From Beta vulgaris subsp. vulgaris (lineage: Eukaryota > Streptophyta > Magnoliopsida > Caryophyllales > Amaranthaceae), in assembly GCF_026745355.1 (NCBI RefSeq), contig NC_079209.1, forward strand, positions 19,320,987-19,384,986: 64,000 bases of DNA, read 5' to 3'. Under the pieces are notes generated by a model. The model was given only the letters and a program-made list of their open reading frames with translations. It was not told the DNA's origin and did no database searches. Below, piece after piece: positions 1 through 64,000 of this stretch. Position numbers and translations under genes: made by a program. How positions within the stretch are numbered: position 1 is the first letter of the stretch; each line of letters starts with the position of its first letter.

Positions 1-412
1 GATGTTTCATATTTATTTATACATAGATTTTAGGTGCATTTAGGTTGTTGGAGCATTTAGGTGCATATTTGCATGATTTACTCAAGTCTTGCTATACCGC
101 TCTCCGTTTGCTTGTTGTGATGAATTTCAGTTGATATAATGCAAATAGACTATGATTGGCTTAGTTTGAGTAAAATAAACATGAATAAAGAAGTAAGATT
201 GCATGACGGTCACACAACATCTCTTTTGGACGAATTTGGGCTAGAATGAAGCGAGCCATCACTACAAGAAATGCGAAAACTTGAGCTTTCCAACGACTGG
301 TCACACGTTAAATTTCGATGAAAGACGAGACAGTTATGAAGTTTTGAAAATGAACAATTTTTGTATTTGTTGTGCGCCTAATCGAGTGTGTTCCTTGGTA
401 ATTTGTTGAGGT

Positions 413-453
413 GGCCCGATGACATCGGGCCAGTTAGCCCGATGCCATCGGGC
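413..453. repeat. two tandem palindromes in the LTR promoter
   Basis: Two 17-bp palindromes of the form GCCCGATG-N-CATCGGGC sit at 414-430 and 437-453; the first extends to 413-431. They differ only in the central base and are six bases apart. They lie about 55-95 bp upstream of the LTR TATA box, where a regulatory site would be expected. A function is inference. Confidence 0.85.
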
Positions 454-506
454 GAGTATTCTTTGGATTATTTTTGTATTACTTTTCCTATCCGATCTAG
501 GTTGAG

Positions 507-515
507 TATAAATAG
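507..515 (+). promoter_or_regulatory. TATA box of the left LTR
   Basis: TATAAATAG matches the plant TATA consensus within the LTR, about 440 bp before its 3' end, a plausible U3/R boundary position. Confidence 0.6.
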
Positions 516-956
516 GAAAAATATAATATTGCGAAACACCTTTTGTTTACCTTCTGTTTTCCCTGTTTTCTCTACAGATTTACAAACCTTATTTTATAGC
601 TTTGTGCGAGCGCCTAGGAGATCTTTGAGTGAGAAATTGCATGTGCCATAGGTAAATTGATTTATTAGGTAGTTGTCATTCGTCACTGATTTCCAGAATT
701 GTATGCACTGTGATACATGATCGTAGTTCTTTATTAATTGATTTATTCCCTCATAATCAATTCTACTATTAGTTTAGTTTAGTTATTAAAAATCCAATCT
801 TTTGATAGTTATATAATATTAGAGTTCAGATATGATAATATAGATATCTCATTGTGGATTTGATCCTGAGTTCCATGACTACTAGTTAATAGACCTTAGA
901 TTATTTTTTATTAGGTGATACGACTTTAGCCTGTTAAATTTGGGGGTGTTACAAAG

Positions 957-965
957 TGGTATCAG
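957..965 (+). other. primer-binding site (initiator-Met tRNA)
   Basis: TGGTATCAG four bases after the LTR end matches the first nine bases of the usual plant LTR-element PBS. The following bases diverge from the consensus, so the site is decayed. Confidence 0.6.
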
Positions 966-3835
966 TTTTTCAGGTTCTTTTATAAAACAAAATAAACAGT
1001 TAATGAGAGTATGGGTAGATCTAGGTAGGGCATATAAGATAGAGTTTCGCAATCTATTTGCATTTTTTTTTACATTTTATATTATGTGAAAAAGAATTCT
1101 TTCTTTTTAAGCAAATACTTATATTTTCAAGTATAGATATTTTCTGATTTATATTTTGAAGAACGGAATAAGTATGTGGATTTATTTTTCTGAGGAAAGT
1201 TCTGGCTAAGGAAAGACTTGGTACTTAAGTTGGCCGTTTGTGCCGCACCTCTCTTTCCTGGGAACTCACTCGACTAATTATTCATACACTAAGCCTAGTA
1301 CTCAAATAAATAAATAAAAACTCTTTTGGTCATATACATATATACATATTTTTCAAGAATATCAAACAATTTTCTTTATATAGGAATTTCAAATATTTTT
1401 CGATTCATTTCAAATTATAGTTCAGATGTTATTTTTATTTTGACTATTATGTCAACATGCAATCCGTATTTATCTTATAAATCTATATATTTATTCGAAT
1501 TATAAAGCTGAAACGTTTTATAAAGTATTGATTTTTTTTTTTTGAATTGTTTAGTGTTTATTGTTCCAATAGTAATATGATTATTTTGAATATATTTTAA
1601 GGAAGTTTGACTTATTGTCAAGTTAATATGAAAAATCTTCGTATTTTCCATAAGCAAAAGAAAGAGTTTATTGTTTATTATAAGAATTGAGTTATTATTT
1701 TTGTCTTCATGACATGTTATTAAAAAGCTACTTCTAAGTTGGGATATTACTCTCTTACGATATTTTGTTTTTTTTGACATGTATATTTTCTCTGAGATGA
1801 ACTTGGTTATTTAATGTCTTAAATGACAAGTATGTATGTGATCCAATTCATACAAAGTGATTTATGTATATTGTGTAAAGCATTAATGTGTTTATTTTGT
1901 TGATTTATAAGTGTTAGGAGAACCTATGAGTTCAAAGTAAGTCAAGTTGACTATTCGAGATCCATTAAAGGTGAAAATTATTCTAGTTTATTCCTTTGAA
2001 GGAAAGAAGTTTAGTAGTTATTTTTTTAGTAGCAGTGAAGAAGACACTACATTAGATTATGTGCCGAGAATTGTGAAACTAGTCATTTGAAGTTTCATGT
2101 ACTTGGATGATCTTTAATGTTTAGTGACATGAGTAAGGAAGAGGAATTTCATAATTTATGGAAACAAGAATTAGGAGGTCAATGGTTTATACCAGCTTGG
2201 AGGAATTATTAAGATTTAGATAAGTTATATATTTTGTTTATGGATATACTCAACACCATCTTAGCAATGATATAGAGATAACCTTTGAAAGGTGACAAAA
2301 TGAGGAATATTATGAGGACCTTATAGGTATACGAGGTACCATATATGAAGCTGGATTTAATTAAGGAATTTTCCCCTATGCTGAATTGCAATATTTTAAA
2401 AGGAGTTATCGTTGTTATAGTTAATCAAAGAAAGTTCGAAGTAAGACCATATTTGAAACTTTAGCAGGTTCCTTTAGATCATTTTTGTTTTAAAAGGTGA
2501 AGTAAGATACTAGAATTCTCCAAATGTATTCTAAGTTGATTTTAGAGATTATTGAGTGTCAAGAGGAGTATTATTTTTTGGAGTAGTTTTAAACTTTTGC
2601 TTGATAATGGTGTATAATTGTTGTTTTGGCAATATGAAAGATAGAGTGATTATAAGGATTGGGTATATCACTTAATATATTATTTTGGGAAAAATTTGGA
2701 GATTAATAAAGGATAAAAAGGGAAGAAATTAGTCAATCAAGGTAATTGATTTTGGAAATAATAGTCGTATTTTTATATTATGGATTTAAGCATTGAGTTT
2801 GTATTATATGAAGGAGTTAATGAAGATTGTATGAATTTTCAGGAAAAGATTGCTTATTTACTATCTCAAGTCCTAGTTGACTACTGTTTATTTTTGAGAG
2901 AATATTATTTATGGTACTTTAAGAAAAAAATTTAAGATGAATTTTGAGGAGTTTTAGTTTTGAGGACCTAAGTAAGGAAGTCTATTTTTTTGTTTCTTCA
3001 ATTATATGTTATGTTAGTATATATATTAACAAGTTTTGCTTATGAATAATGATGTATTGATTTGATTTTGATTTGTAATAAAGTAGGATCGAGGGTAATT
3101 TTTTTTATGATTTATGTGAAGTTGATTAAATTTTGAGGAGAAAGCAAACATATTTTACAAACAAAAGAAAAAAGTTGTTTGAATATTGTATTTTCGAGTA
3201 AAGCTTACGAAAGGTTTTATAAAGTTCTTCTATTCTCACTATATTATAGATTTTGATAATATATTAGTATTTTCTTAAATAGTTTTCCTACATAACTTGT
3301 CTTTAGTATCAGTATGTAATTCGTTATTATTTCAAGAATTTGGGAAAATTTCCGTAATCAAGTTTTACAAAATTTTCAGTTTGTCATAAACTATCTTTTG
3401 TACTTATTCAAATACTTTCTTTATTATGTTGATTTATTATTGAAGGCTTTTATTTATATTATTAATACCTTGAAATAGAGGCTATTCTTTTTAAAGTTTA
3501 AAAGTTATTTTTGAAAGTGTTATCTCTCAAGTGATTTTACTATTACATTTCCAACAACGATTTTTGTATTGTTTTTGTATTACAAAGTTGGTAAATGATT
3601 TTAAATAAAGTTTTAAGCCTTAGCGAGTTACGGGGGCGTAACTCCTTTTTAAGGGAGGTAGAATGCGATAGAGTTTCGCGCTTTTAACTTAAAACACTAT
3701 TTTGACCTAATTTTGACTTATTTTATGAGTTATTAAGTGAGCCAACTTACTTTAATAGAAATTTTTTGGTATTTATGTTACTTAATTGCTTTATTTCTTA
3801 CTTGCTTGCTTCAAGTTTCGAGGACGAAACTTCTT
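966..3835 (+). mobile_element. decayed gypsy internal region, no open frame
   Basis: Between the left PBS and the polypurine tract before 3851 there is very AT-rich sequence with no open reading frame longer than about 100 codons and no readable protease, RT or integrase motif. The 14-bp motif TCGAGGACGAAACT at about 3817-3830, just before the polypurine tract, is typical of the 3' end of the internal region in plant chromovirus-type gypsy elements. The same motif recurs on the minus strand at about 28323-28340 in the nested element. A second purine-rich stretch at about 3650-3662 hints at a composite structure. Confidence 0.5.
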
Positions 3836-3837
3836 TT

Positions 3838-3848
3838 AAGGGGGGTAG
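3838..3848 (+). other. polypurine tract
   Basis: AAGGGGGGTAG immediately precedes the TGTAATAC start of the next LTR, the position of a plus-strand primer. Confidence 0.65.
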
Positions 3849-3850
3849 TC

Positions 3851-4140
3851 TGTAATACTCCGTATTTTATTGTAAGTTATTATTTATATTTTTATAAAAG
3901 TTATAGTTTTTGAAAAAGGTTTTATTTACTAAAAAGACTTATTATTTATTAGAAAGGTTTTTTATAAGAAAGGTTTTGGGTATTTAAAATAAATTTTAGC
4001 CCAAATGAATTTGGGCCTAACTTTCCTAAGTTTTAATATCAAGTAGTTGTTCAAAATAAAATAAAAATATTTTAAAAAACCTTTCAAAAAGGTTTGCAAA
4101 AGAAAAGAAAAAAAAAAGATTAAAAAAAGATTTATAAAAG

Positions 4141-4171
<31 letters not shown>

Positions 4172-5625
4172 GCAACGTGCATTATGCACTAATGACTAAG
4201 GAGTGAATAGTTTGACAAGTTTGGTACTTTTTGTTATCTTTGCTATCTATTATTTTATCTTATATATATGATGTATTAGGGGATAATTTATATCTTTTCC
4301 TAATCTTAGTTGGATAAGCGTAAATATTAGTTATATCTTATCTAGATTAGTTTATCTTTTTTTCTAAATCTATCTTTTAGTTTCCTATTCCTATTCCAAC
4401 TCAACTTTTCCAACTAGTATAAATAGGGGTCTCCACCCATCATATTTTTCACACCAAATTTGAGAAATAAATCTCTTTTCTCAAATTTAAACTCTCTCTC
4501 CCTTTAGCCTACCTTTTCTCTTCTCCCTAGTAGTTATATATTCAAGGTGCGTGTATTTGTAGATCTTTAATAATTGTTTTGCAAGTATAGTATCATGTTT
4601 TTAGGAAAATAGAGAAAATAGTTTTTATGAGTTTATTATGAACTCATCTTTTTATATGAACATGTTTGAATGTTTATAAATTTATTATAATTTGAATTAT
4701 GTCTTTCATTTAATATATTTATAAAGTTTTATCTTTGAATTTATATTCAGATATTTTAGAAGGAGTTTGATCTTTAGATTCACGTTTATATATTTAAAAA
4801 GCAGTGTTTTTGAACTATTATTATTTTTCAAAGGTTAATCCTTGAGCAAGTTATTTTATTTATGCCTTTATATGGCTAAAGTTTATAAGAATTATTATTC
4901 TTTTTAAAGGAGGATTATTTCAGAAGGATTTTTATTAGATATATGATCTTTTATGATCACAATTTATAAAGAGGCCACGGCTGTTGTATTTATTAGCAAG
5001 AACGGTAGCTATTATATTATTACCCATGTACTTTTTGATAAGTCATGTGGACAAGGTAGTTCCCCTCGTAATAGACTCAGTAAGGAATACTAACTTGGGG
5101 GTGTGCACACTTTAGGCAAGGTACCTAGGCAAGGAAAAAGATTTTTATCAAGGTTATATACTTTATATTATATAAGTATTATCAAGTACCAGAAAGGTTT
5201 TTTGAAATTAAATATTTCAAAAGTTTGATTAAATAAAGAGTTTAATATTTCGCATATACATGTACTCAGTATTTTTACTGACACGCTTTTGTTTTATGGC
5301 TTTGTCCCTGTGATGACCCTTTTGGTGAGCAGAATTTACAGGTTGATTGATGCATACTTCATATGAGGGAGCTAGTGAGGAATCATAATTAGTCAAGAGT
5401 TGTTATTTTATTTTCTTTATTTCGTATGTTATATAGTTGTACAATAAAGTTTTTATTAATAAAGAGAAGTTATTATAAGTTATTTCCGCTGCATTAGTTT
5501 AAAGTTCAGTTAGTAGTTAGTATTAAAGCCTTTAACGTTATCACGTGGCGGTAATACTCTCAAGTTTCTCAAGTGTTTTATATTAAAATAAGTTTTCCAA
5601 AAGAGAGAAATTTGGGGGTGTTACA
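3851..5625 (+). mobile_element. Ty3/gypsy LTR (3' LTR of a second element)
   Basis: This 1775-bp LTR starts TGTAATACTCCG right after a polypurine tract and ends GGGGGTGTTACA at 5625. It has a TATA box at 4418 and a leader rich in CTCT about 60-80 bp further on. It differs in sequence from the LTR ending at 953, so the two belong to different elements or very diverged subfamilies. No matching 5' LTR and no target-site duplication was found. A poly-A run of about 30 bases lies at 4141-4170. Confidence 0.75.
4418..4427 (+). promoter_or_regulatory. TATA box of the 3851-5625 LTR
   Basis: TATAAATAGG followed by a CT-rich leader (about 4480-4530), the usual layout of a U3/R boundary in plant LTRs. 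Confidence 0.6.
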
Positions 5626-5635
5626 GTTCATATTC

Positions 5636-5637
<2 letters not shown>

Positions 5638-5722
<85 letters not shown>
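5638..5722. repeat. (TA)n microsatellite
   Basis: About 42 uninterrupted TA dinucleotides directly downstream of the gypsy LTR end. It also produces a spurious Ile-Tyr open frame on the minus strand. Confidence 0.97.
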
Positions 5723-5726
<4 letters not shown>

Positions 5727-5754
5727 AAGTGTTTTTTAGTATTATTTTCTTATT

Positions 5755-6893
5755 TGAATGACGTATATCTCTTTTCCCCAATTTGAGCATGAAGTGTTTT
5801 GGCAATATAAGCTTAGATTTGAATACTTTCTTGGTCCTAACCATTTATTTGAACAATGGGAAATTGGTTTAGTGATCTATGAGAGTGGATGTAGATTCCA
5901 TGAGTGTTGGTAAATTCATGGATATGAACCTAAAGTGGCTTGTAATTTGTTTGAGCAATTAGCTAGAGAAACCTTTGAGTGGGAGATGACAAGATATGTT
6001 AATCCACCTCTAGAAAATTCATCTATCTATGATTCTCAAACTCTTACATCTCCATCTGATTTTTGTTCTTCTTATCACTTATGATCATGATATTTAGATC
6101 TCTTTATCCACATAATGAGTCATATATATATGCATGTGAATAACCCTATCCATAAGTTTAATTTGTGTAATGCTCCATCTGAATCTGATAATATTAATGA
6201 ATTTCTTTATGATTTCATGAATGAATTAAATAAGGTTCAGGAGAATCATAAATTTGTTCTAGAGGATTACATATTGCAACAAGCAAAAATTACAGAAAAT
6301 CAAAGATCAATAGCATCGAGACTAAAATCTATTAGCCAACCTATTGAGCAATATTTGTATTATGATGATGTGTTGGTTGAGAATGCTAGTTCATTAGAAG
6401 AAGGTTATCTTTTGACTCTCAATGGTAGTTTAAATAAGGAAAAGATATATATAATGGATGTTTTTGAGGAGCAACAATAATTAGTTATAGAATTACTGAT
6501 GAAAAACCATTGGTTATTTTGAATTAAAACTCCTTTGTGAACAAGCTTATTGATGAGAGTGATTTTTTAGGTAAAGAGTTTGAATATGTTGAAAGTGTAC
6601 AAAAATTTGATGTTAAGCCTAACTTGCATAACCCTCATATTCCGGTTTCATATAAGCTTGATGTTATACCTTCATCCCCTGTATTATATCCTGCTTGTTT
6701 TCTTAAAGAGTTATTGTTGCATGACAAATTTGACCAAGTAAATATTCATGTTCATCCAGTGAGAGCTGAGGAATTGCAAGATAGTTCTACAATTTTTTCT
6801 TTTTCTTCTTTTGTCTCTTATGATTCTTTTTCTTTTGACACTTCTAAACCCTTCTTAGTGAACATTAATATGATTGATGTCAAGCAAAATTAA
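5755..6893 (+). pseudogene. retroelement-like ORF remnants, identity unknown
   Basis: A coding-like stretch reads through with occasional breaks. 5755-6084 is open apart from one TAA at about 5922, followed by ORFs at 6115-6480 (121 aa) and 6537-6893 (118 aa). The residue mix (Glu/Asn/Phe-rich, hydrophilic, no membrane segment) and the setting between LTR fragments suggest a decayed retrotransposon gag or extra ORF. At about 6990-7015 follows a motif ending in GGGAGGCAAACC, similar to a short sequence I associate with 3' internal regions of plant gypsy elements of the Athila/Tat type. I recognise no conserved domain. Confidence 0.3.
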
Positions 6894-7019
6894 GTGTTCA
6901 ATAACATGTTTGCAGGGGAATTTGAAAAGTTATTGAAGGCATTGGATTATTCATAATGTAAAAAGTATGTCACTCCTGCAGGACCGTAAAAAACAAGCGC
7001 TTTTGGGAGGCAAACCGAT

Positions 7020-8071
7020 TTTCTAACCTTTAAATGTTATCTCTATTTCTACTTTATGGCTGCTTTACTAATGTGTTCCAGTGACGTGCTCTTGGTTGTG
7101 ATGGAAGTGTCAATACTGTTTGGCACTCCCTATGTCCATTACCCACCTTTTCTGTGAGTTGTACCCTTCCCTTTTCTTTTACTACGTTGTGGTGGAAGAC
7201 ATTAAGGACAATGTGAAGTTTGGCTTGGGGAAGGATGTCACTTCGTGCATGTTAGTTGCATACTAGTTTAGATTTATTGCTTTAGTAGGACTGTTACATG
7301 GTTGTACCGCTCATTAGGGGAGAGAGTTTACATGTAACAAAAAAAAGGCAATACTTTCTTAGTTGCATTATAATTTTTTCTTTGATATTAGATTTCATAT
7401 CATGTTCGTTTGCATCTAGAAGACTATTGCTAGCACTTTTTGAGAACGTTGTTGATATTTCAATACACTTTTTAAGCGTCATTCATCTTGTTCATGATTA
7501 TTCATAGCACGAATTGTTTTGCAATTGATTGTTTATGTTAGGATTGTTTGATCTCTCTCTGGCTCGATTCAACTTTACTGTGCTGATACCTTCACCCAAG
7601 TGAGCTTTTCTCTCGATGAACTGACGTATATGTGTGTCAGCTATGTTCTTTCAGGTGTGATTAGTTTCTCAGTTGTTGGATTGATCTTGATTTTGACTTG
7701 CTGATCTTTGATGTTTGATAGTGTAGACAATTTGGTATGATTGAATTTTTTTTTCATGATCTTAGATCCAAAGTTATTATTATTTTCATATTATCCTTTC
7801 TCTATCCCCATTGAGGCTTTCTGACCGTGTTTAATTGATATCTACACTATAAACCTTTGAACTCATTTGATTCTTGTCCTAAACCTTGATTGGGGGAGCG
7901 AGTATTAGTTTTGGTTCAGTTGTATTGAATGATAAAGCTCTGTTTGTGGTGTAGTTGGATGGAAAGTATGTTTAGTGAGCTTGAAAATTGAATTGAAACT
8001 TCAAAAAAAAATAAACAAAAAGAAATCAAAAGAAAGTTTGCGAAAAGTTGAAGAAATCCCAAACCTAACTT
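7020..8071. other. no gene seen; probable retroelement non-coding DNA
   Basis: AT-rich sequence with only short frames. The purine-rich string GGGGGAGCGAGTATT at about 7892 resembles a polypurine tract. An LTR-end-like fragment follows at about 8072. I see no gene. Confidence 0.4.
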
Positions 8072-8150
8072 TCCTGACTACTAGTTAGTGGACCTTAGGT
8101 AATATTTGATTAGGTGATATGACTTTAACTATACTATCATGAGTGTGTTA
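8072..8150 (+). repeat. fragment similar to the LTR end at 878-953
   Basis: The stretch reading TGACTACTAGTTAG and continuing through ATTAGGTGATATGACTTTA matches 877-930 with a few substitutions, then ends in a degenerate GTGTGTTATG in place of GTGTTACA. It is a diverged copy of the left LTR terminus. Confidence 0.55.
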
Positions 8151-8999
8151 TGTTGATTTATTTTTCTCATTTATTTCAATATATTCAATCATTAAAATAG
8201 TATGGGGCTTATATTTCACGATTCACCTAGGGCCCATAAAATTTTACGAATAGCATTGTAAATAAGTAAAAAAAAAAATTCACCATCTAAAATTTAACAA
8301 AACACATTGTCGCCATTTAAAAGTTTCCAAAAATAAGACCTTATATTGCTTTTTCACTATTTCCTGTTGGTTACATCAGTCATCATGTATTGGGTGGGTC
8401 AGAAGTTTTAGTTAAAAAAATAATATTATTTAAATATAATTTGTGATACACTCATAATGTTAAATAGTATCATGAATAATACGTATACCAAATTAAGATA
8501 ATAGATTCTCTATTTTTTTTTTATGTTTTACTCATTCTAGTTGTGCTTGAATTTTCAACTAATGAGCACCTGTTTCCATAAATCTGACGTTCAAGATATA
8601 AGGATTTGTATGTTCTTATGGGCCATCTTACCAACAAATATGGGAAAATAAAAGGGAGCAAAAAGAAGCATGTTTTAGCCTATAATGCTAAATGAAGAAC
8701 AACAATAAAGAACAGAGCAACACTTAGACAATGTCCAACTCAAAAAACATGAATTTCTTACATTAAGATAGAGATGAAAACATTGAATTCTCGCATGAAA
8801 TGAGCTTTTAACATATTATAGAATTACGTGTTTTCCTTTCGTGCATGTAAAATTGACCCAATATGGTTTATTAAAAAAGAAGTCAAACAATAATTTTTTA
8901 AGATCACGGGCTATCGCGTGCATGCAAAATAATGAATGCTAATTTCATGCACAATCGCAAATATAAATTAATAAGGTAATCAAAGTAGAGAAAACCAAC
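8151..8999. other. intergenic, nothing recognised
   Basis: AT-rich DNA downstream (minus strand) of the GDSL exon-1 fragment. I looked here on the minus strand for GDSL exons 2-5 (block III Gly-x-Asn-Asp, block V Asp-x-x-His) and saw none. Confidence 0.5.
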
Positions 9000-9237
9000 C
9001 AATTATATCGACGGAGGTTCTTCCATTGGAAAAACGGCCAGTGGCTCGTTTGCCTGGGAAATCAATGCCATAGGGAGGATAATTGGCTTTAGCCTTGGTC
9101 TTAAGGGGGTTATTATTGCCTGGGTCTGATAGGGAGTCTCCAAAAATGAAGAAACATGGTACTAAAGTATTTGCATGAACTCCTAGCTTCGTGATAGTAA
9201 TTAGAATGGGCACAAAATAACTTATAATTCTCCACAT
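9000..9237 (-). pseudogene. GDSL esterase/lipase, first exon only
   Basis: The ATG at 9237 opens an 80-codon exon. It encodes a hydrophobic N-terminus resembling a secretion signal (residues ~1-22), then block I with the nucleophile-bearing motif [14 protein letters not shown], and ends at the same point and phase as exon 1 of the complete gene at 57453-57693 ([14 protein letters not shown]). A TATA-like TATATATA lies 117 bp upstream. The expected 5' splice site reads GTTGGT rather than GTAAGT. No exons 2-5 are present downstream to the window edge. Either the gene is truncated, or its remaining exons lie beyond the left edge, separated by the retroelements at 1-8150. GDSL enzymes are secreted serine hydrolases acting on lipids or acylated polymers; this copy alone cannot be functional. 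Confidence 0.8.
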
Positions 9238-9353
9238 TTCTACGTTTCTGCTGCATGCATGGATTGATCAAGTAAATTAATGATGATGATAAAGAGAACT
9301 GTTAATAAAATATTGGATTTTGTGATAAGCACATAATGCGGATGGTTTTAGTT

Positions 9354-9361
9354 TATATATA
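9354..9361 (-). promoter_or_regulatory. TATA box of the GDSL exon-1 fragment
   Basis: TATATATA 117 bp upstream of the ATG at 9237. The complete GDSL gene has the same octamer 132 bp upstream of its ATG, suggesting a shared ancestral promoter. Confidence 0.5.
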
Positions 9362-10355
9362 GACGAGTGGATACAAACGAGTATAGTTTACAATGTTAGT
9401 TATTTTATGTTTTTTTTTTCTTGTTTAAAAGCCATGCATCACCAATCACCATACACTTTAGGGCAGGTTTGTTTATTAAAAAAGTAAATTATTTCAAGTA
9501 AATCTTAAATTGCCCCGGATTGTTTAATGGGAAAACATACATGAGGGAAAGAAGTGAATTTTTCTTTCATGAGAAGATATATATATAAGATGAAATGAAG
9601 TGAATTTTTCTTTCATGAGTAACCAGTATATGCCCGGATAATTATAAGAGTAAAATCTTGCTAACCAATATAACTAACAAAGATTATTGAAAAAGTTGTC
9701 ATAGTGGACCTAGTCAATACGATGTTTTGGACTTATATAAAACTGAAACTCATAATATAAACCTAATGAATAGCAATAATATAATTTTATAAAAAGTGCA
9801 TCTTGAGTGTAACATGTTACACCATAACTCATTGTGTAACAAGTAATAACATCTCACATATAAAACCAATATAATTGTTTCATGTCATTATAAAACTTAT
9901 CATGTTATTATTGGTGTATTTCATATCATTTTGGAGTTGTTTTATGTCATTTTTAAATTTATTTTATGGCATTTATGAAACTTTTTCATGTCATTATTGA
10001 CATGTTTATATCATTATTATAGACTTCTATGTCATTTTTGTATCTTTTAATATCCCTTTTTCATTATTGTCAATTGTGAACTCTTTATACCTTATTATTA
10101 TTACACAAATCGATATTAATTATAAAAGAAATGATAACATCATTACTCACTTTTCTGTCATTTATCTTTCAGCAAACTTGTATCATTTCCCACTATTTCA
10201 TTATGATCTGTCAATGCTTTATATACCTTATCATTATTACTCGCATTAATTCATTTTTCAACAAACTTGTATCATTTAAGCACAAACAAATACTATCATT
10301 TATAAGATAAATATATCATTATGTCATCTTCCAACAAAATTATATCATTATTTTT
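9362..10355. other. AT-rich intergenic, no gene seen
   Basis: About 1 kb without credible ORF. Between ~9860 and 10350 the words TATCATTA and TGTCATT recur many times in degenerate form, giving a low-complexity look. No element ends were recognised before the CACTA-like terminus at 10356. Confidence 0.4.
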
Positions 10356-10375
10356 CCCTACAACAAACAGCTTCA

Positions 10376-10810
10376 AGGAGGGCAATTAAAATTGCCCTCT
10401 TTGATACAAAATTTGCCTTCATAGGCTACGAGGGCAATTTTAAAATTGCCATTCCGTTGCCCTTGTAGCCCCGTTGTATTAGGTTTCAAGGACAAAACTC
10501 ATATTTTTGCCCTCTTTGATCCAATAAAAAAAGGGCAAAAAATTTTGCCCTCTTTGCTTCATCAACCAAGGCAAATGAAGTTGCCCTCTATGATCATCAG
10601 AAAGGGCAATGCTTTTGCCCTCTTTGCTCAAAAACAAAGAAGACAAATACAATTGTCTTATTTGGTCTGCAACAAATAGGGCAAAAATAAGATATTGCCC
10701 TCTTTGTACTTTATCAAGCGGGGTAAAAATAAGATATTGCCTTCTTTGTACTTTATCAAGCGGGGCAAAAATAAAATATTGTCCTCTTTTTACTTTGTCA
10801 AGCCCTGGTA
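10376..10810. repeat. CACTA left subterminal repeats
   Basis: About ten copies of a degenerate TTGCCCTCTTTGAT / GGGCAA motif, in places arranged as short inverted pairs. Near 10675-10800 a 45-bp sub-unit containing AAATAAGATATTG is repeated three times. Such arrays are transposase-binding regions in CACTA elements. Confidence 0.7.
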
Positions 10811-13800
10811 GTCATTATCTAAAAATCGTTATGCATCGAAGATCAATCTAATATAAGTTGAGAGATAAACCTTGTACATTCTACATAACACAATGGTAAT
10901 AGCAAGGGAAAAAAAATTATGATACTGATTTACTAAAGTTCTAACAAAATCATATCCACATAATGTTTACTTGAGATAGTGCAACAACATATACTACTAA
11001 AACAATTTATTCATCTAAATTATAGTGTAGGAAGTTTAGGGTCAAATATATAGCTTCCTCAACACATGTCAAGAAAAGGAAATAAAAAGATCAAAAGTGA
11101 ACTCATCGAAAATGCTCAAGTGAACTAACATTTCTACAATCACTTGATAACAATTTTGCACTGGCTTCGAGCCAAAGTTGTCATGTGCTGATAAACTGCA
11201 GAACAAAGAGATATGTCAATGGAGATTCCATCACAATAGTACCTCCATGGCACATGGCACCTATAACAAAGAAAAAGCAGGATACATTATCAAGGAATTC
11301 TCCATAGCATATGAACTCAAAGATGAGATTGAGAATTTCAGAAAAAGGCAATCTTTCCATAGAAAACAGAAAGCATCACATGATAGGTACTCTTAATGGC
11401 ACTAAGATTAAGAATTATGATTAATACCTTTAAGACAAAGATGAAACTCTTAAAGGAAAATCATAACACAAGCAACCGAAAAAAAAAGAGAGAATCTTCA
11501 ATATGTACTTCAACTTTCAAGCATTCGGCACTTTCCTCCTTTAGCATATCCAAACACTACAACATGTTCTGACTAGAACCCCTAATTGACAATTCTATAC
11601 TATAAGCAACAAATGAAATCAGGTTCTGTAAAGCAACTCAGATGCATCAAGCAGCCAATCTGCCAGCATCAAACAACCTAGCTTCTCATTTCATCACCCA
11701 ATCAAACACGGACAGGGACATCTGCTTCCAATTAACCCCAACCACCATTCTTATCATCTCCAGTTGATTATCATACGACGCTAAAAACACTAGTACATTC
11801 GTTTTGACTAGAACCCCTAATTGTACACTGTCAGAAACATTACTTCCTCCAAACATATGAGCCAATTTTTCTTCATGAATTCCACCAATAAACTCACACT
11901 CATCCCAAAATCCTCATAGAGATACAAATACAAATAAATGATATCCCAAAATCCTAATGTTGAAGACAATAAAACTCCAGACATCAAGAAAACATGCCTT
12001 TTACACAATGCAGCTAAGAGGCTTAAAACTATGTTTCACCGGATTTTGTGCTTTGGCGGATCACACATATCGGTTAGAAATTCAGTTAGCAAGCATTTTA
12101 CCAGGCAACCTGTTCAGTCAGTTGCTTAAGTTAAGCTAACCAATAAGCCTTTAATCACTAAATCATGGCCTTAGATAACTACTGAGTTTAATCACTACTT
12201 GTGACCTGTGGATCTCATCTTTTAAGGTGCATAGTTATGTGTTTGCTCTTTCTTGTACATGACCTTATCACACAGATAGTAAATCTAAATTCTAAGACCA
12301 TCTTTAATCATATTGCACTACAGAATGAAATGCCACTATTATCTTTCTCCAACGTGATTGCATCATAATCCGAAATTCATTATTCATCCTAGAATATTCC
12401 CATTAGCAAAAAAAGACTCTTGATCTGATGACATCATATCAGGCCTATATGGAATATAGTGGAATCTTGCAGCACCAAACAAAGAATTACAAGCCATTAG
12501 CAAACAAAACCTAATGTTTAACTAACATAAAATCACCTCAAATGGTGGATTGGACCTAAGTCTAGTTGACTGACCCATAACTTTGCTTTGTATTTGTTAT
12601 AGAAATTATCAAAATTTCTAGGTTAACAAGATATTTAGTACAGGTTTAATATTTTGACTTACATATCACAGAATAAGTAAAACATAATGCTACTATATAA
12701 ATGTTATTGAAAACACATGACAGAGCCTTTCACTGATTATAATGCTTTACTATTTGAGCCTGATGCTACTCATATTGTCCTGTATTAGCAAGTTATGATA
12801 CAGAAACTTGATTGTAGTTATGATGTTACTGCTAATACATGCACCATTTAATTTGATAAACATCATTTAGTATTGCAAATCACAGTCGGATGCTTACACG
12901 CATTCCTGCTTAGCTTCCAAAGATAGTAGGTAGATTTAAAGTAGAGGCAAAGGGTAAATGCAACAAGTAAAAGATGCATAGGAGTTGTATATTTTCTTAA
13001 TGTCGATAATTATTCACTGCTTTCAATAAGATATATTGAGTTAATAACAGAAATCAACAGAAAATAACCAAGTTTTGTTACAAAAGAGATAACTTGCACG
13101 AAAGAAAGTCTTCACACTAGTTCTCAACACTCCATAATTGAAGATTCACTATAATGTCATGAAAATGCCTTTCGAAATCGTCCCTTCTCATTCTGTCTCC
13201 ACCAATTTATTTTATTTTTACAGAGGGATTAGACTTAGAATCAACCATATAGCTAAATGTACCTTACAAGTAACAAATCAATGCATAAGATGAAATCAAT
13301 ACATAGTCAGGCTGAACAACAATAATATAGAAAAACTAAAAAGCAAACGATCATTTCAGTACCACAATCAGCTCAGAATTTTCACTAGTTAATCTCAAGT
13401 GCATTACATTCATAAAAATAACTCACAAAATCACAGGACAAAATCTGATGAACAAAATGAAATTAAACTAACTCACAAAATATAATCTATTCATAAAAAT
13501 CATTATCCAATCACTAGACCTAAATTCGTCTGATTTTGTGGGGAAAGTTAAGAAATCACTTACGAAAACTAATATTGCTGAAACAATCATCCATACGCAT
13601 AATTTAAAAAGCGAAATTGAATGATTTACCTGAAGATGAGATCGAATTGGGAAATTGCGAAAAAAAATCTGCGACAAACGTCCAAACGTCCAAAATTGCG
13701 ATGAAAAATCTGCGAAAAACCCTAAAACTTGTAGTGAAGATGAACGATTCCCTTTCAATGTTCGATTGAAGATTACGATTGAAGATTTCTGCCAAAATCA

Positions 13801-14225
13801 CTGGAGATTGAAGATTTATTCGGACAAATTTTGTACATATTCATACTTTGTTGTTTGCGGGAAGTTTACGAATAGAACGTTTTTAACAAATTTTGTAGAA
13901 GCGTTCTATTAATACCTTGAACTTTGTTGTTTTAATACTTTTTTGTCTTTTTTTTTTCTTGACTATAATTGATCTCTATTATATAAGGCAACACATGGGG
14001 GACACCAAAAAATAGAAAAAGAAAAAAAAGAAAAAAAAAATAGAGACATAACTAACTCTCTCATTTGAATGAAAAAAAAGGGGGGAAGTAGGACATTTAA
14101 AGTAAACATCAATTTTTTGAAAAAACAAAATGTAAAGACGGTGTTTCTACTCCGTCAAAAGAAAAAGACGATTTTTCGACCCAATTAATTTTATTTTCTA
14201 CTTCACATGCTATCGCACGCATTGC
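10811..14225. other. internal CACTA sequence; possible captured 5' gene segment
   Basis: No transposase was recognised. On the minus strand, 13600-13830 looks like a plant gene 5' end: a leader with the common TTTTAGGGTTTTT string, then a good 5' splice site CAG/GTAAAT at about 13626-13634. This suggests a captured host promoter/5' UTR. 11178-11396 is an open but unrecognised 72-codon frame. The rest is AT-rich without a convincing coding region. Confidence 0.35.
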
Positions 14226-14229
14226 GTGT

Positions 14230-14470
14230 ATGTAAGACTAGTTATAAGAAGGCAAAGTTATATAATTGTTGTTTTAGGTTATCAAAGAGGGCAAAACTTA
14301 TAATTGTTGTTTTAGGTTAATATTAAAGAGGGCAAAACTTCAAATTGTTGTTTTAGGTTAACATCAAAGAGGGCAAAATTGGAAAACCGTCTTCTTAGTT
14401 GGTATCAAACAGGGCAAATTTGAAATTGTTTTCTTAAGAGATATCAAAGAAGGCAAAACAATGTAATTTT
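14230..14470. repeat. CACTA right subterminal repeats
   Basis: Four to five units of about 55 bp, each with TTGTTTTAGGTT and ATCAAAGAGGGCAAAA, inverted relative to the 10376-10810 array. The array is cut at 14481 by the MULE and resumes at 40905. Confidence 0.7.
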
Positions 14471-14472
14471 CT

Positions 14473-14481
14473 TCCTAGTTA
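14473..14481. repeat. MULE target-site duplication, left copy
   Basis: TCCTAGTTA. The identical nonamer is at 40897-40905. A 9-bp duplication is the Mutator-superfamily signature. Confidence 0.85.
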
Positions 14482-14502
14482 TAAAAAAACTAATATGAAC
14501 CC

Positions 14503-14527
14503 GGTGCACACTAACTTAGTGTGCACC
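14503..14527. repeat. hairpin in the left MULE terminal repeat
   Basis: GGTGCACACTAA and its perfect inverse complement are separated by one base (12-bp arms). The right terminus has a weaker equivalent at 40850-40875. Confidence 0.85.
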
Positions 14528-15059
14528 CGATCCATATCACGTGAGTTTATTGCCTTTTCAGTTTTGGCGCGTTCGGTTTTTATCTCTTCTAATATTTTCT
14601 CTCTCCTTAGATTTGTTCAGATACTGTCTTGTTTCATCTTTTCTCTCGTCATAACCTCCTCCCACTAACTTCTGCCCTAAGTTCTTCATTTTCTCTCTCT
14701 TAAAGTTCAGTTTTCGTGAGTTCTGGTAAAATTTGAATTTAGCGATGGGAAAGAAGACGATTGGTAACCGAAATGCTGCAAAACGTAGAGGTTTGCGTTC
14801 ATCGCTAGGTCTTGGTGATGGTGCAAAAGTTCCGGAGGTTAGTGGAACTTCTCACAGTGATGGTAATTATGTTGTTGATTTTAGTTTTTACTATAATTTC
14901 TTATAATTTTTGTAGTTTTCATGTTTTGTAGTTCAATTACTCATCGTTGATTTTTTGTGCGATTTTTATTGTTTGGATGATAAATTTCTGTTGATTTTTG
15001 TTCGATTTTGGACATCTGCTTTTTTTTAGGTTTATTTTTAAATTAATATTTTGTAGTTG

Positions 15060-15868
15060 TGTGATATCTGTGATGATATGATATAGTAGTGTGACATTAT
15101 AGTGTATTTTCATGATATAGTGTATGTTAAATATGATATAGTGTATTTTCTCATCGTATAGTGTATTTTGAAATGATAGTGTTGTTGTGATAGTTCTTTG
15201 AGACATCAGATTATGTGTTTTTGATATGATATAGTGTATGTTAAAGTGATATAGTGTACGTCAAAATGATATAGTATATGTTAAAGTGATGTAGTGTATG
15301 CTACAATGATATAGTGTATGTTTAAGTGATATAGTGTATGTTATAATGATATAGTGTATGTTACAACGATATAGTATGTGTTATAATGATATAGTGTATG
15401 TTACAACGATATAGTGTATGTTATAGTGATATAGTGTATGTTTCAGTGATATAGTGTATGTTTTAGTGATATAGTGTATGTTTAAGTGATATAGTGTATG
15501 TTTAAGTGATATAGTGTATATTATAATGATATAGTGTATGTTACAATGATATAGTGTATGTTACAATGATATAGTGTATGTTTGAGTGATATAGTGTATA
15601 TTGATATGATATAGTGTATATTGATATGATATAGTGTATATTGATATGATATAGTGTATGTTATAGTGATATAGTGTATGTTACAATAATATAATGTATG
15701 TTTCAGTGATATAGTGTATGTTATCTCTGATGTAGTGTATGTTACAATGATATAGTGTATGTTATAGTGATATAGTGTATGTTATAGTGATATAGTGTAT
15801 GTTTCAGTGATATAGTGTATGTTATAGTGATATAGTGTATGTTTAAGTGATATAGTCTATGTTACAAT
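15060..15868. repeat. 20-bp minisatellite in Ulp-like intron 1
   Basis: About 40 tandem units with consensus near GATATAGTGTATGTTAAAAT (20 bp), the last four or five positions variable. It occupies most of intron 1 and stops about 10 bp before the acceptor. Confidence 0.97.
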
Positions 15869-17141
15869 TATTTATTGCAGAGCACATTGGACAGCAGGAT
15901 AGAAGAAGTGATCCTGATGTTAGTGAAGGAACTAAAGTTAATCAAATGGTAGTAATAAAAGAAGTACCAAAAGTCATGAAGAGGGTAAGAGATTCAAGTC
16001 TGAATCAAACCTTGCTATCTCTGAAGAAGAAGAAAATATCCAGTGTTGCTCAAGAAAATACAGTAAACCCATTCAGAACTAATTGCTGTGGTAAAAGGCT
16101 TTGTGAGTTGAATGAAGCTTTTACTTCTGAGCAGAAAAAAGCTGTTACTGAAATAGGTTTTGGTTCTTTGTTGCATTTGAAGATTACGAGGACTAACAAT
16201 GCTTTGAGTGCATGGTTGGTGGATAGGTTCGATGGTGGTTCGGGGATGTTTAAGGTGGGTTATGGGAAAGAGTTCAAAGTGAACCAATATGATGTTTATG
16301 ATGTCTTTCAGTTCCCTATGGTCGAAGGACAGGATGTGCTGGATGTCTCTAGGGGACCTAATGCGGATAATCCGCATTTTGATTTAAAAGCAAGTTGGAG
16401 GGAGTATTTTAAAGTTGATCGGAAGAAAGGTCAGATTGGTTTGAGTTTGTATATTCTGAGCTAAAGAAGTTAGTGGATGGTGGGGAGGTGTTTAAAAAGC
16501 TTTATGTTTTATTTGCCTTTTCTTCTTTTTTAGCTCCAGTTGCAAATAACACGCTTGATTTTGCGACTTGTTCTAGCTGTACATGAGGTTCAGAAAATTC
16601 CTCATTACAATTGGTGTAAATATATTTTGGGTAGATTGATGTATGCAAATGTTCTGTTCAAGAACTCGATGTGGTCTAAAGCTGGACGGGCGCATTATAG
16701 TGGTTGTATAATATTATTGCAGTTGATTTACTTCCATCACCTACAAATTGGTGATGGGGTGCCTCCAACTCAACTTCCTCTGTTGGCTCTTTGGGATAAT
16801 GAGTCAATTTCAAAGAGAGTTCGTCGTGAAGTGCTCTGTGATAAGTTTGGGAGTGGTTTGCTCGATGAAACTTATCCAATCGGTGCCAAGTTTTACTTCA
16901 TTGAAGATGGACAAATTGATTTCAACCGGATGAAGCCGGTTCAAAGGAAAATTGAAGTTCAGTATGTACCACGTCATGTATTGAGTGATGATACAGGAAG
17001 TGGTGGAAGTAGTGGTGGTGATGCAACAAACATGGCTGCGCCCAAGAGGAAGGTGAAGGGCAAGCTTTATATTCAGTTTGAGCTTCCGCCAGGAAGTCAG
17101 ACTGATGAAGAAATAACTACTCAAGCTAGAGATGTAAGTTC

Positions 17142-18017
17142 AATTTTCTGATATAGTAGAGTTTTCACTGATATAGCCTGGTTATATGTGATATAGTGTA
17201 TATTGGTATGATATAGTGTATGTTAATATCATATAGTGTATGTTAAAATGATATAGTGTATATTGATATGATATAGTATATGTTAAAATGATATAGTGTG
17301 TGTTAAAATGATATAGTGTATGTTAAAATGATATAGTGTATGTGAAAATGGCATAGTGTATGTTACAATGATATAGTGTATGTTCAAATGATATAGTGTA
17401 TGCTACAATGATATAGTGTATGATGCAGTGATATAGTGTATGTTACAGTGATATAGTGTATGTTAAAGTGATATAGTGTATGTTAAAATGATATAGTGTA
17501 TGTTTAAGTGATATAGTGTATGTTGATATGATATAGTGTATGTTACAGTGATATAGTGTATGCTACAATGATATAGTGTATCTTTAAGTGATATAGTATG
17601 TTATAATGATATAGTGTATGTTACAAAGATATAGTGTATGTTTAAGTGATATAGTGTATATAGAAATGATATAGTGTATATTGATATGATATAGTGTATA
17701 TTGATATGATATAGTGTATGTCACAGTGAAGTGATATAGTGTATATTGATATGATATAGTGTATATTGATATGACATAGTGTATGTCACAGTGATATAGT
17801 GTATATTGAAATGATATAGTGTATATTGAAATGATATAGTGTATGTTAAAATGATATAGTGTATGTTAAAGTGATATAGTGTATGTTAAAATGGTATAGT
17901 GTATGTTAAAATGATATAGTGTATGTTGAAATGATATAGTGTATATTAAAATGATATAGTGTATATTAAAATGATATAGTGTATGTTACAATAATGTGCG
18001 TTTTGATATAGTGTTTT
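17142..18017. repeat. 20-bp minisatellite in Ulp-like intron 2
   Basis: More than 40 units of the same GATATAGTGTAT repeat, in the same orientation, filling intron 2 from just after the donor to just before the acceptor. Confidence 0.97.
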
Positions 18018-19094
18018 TGGCTATGATTTTAACAGGAGCTTCATGCTATGTGGTTGCTGTGGAAGAGGGATTTGGATGCTGTCTCTCATTGCCATATAGA
18101 TTCGTTGAAGAGTTGGAAGGCCTCTCATGTGGTTGGCGATCCTCCTTCTGAAAATCCTTCCCAAGATGATTTTGACAAAATTTTGTCAAGTTCAATTTAT
18201 CAGAAGTATTTTGATGAGATGGTATCAATTGCAGAAGTTGTGAAGGATTTGCCAACTGGTTGGGAACAAGTGTCTAATCCTTCTACTACTGCATTCCCTA
18301 GCTTTGTAGTCACTCAGGTGACTGAGAGAACTAATGATGTGATCAACAATGTTGTGAATAGCGTTTTTAAGGAGGCAGCTGAAAATATAATTATTGAGGA
18401 AAATACATGGACTGCTTTCCAGAATGTTTTGTCTAGGGGTCCAGCCAAGTCAACTCTAAGGCTGGATGAATATGCAGTTGGGGGTCCATTCACTCATCTT
18501 TCTAAGATGATTAAAGATTTTGAACATGTGATGCACGATCTTCCAATATTTTTAAGGGAGGCTGTTGATTATTGTTCTGAAAATCAACATCCTTTAGATG
18601 GGAGGTAAATTATTGACTGAAATTTGTTTAATGTATTGTTTTTATTGAAAATATTCTTACGATTTGTGTTGCTTGTTGCAGTGAAGAGATCTTTAAGCTG
18701 GATGAAGTCTTCTTCTCTATACCTCGGAGTGAGATTTGGACGATTGGTACTGAGACTGAGATGTTTGAATCAGTTTTACATAATTGGTCAAGAATGTTGA
18801 ATATTAATGAACCCTGTCCTCGAAAAAAGTATTACTTTACTTTTTCTCTGAGTGTAAGAACTTTATTGTAATATATTTTTATGTTGTTTATTTGTTTATC
18901 TTTGCATGCATTATTCATCATAATATGAGTTCTTATGTTGCAGGCTGCATTATTCAATGTGTTTCAAGATGAAAATGATGCTAAACGCATTGATGATTTG
19001 ATCACATGCTGGAAGTTTCAAATCAAGATTTGAATAACATAAAAAAAATTGGATGCTACTGTTGAATTGGTGAGATAAATTCTGTTTTTGAAAT

Positions 19095-19412
19095 TATGAT
19101 ATAGTGTATGTTACAATGATATAGTGTATATTGTTATGATATAGTTTATTTAAAATGATATAGTGTATGTTGATATGATATAGTGTATGTTAAAATCATA
19201 TAGTGTACATTGATATGATATAGTGTATGTTAAAATGATATAGTGTATATTGATATGATATAGTGTATGTTTAAATGATATAGTGTATATTGATATGATA
19301 TAGTGTATGTTTAAATGATATAGTGTATGTTCAAATAATATAGTGTATATTGATATGATATAGTGTATATTAAAAGGATATAGTGTATGTTTGTATATGA
19401 TATAGTGTAGTT
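19095..19412. repeat. 20-bp minisatellite in Ulp-like intron 5
   Basis: About 16 units of the same repeat between the donor at 19070 and the acceptor at 19434. The short introns 3, 4 and 6 lack it. Confidence 0.95.
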
Positions 19413-20297
19413 TATACTTGTTTTAATTTTGTAGGTTTTTTTCCCTGTTTTGGTGAAAGGAGGTAATCATTTTGTCCTGTTTGTGCTGGAGACAAAGAAA
19501 AGGACTGTTTTCTATCTTGATAATAAGATTTGGGATGATGATGAGAAATATAAGAAAATGATGGAGACTCTCAGTTCAATCATTGTTGATGGAGTTTCAA
19601 GTCTTTTCCAATGTTATGAAATCCCACAAGATCAAGGTGATGATATGGGTTTATGGAGAATGACAGAAGTGAAGGGAAGCTGGAAAAAAGGTGCATATGA
19701 TTTGGATTGTGGTGTGTACATACTTGTCCTTATGCTACTTTTTGAAGGCTCTGAAGAGTTTGAATGCCCATATTTGAATGATGTAAGTTTAATATAATTA
19801 TTTTTAAGTGGTTTATCTAATCTTTTTCTTATATATAGTTTCTTACTTATTTAATTTATTTTCAGGAGAATATTAGGAAAGCAGCAAGAGTCTCTTTGTG
19901 TGGTTGTATGATTTTTTCTGATCTGAATAAGAATAGAAGTCAGCTTGTGGAAAACGTGATATTATTCAGATCAAAGAGATCAGAGACTGTTGCTTTAATT
20001 GAAAACAATAGAAGGAAGAAAGCTGAAGAGAGTGAGAGGATAGAACAGGATTTGAGAAATGCAATGCAGCAGGAGAAGAAGAAGAAACAACTTGAGGATG
20101 CAAAGAAGAAGAAGCCAGCAAAGAAAAAGTTAACTGTCAAATTAGGAAAGTAAAAATATATTGATGTATTTCACTAATTTTACAAACAATGTTACTAATC
20201 TAGTACTAGGTTGGTGTTAATCATTGGTTTACAAACAATGTAATTATGTAGTTTTGAATGATTTTAGAAATAGTGTTAGTATGTTAACAGTAGTTTG

Positions 20298-20935
20298 TAG
20301 TGATATAGTGTGGTTTTCAATGATATAGTGTATATTTTTATATACAGTGTTATTCTATACATATCATTATATATGATACTGTAGGTGAAAATGATATAGT
20401 GTATGTTAGAATGATATAGTGTATGTTAGAATGATATAGTGTATGTCAAAATGATATAGTGTATGTTACAGTGATATAGTGTATATTAAAATGATATAGT
20501 GTGTGTTAAAGTGAACAGTGTGTATTTAAATGATATAGTGTATGTATAATGAGATAGTGTATGTTAAAGTGATATAGTGTATGTTAGAATGATATAGTGT
20601 ATGTTAAAAGGATATAATGTATGTTGAAGTGCTAGTGTATGTTAAAATGATAGTGTATCTTAAAATGATATAGTGTATCTTAAAATGATATAGTGTATGT
20701 TAAAATGACATAGTGTACAATGATATGATATAGTGTATAATGATATGATATAGTGTATGTTACAGTGATATAGTGTATGTTAAAATGATATAGTGTATAT
20801 TAAAATGATATAGTGTATGTTACAGTGATATAGTGTATGTTAAAGTGATATAGTGTATGTTAAAGTGATATAGTGTGTGGTATAATCATATAGTGTATGT
20901 TAAAATGATATAGTGTATGTTACAGTGTAATTCAT
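20298..20935. repeat. 20-bp minisatellite between convergent MULE genes
   Basis: About 30 units in the gap between the Ulp-like stop codon (20153) and the transposase stop codon (21080, minus strand), with more indels than the intronic arrays. Confidence 0.95.
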
Positions 20936-21394
20936 AAATATATCAAATGATTTAAAACATTGTATAGTTCTCTTGGTAAAGTATTTTAGAACAGATGTTC
21001 TTTTGGAGTTATACTTCCAAACTCATTGTGTCTTTTTTTCCCTTTTTTTGAGGCCTTCTTGTATAAATCATAGTGTCCCTTATTCGTTGTTGTCTTTTCC
21101 TTTTGTGACTGCTCTATCTGGATCTAAGACTGTTGGTATTGGTGGTGATTCTTGTGCGTTGTTTTCTTGACTCTCATTAGCTTGTAATGCTGCAGCTGCT
21201 TCTTGTAATGCTTTCTCATGAGCTTTAGCTTTTTCTGCTGATGCTTTTGCTTCTTCTATCTTTATTAATTCTTCAACTCTTGAATTTTTTTCTTGAAACT
21301 TTACTCTATCACTGCTCTAGCTGGTTCTATTCTGTGGCTCTTTAATATGAGGTTATAGTACCTTATGAAATTAATGTGTTAGTATATAGAGAAA

Positions 21395-21850
21395 CATATA
21401 GTATATTTCTATGTAATATAGTGTATGTAAAAATGATATAGAGTATGTTATAGTGATATAGTGTATGTTGATATCATATAGTGTATGTTACAATGATATA
21501 GTGTACATTAAAATGATATAGTGTATGTTAAAATGATATAGTGTATGTTAAAATGATATAGTGTATATTGATATGATATAGTGTATGTTAAAATGATATA
21601 GTGTATGTTAAAATGATATAGTGTATGTTAGAATGATAAAGTGTATGTTAAACTGATATAGTGTACATTAAAATGATATAGTGTATGTTAAAATGATATA
21701 GTGTGTGTTAAAATGATATAGTGTATGTTAGAATGATATAGTGTATGTTAAAATGATATAGTGTACATTAAAATGATATAGTGTATGTTAAAATGATGTA
21801 GTGTATAATAAAATGATATAGTGTATATTAAAATGATACATTGTATAGCG
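21395..21850. repeat. 20-bp minisatellite in a transposase intron
   Basis: About 22 units inside the intron 21362-21861 of the minus-strand transposase. The repeat keeps its plus-strand orientation, so it reads antisense in this transcript, unlike in the Ulp-like gene. Confidence 0.95.
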
Positions 21851-23343
21851 TGTTTACATACCTCCTTATCATGTGGAGCCTCTATGGTGTGAAGCTGTTT
21901 ATTTCTCCTTTTTCTCTCAATTGATTATCAAATTTCTCCCAAACTTCTTTTTTTGCAAATCTTGTCCACCTTGGTGATATGTATTTCTCTGGAATTTTTT
22001 GGACAAAATGTAAGTGTAGAACTCTTATGGCATGAAAGCACAACCAACCTAATTCTTGAAAATTTCTGCATCCACACTCAATTGTCATCTCTGGGTAATT
22101 GAATGAGACTTGTTGAGAAGAACCATCAATGCCATTGAGGAAAACTCTGTATGTCAGAGTGTTCCCTTGTGTACCAACTAGTTCAATTGCACTTGCCATT
22201 GCATGTTTGAATTCATCCTCAAAATCTCTGAAAAGAGTATGTGTGTACACTAAAGCAGCATGTTTTAATAGTGGACTCATGCAGAGATCTGATTTTGGTA
22301 TTCCTTTTGTACAGTCAAAATCATCCCTTTCTTCCTGTCTTCTCCACCTTATTACTGTCTGTTGGAATATTGAAAAGAAGTCACTTAAGCTAGTGGTTTT
22401 GCTTGCCTTAAACCCAATAGCATGGTTTGCGCTTTCACTTCTCTGTGAAGACAGTATTCCAGCAGAGAAGAAGTCTTTGCTAAATGTTGTACACCATATT
22501 TCTTTCAAACTATACAATCTGTTGAACGAGCGATCATCTTCTAGTTTGTATTTTGTTGTCATTGTGGTCCAAGTTTGTTCAAATTATGTTGTTGTAATGC
22601 AACCACTGAGACACTTGTGAAAAATGTTCTTGAATTCCTTATCAGCTTTCATCAATCCAAATTGTTGATTTGCATTTTGACTCAAATGCCATAAACATAG
22701 CATGTGTCTTGATGTTGGGAAAGCCTGTCAATGAGTTTATTTAGTTAGGCTTTGCTCTTTCAATAGTACATAACAGAAGTTGTGCAAATGTCACATAAAC
22801 ATGAGTACCTTTTTTATTGCTCCTGCAATTGCAGCATCTTGGTCGCTGAATATAGTTATTGGACATTTACCTTTCATTGACTTCTTGAATGTTTCAAAAA
22901 GCCATTCAAATGATGGTATTGTCTCATCTGCAAGAAATGCACATGCAAACATTGTGTTTTTCCAATGGTTATTAATTCCTACAAATGGTGCACAAATAAG
23001 ATTATACTTGTTTGTCCTATATGTAGTATCAAAAACCATAACATCTCCAAAGATTGTATAGTCCTCAAGCATCATAGAGTCTCTCCAAAACAAGCAGCAA
23101 ACCTTTCCTTCATCATTCAATCTTACTCTAAAGAAGAATTTACTATTTGTTTGCATCTGCTCATAAAGGTTCTCAACAACTTTTTGTGAATCCTTTCCCT
23201 CAATTGGTTTTATTTTGACTTTATAACAGCAGTTGAAGTGGTCCTTGATGGAATGACCCAATACATCTTCACCACCTGCTTCTGTACTCATATATCGGAA
23301 TGAATCTATTGGCCTCAGCCCACACTCTTGCATAGCTTGTATG

Positions 23344-23348
23344 GTTTG
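23344..23348. repeat. solo-LTR target duplication, left copy
   Basis: GTTTG. The same pentamer follows the LTR at 36559-36563. Confidence 0.85.
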
Positions 23349-23494
23349 TGTAATAGCCCTAGTTTTAAAAGCGTTTATTAAATATTGATTATGTTTCTTA
23401 AGTTAATCATATTTCGGAAATTCTTATTTTATATGAATTGAAGTATGAATTATTTTGCCGTGTTGTAATATATTTGTTATATTAATTCTATGTA

Positions 23495-23499
<5 letters not shown>

Positions 23500-23535
<36 letters not shown>
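23500..23535. repeat. (ATT)n microsatellite in the solo LTR
   Basis: About 12 ATT units. The nested copies carry the same tract in reverse complement with more units (28070-28153 and 32733-32803), a length-variable site shared by the family. Confidence 0.95.
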
Positions 23536-23536
<1 letters not shown>

Positions 23537-24189
23537 AATGTATATTATGGTTCTTAGAGCGATTTGCGGATTATTTTCCCAAAATAGAAACTTAAACCCA
23601 AATCACCTTTGTCGGTTATTTTCCAAAATAACAAAACCAAATTCTCCTTCCTATCTATGTTGTCGGTCAACTGAGGACTAAATCCCAAAGAGAAACCCCA
23701 ATTTCCTTTTCTCTCTTTCCCCGTGTGAAACCCCAAAGAAAACCCCAAACCCATTCTCTCTCCTCCCGTCAAACTCTCTGTTTCTCTCTCGCTCACCTGC
23801 GTTGCGCCTCGCCGGCGTTCTCCGAGGCTGCCGGAGATCCGCACCACTTCTACTCCTCTATTTCGTCGTTGTTACTGTTGTTCGTGGGTGCTGTCTTGCG
23901 TCGCTGCTCTTCGTGCGTCGCGTCGCACCACGACCGCCGACTTTGCCGGAGCTTTCCTCGTCGGCTCGCGTTGCTGCTGGTGTCGTTGTTGTTGTTCGGT
24001 TTTTGTCGTCACCTCCCCTGCCTTGTTTTCTCTCCCCTGCTCGAGTGTCGTTGCTGCTGTCCTTGTTGTGCGCTAATGGTGGTGGTGGTTATGGCTGATG
24101 TGCCGCTGCCTTGTGCTATTGTCAATCGGTACAAACCTATATTTATCCTCTTCAATTGATTTTAGGAGATGATGTGGATATTGGTGTGA

Positions 24190-24194
24190 GATAA
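24190..24194. repeat. nested-element target duplication, left copy
   Basis: GATAA, repeated at 32951-32955. Confidence 0.85.
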
Positions 24195-27100
24195 TGTAAC
24201 AGCCCGAATTCTCCCGACCAGCTCACAGAGGATTAAGCACAGCGAAAGAGATTTTGGTCGAGATAACTCGGACTATTACCATCACACTCACCGAACAACA
24301 TCGGAGAGTGTGGAACTCAATTCCCAACTCTATTCAAATAAATTAACTATTATAACTACGCTCTGATTCTCATACTCTATTCTCATAAATTTCTACAGAA
24401 AATCCGGCAGAGTTTCCTTTGAAAATAGGACAACGCTAAAGCGAGAAATAATATGAACCTGTTGCAATTTCAATTTATAAAATATTTCCAAATCCCAAAG
24501 CTCAACAATCTCAACGCTTTCGCGGAGCAACAACCAATAGAGAATCAGGAGCACTAACTAGCGACTCTTAAATGTAGAAATAGATTTAGAAAATAAACAA
24601 CTAACTATTACAAAGTCAAGCGTCCTCACTTCGATAGCAACTATAATACTACTCCAGCTTGTATCAGCTTCAACTTGCAAAGGTTAACTTTCGGCTTCAA
24701 CCTGAAACATTTAGGAAAACTGCCACCCACCAAGTGACAGGCCACAGAAATGACAAAACAACATATACACATCAGCAAAGCTGAGTACTAACCCGTAAAC
24801 AAGAGTAACACATGCTTTGGTGGTTTTTACTTGAAAACGACTCTCACACAATCAACATAAGTTCAACAATCACACCAATCATAGCATTCTTAGCAGCAAT
24901 ATTCTTGTTGAACATACATATTACATTTCCAAATTCCACATTCCATATTATAGTAACAAAATTCAATAAGATGACTCTCAACAATGACATGTTTCTATAT
25001 TCTCATTTAATCAACCTTTCAACTCAGTTACTATATTTTCACAAAATCCGATCGTTTGGCATGAACGCGAGTGGAGAGGGGTACCACGCAGTACCAGCTG
25101 TCTCCAAACTAGTGAGGGTCGTCACCCAGCCTTTTATTATATGCTTGCAAGACTTACCCGGACATGTCCTATAACGCCAGGATTAGCCCCTCCTGGAAGG
25201 CAACAGCTAGGGACTCTACCCGCCCTAACTCGGGGTGCCTATTCATGCCTCACTTTCATATTTATAAAATAAGATATTTAATGGTTTATACTTTAAACCT
25301 CAATACTCAAAACATAACACCATATTCGACCTTATCTGGTCTTAACTCATATTTGAATCATTTCCTCGTTATTATACCAAGTTATATTTTTAGAAACATA
25401 GTATTTTCGAAAAAAACTCCAATGACTGAACAAGAAGAATACTTTTATAATAATCCAATAGCAATTCACAACTAACTCATAGAGATGGATCTATAATCAT
25501 GGGCATTACTATAAACGATATATGATATCTAATATTCATATAACGCACACAGGAGCATTTAAATATATATTGCTGAACATAAAGGTTACATCCACTCTAT
25601 AACAATTATGCGAAACCTCAAAGCATGATGACTTGATTTCCCATGTCATCTTGAATTATATACGTCTACATAGCCATCCTCCATCAATCACCTAAAATAA
25701 CATTGATAATCAATAACCAAAATTAGACTAATCTAAACTATAAAAACGTAATCGTAACTTATTCCCAATTCACAAATGATCAACCTTTAACATTCTAATT
25801 TCCTTAATCCTTAATTAATATCTATAACTTCGATGATATTAGCTACATCGACTTGCATCCCAATTCATAATCACAATTCCAAATTATAAAACTAAACAAA
25901 CTAAACATAACTCACAACCGTACCTAAATCAAGCACCTAATTGTGCTACCAACAATTATATTGAGAATATGAAGCTAGCTCGACTCATAAATAAACCTCA
26001 AGAGACTGAATTCTATCTTGCACTCAAATCCTTACCAATCGAAGAACAATTCCAATATTATAATATCCTTCATAATTCCCAATGATACTCCATCCAAATC
26101 ATCCTCCAATAATCAAGACTATTAAAGTAATTAGCAACTTGTATCCAACCTAGTCATTTCCCCCGTAGATAACCATAATCGTCTAACTTATAAAGACATA
26201 TTTCAAATCGACAATATATGCTTTTCAAATTCCAATTATCAACATAAACACAACTGGTAGTAATTAATCATGTCAACAAATATCCACAACAATATTACTA
26301 AGTCTCTCAGTTAAATTAACTAACAAGAATAAACCAAAAACACATGACTCAAGTTTCATCGATCATAGGTTCATTATAAGTAACAAAATATAATCCATGT
26401 TATACCATTAGCTGAGTTCTCATTAACATAATCAGTAATAAAATCAAGTACATATCATACTCATGGTCATACATAGCGAGCTTATCTCATTAAAACAATG
26501 TCATTATCTAAGTGGGACTTCTTCAAGGTAATTCTTAACTCACTTTGATTTATATAGTTAAACACACACACTAATACACTTTAGTGAATCACTAGTGAAG
26601 TAGTCTGACTTTATCATTTTATTCCGTTTATAGTTATCAAACTAAAATACTTTATTAACCACAAGTTCATTAATCGAAACCATAGTTAATAAAACTAACT
26701 CAAGTACTCTTCACATTACTAATAAGGACTAATTAATTCTCTTTCTAACTTAATATATAAACTAGATTGCAACTATTAATGGAATTATTCCTCAATACAC
26801 ATAAGCCTAAATTTAATAATACTAATAACATTTTGTTTGTCGAGATCTGCAAGCTTATGTAACTCAGTTGCGTTAAGAGTTTCAATTTGCATCTTTCTTT
26901 TTCCTTCTCAAAGTTAAGGTGGACATGGGTTGCAAATCAACTATGTTAAAAACTAAGAGACACAACTCAACTTAGAGAATAAAGCTCAACTCAATAACTT
27001 ATTTCAATTGTAATTTAACCAAAACAGAATTATAATCAGATCTAATCATAAGAGGACTCAAAGAGAAACTTGGGCAATGTTAAAATCGAAATCCACAATC

Positions 27101-28070
27101 AATAACACATAATCATACAACTACAACATCAACAATATCAATAACAAATCTTGAAATGAAACAAAATCCAATTCTAGGTTACTCACTAAAATCTGATTTA
27201 GGTTCAACTTGAAAGAAATTAACAACGTAATTAAACTTGTATGTAATCAGAATTTCAGGGGAAAAAATACAAAGGTACGGGTGTACCTCTGCTCTTGTGA
27301 GCAGCGAAGAACAGAGGGGAGTTGGGTCTCCGGCGAGTGGTGACGGAGAGCCGACGAGGCTAAACCGCAGCAACACGACGTATTCCGGCGATTTTTCGTC
27401 GAGCAACAACTCAGAGCAGCAGCCGCGACGACGACGGCACTTCGCGCGGTAGCAGCACGAACAAAGGAGAGAGACGCAGCTCCGGCGAGCAAGAATTGAT
27501 GGCCACAAAAGCTAGGTTCAGGCGACAACACCGCCGGCATAAAACCACCGGCACCGACGCACGAAAAGAAATAACGAGAAGAGAGAGAAACAGGGCTGCG
27601 ACAACAGCAGCGATGAACAACAGATGCGGTGTGGTGGCTTGCGAGCAGCACCACACGCATATCAAGAACACCGGCGACGCAACCGGATTCCGACGAGACC
27701 GAGAGCAGGGGACGAGAGAGTGAATTAAGGGTTTGGGGTTTCGATTCGTCGAGCCAAAAGAACAGGGGAGGGGTTTCGTTTTGGGGTTCTGGAATTTTAC
27801 GAGGAAGGAGGTACAAGAAACAAAATAATGGAATGGGTTTTGGGTTCTTTTCACGGGTTGGGGTTTTATGGGGTTAGAAGGCACGGGAGAGAGAGAAAGG
27901 AATGAGGGATTAGTTTTGGTTTCATTAAACCGCCAAAATAACAAGGGGGGGGGGTATTTGGTTACTTATTTGACCGACAAAACAAATGGGACCAAGGGTT
28001 TGGTTTTGGGTTTCTATTTTGGGAAAAGTACAACTAAACTAATTCACATAAAACTTAATATATGAATTAC

Positions 28071-28154
<84 letters not shown>

Positions 28155-28301
28155 TCCATAAAGTTAAATAAATAAATACATTACAGCACGACAAAATAAT
28201 TCATACTCCAACTCAAATAAAATAAGAATTTTCGAAACATAATTAACTTAATAATTATAATTATCATTTAAATAAAGACTCTTAAAAACAGGGCTATTAC
28301 A
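24195..28301 (-). repeat. 3' LTR of the nested element
   Basis: Begins (plus strand) TGTAACAGCCCGAATTC and ends GGGCTATTACA. It contains a GC-rich stretch (about 27285-27740) with CCGGCG and CGACGA runs that reads in element orientation as a leader with several overlapping but mutually inconsistent ORFs. Confidence 0.92.
28070..28153. repeat. (AAT)n microsatellite in the LTR
   Basis: About 28 units with one slip (AATAT), longer than in the sister LTR. Confidence 0.97.
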
Positions 28302-28865
28302 CTCTACCACCCTTAAAATAAGTTTCGTCCTCGAAACTTACAAATAATTATTTTCATAAAACCAAATCTCAAGCTCGCAAGACATTATGCGTCCAGCCTC
28401 CATTCTACCATCATCTTCTGATTCTCTACTTCAACTTGATACGCGAAATCAAGGAGCAAAGAAAATCTCTACTTCGACTTGACTCGCAATATCAAGGAGC
28501 AAAGAGCAAAAGGGGCAAACTTGTTGGCATTGGATTTCAATCATCTCACCGACAGAGATCTCGTTTGAAATTAATTTACTTAAGCAAATCATACAAGTTT
28601 TCTCGAAATACACATTTTAAGTAAATAATATCATGAACAATCAAGTCATAACAAGATAATAATATACACATTAACAAATATACACACACTTAATACCCAT
28701 TTAAATAAATGGATTCATATGGTACACGCGTAAGCGCAAACACTCATACGGCTTGATTCATTTATACCTAACTCTTTAGTCAATTCATTAGACCTATATT
28801 CGACCCTTACGCTATGATATGGAGATCACAGCGCCTCCAAAAACTACTCAAGCTCTGATACCACT
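28302..28865 (-). other. 564-bp internal domain of the nested element
   Basis: Holds only the polypurine tract (28304-28314), the chromovirus-type 3' motif, about 500 bp of non-coding sequence and the PBS (28852-28863). No ORF of interest. Confidence 0.85.
28852..28863 (-). other. primer-binding site of the nested element
   Basis: On the minus strand TGGTATCAGAGC, the full 12-base initiator-Met tRNA complement, two bases from the LTR. This fixes the element's orientation. Confidence 0.9.
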
Positions 28866-31800
28866 TGTAACAGCCCGAATTCTCCCGACCAGCTCACAGA
28901 GGATTAAGCACAGCGAAAGAGATTTTGGTCGAGATAACTCGGACTATTACCATCACACTCACCGAACAACATCGGAGAGTGTGGAACTCAATTCCCAACT
29001 CTATTCAAATAAATTAACTATTATAACTACGCTCTGATTCTCATACTCTATTCTCATAAATTTCTACAGAAAATCCGGCAGAGTTTCCTTTGAAAATAGG
29101 ACAACGCTAAAGCGAAAAATAATATGAACCTGTTGCAATTTCAATTTATAAAATATTTCCAAATCCCAAAGCTCAACAATCTCAACGCTTTCGCGGAGCA
29201 ACAACCAATAGAGAATCAGGAGCACTAACTAGCGACTCTTAAATGTAGAAATAGATTATAGAAAATAAACAACTAACTATTACAAAGTCAAGCGTCCTCA
29301 CTTCGATAGCAACTATAATACTACTCCAGCTTGTATCAGCTTCAACTTGCAAAGGTTAACTTTCGGCTTCAACCTGAAACATTTAGGAAAACTGCCACCC
29401 ACCAAGTGACAGGCCACAGAAATGACAAAACAACATATACACATCAGCAAAGCTGAGTACTAACCCGTAAACAAGAGTAACACATGCTTTGGTGGTTTTT
29501 ACTTGAAAACGACTCTCACACAATCAACATAAGTTCAACAATCACACCAATCATAGCATTCTTAGCAGCAATATTCTTGTTGAACATACATATTACATTT
29601 CCAAATTCCACATTCCATATATAGTAACAAAATTCAATAAGATGACTCTCAACAATGACATGTTTCTATATTCTCATTTAATCAACCTTTCAACTCAGTT
29701 GCTATATTTTCACAAAATCCGATCGTTTGGCATGAACGCGAGTGGAGAGGGGTACCACGCAGTACCAGCTGTCTCCAAACTAGTGAGGGTCGTCACCCAG
29801 CCTTTTATTAATATGCTTGCAAGACCTTACCGGACATGTCCTATACGCCAGAATTAGCCCCTCCTGGAAGGCAACAGCTAGGGACTCTACCCGCCCTAAC
29901 TCGGGGTGCCTATTCATGCCTCACTTTCATATTTATAAAATAAGATATTTAATGGTTTATACTTTAAACCTCAATACTCAAAACATAACACCATATTCGA
30001 CCTTATCTGGTCTTAACTCATATTTGAATCATTTCCTCATTATTATACCAAGTTATATTTTAGAAACATAGTATTTTCGAAAAAACTCCAATGACTGAAC
30101 AAAGAATACTTTTATAATAATCCAATAGCAATTCACAACTAACTCATAGAGATGATCTATAATCATGGGCATTACTATAAACGATATATGATATCTAATA
30201 TTCATATAACGCACACAGGAGCATTTAAATATATATTGCTGAACATAAAGGTTACATCCACTCTATAACAATTATGCGAAACCTCAAAGCATGATGACTT
30301 GATTTCCCATGTCATCTTGAATTATATACGTCTACATAGCCATCCTCCATCAATCACCTCAAAATAACATTGATAATCAATAACCAAAATTAGACTAATC
30401 TAAACTATAAAAACGTAATCGTAACTTATTCCCAATTCACAAATGATCAACCTTTAACATTCTAATTTCCTTAATCCTTAATTAATATCTATAACTTCGA
30501 TGATATTAGCTACATCGACTTGCATCCCAATTCATAATCACAATTCCAAATTATAAAACTAAACAAACTAAACATAACTCACAACCGTACCTAAATCAAG
30601 CACCTAATTGTGCTACCAACAATTATATTGAGAATATGAAGCTAGCTCGACTCATAAATAAACCTCAATAGACTGATTCTATCTTGCACTCAAATCCTTA
30701 CCAATCGAAAACAATTCCAATATTATAATTCCTTCATAATTCCAATGATACTCCATCCAAATCATCCTCCAATAATCAAGATTATTAAAGTAATTAGCAA
30801 CTTGTATCCAACCTAGTCATTTCCCCGTAGATAACCATAATCGTCTAACTCTTATAAAGACATATTTCAAATCGACACATATATGCTTTTCAAATTCCAA
30901 TTATCAACATAAACACAACTGGTAGTAATTAATCATGTCAACAAATATCCACAACAATATTACTAAGTCTCTCAGTTAAATTAACTAACAAGAATAAACC
31001 AAAAACACATGACTCAAGTTTCATCGATCATAGGTTCATTATAAGTAACAAAATATAATCCATGTTATACCATTAGCTGAGTTCTCATTAACATAATCAG
31101 TAATAAAATCAAGTACATATCATACTCATGGTCATACATAGCGAGCTTATCTCATTAAAACAATGTCATTATCTAAGTGGGACTTCTTTAAGGTAATTCT
31201 TAACTCACTTTGATTTATATAGTTAAACACACACACTAATAACTTTAGTGAATCACTAGTGAAGTAGTCTGACTTTATCATTTTATTCCGTTTATAGTTA
31301 TCAAACTAAAATACTTTATTAACCACAAGTTCATTAATCGAAACCATAGTTAATAAAACTAACTCAAGTACTCTTCACATTACTAATAAGGACTAATTAA
31401 TTCTCTTTCTAACTTAATATATAAACTAGATTGCAACTATTAATGGAATTATTCCTCAATACACATAAGCCTAAATTTAATAATACTAATAACATTTTGT
31501 TTGTCGAGATCTGCAAGCTTATGTAACTCAGTTGCGTTAAGAGTTTCAATTTGCATCTTTCTTTTTCCTTCTCAAAGTTAAGGTGGACATGGGTTGCAAA
31601 TCAACTATGTTAAAAACTAAGAGACACAACTCAACTTAGAGAATAAAGCTCAACTCAATAACTTATTTCAATTGTAATTTAACCAAAACAGAATTATAAT
31701 CAGATCTAATCATAAGAGGACTCAAAGAGAAACTTGGGCAATGTTAAAATCGAAATCCACAATCAATAACACATAATCATACAACTACAACATCAACAAT

Positions 31801-32736
31801 ATCAATAACAAATCTTGAAATGAAACAAAATCCAATTCTAGGTTACTCACTAAAATCTGATTTAGGTTCAACTTGAAAGAAATTAACAACGTAATTAAAC
31901 TTGTATGTAATCAGAATTTCAGGGGAAAAAATACAAAGGTACGGGTGTACCTCTGCTCTTGTGAGCAGCGAAGAACAGAGAGGGGAGTTGGGTCTCCGGC
32001 GAGTGGTGACGGAGAGCCGACGAGGCTAAACCGCAGCAACACGACGTATTCCGGCGATTTTTCGTCGAGCAACAACTCAGAGCAGCAGCCGCGACGACGA
32101 CGGCACTTCGCGCGGTAGCAGCACGAACAAAGGAGAGAGACGCAGCTCCGGCGAGCAAGAATTGATGGCCACAAAAGCTAGGTTCAGGCGACAACACCGC
32201 CGGCATAAAACCACCGGCACCGACGCACGAAAAGAAATAACGAGAAGAGAGAGAAACAGGGCTGCGACAACAGCAGCGATGAACAACAGATGCGGTGTGG
32301 TGGCTTGCGAGCAGCACCACACGCATATCAAGAACACCGGCGACGCAACCGGATTCCGACGAGACCGAGAGCAGGGGACGAGAGAGTGAATTAAGGGTTT
32401 GGGGTTTCGATTCGTCGAGCCAAAAGAACAGGGGAGGGGTTTCGTTTTGGGGTTCTGGAATTTTACGAGGAAGGAGGTACAAGAAACAAAATAATGGAAT
32501 GGGTTTTGGGTTCTTTTCACGGGTTGGGGTTTTATGGGGTTAGAAGGCACGGGAGAGAGAGAAAGGAATGAGGGATTAGTTTTGGTTTCATTAAACCGCC
32601 AAAATAACAAGGGGGGGGGGTATTTGGTTACTTATTTGACCGACAAAACAAATGGGACCAAGGGTTTGGTTTTGGGTTTCTATTTTGGGAAAAGTACAAC
32701 TAAACTAATTCACATAAAACTTAATATATGAATTAC

Positions 32737-32803
<67 letters not shown>

Positions 32804-32950
32804 TCCATAAAGTTAAATAAATAAATACATTACAGCACGACAAAATAATTCATACTCCAACTCAAATAAAATAAGAATTTTCGAAACATAATTAACTTAA
32901 TAATTATAATTATCATTTAAATAAAGACTCTTAAAAACAGGGCTATTACA
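28866..32950 (-). repeat. 5' LTR of the nested element
   Basis: Near-identical to 24195-28301. Visible differences include single-base indels around 29250-30120, a GAG duplication near 31978 and microsatellite length. Confidence 0.92.
32733..32803. repeat. (AAT)n microsatellite in the 5' LTR
   Basis: About 23 uninterrupted units, the same site as 28070-28153. Confidence 0.97.
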
Positions 32951-35900
32951 GATAATTTCTAATAGTGCAGTTTAGATGTTGGTGATTTGTGATTGTGACT
33001 CTAATTGTTATTGTGTGAAATCTTATTGTGGTTTAGATGCGTCACATAACTTGTTATTGGATACATATTTCATTTGAATAAAGTGGTTGCGTTAGTAGAT
33101 CATAACTGATTGTGATATAAGATCATTTTAGTTCAATAATAATATAGAATGTGAATTCTAGTTTTAGGATGCAGTTTGATTTTATGAAAGAAAGGAATTA
33201 CGCTTTAGAGCTTATCTTAATTCAAGTTTGGCATTACTTAACTAGTTTGGAAAGAATTACTTGTGTGTTTGCAGTTTACTCATTTTGATTCTCAGAGTAG
33301 TTTTGAAGTGATATTTGTAAAAGAATCGAATTAGTGTGATTTGAATTTGATGAATAATACTAATTAGCTATGTTAATTCATGTTTGGTTAGATTGGACAG
33401 TGTCACTCTTAGTGTAGATGTATCGAAAAGAATTAGTTGTTTTAGATGACTCAATCTATTTATGGAGTTAGAATGCTACTAGTAAGAAAGAGGTAACATG
33501 AGTTCTGTTTGTGTTAATGTTAATAGAAAGTTACTAATCTTCAAATAGTATTTATATTATCAAGTATAGTAGTAGTTTGAGTTCATTGTTAATTGTAAGT
33601 AAAGAGTAATGCAACTAAGAAGTTATAAAGGTGTAAGTTAATTAATTGAGAATCACTTATCTAAACTATAATAATGATTGATTTTGTTGAAGTACTTAAC
33701 TAAAGTAGGAAAGGAATTAGCTAAATGTTAATTTATCAAGATTATTAGAAGGAGTGAATAACTCATAAAGTTTATTAGTGAGGTTAATATGTAGATATAT
33801 CCGAGTAATGTGATAAGGAGATATCCTATAAACGGATTAATATTGTAAAGTTAGAACACTTATTTAGAGTTACTAAAAAGGGGTTAAGGTGATTATTTCT
33901 TTTAATAATAGTCACTCAATAAAGCTAGTAGTCCAGTATAAGTAAATTACTCATATGTTGGTTATAAAGTAAGACATTACTCATTTCTTCGTTAATGATT
34001 AAGAGTTAGTTAACCAAAGTTAACTTATAAGATATTCAATTTGATTGACTTCTAAATAAAGAATGTGAGTTGGTTGGAGCTAGGAGTAGTTCTAAAATAG
34101 TTGACCAATGTTAAGGAAATGGAGACTATTGAAGTTAGCTTACCTAGTAATGTATCAAGGATGCGCTTTATAAAGAATTTCCGTTTAATGATTATAGATG
34201 GAGTAAAGTAATAAAGTTAGATTATCAGATTAGTATCTACTAGTTTATATTAGTGCTTGAGTTCAACTCCGTAATAAATATAAGTTGTGAAATACCTTAA
34301 AGAGGCCTCAAATATATGTTTGAGTCGTACTCTAAGGACATGAGTTGGACTTGGCCTATGTGATTATGAGTACATTATTGTGAGTGAATACATCGTTGAT
34401 TTTGTAACAAGTATTTAGCTAATAGTAACTACTTCATATCAATATTGTCTTAAGAACCTCAAGTTGGGATGTGTAACTTAACTCTCCCTAGTTAATTCTA
34501 GGTGAGAGACCTATTGCCAGTATGGTTGATGCTTGATAATCATTATTATCATTATTAAGATGAGTCTATGTAGATATTGGTGAAGTGAAAAAGAATATGA
34601 ACTATCTATACGCAAAAGTATGCGTTGTATGGAGCTGGTTTAGTAAAAGTATGCGTTGTATGGAGTTGGTTTAGTAACTCTCGTTAGTTAATTCTAGCTG
34701 AGAGACCATTTGCTATTGTTGTTGGTATTCACCAGATATGATTGCTTATGAGTTGTGGTAATTTATAAGTTCTATGATTGAAATTGAGTTGAATCTAGTT
34801 ACATAACTACACTGACCTTGAAATTCATAAGAAAGCACGATAGCATGTGATTATAGTTTTCTAGAGTGAAGTCTTCTAGTGTGGTTGGTTATGCAACAAT
34901 CGTTTATAATTAATAAAGCTAGCGGATAAGTTCCAAGAATGATTGGTTATGTTATGAATGATCATCGAAAGGAATCTAAAAGGGGAAAGTAGCCTCGTCT
35001 GAGTCGACGGATGAGGTGACATGAACAGTGCCCCATGGACTGTGAACCTTGGGGGCCCCACAGGGAAACTTGCCCATTGCTCTGTGGGGCGATAATCGGG
35101 CGTTGTATCAGGTAATGTGAAACCTGTGGATGACTGATGAAATCAGCGGGAAAATGTACTCCGGACTAGTCGCGGTTATTGGCCAAAAGTAAAGTGAATG
35201 GTTGGGTGACGACCCCCACTGTCGGAGTGTAAGCTTTGTCTCCTCCGCCGCGTTCTCTTTCCCCCTGGTTAAAAGGAATGTTATTTCAAAATATGAAAGT
35301 TATATCGATAATGGATCCCTGATAAGGAATCGTATCGTGGTAAGTAGTTTCGATATTGAATTCCCGATAAGGAATCATATCAGGTAAGTAATGAATGTTT
35401 ATTCAGTATCTGAATATGAATATTGATAGTGGTTTCCTGATAAGGAGGCGTATCTTGGTAAGTGATATTAATGTTGGATTTCCTGATAAGGAATCGTATC
35501 TTGTTATGTGGATTCCCGAAAAGGAATTGTTATAGTGAAAGTTATGATATTTATTGCCCGATAAGAGGTTGTTTATAGAATATAAGAAAGTGATTGATAG
35601 AATATGAAAGCATAAGTGTGAATTTCCATTAAGAAATCGACTAAAGGAAATGAAGATATTGTTGATATTAAAGCTGATGACCTCACATTCCTACTACGAA
35701 ATCGTGGTAAGTCGAAAGGTTGATTAAATGAGAATATAGAAACATGTCATTGTTGGGAGTCACCTTATGGTGTTCGTTACTATGTGATTAGTGATGTATT
35801 GTAAAACGAAGAATTGGATAGAAATATAATATGTATGTTCAACAAGAATATTGCTGCTAAGCATGCTATGATTGGTATAATTGTTGAACTTATGTTGATT

Positions 35901-36558
35901 GCGCGAGAGTCATTTTCAAGTAAAAGCCACCAAAGCATGTGTTACACTTGTTTATGGGTTAGTACTCAGCTTTGCTGATGTGTGTACATTGTTTTGTCAT
36001 TTCTGTGGCCTGTCACTTGGTGGGTGGCAGTATCTTATATGTTTCAGGTTGAAGCCGTGAGTTATTCTTTTGCAAGCTGAAGCGGATACGAGATGGTGCA
36101 GTATTATATTTGTTATTGAAGTGAGGACGCTCCACTTGTAATAGTTAAATCGTTTATTTTCTATAATGTATTTTCTTCATTTAAGAGTCGCTAGTTAGTG
36201 CTCCTGATTCTCTATTGGTTGTTGATCCGCGAAAGCGTTGAGATTGTTGAGCTTTGGGATATTGGAAATATTTTATAAATTGAAATTGCAACAGGTTCAT
36301 ATTATTTCTCGCTTTAGCGTTGTCCTATTTTCAAAGAAAACTCTGCCGAATTTTCAGTAGAAGTTTATGGGAATAGAGTCTGAGAATCAGAGCGTAGTTG
36401 CAATAGTTAATTAATTTGAATAGAATTGGGAATTGAGTTCCATACTCTCCGATGTAGTTCGGTGAGTGTGATGGTAATAGTTCGGGTTATCTCGACTAGA
36501 GTCTCTTTCGCTGTGCTTAGTCCTCCGTAAGCTGGTCGGGAGAATTCGGGTTGTTACA

Positions 36559-36563
36559 GTTTG
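36559..36563. repeat. solo-LTR target duplication, right copy
   Basis: GTTTG, matching 23344-23348. It encodes part of the transposase Lys-Gln-Thr-Ile junction on the minus strand. Confidence 0.85.
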
Positions 36564-37059
36564 TTTCTTTGGATCACTCATCTGACGCTCAGATCTATGA
36601 AGGTAATTTAATGGTTCTCTAGTAAGTGGATGATTGTGTTTTATAACATGCTGCACAATTTCATAATGTCCTTCAGTGTTCATCCTTGCTCTAATCAGTG
36701 CAGGACATTCAGTTCTTGTGATCATAACTCTTCGTGTCCTTTGTTTCTTTGATTTGCTGTCTTGTATTATTATATCTGTATTATTCTCTACCTGTTTTTC
36801 TTTGATTTTGGTATTTCTTTTCCCTTGAGCAGAGCAGACATAGTACTTTTGATGCACAACTGATGTCCCTTCTTTTTTTTTTTCTGTTTTTTGGATTTTC
36901 TAACACTGAATCCTACTATAGCAGCATGCTGACAATATAACTCATGTATATCATCCAATGTTGATCTTACTTGACCAAGTAAAACTCCTCCAATTTCATG
37001 TTTATTCAGTGATTGGCCAATTGAACCTGTTATAAAAGAATGAATATATTTTTGTCACT

Positions 37060-37850
37060 GTTATTATAGTGTATGTATATATGATATAGTGTATCAATTT
37101 ATGATATAGTGTATCAATTTATGATATAGTGTATGTTGCAGTGATATAGTGTATGTTAAAGTGATATAGTGTATGTTAAAGTGATATATAGTGTATCTTA
37201 AAGTGATATAGTGTATGTTATAATGATATAGTGTATGGTAAAATGATATAGTGTATGTTAAAATGATATAGTGTATGTTAAAATGATATACTGTATGTTA
37301 AAGTGATATAGTATATGCTAAAGTGATATAGTGTACCTTAAAATGATATAGTGTATGTTACAGTGATATAGTGTATTGTTAAAATGATATAGTGTATATT
37401 AAAGTGATATAGTGTATGTTAAAGTGATATAGTGTATGTTAGAATGATATAGTGTATGTTAAAGTGATATAGTGGATGTTAAAATGATATAGTGGATGTT
37501 ATAATGATATAGTGTATGTTATAGTGATATAGTGTATGTTAAAATGATATAGTGTATGTTATAATGATATAGTGTATGTTTCAGTGATATAGTGTATGTT
37601 ATAGTGATATAGTGTATGTTACAATGATATAGTGTATGTTATAGTGATATAGTGTATGTTAAAATAATATAGTGTATGTTATAATGATATAGTGTATGTT
37701 AAAGTGATTTAGTGTATGTATATATATTATATAGTGTATTAAATATAATGTAACTATCTATTAATATAGTGTATTAACGTTATAGTGTATCTGATATAGT
37801 GTATTTATATTTTATATAGTTTATTTATGTATGATATAGTGTAGGTAAGG
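37060..37850. repeat. 20-bp minisatellite upstream of the transposase exon
   Basis: Close to 40 units of GATATAGTGTATGTTAAAAT-type repeat, same orientation as on the left side of the MULE, degenerating after ~37730. Confidence 0.97.
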
Positions 37851-38197
37851 TTTTATTTTATAATATAGTGACTTAACATTTGGTATTTTAGTACTTTATG
37901 TACGTAACGTTTTATTAGTATGGCCATAGTTAAATAAAATTAAGCCAACTGTAGTTAAGCTATTGTTTATTAACAAAAAGTAATAATTACTTGTGTTGGG
38001 TACCGCGCATAATCTTCTGATGATTTCCTGAGCTGCATTCACTTCATTTAAAAAGAATGGCACCCTTTCATTTCTTCTCAGCTATTTCCACTAAGAAACC
38101 CACCATACTAAGCAAGGCGATTTTGAAGGCATTTGAAAGCGATTTTTAAGCGATTTGAAAGAGATTTTTGAACTCATCATTTTCTTACTTTAGCAAG

Positions 38198-38480
38198 GTA
38201 CATTCATAATTCTCTTTTTTTGTTGTTTATGTTAATTTTATGTGAATTTTTTTTTTGGGTTATCATACAGTTTAGGTTTTTGTGATAATTATTTTAATTT
38301 TTTTTAGCAAATTGTTATTAATTGTTAGTAAGCAAGTATAGTTTACATTTGCTGTGAAATGATGAAGTTAAACTCAACAAGTTAAAATTAAAAGAAGGTG
38401 TAAAACAGAGGGTAAAACAAGGGGTAGTGTAGTGGTGGTTTGATATTTGTTTTATGCTGATTTTTTGTATTTTTTCGAAG
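38198..38480 (+). other. possible 5'-UTR intron of the F-box-like gene
   Basis: AAG/GTACAT at 38197-38203 and a T-rich stretch ending CGAAG at 38480, five bases before the ATG at 38486, would define a 283-bp leader intron. Inference from splice-site shape only. Confidence 0.35.
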
Positions 38481-38485
38481 GTTAA

Positions 38486-38920
38486 ATGGCTTCACTTGAT
38501 CAACTTCACCCAGTCCTCTCAATGCATGAGATTCTACGTTTCCATATTTTTCCTCGACTTTCTAACCCAAAGGACAGAGAGTGTGTGGAAAGTGTGTGCA
38601 GAGAGTGGAGGACCATTGCAAGGTATGGTTTAGAAGATGCCCACGAACTGTTGGGTATGGAACAGATTATGTCATTTCATGTGTTCTCTAAAGTATCATG
38701 TTGGTATTCTGAAGATGTGATGAATGTTTGTAAAACATGGAGGAAGATGTGGAAAGTAAGGGAGTCAGTTCATTGGACGCCCGAGTGGGAGGACACCTCC
38801 ATGAAGGCCTGGGCTCTCAAGTCCATAATTTTTGAGGATGCTGTTGATTTTTGGGCTCACATTAGTGGTGAGTGGTGGGCTTACTGTGATGGGTTCCCAA
38901 TTTTATTTGGTGAAGAATAA
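38486..38920 (+). CDS. F-box-like protein carried by the MULE
   Basis: An intact 144-aa single-exon ORF. Residues ~11-48 fit an F-box: LSMHEILRFHIFPRL, then a gap with Asp and VCREWRTIAR (consensus L-P-x-E-x-L...I-x-x-R-L...V-C-x-x-W). Residues ~56-93 repeat the pattern more weakly (MEQIMSFHVFSKV ... VCKTWRKMWK). The C-terminal third is Trp-rich and acidic, with no Kelch, LRR or FBA domain seen. F-box proteins tether targets to SCF ubiquitin ligases through Skp1; without a known target-binding domain a role here is speculative. It lies between two minisatellite arrays, on the strand opposite to the transposase. It is the only MULE gene without an obvious lesion. Confidence 0.7.
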   Translation: MASLDQLHPVLSMHEILRFHIFPRLSNPKDRECVESVCREWRTIARYGLEDAHELLGMEQIMSFHVFSKVSCWYSEDVMNVCKTWRKMWKVRESVHWTPEWEDTSMKAWALKSIIFEDAVDFWAHISGEWWAYCDGFPILFGEE

Positions 38921-38929
38921 AACATTAAT

Positions 38930-39220
38930 TAGAGTTAGTTAGGGGATTAGGGCTAGGGGTTTTTTTGTGTTTTTTTTGGCTGGGACTGTAAGTAAAAGAG
39001 CCCTATTAATGTAAGCAACTCCTTTTTTGGATGATGAAGAATCTTTAAACTATTATTATTTGTCACTAAATAATGACATTGTTATGTCATATTAGTGACA
39101 AATCTTTTGTAATTAATTGATGAATGCTAAATATATATGAAGTTGGTTAATGTTTTTTTCTGTTATGTATATATGAATTATTGTGTTCTATTTTATATTG
39201 TTTTTTGATTGGTAGAGTGT
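38930..39220. other. 3' flank of the F-box-like gene
   Basis: T-rich downstream sequence without repeat units or ORF; presumably the 3' UTR and terminator region. Confidence 0.4.
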
Positions 39221-39224
39221 TGGA

Positions 39225-40255
39225 ATTTTTGATATAGTGTAGTTTTGAATGATATAGTGTATGTGCTTCTGTTCTAATATAGTGTATTTTGATATGATAT
39301 AGTGTATGTTAAAATCATATAGTGTATGTTAAAATGATATAGTGTATATTGATAGTGTATGTTATAGCGATATAGTTTATGTTTCAGTAATATAGTGTAT
39401 GTTACAATGATATAGTGTATGTTATAGTGATATAGTGTATGTTAAAATGATATAGTGTATGTTATAATGATATAGTGTATGTTTCAGTGATATAGTGTAT
39501 GTTATAGTGATATAGTGTATGTTACAATGATATAGTGTATGTTATAGTGATATAGTGTATGTTAAAATGATATAGTGTATGTTATAATGATATAGTGTAT
39601 GTTAAAGTGATATAGTGTATGTTACAATGATATAGTTTATGTTATAGTGATATAGTGTATGTTTCAGTTATATAGTGTATGTTACAACGATATAGTGTAT
39701 GTTATAATGATATAGTGTATGTCAAAGTGATATAGTGTATAATAAAATCATATAGTGTATGTTAAAAAATAGTGTATATTAATATGATATAGTGTATGTT
39801 AAAATGATATAGTGTATGTTTAAATGATATAGTGTATGTATAGATTATATAGTGTATTTATTGATATAGTGTATGTTAAAATGATATAGTGTATAACAAA
39901 ATGATATAGTGTATGTTACAATGATATAGTGTATGTTAGAATGATATAGTGTATATTAAAATGATATAGTGTATGTTTTTGTAATGCGTTTAAGTAAATA
40001 TTTTCTATATCTCCTATTATGTTCCTATATGGCATAGTGTACGTAGTTTATGATATAGTGTACGTAGTTTATGATATAGTGTACGTATTTATGATATAGT
40101 GTATCTATGTTTGATATAGTGTATGTTTCTGTAATGCATCTAAGTAAATAATTTATATATTTCTTATTGTGTTTCTATAGAATATAGTGTAACTCTGTAT
40201 GATATAGTGTATCTCTGTATCATATAGTGTATCTATTTTTGATATAGTTTAACTA
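39225..40255. repeat. 20-bp minisatellite, right end of the MULE
   Basis: The longest array, about 50 units. Toward the right it mixes with a longer variant containing a GTAATGCGTTTAAGTAAATA segment that occurs twice (about 39978 and 40130). Confidence 0.97.
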
Positions 40256-40830
40256 CTTACTTGGGAATGACAGCTGAATTAGATTCATCACTTGAAACAA
40301 ATGAAGTAGGATTTGCTCGCCAAATTGATTTTCTATCTCATCATGAAACAGAACCACATTACCTAATAAATATGTGTTACTTTTTGGTTAATGAACAAAA
40401 TGAAATTATTGATTTGGATGCTGTTACCTTCAACAGTTGGTGTATTATTGTGATCTATTATCAGTGAATTTGTCACATTTTGGATTGAATTTGATGTTTT
40501 CGTCGTCGATTGCTTCAATGTTGTTCGTCGTCGTCGAGTGATATAGGCTGTCTATACTATTGGTTCAATACTCTGATTGAGATCTATTTGATCAATTAAA
40601 CTGATTTTCCATGAATTTTTCGCAATTGTTCAATTCAATAGAAATTGTTGAGAATCAGTTAGTTTGTAGGAATAATTTCAATGGAGAGAAACAATATTTG
40701 CAGAAATTTAATAGCAATAGAATCTATGGTTTTTGGAAATATTGAAGAGTGAAAAAGTGGCGGATTTTGGAAGTATTGAAGAGAGAGAAAATCGCGCATT
40801 TTTGGTAATTAAAAATTAGTAATGTTTAAC
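40256..40830 (-). other. MULE right subterminal region, candidate transposase 5' end
   Basis: On the minus strand this is a leader-like, repeat-free region resembling the promoter/leader on the other side (14548-14744), with CTCTCTC tracts. A GTAAGT donor at about 40257-40262 and short coding-like frames are present, but no start codon in a consistent frame was found. A plus-strand 66-codon frame starts at 40270. I leave it unassigned. Confidence 0.3.
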
Positions 40831-40849
40831 GGGTCACGTGCGTGGGCCT

Positions 40850-40875
40850 GGTCCACACTATTTTTAGTGTGAACC
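40850..40875. repeat. hairpin in the right MULE terminal repeat
   Basis: GGTCCACACTA and TAGTGTGAACC with a TTTT loop; one mismatch in 11-bp arms. Confidence 0.8.
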
Positions 40876-40896
40876 GGGTCCACGCAAGTCGGATTG

Positions 40897-40905
40897 TCCT
40901 AGTTA
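40897..40905. repeat. MULE target-site duplication, right copy
   Basis: TCCTAGTTA, identical to 14473-14481. Confidence 0.85.
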
Positions 40906-41020
40906 ATATCAAAAAGGGGGAAATATTTTTGTCTTCCTTGATACTATTAAATAAGGCAATCAACTAGTTGCCCTATTTAATTCAAATAAATTGCCCTCTT
41001 TAATTGCATTTCTTGTAGTT

Positions 41021-42690
41021 GTATTTTAATTTATTATTTTACCATTTTCTTTTTCCACCACCCGCCACCACCTACCACCCCCGCCACCTTCCACCACTTG
41101 CCACCACCCAAATCTTTAAAAATTATCTCTCCTCTTCTTCAATGGTGGTGCCGATAGACAAATAGCCGAAGTGATCGCGAGAGGAGGAGGCACTAGTGAA
41201 ATCAATTTCTATATTAATAAGTACCATATCTAGTTTTGATAACAAACTCATTTCGAAATCAATTTCTCAAATCAATTCCGAAAACAAGGAGGACTAATTA
41301 TGTTTACAATTCAATTTGGATAACTCTATTCAAAATCAAGTACCAGATCTAGAAAAAATTCTCGAAATTCTCCTGCGTAAATCGGCGACGTCATCGGCGA
41401 AGCTAGGGTTCTGGCGAACCACATCTACATTCGTATCATGAAACTCTCTCCATCATTATTGATGCAGGTGCAAGTGAGAGAGAAAAGTGGTGGCGAACTA
41501 GATCTGCATACACTTGAACACGACAATGTCTTTCATGGCTTACTAGCCAGCACAACGCTGATCGAGCCAACAAAAACATCAGTGAGGAGAAACAAAGTGG
41601 AGGTGCAAGTGAGAGAGAAAAGGGATGCGGGAAAGAGAGAAAATGAAAGTTTGTCATCACTTGAGAAAGTGGCTGGATGAGAGAGAAGAAAGGAGGGAGG
41701 TTATGAATGATGCACAAGCTTAGCTCCTTACAACATTTCACTGTAAACAAGAAATGACTCAGACAAATAGAACTTATAAGAGAAAGGATACATTAGAGAG
41801 AGATAGAAGAGACAGAAGGGGAGAGAGAGAAAGATAGAAGAGATAGAAGGGTAGAGATATAGAAGATAGAGAGAGGGAATGTGTTTAATTTCTTTCATAA
41901 CCTTCTCTTACAGCTTTAAGCTAGTAGATATATATATATAGGTACTCTTTACAAGCTATTGAGTACCCATATTTCCGTTTATTTAGTTACAAGCAACTAA
42001 CTGAAATTGGCGCCAAACTCTAACTCTAACTGATTTGACAAGTTAGTTATTAATAACAGATTTACCCATATCATACCTTCCTCATGAAATAAAATCACGT
42101 GTATAATTTCACGACTCCACTGAGGAGTATTTAAAAAAATCATCTTTTTCTAAATGAGTGGGTGAAACTCCAAAAATACGATTCATACTTCTTTTTATGC
42201 CTCTGAATCACATTACAATTTTGCATATGCATATATGGCAATTATTTGAGCCACCATAAGGACAATCTTCCTTGCCTCATTAGCGCATGTTCTATGCATG
42301 AGGCCAACCCCGGAGGTTTTGTGCTTTGTTCTTCTGAAAGCTTCTTGAGTGATAATGTTGGAACTTAGCCATAACCAAACCTAACTCAATAATGGCATTG
42401 TTCTCTTGAGTCTGACTCGACAAATGGAGTGCGTCTTACACGTGGCCACTTTTTTAAGCAAAGATACAAACCGTGAGATCAATCTCTTAGTCATGGACCA
42501 TTTTCAGTATTAACCTAAACCTGACCATAGTATCAAACGTAGAACTGGACTTTAGAAAGAGAACTTTTGCATTCGTGTTATATAACATCTGCTTGGGATT
42601 GTGATGTTTGCCTGTTATTTGTTTGTCAAATCGTTAATGTGTATTGAGCCTAAAATCACGTCTAAAAACATCAAACTAACCAAACTTTCG
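41021..42690. other. intergenic; CCACC-rich and GAGA-rich stretches
   Basis: 41050-41110 is a run of CCACC/CCGCC. 41785-41880 is a purine run built of GAGAGA and AGATAGAAG words. Neither carries a convincing ORF. No element ends were identified. Confidence 0.4.
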
Positions 42691-42714
42691 TTGAATTGAC
42701 AAATTGCATGTCAA

Positions 42715-42862
42715 TGGGTGCGCTTGGCGCACAACCCTTGTGTCGGACGCAAAGGTACCGTGCCGAGCGCAAATCCGCGCGCCAGACACACCATCATCCA
42801 TCTGGCGCACTGCTTTGCGCCGAGCACAACACAGTTGCGTGGCGCGCAACCTTTACTTCTCA
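42715..42862. repeat. GC-rich patch with repeated GGCGCAC words
   Basis: An isolated CpG-rich island of ~150 bp in AT-rich DNA, with TGGCGCAC, GTCGGACGC and GAGCGCA-like words in several copies. It is probably a remnant of an LTR or satellite-like sequence; no family was assigned. Confidence 0.4.
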
Positions 42863-43825
42863 TGTTATTAGCAATTCGGCTATCGTTTAAGTCAATAAGT
42901 TTTTCATTAAGTTTGTCATAATGTGTCTTTGCCTATTTACTCGTCCTCATAGTCAATTCTAGGCGTCCTTTTTTCTAAAGCGAATATCACCTAATTCAAA
43001 CATAAAAATTGATCTTTTCGTGCATATCACCTAAGGTCGAGTCTATCCTAAAAAAGTGCATCTACAAAAGTAATCATGGTAGAGTGAGAGTCATCATGCA
43101 TGTCTACCTCCTGCCATTCTTACCTATTATCTATCTTAACATGTTTCACCTTCTAATAAAATATCTCATTTTCAAAATCAATCCTACACCCTCCTCTATT
43201 CTACATTTTTTCAAAAATATTTACTAATCATCATCATACTACATATTAAAAAACAAGCTTTTCAAATTTAACTTATTATTTTCTCACAATAAAAGACAAA
43301 AACAAGGGGGCCTTTTCAAAAAAGAATTTAGAAAATTCTAAGCTAATCCAAAAACCTCTAATCCAATCCAATCAAACCAATCCCAGTTCATTTGCGTTCA
43401 TCCTAGGCCATCTAAGTTTTGAGTCCTTACATTCATTTTAGACCCCTTTGCATTAGAGTCCATTTTACATTCATCCTAGGCCCATATAAGTTTGATTCCT
43501 TGCATTCATATAGGCCCACTAGCATCAGTGTCCATCTTAGGCCCATATAACTCTAGTGTAATTTAAAATCTAGGCCTATTTGCATCTTTATATGAACTCT
43601 AGTCTATGTTAAGCCAGTTCAAGTTTAATCCCAATCTATTCCAACTGAGGTCTAACGCTAGTCCATTTCCAATGTCAAGCCCATGTGCATTTCCATGTTT
43701 AACGTCAAACCAACATAGGACTAAGTCCAAAGTTAGGTTCATATAAGGCCCAACTCATACCCTAAGTCTAATCAAATCCAATTCTAAACCATATAGGACG
43801 AAGTCTAAATCTAAAACTCAAGACC
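42863..43825. other. intergenic, dispersed short repeats, no gene
   Basis: From 43385 on, the words GGCCCATATAAG, TCATCCTAGGCC and GTCCATTT recur at irregular spacing, leading into the 45-bp array. Confidence 0.4.
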
Positions 43826-44031
43826 TCTAAGCCTAGCGAAACTAGCATTTCTTATAGACCCATAGGCAAATCCTAAGTTTAGCGAAGCTACTCATCCTTT
43901 AAGACCATAATGGTACCCTTTAGACCTAGCGAAGGTAGTCATCCCTAAGACCATAAAGGTACCCCTTGAGTTTAGCGAACCTACTCACCCTTTACGACCA
44001 CAATGGGACCCTTTATTAGATTTAGCGAAGC
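43826..44031. repeat. 45-48 bp minisatellite, left part
   Basis: Four to five units of the form TTAGCGAAGCTACTCATCC plus AAGACCATAATGGTACCCTT. The array continues at 45603 after a CACTA insertion. Confidence 0.85.
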
Positions 44032-45602
44032 CACTAGTGGAAAAAAACCTTATATGTCACTTAGTAATCGACCGCATCCGAAAAGGATGCGGTTTTTGTA
44101 AAATCGCATCCGAAAAGGACAATCTGATGCGGTCCTCTTGTGGACCGCAACAGATTATAAAATTTGATGTGATTTTTTTGGACCACATCAGATTTCTTAA
44201 TTTTGTGAAAGTGATATAGCTGGCCCAATCTTCCCGAAACCGTTGGCCCAATATTTTCGCCCCTAATAAAATCTAAGGGGCTAACCCTAAGTGTGGGCAT
44301 CCTCACTCAACATCTTGTCTCTCCTCACCTCCCATCTTGTCTCTCCTCACCTTCCTCTCTCAGGCGCCGCATTCTCTCCTCACCTCCACTCTCTTAGGCG
44401 ACCCATCTTCTCTCTCCTTACCTCACTATGTCACGAGCCTCTATCTTCTCTCTCCTCACCCTTCCACCGACACACAACACACGACAATCACCACAACTAT
44501 CGTTTCACCAATACCAACCACCAAGACCAAACACCACTCAACGACATTCACGGTCACTCAACAACATTCACGGTCGTCGCCGTCTTCATTCGGGATCATA
44601 TTTTGTCACGGTTCATTTAATTTACAAAATCTGGTGATTTTTTGTTAATTTTTCATATTTTTTCATTTTTTTCATTAGATTTGTTGAATTAGTATTAAGT
44701 TTGCGTCTACTCGCCATTGGTGGGTTGTCACTCGTTGTTGCTGGGCTATATCACGCGCTGTCCGTCGCCTCTCACTTGCCCTCTTCTCACTCGCCGTCTA
44801 CGAACATAGCGCCACCATCTAACATTTGAATTTTTTGGGTTTTTTTATCTAGATTTTAATTTTGTACATTTTTAGATTTAGGGTTTCAATTTCACATTTT
44901 AGTTTTCGTTTTCGTTTTGAAATTCTGAGTACAGGTTTCATTTTGTATTTTTTTAATTTTATGTACTTCCTCCGTTTTTTATTAGATGTTACACTTTTCA
45001 AATCACGGACTCCTAGGTGAATTTTGGAGAGGAGAGAGATAGAGAGAATGAAAAACAAAAGGGTCCCATGTGAGCATGTGATAGGAGAGAGATAGAGAGA
45101 AGTTATTACCCAAAATAAAAGTGTAACATCTAATTTAAAACTTCCTAAAATAGAAAGTGTAACATCTAAAAAAAACGGAGGAAGTGTATGTTTTTCAGTT
45201 TTTATTATTTTTCTGTACAATATTTCATTTTTCAGTTTTATGTATTAGTTTTTTTTTTATTCTATATATGTGAAATTGTTGAAAATATTATATATGAATT
45301 TTTTTTTGTATAAAATGATGTGTTTTAATCTTGTGTATAGAAGATTGAAATGTTGAGACTCAAGATTGACAAAGACTCAAGACATCAGTGTGACGCTACA
45401 TGTTGATATTTTTTTAAAGACCCCTTCCCCACTTTCTGAAGCGGTCATGTTCAAAACCGCATCGGATTCGTTAGAATCTCATGCGGTTTTTTGACTAGAT
45501 CCGTATATCCCTCGATATTGCTGCGAGCCCATCTGATGCGGACCAAAATCGCATCAGTAATCCCGATTTTGACCGCATCAGATGCGCTTTTTTCCACTAG
45601 TG
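44032..45602. mobile_element. short non-autonomous CACTA element
   Basis: Perfect 15-bp inverted ends: CACTAGTGGAAAAAA at 44032 and its complement ending at 45602. Subterminal GATGCGGT / ACCGCATC motifs cluster in both orientations within ~200 bp of each end. Flanks are AGC (44029-44031) and AGT (45603-45605), a 3-bp duplication with one mismatch. No transposase. 44300-44620 holds a CTCTCCTCACC-rich, leader-like segment that may be captured host sequence, and 44966-45187 holds a MITE. Length 1571 bp. Confidence 0.88.
44966..45187. mobile_element. Stowaway-like MITE inside the CACTA element
   Basis: Inverted ends CTTCCTCCGTTTTTT and complement, extending into TTAGATGTTACACTTTC on both sides. 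The flanking dinucleotide is TA on each side. About 220 bp, no coding capacity. Confidence 0.8.
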
Positions 45603-45985
45603 AGTTAGTCATCCCCACGATCATAAAAACACCCTAGAGTTTAGCGAGGCTACTCACCTTTAAGACCATAATGGCACCCTCTTAGCTAGCGAAGCTAGTC
45701 ATCTTTAAGACTATATCCGCATCCTCTAACCTAGCAAAGCTAGTTATTCTTAAGACCATAATGGCACCCTTTGACCTAGAGAAGCTAGTTATTCTTAAGA
45801 CCATAATGGCACCCTTTCACCTAGCAAGGCTAGTCATCCCTAAGACCATAAAGACACCATATGAGTTTAGCGAGGCTACTTATCCCTTAAGACCATAACG
45901 GTACGTAACCCCTAGGTCGAGTAAAGCTAGCATCCCTAAATTCACATAGGCAATCCTTTTAAGTCTAGTCTGCTTGCCCACCTAT
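45603..45985. repeat. 45-48 bp minisatellite, right part
   Basis: Seven to eight units of the CTAGCGAAGCTAGTCATCC / TAAGACCATAATGGCACCC repeat, the continuation of 43826-44031. Confidence 0.88.
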
Positions 45986-46120
45986 AAGTTCAAATTCTAG
46001 TCGAGTCTGTTGGCATACTCCAGTCCAGTCCATTCCATGTCTGCATATGCATATAGTTAGGCCCATGTCAGCATCATGGTCAAGCCCATACCATTCCAAA
46101 ATCCAATTTCATTATCATTG

Positions 46121-46256
46121 CCCATTTCCATTTCCATTTCCATTTCCATTTCCATTTCCATTTCCATTTCCATTTCCATTTCCATTTCCATTTTCATTTC
46201 CATTTCTATTTCCATTTCCATTTTCCATTTCCCACTTCCATTTCTCATTTCCATTT
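46121..46256. repeat. (CATTTC)n hexanucleotide repeat
   Basis: About 20 CATTTC/CCATTT units with slips. It generates low-complexity Phe-Pro and Met-Glu frames that are not genes. Confidence 0.95.
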
Positions 46257-46556
46257 ACTATTTCGAAAATCATTTCTTAAAACTTACAAGTGAGGTCCAC
46301 TCGGTTCTGTTCATGAACGGTTAAGATATTAAAACATTAGGAACGCCTAATGGAGGGAAAAAAAGTCAGCTAATTCTAGAGCTCATCGATCGCATTATCA
46401 CCACCCTGACTTCATTTAGATTCATGAATCATGATTTTACTTTTGATCGCCTTTAGAATAGAGGCACGATCACTTCCACAACGTCTACTTCGAATCTTGC
46501 ACCTAAAAGAAAATTCGTTATGAAATCCCCTCATGATTGCTTTAAGGGGATTTAAC
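46257..46556. other. intergenic, nothing recognised
   Basis: No ORF, repeat or element end seen before the Cassandra-like LTR. Confidence 0.4.
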
Positions 46557-46802
46557 ATGCTACTCATTCCAACAAGATGGATCTTTCTTTTAGAGAGCTC
46601 ATTTCCTTTGTTACTCCACAGTTAAGTGCGCTTGGCTGGGAGTAGTCCAGGGATGGGTGACCTCCTATGAAGTTTCTTGGGGTGCGCATGAGTGAGGACA
46701 AAATGTGCCGAAAGAATTTGTGTTGGTTATTGAGGACAGTTGTTGGCCCTGGATGCGCATTGGTGATGTTATACTCGGCCCCGAAAGAGTCGAGGTGTTG
46801 CA
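46557..46802 (+). mobile_element. Cassandra-like LTR with 5S rRNA-derived core
   Basis: 46611-46688 matches the 3' two thirds of plant 5S rRNA: CACAGTTAAGTGCGCTTGG, then AGTAGTCCAGGGATGGGTGACCTCC with few changes, including the internal control region. It is followed by AGTGAGGACAAAATGTG and CGAGGTGTTGCA, which resemble the distal Cassandra LTR and its TGTTACA-type end. Cassandra is a family of terminal-repeat retrotransposons in miniature with 5S-like LTRs. The 5' part is degenerate, the left boundary is a guess, and no target duplication was found; probably an old solo LTR. Confidence 0.7.
46611..46688 (+). pseudogene. 5S rRNA-like segment, partial
   Basis: The pol III internal control region is recognisable (GGATGGGTGACC), but about 40 bases of the 5' end of 5S rRNA are missing or unrecognisable, so this is not a functional 5S gene. 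Confidence 0.75.
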
Positions 46803-46859
46803 CATTAAGTGCAACCTATATTTTTACTGCGGATTCCAACAAAATAATGAATATATGAC

Positions 46860-47820
46860 ATCTAGTGTGAAATACCTCAAATGCACTGCAAAACATGGTC
46901 AATGACAATAGAATTATAATACTTGGTACAACAAGAACCGGCATCACCAGCAACCCTTTTGTGCAGTGTATCAAAAATTCAAAGGTTTAGTCTTTAATTT
47001 TTGGTTTTCTAGGATGAGTCAGAAAGTCCTTAACACTCCTTATCCTATGCCATTTTTTTTCCTTTCCTATCGAGTCTATGTCACTATAAGACTTCATCTA
47101 TTATAGCATTTTCATTTTCATTTCATTTTATTTTTATTTTTATTTTCATTGGCCTTTCACCATCAAATATGCTTCAAATTTGATGATGAAACTCAAATCA
47201 AATTATCTCTAAAAGACCTTGATTAATAATAATAAAAAAAAATATAAAATTAAAAAACGGCCATAGTTTCAATTAGGAATTATTCCCTTCTTTCTTCCAT
47301 CATTCTAAAAAACCATCATCCATAAACCATCTACAAAAAATAAAAATACATTGAACCATTATCTCCATTATCTTTAGCCATATAACCTTTCAAAATCAAT
47401 GGTCGATACCACGTCAAAGCCTTTTCCCACCTACTTTTATATGAATAAAAAATTTGAACTTTTTATTTTTCAATTCAAACTCTCCATTTTCCAAAAGGGC
47501 TCTCCAACAATTTCATGGTCTCTAGCGATATATGACTTTGCTTATATCAACTACCCAAAGAAGAATTCCCAGTGCAGAACTCTGAATATTCAAGATAGAT
47601 CAAGTACATTCCAATTTAGGCTCAAAATGCCTGATTCAATACAGGCTTACCCAAAGTGGGGAATTCTTATATATTTGGTGGTTCCTCCTAACTCTCGAAA
47701 AGTTGTAATATGCAGATCTCACTTGTGGACCCTAATTTATTTACCAAAACTAGTTTTCGAAAATCAATCAATCTATTCCTAATCATTCTATCTATCTACC
47801 TATCCAGATCTCCTACGCCT
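46860..47820. other. intergenic, no convincing gene
   Basis: A 127-codon frame (47399-47782) has no recognisable motif and ordinary AT-rich composition. I do not call it a gene. Confidence 0.35.
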
Positions 47821-48202
47821 ATAGGGAGGAAATCAGGGAAGCAATCAACCAACAGGACATGAATCTCGCAAGTAATGGCCATGTATGCTCGCTGATAACA
47901 GCAACGCAAGATCCTTGCAATTAGGCTAGCTCCTCGGTTTGTGTGCGCTCATAAAACGGATGGAGATCAGAATTTGCCCAATGATAAAGAAAGGAGTATT
48001 TTGTGCGATGAGTGTTTCGGTCTTTATGTGTAAAAACTGATGAAGGGAGAAGCATTTTATATATAAGACGAGTAAGCCAATGGAAAATGCTGAAGCTAGG
48101 GGAGGAAATCAGGAAGCAATCACCTAACAATACGAGAATCTCGCAAGTAACGATTACATATTCTCGCTAATACTGATAGGCAAGATCCTTACTATTTGCG
48201 TC
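47821..48202. repeat. pair of ~105-bp direct repeats
   Basis: 47821-47925 and 48096-48202 share GGAGGAAATCAGG, GAATCTCGCAAGTAA, TTCTCGCT-like and AAGATCCTT segments in the same order, about 275 bp apart. Confidence 0.7.
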
Positions 48203-48435
48203 AACCAAAATGATTGGAGTCCAGAACGAACCACAAACCCACAGCTCCCCACGCATGCCACAAGTCCTGCTTGGCTAGCACACTCGCGCTCGTGTGTGGT
48301 ATACCAATCTTTTCAGTATATCACCACACAAGATGTTCTAATGAGCTTTCATATTTAGACAAAGGAGATGCTTGTTTTTTCTTCCTTGTAAGATAAATGA
48401 TTTTTCTCTTACTTTGTAGGATTTTTCTTTGAACA

Positions 48436-48756
48436 TGTTGGAGATATACCTACAGCTAATACATAAGCTGCATCTCACTGGATCAGCTCTCTTGCATAGC
48501 AGCAGATCATAGCTCCTACAACTAACTTTTGTTAGTTAGTTTGTTATACACTGCCAACTGTACAAAGTTAGAGTGATGTAATCATTTCTAGAATGCTATC
48601 CCTAGATATGATTCCTATAAATACTTAGCCTTGTTATTGTTGTATAATTCATTCAATAATAATACAAAATCTCTCTATTTCTTTCTTTCTCTATTTCTGT
48701 GAATCAAGTTCAGTAGTTTGTTCTTGCATAATCATGAATGATCTGCACTTCTAACA
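48436..48756 (+). repeat. copia 5' LTR
   Basis: 321 bp, TG...CA ends, with TATAAATA at about 48616 and a CTTTCTTT-rich leader. Confidence 0.9.
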
Positions 48757-49062
48757 TGGTATTAGAGCTATGCAGTTCATTTTTGCTCACAAAACTTCCG
48801 CATTATTGATCAAAAGTATTTGAGGTATTCTTACATTCTGTTCTTGATTAAATCTGGAAAATCGTTGATCAGATTAAAGAAATTAAAGCTGATGTATGCA
48901 ATTTTCAAAATCTCAATTGTTCTTTTGAATATCTTTCAATTCTATTCATCATTTCGAGTTTATGATATACATGTTATTCTGTAATATCAAAATTTGACAT
49001 TAAATCTGTGTGTGTTTGATTAGATTCATATTTCTAGTCTAAGATCATAAAATTTCATCTCA

Positions 49063-50596
49063 AAATGCCTGAAACACAAACACCTCAAACACTACTATTG
49101 ATCCTTCTTTAGATCCTACATCACCTTTCTATATTCATCCTTCTGATAGTACTGGAATGCAGTTAGTTTCTAAACGATTTAATGGATCTGGTTATAATGA
49201 CTGGGAAGATCCATGTTAATCAGCTTATCTACTAAAAACAAACTTCCTTTCATCACTGGCACATTGAATAAACCTGACATTGGATCATCTACATACAAAG
49301 CTTGGATTAGATGTAATAGTATGTTAATCTCATGGATTTTGAAAGTCTTGGATGTTACTATAGCACGAAGTGTGTTATACTTTGACACAGCAAGAGAATT
49401 TTGGTTAAATCTTGAGGAAAGGTTTGGACAAGCCTCAGGAACTCAACTGTTTTCTATTCAACAAGAGATCAGTAGCTTAGATCAAGGTGAGGATAGCATT
49501 GCTGAATTTTTTACAAAGATCAAAATGCTATATATGGGATGAATTGGATGCTTTGAATCCTCTACCTGTCTGTACATGTACTAATTGTACCTGTGATGTA
49601 ACAAGAAGATTAGTTCAGGCTCAAGAAGAAGTCAGATTAGTTCAGTTCTTGATGAAACTCAATGATGGCTATAATATAGTCAGAGGAAACATACTTATGC
49701 AACAGCCACTACCTAAAGTCTCCTATGCATATAGGCTACTCATGCAAGAAGAGAAACATAAAGCAGCACTGCAGCATTCTCAACCTTCAGATGAACCTAC
49801 ATTAGCTTTTGTGGCTAACAAAAGAAGGTTTCAGGATTACACAGACAACAAGTTCAACTCAGATAACAAATTCAAGAATTACAACTCTCAATCCAATCCT
49901 AGACACAATCAATTTTCCAATTCCTATAACAGTGACAAAATGAGAAGATCATCATCTTATTTTTGTGACCACTGTAAGATACCAGGTCACAATGCTGAGA
50001 GATGCTGGAAACTTCATGGATATCCACCAGGATTCAAAGATGGATCACAATTCAACAAAGGTAAAAGAGTGATGGTTGCTGCTGCTCAATCTGATGAAAA
50101 TGCTGATCTTAATCAAGGAGAATACCAGCAAGATTATTCTTCACATCAATTGACTACTGAACAATATAACCAACTCATGCTTCTTTTTCACAAGAATACT
50201 TCTGACAGTGATTCTCCACACTCATCTGCACTTTTGGCAGGTACATTCTGTTTGTTTTCAAATCTTAAGTCTAAATGGATCCTTGACAGTGGAGCAACAG
50301 ATCACATATGCTATGATATCAGTAGATTTGAGTCTACCACCTTGCTAAACAATACCACCAATCAAATTACCATTCCTGATGGCACTAATCTCACTGTCAC
50401 TCACAAAGGAATAATCAGATTATCTCATAACATTGTATTACTTGATGTTCTTTATGTTCCTAAGTTTCATTTCAATCTTATTTCCATTACCAAATTATGT
50501 GCTGATCTTAATTCCTATGTTATTTTTTCTAACAACACCTATTATCTCCAGGATCCTTCACTGAAAAAGCAACAAGTTCTTGGTAAACTTCCCTAG
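49063..50596 (+). pseudogene. copia gag and protease fragment
   Basis: The frame starts near the ATG at 49063 and covers a gag typical of copia polyproteins (RFNGSGYNDW, then a WLNLEERFGQASGTQLF segment, and LLMQEEKHK). It is followed by a CCHC zinc knuckle (CDHCKIPGHNAERC, about 49969-50010) and the aspartic-protease start (WILDSGATDHIC, about 50278-50313). Frameshifts near 49207 and 49525 split it into three frames; the two downstream pieces are 49213-49542 and 49487-50596. RT and integrase are deleted. It would package RNA and cleave the polyprotein if intact. Confidence 0.9.
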
Positions 50597-50747
50597 ATAT
50601 GATTCCTATAAATACTTAGCCTTGTTATTGTTGTATAATTCATTCAATAATAATACAAAATCTCTTTACTTCTTTCTTTCTCTATTTCTGTGAATCAAGT
50701 TCAGTAGTTTGTTCTTGCATAATCATGAATGATTTGCACTTCTAACA
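50594..50747 (+). repeat. truncated copia 3' LTR
   Basis: Matches the last ~155 bp of the 5' LTR. The junction with the protease frame falls in CCCTAG, which also occurs at the corresponding LTR site, suggesting microhomology or template switching. Confidence 0.88.
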
Positions 50748-50752
50748 GAACA

Positions 50753-51577
50753 TTGTTGAATTTCCAACAATAATAATGACTATAGCTTTAGGTATTGTTC
50801 TACACCAACTCTTACCTCACAACTTAGGCTTCTTAGGAGGGTAGGAACTTCTATTCTAATTAGCAATATCAAGATGCTGCTCTAGCGAGAATTTTAAACT
50901 ATTTGTTGATTGTTCATGAAAATTAGGGGACTTTATCTCTTGGAACTATCAACTAAGTTCCAGATTTAGATTTCTGTCTATGAAAGATGCGTTGAGCTCT
51001 ATTTTGTAAAACAACTGCGGATATTAAGTACTTTTTCGGGAACTTGAAAACTGTTTAATTCATTTTCCTTGTTCATACACTTATGTTGAAATAGCGAAAT
51101 TTGCTCAAATCATACCAATACTAGCATATTGTAATATACTTATGTAGTAAATTTATTAAATTTGAGACAATCAATTAAAATAAGGAAATCCTTTAAAAAA
51201 AAAATTAAAATAATGAAAAGATAAATTATTGCACCATGTAACAAAAGAAAGCCAGTAAATATTAGCACTTGAAATAGCCAAAAATCCCAAATTACAAAGT
51301 TACTACTAGTACTTGATCTCAGAGACATATTTAACGCATCAATCATATATGAAGAGGTTCCACTTTGAACCAGCAACTTTAAACAGTAAGTTTTGTAATT
51401 GTATTATACAAATTAAACCACAATATTAATAAGTAGACATGTCTATAATCTTTATAACTTACAGACAAAAAAAAGAATCATTTTCTTTGAAGAACCAACG
51501 TAACTACGAAATCGTGTACCCTCTTCTGAACAACATAGAAATGTAGCCTTCTCTACATGAATTTATTTTAGTAGTCG
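50753..51577. other. 3' flank of the GDSL gene
   Basis: No ORF of note. The minus-strand polyadenylation region of the GDSL gene probably lies in 51350-51577. No element ends recognised. Confidence 0.4.
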
Positions 51578-54500
51578 TTAAATTTGTGCTAGCCTTTGAA
51601 TGTCGAAGGGATATGCATCAGATGACGATTGCGCACTGTATGACCTCCTCCCTATTATCACGTTGGCTGCCTCCCCTGGATGGAATGCATCCCAAAACAC
51701 ATATTCATCTCTGTTTGGGCATGGTGTTTGCAGGGGCAAACATGTAATTTGACCATTGTTCCTTCCTACTCCACAACACCCAGCATTTGTCACTCTGAAA
51801 CCTGCATCAAAGTTGTCATACTTTAATCATCTTCCATGAAATTATCGCAAACAAGATTAGCTAAAACTTGAAATTATTCATATCAATTAGCCCGTGTTTG
51901 TAAAAGTGTACCATAATTAGAAGGATTTTCAATCAAGTCTTGGAACATGTCGTAAACATTGATGTAAGCAAATCGGGCATCAGATAACTCATTGTTGAGC
52001 TGCTGGACCAAAGACCTAAGCCCGGAATTGAAGATCCGATTAGCTGAGTTGACGGTATCATCACATGTTGCTCCATCTGGGCTTCTTTGGGCCAACTGAT
52101 TTGGGCTGCATCCGATCTGCCCTATTCCTATCAATGCAAATTTCCTCGCCCCATAATTGTAAAGTGACTGCAATACAAACCGTAGTAGTTTCAGTTTTTT
52201 ATCTTGCGTTTCAAGTGAATGGATGTCTCAGCTTCAATTAATGCTTTACAACTTATGTATTCTTTAACATACGCCATTGTAATCACAAATCATATCTATA
52301 AACTACCCAGTCAGTCTCAAAATAACTAAATCACCTTTTTTTTGTACTTAGATTAACCGAGTACAAAATGGCCGTTTGTAAGATATTATATCGACAAAAG
52401 AAAAAAAAAACTACTCCCTCTGTTTCAAAATATAAGGCATTCACGTTTTACGAAAATTTGCTTTGACCACAAATATCTCTCAAATACGATAAATAAAAAG
52501 TATATAGTTGGATTCGTCTTGAAAAATACTATAATAATATTATTTTTTATTTTTTTTATCATCATAAATTGCGAGAAATTAACGGTCAAAGTTCGACCTC
52601 GAACCTCGTGGGGGCATTTTATTGTGAAACGGAGGGAGTAATACTTATGGTTGAACTATTAAAGTATTAAGATATATATGTGAATTTGTTCCACATTAAA
52701 GGAAGATAGAGAAAGGATGACTAAGATATAAATTTAATGGATTACTAATCCTATTATAAATTGGTTTTACGATGACACTGTGCCAATCTAGTTGTATGTG
52801 GTCAAATATTCTCTAATGTGGGCTTTTGTTAGATTTTAAATGATGAAAGTTAATCTAGAAAATTTAAGATAGGTCATGTAACGTAAGGAAAAATCTTATA
52901 TGCATGTCTTAAATTGTCTAGAAAAATCTTGTAAAATATCTAAGTTTAGAATATTTTAGTGTGTGTTAGAAATATCAAAGTCTAGAAAAATCTAACTTAA
53001 ATATCTAATTAGTGGAACTTACTAGAAATATCAAAGTCTAAATAATGTAATATTGGATCTATCAATACCCAAGAGGTGATGTAGCTCATTTTCAAGCAAT
53101 GAATAAAAGAAACTATTTCTTGAATTAGTCCACCACTCTTCCCTAATTTCCAACATTAAATAGTAAAGATATGTTCTTGCCCATAAAAAGAAAGTAATAA
53201 GTATTTTTTTAGCAAAATTCCAGGTTGGCAATATGACTAAAAATGTATTCTAAAATGAATGGTAATTATAATTATTAGTCGTTGAAGCATTAATTGCTTA
53301 GGAACACAAGAAGTATTAATTAGGATGTGAAAGTTTGTTTGGCAAATATGTATATTATCCTTATATGGAGTATAGACTGGCTTCATTGGACCAAGTGGGT
53401 TGTTCAAAACCATTAATTAATTTTCAAAACATGTCAATTGTTGGCCGAGTTTTAATAGACGAAAACGACATGATATAGGGTAGTACTCTTCATCCCAAAA
53501 CAATCCACCGACAATCCTCCTATGGTTAGTTCCATAGTAGTACACTAGTTTACTTTTTCGAGTTAATAACTCCAATTTGGATATTTCAATAATATTAATA
53601 ACCTTGATTTTACTTTTATAGGATTTCTAAATACAATGTCATTAGCATACTCCATTTGTCCTAAAATATACTACCTCCGTTTCTTTTTAATTGTTACATT
53701 TTGATATTTTACACTATTCACAAATTGCACTTTGACCCTCGTTTGTGATTTATACGTGAATAAAAACATAGTCATGTGGAATCTTGTTAGATTCGTATTA
53801 GTATGTATTTTATTAATATGTAGTTTTTATATTTTTTACAAATACAAAATTAGAGATATAAAGGCTCAAAGTAGTGCATCGGCATACGTGAAAAGTGTAA
53901 GTGTAACAATTAAAAAGAAACGGAGGTAGTAGTTTTTATTTTCATTTTGGTTGTCCCAAAATATAATTCCTATTTCTATATTTAGTTTCACATTTTTCTG
54001 TAATTTGTCTAGAAAATTTGTGCCCCATCATTTATATACTTCTTGAATTTTGTTTTTTCCTTTGTTTATTCAATCAAAATATTACAGTTGATATACTTTT
54101 ACCAATTATTCTCCATTCTCTCTCCTAAAATCATTTTTTCCTATACAACATTTATTTAAATAAACAAAAAATCTTTACTATCCCTCTTAGATTCCAACTT
54201 GCATAATTTCCGTGAAAAAAGGAAAATGGCAACTATATTTTGGGACGGAGGGAGTATATGTTAAAGATGTAAAAGTCAATATTGTTAACAAGAATGATGA
54301 AATAGATATTAGCTAATATATTTGAATTAAAATTTAAATTAAATATCACATATATTGATTAGATGCACATAATTGATGTAGATGTTACTAATTTATTGTT
54401 GGCTGTTTTATTTGGCTTATTCGACCAACATTTACTTATATGTATAGGTTGTTTTTTGTAAAACAATGTACGTTTCAACTTTTTTTTACCAAAATTGAAA

Positions 54501-57500
54501 TAAAAAGTCAAAAGCCAACAAAAAATGAACTAGTAAAAGTGAAATATCACTCACTAAAAGACCATTTACCAAACATTTATTTTCCGTAAGACCATATGGA
54601 AAACCGAAAACTTAATATTATTAAAACCATCCAAACCCAATTACCAAATGCATCTCTTTCCATTGGTGTTGTTAACACAAAAACCATTATTGTTAATTAA
54701 CACATAGAATTATAGTATAATGTATCATTTACAGAAGGGATTAAGAAAAATATGTAGGGAAGTGAAAGAACTGACCCTAATGTGCTGAGAGTACTCTTGA
54801 ATAAGAACATCAGCGTACTGCTGAGGGTTATACTGGCGGCTAGTTTGATAGTACATTGGCATGAAGTAGTTGTTAAGGTAATCGTTGCTACCCAGTCCAA
54901 TGGAGTAAATGCACCTGCTCAGATAACTGGAAGCTTGGTCTTCATCCCCTAGTATTTGTACCACTTGAGATACTGTGCTCTGATAATTCCTTACTTGCCC
55001 TCCAAAACTAATCCTGCCTCCCTGCAATTTTTCATGTTCCATTTTACATTGTTTTCTGTCAGATCATATCCTAAACAAACTTATCAGAGTATCATAAATT
55101 CATCTCTATCTATATAATGTTAACTAAAGAAAAGATCTATAATACACTATATTATTTTTTATTTTATTTTTTTTATTAGGAAACTAAGTCAGTCCAAGGG
55201 CTAATCCCTACAAGGCTACTAGCCTGTAGGAAACACCAACAAAATGGCTGGTAAGGAATGCATAGCATGCTAAGGAATATCCCAACATAATACTGGGGGT
55301 AAGGATCGAACCCCTAACCTCAGGGGTTAAGGGGGAGCGCTCAACCCACTTGAGGTAACTCATATCCTTACACTATACTACATTATACTTTTGGTCCATA
55401 CACAAGAATGTCTCATAATTAATCTATTGCCCTTCTATGTTATACTACATTAGACTGTGTTAAGATTAAGTTATGTTATATAATTTCAGGGTTTTAATAA
55501 CAAAGGCACCTATCTATACATGCATATTAAAAGATGTACGTTGTGACCCTATATAATATTAGCCATGTGACATCTCCCTTATACTATACGTATCATTGAT
55601 GTCATCCTCTATATCAGTCAAATTATATTAACTAATCTGTTGTGCTATTTATTATCTTATAAAGAACAATAATTTGTATTATAAAACTTTAATATATACA
55701 GAAAAGTTAATGTCATTATAAAATATTTACTCTATTCTTTTTTATTCTTCCTATTTTGATATTTATGATCAAACTTAAAAACTTGGACTTTTAATATTTC
55801 ATAAAGAACTATAATTTATATTATAAATCATCATTTATTAATTTATCAACAGACATATATACTCTCATAAAAGTAATTTCTTTAACGTTTACACTAACAT
55901 ATAAAGCGAAAATAAGGCTGGTCAAAGTTCATTTCCAAATACTGTGAGGAAAAAAAAAGAACAAGAAAGAAAACAATTGAACAAAGAGTAATTTTTAATT
56001 GTCTTGCCTTGATCAATTACGTACTAGTTATTAAGCTTAGTCTCGGGTAAGGAAAATTTTCATTTATTAATATTATACTATAAAATGATAACAGTAAATA
56101 TCACTTGGTCTAGTGGATAATGCTTTAAATTTTTTCAAAAAAAGGTAAGATGAAGGGGCTTACTTGAGGGGGATAAGGAAAATTTCTCAAATGAGTCCCA
56201 TAAGGTTTGATCCCTAGAATTGAGGGATATGAGTTAAGAAGCAATGTCACTACTCCACCACCTCAACCTCATGCATAAGGCTTTAATATAAAACCTTGAA
56301 ATCACGGGATCAAACATATACTATGCAATTTCTAGTATTTTTAATGTATGTCGATTACATGAAGTAAAATGTCTTTTAAGAGAGTGCCACATGGCACCAT
56401 TCCTCATTTAAAAACGCCTTTTAATACTATATTAGTATAGATTGTTTACCATATAAAGCTACTAAAAGTTGCGACTAACTATGTTAAATTTATGACATAA
56501 TACCTCATAGTTTGATGAAATACATAATTTTCTTTTAATCTTTCCGATAGCTCATCTCAAATAAGCACAAAACAAAGGATGATGACTTACCAATTGCTGC
56601 CCAGTTTCTTCTCTAATACCAGCAGCAGCTGATGCATAATTTACTCCTCTCAATATATCCTCACCGCTTGCTTGAGCATATGCGAGTGGATAATCTTCAA
56701 ATCCCAATTGCTCAGCTTCATAAACATCCAAGTTTCGTCAATTTCATGTTAATATGTATATGTTACAGAAAATGCATGATAGCTTGATGATCTATAAAGT
56801 AAATATTTTGCAACATGAATTCATATCAATGCATGGTGATACGTACGAACATGCAGTCTTCAATGTTTGATCTCAAGCATAGACAAAATTTCAGCTTAAA
56901 ATCTGAAGATTGCGGTTAGTTTTTGTATTTTTTCCTTAAAGTTTTAACCAAAAGTTTAAGAGATTAACATTCTACACTTTTCTCCCCATTTCTAATTGCT
57001 AATTTAACTTTTTAAGAGTCATGACTATTCAATTTTGTCAAAATATTGTAATAAAAGTAATTAATATTACAAAGAAAAGTATGATTAATAGTACAAATAT
57101 ACTTTTTTTGTTTTGTGAAACAATATATTTACAAGAGATAATAGTCAACTTTCAATAATAAAATAAAATAATAATTATTAATAAATTTATGTAGAAAAAT
57201 TCAAATAATAAATTGATGTTTAATTAGTAAAGAGTGTGGCTAAACCGCCAAAGTTATTTTTCTGTATAAAGTTACTTATTGTACGATCACGTGTCCACAT
57301 TTTATAAAACTACCACGCAACTCGGTTTAATGACTGGCAACTAAGTAATATAATGACATGTTAGTTAACTACTTTAATTAAGTGAGGCTTTTACCATTTC
57401 TTTACTAAAATCTCACTTCACCTGTTCATTGATATTCTATATCAAAACTTACCAATTACATCAACTGTAGTTTTCCCATTAGAAAATCTCCCAGTTGGTC

Positions 57501-57693
57501 CAGCTGGAAAGTCGATACCATAAGGCAAGTAATTAGCTCTAGCCAAAGAAGCAATGTTGTTATTATTCCCATTATCCACCAATGAGTCTCCAAAGACAAA
57601 ATAGCAAGGCACTTGAGGATCTCCATTTACTCCTCCCCACAATATCACCAAGAATATTGCAAAACAAATAAACCACAAATTCTTGGACTCCAT
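51578..57693 (-). CDS. GDSL esterase/lipase, complete five-exon gene
   Basis: Exons (minus): 57693-57453, 56715-56591, 55021-54776, 52167-51912, 51801-51578. All junctions are GT-AG and phases agree, giving 363 aa, a usual size for plant GDSL lipases. A hydrophobic secretion signal covers residues ~1-24. Block [15 protein letters not shown] (~33-46) supplies the nucleophilic Ser. Block II follows in [11 protein letters not shown]; block [15 protein letters not shown] supplies oxyanion Gly and Asn; block V DAFHP near the C-terminus supplies Asp and His. The expected product is a secreted or cell-wall serine hydrolase on ester substrates (lipids, cutin-type monomers, acetylated glycans); the exact substrate cannot be told. 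Introns 2 and 3 are inflated by SINEs and MITEs. TATATATA lies 132 bp upstream and a LINE begins about 540 bp upstream. No lesion seen. Confidence 0.95.
52414..52638. mobile_element. Stowaway-like MITE in GDSL intron 3
   Basis: Inverted ends CTCCCTCTGTTTCAAAATA and TTGTGAAACGGAGGGAG, with TA on both flanks (52412-52413 and 52639-52640). 225 bp, no ORF. Confidence 0.88.
53650..54254. mobile_element. Stowaway-like MITE split by another MITE
   Basis: Left end CTCCATTTGTCCTAAAATATA and right end TATTTTGGGACGGAGGGAG, flanked by TA (53648-53649 and 54255-54256). A second MITE sits 21 bp inside the left end; the host element resumes after 53931. Native length about 344 bp. Confidence 0.82.
53671..53929. 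mobile_element. Stowaway-like MITE nested in a MITE
   Basis: A perfect 28-bp inverted repeat beginning CTACCTCCGTTTCTTTTTAA, with TA target duplications at 53669-53670 and 53930-53931. 259 bp. It resembles the MITE at 44966-45187 in its TTGTTACA-like inner repeat. Perfect ends imply a young insertion. Confidence 0.92.
55143..55151. repeat. SINE target duplication, left copy
   Basis: TACACTATA, repeated exactly at 55369-55377. Confidence 0.82.
55152..55368 (-). mobile_element. tRNA-derived SINE in GDSL intron 2
   Basis: On the minus strand: pol III A box in TACCTCAAGTGGGTTGAGC (about 55340-55357), B box GGTTCGATCC (plus 55303-55312), then a unique body and an A-rich tail of AATAAAAAAAATAAAATAAA type at 55152-55185. 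A perfect 9-bp duplication flanks it. About 217 bp, a typical plant SINE length. It lies in the same orientation as the host gene. Confidence 0.88.
56101..56300 (+). mobile_element. probable second SINE in GDSL intron 2
   Basis: A-box-like TTGGTCTAGTGG at about 56104-56115 and B-box-like GGTTTGATCCC at about 56203-56213, roughly 90 bp apart rather than the usual 30-50, so an internal expansion is implied. The 3' end is unclear (an AAAACC run near 56292). No sure duplication. Confidence 0.5.
56716..57452. other. GDSL intron 1, nothing else recognised
   Basis: 737 bp of AT-rich intron without identifiable element ends. Confidence 0.6.
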
Positions 57694-57824
57694 CTGTTTT
57701 ACCCAATTGACAAAAATAATTGAATATAATTTTGAATAATTGGGTAAATTAAAGCATGCTAGAGCCTAGAGGAGACTAGAAATGTGATAAATTTGTGTGA
57801 CAAAATTGAAGTGAAGGTTAAAGT

Positions 57825-57832
57825 ATATATAG
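57825..57832 (-). promoter_or_regulatory. TATA box of the GDSL gene
   Basis: TATATATA 132 bp upstream of the ATG (57693), with an AT-rich leader between. Confidence 0.55.
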
Positions 57833-58235
57833 AAGAAAAATAGACAGTTAATGAAGTTAGTTAGTGGGTGCAATAAATATACGCGGACAAAGGTGTGACT
57901 ACTGTGTTAAGTTAGCTGCTCATCAGTGGTGGTAGCATCTTGGCTTGGTAATGCAAGATTTCTCTGTAAGCTCTGAAATTGTTTGGTAAAGATTAGAATA
58001 CCCATGCGTTGACAAATTTTCACATTTTAACGTGTAATTTACTTACTGCATAGTACAATTATTGTTAGCTCTGGACTCTGGATACTATTATGGTGTATGG
58101 ACAAGCACCATGCACGCATGCTAGCTCCACGAATTTACCATTCCATAGAAAAAGGTTTACCGTCTTTAAACGTCACGCATTAATATGTGGGAAGCAAAGT
58201 ACAACAACGTAACACCACCAACAAGGCAATTTTTG
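57833..58235. other. GDSL promoter region, truncated by the LINE
   Basis: About 400 bp of likely promoter between the TATA box and the 5' end of the LINE. No specific cis-elements are claimed. Confidence 0.4.
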
Positions 58236-58252
58236 GGTAATCTCTCTAAAAC

Positions 58253-60589
58253 TTGAGAGCCTCTCTCTCTAAAATAGAGAGCCAACTTTTCTCACCAAAA
58301 AACCAAATAATGAATCCTTTTCACCCGCATAATATAAACTTGGTTACGCAACAAGTAAGAGAAGATAGCAGCCTTCGCAGAATGGGGATACAAATTGAGA
58401 CTGAAGAAGACGACATCTTACAAGAGGACTATGATCTATACAGAACAGTCCTAGGGAAAGTGAAAGACCTCAGAGATTTTACTCAAGCTCAAATCAGCAA
58501 CTGGGTGACGAACCACTGGACATCTCACGATGAAATCCAGGATCGAAAAGTCGGTAAACTTTTTTACTTCATTTGTCTTGATAATAGAGATAGAGCAAAC
58601 CTCATCTGTCTAGGCTCAGCAAATTTTCAAGGAGCCCTTATTCTGTTCACAAAATGCTCTCCCCACATACCCCTTAGAGCACATAACTTCTCTAGAGTCC
58701 CTCTATGGATAATAGTCGAAGGTCTCCCCTTGCTTTACAACAAAACAAACATTGCTAGAATAGGAGACGTTCTCCATTTCGATAATGCTTCCTCTAGTTC
58801 TGGTTTTAAAGACATTATTAGGGCAAAGGTCATGATCCCTATTAACAATCCCCTAGTGCCTGGGTTCTACCTTAACAGACAAGAAGGTCCAAGAGAATGG
58901 GTAGACTTCAGATATGAAGGGGTATTTGTCTTTTGTTCCAAATGTGGTAGGATAGGTCACAGACGCCCTAGATGTCGCCTACCAATGGCCATAGCTCAGA
59001 GACACTTCGAAATGGTAATGGAAGACATAGGTCAAGGAGTCGACTTCCCAATAACCTCCCAAGTTTTCACCCCTCTCTTCACTAACAAACTTATAGGACT
59101 TAAGAGGGTAGAAAGAAACAGAACAACGAACGTAAACCTTCTAGACTATTCTTGGGAAAGGGATGAAGAGGGAGATAGCCTTTCAGAACAAACTCTACCA
59201 GATAATGAAGGTGATGACCCTAACACTGATTCTAGTGACTCATCAGACTCTGATAGTAACCATGACCCTGACCCGGAACCCAGCAACCAAAATGAACAAA
59301 ATAGCCAAAATCATTCTGAAGAGAGAAACCCTCAACCCCCTCCCTCAGATCAGAACCAATCGTCACAAAAGAGAAAATCCTCATTCCCGGATGATAACCC
59401 AAATGGAAAGAAATCAAGAACTGATCTTCAACTCAAGTTAGAGTCTCTGACTCAAGCTTTTTCAAAACCAAACCCGAAACACAAGTCCGGTTCGAAAAAT
59501 ACCCGGTTTACAGCCAAGCTACATAAAACCCATATTCCACACGTTAAAACCCACACCTACAAAAAACAAAATGCTTTTCCAAATAAGTCAAGGTTACTAT
59601 TCAAATCAAAGAGGAGATATTCACTTCACTCCCAATCTTTACTTCCCAACTACCTACTTACAACTATACTCCACTCCACTAAGAGTCAAGAATCCAATGC
59701 ATTTAAGGCCTGGAAGCCGAAAAGAAAAAGAAGAGCAAGAGTATTAATGGCCTCGAGAGTACAAGAGCAAATTTTGAAAAACTTTGTTTCTTACCCTACT
59801 CAGTCGAAGTTCCTCTATCCCTCACTAGGAGATAAGTCTGTTTACAAGTTTGCCCCCCCTCTTATAGCCCATCTTCCTAAACATAAGGGTATTCAGGTAA
59901 ACAAACTTAACATGCTCACAAAAAAATCCCTATTATACTATAAACTAAGAGTTTTTGGGTTCTACCTTCTGACATCCCTTTCAGAAAGGAAAAATCCCTC
60001 TGCAAATTCTTACTCTCCAGTGCTTATTCACTTCCTGCCACTTTTCTATTTATACCTCTCTCTCCTTCTCACTCCCCATTCACACGTCAAAAATTTTCCA
60101 AATTTGTCAAGCACAAAAAAATTCCAATTTGGACCTGTCTCCCACAGGTATGAAACCATGGACCTCAACTCCCTCCTCTCATCCCCAAAATCTCCCAACA
60201 AAAATTCCAATTTGGACCTGTCTCCCACAAAAACAATTAGACGCAGAAGGAAGAGAGAACGGAAGGCTTCAGGTTTTCTAGCCCTCCATCTTCACAGGTA
60301 TGAAAGGGAAGCTATAAGAGCTAACGTTCAGTCTACTTTCGACCTAAACCTCCCACCCATTGATGATCATTCAGCTGCCTCTAGCTCCGGGACGAAGAGA
60401 ATTAAATATCAGAAATCTACTAAAGGAAAAAACACGCTGAAATACGGGCTTAGCAAGGGAGATAGTCCAGACCAAGAACAAGCAGAAGGAGCAACTGCAG
60501 AGGGTAAGAAGAAGACAACCAGTAAAGGAAGAAAAGAAATCAAAAAGAAAAATGGTGCGGCTGACCGACAGTCTTCGACCAAAGGATGA
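58253..60589 (+). CDS. LINE ORF1, zinc-knuckle nucleic-acid-binding protein
   Basis: An uninterrupted frame of 778 codons. The likelier start is the internal Met at 58310 (MNPFHPHN), because the first ~57 bases are leader repeat. Residues ~60-210 fit the DUF4283 domain common in plant LINE ORF1 (WIIVEGLPLLYNKTNIARIG). A CCHC knuckle FCSKCGRIGHRRPRC follows at ~225-240. Next is an acidic Asp/Ser/Pro-rich stretch (~320-360) and a long Lys/Arg-rich tail with a hydrophobic patch (~590-620). ORF1 proteins coat the LINE RNA. It ends in TGA at 60587-60589, overlapping the ORF2 ATG by the ATGA arrangement. The 3' quarter contains small direct repeats, including a 26-bp one. Confidence 0.88.
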   Translation: MRASLSKIESQLFSPKNQIMNPFHPHNINLVTQQVREDSSLRRMGIQIETEEDDILQEDYDLYRTVLGKVKDLRDFTQAQISNWVTNHWTSHDEIQDRKVGKLFYFICLDNRDRANLICLGSANFQGALILFTKCSPHIPLRAHNFSRVPLWIIVEGLPLLYNKTNIARIGDVLHFDNASSSSGFKDIIRAKVMIPINNPLVPGFYLNRQEGPREWVDFRYEGVFVFCSKCGRIGHRRPRCRLPMAIAQRHFEMVMEDIGQGVDFPITSQVFTPLFTNKLIGLKRVERNRTTNVNLLDYSWERDEEGDSLSEQTLPDNEGDDPNTDSSDSSDSDSNHDPDPEPSNQNEQNSQNHSEERNPQPPPSDQNQSSQKRKSSFPDDNPNGKKSRTDLQLKLESLTQAFSKPNPKHKSGSKNTRFTAKLHKTHIPHVKTHTYKKQNAFPNKSRLLFKSKRRYSLHSQSLLPNYLLTTILHSTKSQESNAFKAWKPKRKRRARVLMASRVQEQILKNFVSYPTQSKFLYPSLGDKSVYKFAPPLIAHLPKHKGIQVNKLNMLTKKSLLYYKLRVFGFYLLTSLSERKNPSANSYSPVLIHFLPLFYLYLSLLLTPHSHVKNFPNLSSTKKFQFGPVSHRYETMDLNSLLSSPKSPNKNSNLDLSPTKTIRRRRKRERKASGFLALHLHRYEREAIRANVQSTFDLNLPPIDDHSAASSSGTKRIKYQKSTKGKNTLKYGLSKGDSPDQEQAEGATAEGKKKTTSKGRKEIKKKNGAADRQSSTKG

Positions 60590-63500
60590 GTGCTATGAGC
60601 TGGAACTGCAAGGGGTTAACTGATAGTAACCTCCACCCATTGGGGTTCTTCCCTAATGCTATTAGTACTTATAACTTAGACTTTATCTTTCTTTCGGAAA
60701 CCAAATCTCAGGTCTCTGTGTTAGAGCCAATTTTCAATAGGTTGGGGTTTCCAGGTTGTACGGGGATGAATTCTGAGTTCAGCAAAGGAGGTATGTTCCT
60801 CTGCTGGACCAGAAGGGTAGATGTTGTTATCATCCAGGTTAATGTTAACTTTATTTGCTGTAAAACAGCCAATTTGGCTGGTAATGAGTATTTCATGCTG
60901 TTTGTTTATGGCTCGCCTTACCTCGCTGAAAGAGACTCAATTTGGTCTCAAATAACCGATCTTATGGGAAGAAACCAAGGAAGGTGGGTTCTGTTGGGAG
61001 ATTTCAATCAGGTTGAGAACCACGATCAAAAATTGGGAGGGTCCAAAATTCTTAGGGGCGCAAGTAATTCCGGAATTGGAAATTTCATAATCTCTTAATA
61101 GACATACCTTATCATGGAGTTAAGTACACATGGACAAACAATAGAAAGGATAATGAAGTCATATACGAGAGGATAGACAAGGTTTTTAGCAATAATCAAT
61201 GGAGGGATCTCTTTCCAGATGCTGAAGTCTGGAACCTCCCCATTGTAATCTCAGATCACAGCCCAATTGTCCTCATTACCTCAGGAACCCAAGGAAAAAA
61301 GAAGAAAAGACCTTATAGGCTGGATGCTTGGAGCCTAAAACATCCTGAAGTAACGAGTATTATCCAAAATCAATGGGCTAGTATCCATCAAGGATCTTCA
61401 GCGCACATCCTTCAAAGAAAGATACAAGACACTCTAAGAGAGATAAGAAATTGGAGCCTGTCGTATAAGAGCAAGAACAAAATCGACTGGAATGACATAC
61501 ATGAAAAGCTCTCGAACCAACAAGCTCACATTACGAATATCTCTCAAGGGGAATTGGAACAAAAACTTCGCAAAGAGATCAAAGAAGATCTGCAGGGCAA
61601 ATTTTGCTATTGGAAGCAAAGAGCCAAATCTCGATGGGACGATTCAGGAGATAAGACAACACAATTTTTCTACAAAAGTGTTAAAGGGAGAAAGAGTAGA
61701 AACGAGATTAAAGCGATCAAAGACGATTCAGGTAATTGGTTACTTGAAAAAAAATCCATCCATAATCTTTTCCTTGAAAGCTTCAAGCAACTCTACTCTT
61801 CCAATTTCTCAACCCATGGCACTATCACTCAGGATGACCCTATTCTAGCTAACCTCACCACTCTCACAGATGATCATATCTCCTTCTTAAATCTCCCTTT
61901 TTCAAACCACGAGATTAAATCAGCAAGTTTTAGCTCTAAACCCCTAAAATCCCCTGGTCCAGATGGCACCCCCCCCCCCTCTATTTTTCCAAAAACATTG
62001 GGGGATAGTTGGACCGGATGTCATCCAATGCGTTAACAGTTTCTTATCTTCAGGCTATCTTCTTAAAGAACAAAATAAAACCTTCATCACCCTCATTCCA
62101 AAGAAGGATAGACCTCAAGAAGTCAAGGATTTTAGACCTATTAGCCTCTGCAACACATCCTACAAGATCATAGCCACGACCCTTGCAAATAAGCTAAAGT
62201 CAATTCTCGGAGACATAGTTGATAAATACCAAAATGCTTTCGTTTCGGGTAGGCAAATGTCAGATAATTGTTTCATCTCACATGAAATAATCAACTGGGT
62301 GAAGAACAAGAAGAAAGGTAATAACTTTGCAGGAATTCTCAAAGTTGATTTGAGCAAAGCCTATGATAGGATACGATGGGATTTTGTAGAAGCTATCCTA
62401 AGGAAGATGAAGTTCCCTGAGAATTGGGTTCAATGGATAATGCAATGCATCACAACGGTTACTTATTCGATTCTCATCAATGGTGAACCTTCCAAAGTTT
62501 TCAAGCCCTTAGCTGGGTTAAGACAAGGAGACCCGCTGTCTTCTTACATTTTCATATTATGCATGGAAGTACTATCTAGAAGCTTAACCCAAGCTCAAGA
62601 TATCAAAACGCTCGAAGGCTTGAAAATAGCCAGGAACGCCCCAAAGATTACCCATCTTCTCTTTGCTGACGATGCTCTCTTCTTCTTCAAAGCTCTCCCA
62701 AAGAATTGCTGGGCACTAAGGGACATAATCAACAACTTCTGTCGAGCCTCAGGGGAGATGATAAACTTCGATAAATCTCATGTCATTTTCAGCCCCAACA
62801 CTCCCCTGAAATTCACTAGGATTATGAGAAGACCCCTTGGAGTCTCCTCTTAACCAAAGCTTGGGACCTATCTGGGGTGCCCTATGGAGGTAGATGGGAG
62901 ATCAACAGCTCATTTCAACTCCATATTATCAAAAGTGGTTGAGAGAATTACGTCTTGGAAGTTTATCAACCTTTCACAAGCAGGAAAATTGATCTTAATA
63001 AACACAATCCTAACCTCTCTAGTTTCCCACATTTTATCAATATATATCCTCCCTGCAAAGATATCAAAGCAACTATCTTCTACTCTACTAAAGTTTTGGT
63101 GGTCCTCGAGCTCAGATAAGAAGCCTATTTACTGGAGGAGCAGGGATGTCTTGGAGCAACACAAGTCCAATGGAGGCCTAAGCTTTAGGAACATCCAAAT
63201 AACAAACAAAGCACTCCTATTCAATCAAGCTTGGAGAATTCATAATTCAAAGGAAACGCTGGTCTACCAAATCTTTAAAGCCAAATACAAAAAAGATCCT
63301 ATACAGCTAGTCATGGATAACGAAAAACCAACTAAACCTTCCTACGCCTTCAACAGCCTATTCAAAGCCTGCTCTTCTTTCAAAAATGGCCTCTACAAAA
63401 AGCTAGGAAATGGTAAATCAATCAACCTTGTTCAAGATAGATGGAGTGCATCTTCTGATCTCAAACCCCTCATTACGAATCATCATCAGGATAATGACCA

Positions 63501-64000
63501 TCCTATCATGGTCGCGGATCTCATTGATGATACCAAGAATTGGAAAGCAAGCAAAGTTTGGCAAAACTTTTCTCCGGAGAAGGCTAGAATCATCCTTGCC
63601 CTTCACATTCCACAATGCGATACAGAGGATACAATAGAATGGAGCCACACCAAGTCAGGTAACTTCTCAGTCAAATCAGGATACTGGTTCCTCAAAGCGT
63701 CCAGTGAGAATCCCAACCCAATAAATCCTTTCTGGAGAATGCTCTGGAAATCAAATATTTTCCCAAAGTGGAAACACTTTTTATGGAAAATCATGGTAAA
63801 TGCTTTACCGACAGCAGACAACCTATTGAAGAGAAACATTCAAATCTCTTCCTCCAATTGCAAACTATGCGAGAATTGGCAAGAAGGAACAGCTCACATT
63901 CTGAGAGACTGTCAAATATCCCAAAGAATTTGGTCTATTACTATGGGCATTTCGACGGGAAACAGCCAGCACATCCCTATACAAGATTGGATAAAGAACT
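60586..64000 (+). pseudogene. LINE ORF2: endonuclease-reverse transcriptase, partial
   Basis: The ATG at 60586 opens an APE-type endonuclease (SWNCKGL, LSETKS, LGDFNQ; SDHSPI at about 61253 supplies the late Asp-His). Then a linker and RT: PKSPGPDG-type entry, TLIPKK, FRPISLCN, KVDLSKAYDRI, GLRQGDPLS, LLFADDALF with the catalytic Asp pair at 62668-62673. The C-terminal zf-RVT region is FPKWKHFLWKI...LPTADNLLKR...CKLCENWQEGTAHIL. It nicks DNA and primes reverse transcription. Lesions: one-base frameshift near 61066; a C-run length change near 61970 that returns to the original frame; TAA at 62851-62853 in place of a Lys-type codon. After that the frame stays open to the window edge. This copy is probably inactive but young. 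Confidence 0.92.

Follow-up and report, generated by a model that had tools for sequence, protein, structure and literature searches.

The element at positions 14482-40896 of the window (the whole 64,000-nt stretch of Beta vulgaris DNA that was analysed) carries three genes: a Ulp1-like gene, a MULE transposase gene and an intact 144-aa F-box-like ORF, a trio that the original prediction had placed in one element. Seven tandem arrays of one 20-bp word lie between and within these genes. From this layout, we infer that the element may be a Jittery-type MULE with a VANC-like anti-silencing module and a short F-box gene as its third member. The anatomy is that of the present copy (Table 1); the functions proposed for it draw on published VANDAL work.

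Extent and state of the element

Inspection of the sequence gave exactly the boundaries first proposed, together with the claimed 9-bp duplication and candidates for the claimed inverted ends. In particular, the target duplication is perfect (9/9 bases identical) and agrees with the approximately 8-11 bp expected of the MULE superfamily. These putative inverted ends are degenerate and align in the same register (bases 15-63 of each), with a score of 36 compared to a best score of 32 among shuffles (n = 500); their outermost 14 bases are mismatched. According to passages of PMC6446971, some MULEs have no terminal inverted repeats. The left terminal repeat holds a palindrome, GGTGCACACTAA-C-TTAGTGTGCACC, at 14503-14527.

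With the nested insertion excluded, the element's own length is 13.25 kb. The present copy is probably no longer functional, because frame breaks interrupt the protease gene and the nested insertion splits the transposase gene. The element's own parts had no second copy in the window flanks (blastn, E up to 1e-3), and the three protein queries gave only weak tblastn matches there, the best being that of the F-box ORF (E 0.02), which sits in a frame taken for a LINE reverse transcriptase. Searches of NCBIfam with three of the element's proteins and of Rfam with positions 14000-41500 returned no match.

Table 1. Features of the element, with positions in the window.
Feature	Position	Strand	Basis
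Target site duplication, left copy, TCCTAGTTA	14473-14481	.	Sequence; 9 bp
Putative degenerate terminal inverted repeat, left; begins 14 bases inward of the end	14496-14544	+	Local alignment of both ends
Ulp1-like (VANC/Kaonashi-like) gene, seven exons	14745-20153	+	Splice sites by eye, translation
Exons of the Ulp1-like gene	14745-14862, 15881-17133, 18036-18604, 18682-18853, 18944-19069, 19435-19782, 19866-20153	+	GT-AG by eye
Ulp1-type triad exon (His, Asp, Cys)	19435-19782	+	PF02902 14.4 bits, triad spacing
Array 1, intron 1 of Ulp1-like gene, 32 motif copies	15114-15859	+	Motif scan
Array 2, intron 2 of Ulp1-like gene, 39 copies	17190-18015	+	Motif scan
Array 3, intron 5 of Ulp1-like gene, 16 copies	19098-19409	+	Motif scan
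Array 4, between 3' ends of Ulp1-like and transposase genes, 26 copies	20302-20917	+	Motif scan
FAR1/Jittery-type MULE transposase gene, interrupted by nested insertion	21083-37054	-	Pfam, translations
Transposase C-terminal exon, probable	21083-21316	-	Translation
Array 5, probable last intron of transposase gene, 21 copies	21415-21825	+	Motif scan
Transposase MULE and SWIM part	21885-23399	-	Pfam
Nested insertion, 13162 bp (~13.2 kb), within transposase reading frame	23400-36561	.	8-bp target duplication
8-bp target duplication of nested insertion, AAGAAACA	23392-23399 and 36562-36569	.	Sequence
Two ~4.1-kb repeats inside nested insertion	24195-28301, 28866-32950	.	Sequence comparison
Transposase FAR1 domain, one frame break	about 36570-37054	-	Pfam
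Array 6, between 5' ends of transposase and F-box genes, 37 copies	37083-37843	+	Motif scan
144-aa ORF, intact, with F-box-like units at residues 8-42 and 53-86	38486-38920	+	PF12937, internal duplication
Array 7, between F-box gene and element's right end, 44 copies	39231-40251	+	Motif scan
Putative degenerate terminal inverted repeat, right	40834-40882	-	Local alignment of both ends
Target site duplication, right copy, TCCTAGTTA	40897-40905	.	Sequence; 9 bp

Transposase and Ulp1-like genes

The transposase matches the MULE domain (PF10551) with 67.1 bits (cutoff 27.6), SWIM with 21.5 bits (cutoff 19.6) and, in a piece translated through one frame break, FAR1 with 56.4 bits. These three domains make it a Jittery-type transposase rather than the mudrA-like one first supposed, and the latter assignment was dropped. 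A table in PMC6446971 characterises the Jittery group by FAR1 at the N terminus and SWIM towards the C terminus; the present transposase has both, and its assignment is by these domains.

The exons of the Ulp1-like gene, joined by eye at GT-AG sites, maintain a single frame over all junctions; the frame is interrupted inside exon 2 and exon 5. The triad has the order His-Asp-Cys, with the Asp 17 residues after the His and the Cys, which lies within LDCGV, 63 residues further on. A His-Asp spacing of 17 residues is typical of Ulp1/C48 peptidases, in which an oxyanion Gln stands six residues ahead of the catalytic Cys; here, that C-6 residue is Gly, not the expected Gln. The Pfam Peptidase_C48 model (PF02902) gave 14.4 bits for the exon and 12.9 for the read-through protein, both under its cutoff of 20.7. 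The predicted Ulp1-type protease gene holds as to its triad, but is neither intact nor above the Pfam cutoff. Further, the His-Asp stretch matches the protease ChlaDub2 (E 0.061). DUF1985 and DUF287, which passages of PMC5735166 mark as domains of VANC proteins, were found neither in the read-through protein (E up to 1) nor, at E up to 10, in its N-terminal portion or in exon 3, in profile searches whose HMMER filters discard most weak matches. Single-sequence structure models of the F-box ORF and the catalytic exon were too poor (mean pLDDT 43.6 and 42.1), and fold searches with them gave nothing informative.

Seven arrays of one 20-bp word

The word GATATAGTGTA occurs in 215 copies (at most one mismatch), all on the same strand, in seven arrays that occupy 61% of the noncoding DNA belonging to the element itself. 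Neighbouring copies are spaced by exactly 20 in 179 of the 204 spacings below 60 bp. No copy lies in the 5543 bp of coding DNA or in the 13162-bp nested insertion, and the rest of the window holds one further copy on the + strand and one on the - strand at the same tolerance. When the arrays were placed at random, none of 20000 placements missed all coding DNA, a partly circular result as the exons were drawn with the arrays in view; independent support for the exon layout comes from the splice sites and from the frame that continues across the junctions, not from this placement. The arrays are AT-rich, and copy number varies from one array to another.

The published VANC21 and VANC6 words were rejected as the array unit, having no occurrence in the arrays; six copies of the former and two of the latter lie outside them in the element span, nested insertion included. 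Searched as exact 36- and 31-base strings, the repeat word had no match among contigs of bacterial genomes or of viruses.

An intact ORF with two F-box-like units

The F-box HMM check proposed with the original prediction was positive: the whole 144-aa ORF matches PF12937 (F-box-like) with 28.0 bits (E 1.8e-6), above the cutoff of 24.3. The match starts only from profile position 10 and, at a laxer threshold, covers two stretches of the ORF. Taken by itself, the first unit scores 24.0 bits, just short of the cutoff; the second half by itself (98 aa) had no match to any Pfam family. Two further Pfam F-box models are listed for the ORF, each under its own cutoff. The LPxx(L/I) core, named as the minimal F-box motif in a passage on polerovirus P0, is absent from all 144 residues, which contain no LP. 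The claim of F-box-like motifs thus stands by profile and falls short at the core, and Skp1 binding by the protein is uncertain because its units are without that core. Sequence matches in the PDB at E up to 10 numbered three, none an F-box chain, and no domain beyond the two units was recognised.

A chance ORF was ruled out: none of 10 shuffles of the protein matched any family at E up to 1, and none of 2000 dinucleotide shuffles of 37844-39230 contained an ORF of at least 144 aa. Moreover, the two halves, cut after their likeness had been noticed, align with a score of 68 (shuffle mean 20.9), which none of 2000 shuffles reached. In sequence, the protein consists of one F-box-like unit duplicated in tandem. 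The two units agree at 14 of the 34 aligned positions, and the duplication is therefore old.

A possible 5' intron of the F-box gene was seen by eye (donor 38198, acceptor ending 38480). The GC content of the ORF is 43%, compared to 38.5% and 35% in the exons of the other two genes and 29% in the other noncoding parts. Because arrays stand on both its sides, the ORF lies inside the element's own architecture. On the basis of this one copy, it is a candidate for a conserved gene of the element.

Comparison with known systems

The original prediction had named ULP genes from Kaonashi MULEs. They do occur there, but are not confined to them: a grapevine study (PMC2528002, in passages) reports ULP1 sequences in Jittery-like and TIR MULEs. 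Kaonashi (KI) MULEs share with the present element a Ulp1-like gene opposite in orientation to the transposase; their transposase is mudrA-type, whereas here it is FAR1-type, and the passages on them mention no F-box gene. Given the FAR1/Jittery transposase, the grapevine and melon Jittery-like MULEs of PMC2528002 are the better fit, with a Jittery-type transposase and an adjoining Ulp1-like gene. The two multi-copy grapevine Jittery families measure 11.9 and 14.4 kb (13.25 kb here), the ULP carrier being unspecified in those passages, which also mention neither an F-box gene nor repeat arrays, both present here.

Arabidopsis VANDALs (VANDAL21/Hiun, VANDAL6), as described in passages, likewise have three genes; their terminal inverted repeats are degenerate, as are the putative ones here. 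As a comparison of layout only, both they and the present element carry tandem copies of a short word within introns and between genes. The targets of VANC21 lie, as tandem repeats, in the VANC21 and VANB21 introns and upstream of VANA21 (PMC5735166, in passages). A passage of PMC13317346 reports a Ulp1 domain in some VANC genes. In contrast, VANDALs are a MULE group listed apart from Jittery (PMC6446971, in passages), their VANC has the DUF1985 and DUF287 undetected here, and the repeat word differs.

Polerovirus P0 and crinivirus p22 are, in the passages on them, anti-silencing proteins of selfish elements with an F-box-like motif contacting SKP1. The likeness is by motif description between different proteins, and P0 has the LPxx(L/I) that the 144-aa ORF is without. 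This analogy is also loose because, in the passages of the P0 paper, the P0-SKP1 contact is tied to P0 stability and AGO1 loss to autophagy.

Proposed mechanism and alternatives

Together, the arrays and the Ulp1-like gene point to anti-silencing of the VANC kind. The explanation we favour, tentatively and at a little under an even chance, is a decayed Jittery-type MULE with three genes of its own, an anti-silencing module of Ulp1-like protein and arrays, and an F-box helper. Its ancestor would have carried a FAR1-MULE-SWIM transposase, the Ulp1-like gene and the short twin-F-box gene. The Ulp1-like protein would bind the 20-bp arrays that fill the introns and the stretches between the genes, and would strip silencing marks off the element and its sister copies, as VANC does on its own repeats. 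With less assurance than for that step, the F-box protein might assist, either by recruiting a silencing factor to an SCF ligase in the way suggested for the viral suppressor P0, or by sequestering Skp1-type adaptors, an option raised by its two F-box-like units and the lack of any other recognised domain. This reading is close to an option in the original prediction, action on silencing factors; the double action on ubiquitin-like modification proposed there is weakened by the broken protease, its C-6 Gly and an F-box ORF without LPxx(L/I).

Two alternatives concern the F-box ORF. F-box genes form a very large plant family, and the ORF could be a captured host gene fragment, a Pack-MULE style transduplication present in one copy and without a role for the element. 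In favour of capture, the GC content of the ORF is higher than in the other parts of the element, the analysis covered a single copy, and MULEs often acquire host gene pieces (PMC2528002 and PMC13317346, in passages). Against capture, the ORF is intact although both larger genes are broken, it is flanked on both sides by arrays of the repeat that marks this element, it may have a 5' intron by eye, and its duplication is old. Capture is a substantial minority possibility. Quite improbable, by our estimate, is that the protein is not an F-box protein and that the profile match reflects a helical look-alike. The missing core, the late start in the profile, the sub-cutoff first unit and unmatched second half, the PDB matches without an F-box chain and the low-confidence structure model would all suit a look-alike; the E-value of the whole protein, over a curated cutoff, the two additional sub-cutoff F-box models and the unmatched shuffles argue for the F-box family.

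The arrays, for their part, could be an ordinary minisatellite expansion with no binding protein, their likeness to VANC targets being coincidental. Tandem repeats grow by slippage without selection, and AT-richness and variable copy number are in keeping with this origin. However, one unit in one orientation fills seven separate intervals of one element and is nearly confined to them within the window, and seven independent slippage sites are unlikely to yield one word, though copying of one array within the element could. We regard a plain minisatellite as somewhat unlikely.

Significance

Transposon escape from silencing is an open question, and the VANC system has been worked out in Arabidopsis VANDALs, as far as the open-licence literature shows. 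Another study, cited in the VANC literature, reportedly treats eudicot Mu-like transposons. The pairing of the two genes was thought undescribed, and in the open-licence literature, judged mostly by title, no earlier description of an F-box gene within a Ulp1-bearing MULE was found.

In its boldest form, which we hold to be unlikely, the proposal would extend VANC-type sequence-specific anti-silencing beyond VANDALs to Jittery-type MULEs and divide it between two proteins, a Ulp1-like one that would find the arrays and a twin-F-box one that would remove a silencing factor. The 20-bp word offers a concrete candidate DNA target, and the 144-aa protein is a candidate effector of small size, with F-box-like units that recall viral silencing suppressors. 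If true, an element with this layout in a MULE lineage other than VANDAL would provide an independent case of anti-silencing.

Boundaries and composition of the element

The original prediction placed the limits of the MULE exactly, and TCCTAGTTA flanks it on both sides. Bases 15 to 63 of each end can be aligned in identical register, with a score of 36 as compared with a best of 32 across 500 shuffles; there is no match across the outermost 14 bases of each end. A perfect palindrome, GGTGCACACTAA-C-TTAGTGTGCACC, lies within the left end, and the insertion site is close beside the first (14246-14459) of two GGGCAAA-containing tandem repeats. The element's own length, once the nested insertion is removed, is 13253 bp, of which 5543 bp were counted as coding.

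Coordinates of the element, its genes and other features in the window
Feature	Position	Strand	Description
MULE	14482-40896		three genes
Ulp1-like gene	14745-20153	+	seven exons, single frame across all junctions
Transposase gene		-	MULE 67.1 bits, SWIM 21.5 bits
Nested insertion	23400-36561		composite; two ~4.1 kb repeats, 24195-28301 and 28866-32950
144-aa F-box-like ORF	38486-38920	+	units at residues 8-42 and 53-86
Terminal palindromes	14503-14527; 40850-40875		contain AGTGT
GGGCAAA tandem repeats	14246-14459; 10679-10803		units of 39-42 bp (and 82 bp)
Two distinct arrays of a single unit	43880-44015; 45642-45898		45-46 bp unit (TAGCGAAGCTA...)
Copia-type gag-protease frame, presumed from sequence	49481-50596
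Presumably a LINE-type element, by its sequence	58250-62853		ORF with a zinc knuckle; parts of an endonuclease and a reverse transcriptase

The transposase had been called mudrA-like, a name that its FAR1, MULE and SWIM matches replace with FAR1/Jittery-type. The FAR1 domain (56.4 bits) lies in the 36570-37054 piece, read through a single frame break, and a survey describes the plant Jittery group as having an N-terminal FAR1 and a C-terminal SWIM or CCHC domain (PMC6446971). A nested insertion of 13162 bp, flanked by the 8-bp target duplication AAGAAACA, interrupts the transposase frame, which becomes continuous when both flanks are joined. The insertion's two ~4.1 kb repeats are 98.9% identical to each other and are surrounded by related reverse-orientation sequences with 86-89% identity.

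The Ulp1-like gene

The exons of the Ulp1-like gene were joined by eye at GT-AG splice sites. In exon 2 the reading frame is lost and then regained internally, and exon 5 has two in-frame stops, so that this copy is a pseudogene or near it. In the catalytic exon, His and Asp are 17 residues apart, and the Cys follows 63 residues beyond in the context LDCGV. Ulp1-type proteases have an oxyanion Gln, the place of which is taken here by Gly. The catalytic exon matches Pfam Peptidase_C48 at 14.4 bits (E 0.035), under the curated cutoff of 20.7, and the whole read-through protein scores 12.9 bits. Because the family had been named in advance, and an E of 0.035 across 24736 models corresponds to about 1.4e-6 for that single model, kinship to Peptidase_C48 was accepted at a score under the cutoff. 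The top PDB sequence match is ChlaDub2, a protease of the same clan, across the His-Asp stretch (E 0.061).

Repeat arrays in the noncoding DNA

Allowing up to one mismatch, the 64000-base window holds 216 + strand copies and one - strand copy of the word GATATAGTGTA; 215 of the 216 are inside the element, in seven clusters, and 168 are exact. With two mismatches, the window contains 242 copies on the + strand and 14 on the - strand. All 215 copies counted in the element at up to one mismatch are located in its own noncoding DNA, and none is found in the Ulp1-like exons (2874 bp), the transposase exons (2234 bp), the F-box-like ORF or the nested insertion. In particular, the arrays occupy three Ulp1-like introns, the gap in which the Ulp1-like and transposase genes converge, what is probably the last intron of the transposase gene, and each side of the F-box-like ORF, altogether 4693 of 7710 noncoding bp. 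Among word spacings below 60 bp, 179 of 204 are exactly 20. The terminal palindromes have AGTGT in common with the array word TAGTGTATG, which may reflect one protein reading both, or chance.

On their + strand, the arrays contain little C (126 C versus 975 G). Counting both strands, they contain 5.1 CG and 12.4 CHG sites per kb, compared with 26.3 and 35.9 for the remaining noncoding DNA of the element, and 1013 of their 1095 cytosine sites are CHH. The low CG and CHG densities are an effect of composition, since the CG observed/expected ratio of 0.46 is near that of the flanks (0.51-0.53).

A twin F-box-like unit

The 144-aa protein, predicted to be F-box-like, passes the cutoff of the Pfam F-box-like profile (28.0 versus 24.3 bits, E 1.8e-6), and that part of the prediction stands; against a working F-box, the ORF lacks LPxx(L/I), described as the minimal motif of the viral suppressor P0 (PMC6593998). 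When E values up to 10 are admitted, PF12937 matches the whole ORF in two stretches. The two units align with a score of 68 (shuffle mean 20.9, SD 4.1; none of 2000 as high), and by our own count 14 of 34 aligned residues are identical. The whole-ORF profile and the self-alignment thus show a twin F-box-like unit, for which a Skp1 adaptor role is putative.

The ORF could instead be a look-alike, and not an F-box protein. Its second half in isolation, matching nothing in Pfam at E up to 10, favors that reading, which we consider unlikely; the first unit in isolation scores 24.0 bits against PF12937, barely below the cutoff. None of ten shuffled versions of the ORF matched any family at E up to 1, and none of 2000 dinucleotide shuffles of 37844-39230 produced an ORF of at least 144 aa (longest, 136). 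Two further results count against a working F-box: F-box proteins were absent among its three PDB sequence matches, and no usable fold match came from a single-sequence model with a mean pLDDT of 43.6.

A possible anti-silencing mechanism

ULP sequences within Jittery-like MULEs have been published for grapevine and melon (PMC2528002). The F-box/Ulp1 pairing and the arrays look new for this element type, because searches of open-licence full texts, judged by title, turned up no F-box gene paired with such a MULE, and the survey table gives plant Jittery elements one ORF (PMC6446971).

In Arabidopsis, the VANC anti-silencing proteins of VANDAL elements bind short words, causing methylation loss (PMC5735166, PMC10398659). 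These words form tandem repeats in the VANC21 and VANB21 introns and upstream of VANA21 (PMC5735166), some VANC genes contain a Ulp1 domain (PMC13317346), and VANDAL terminal repeats are degenerate (PMC10398659). The element described here resembles them in its tandem-repeat layout, Ulp1-like gene and probably degenerate inverted ends, combined with a Jittery-type transposase. Two results speak against membership in VANC: DUF1985 and DUF287 were not found in the read-through Ulp1-like protein (E up to 1) or in its N-terminal part and exon 3 (E up to 10), and the arrays lack the published VANC words. The element may therefore work in the manner of VANC, with its membership in that family doubtful.

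This layout suggests that, in intact copies, the Ulp1-like protein would bind the arrays and relieve silencing. The F-box-like ORF could act as a helper, in analogy to viral suppressors of silencing that are F-box-like; this is the weakest step, because the P0 study links the P0-SKP1 contact to how stable P0 is, and the loss of AGO1 to autophagy (PMC6593998). Overall, the best explanation, held tentatively and at somewhat less than even chances from one copy, is a decayed Jittery-type MULE with three genes, whose Ulp1-like protein would counter silencing through the arrays, with the F-box-like protein as its helper.
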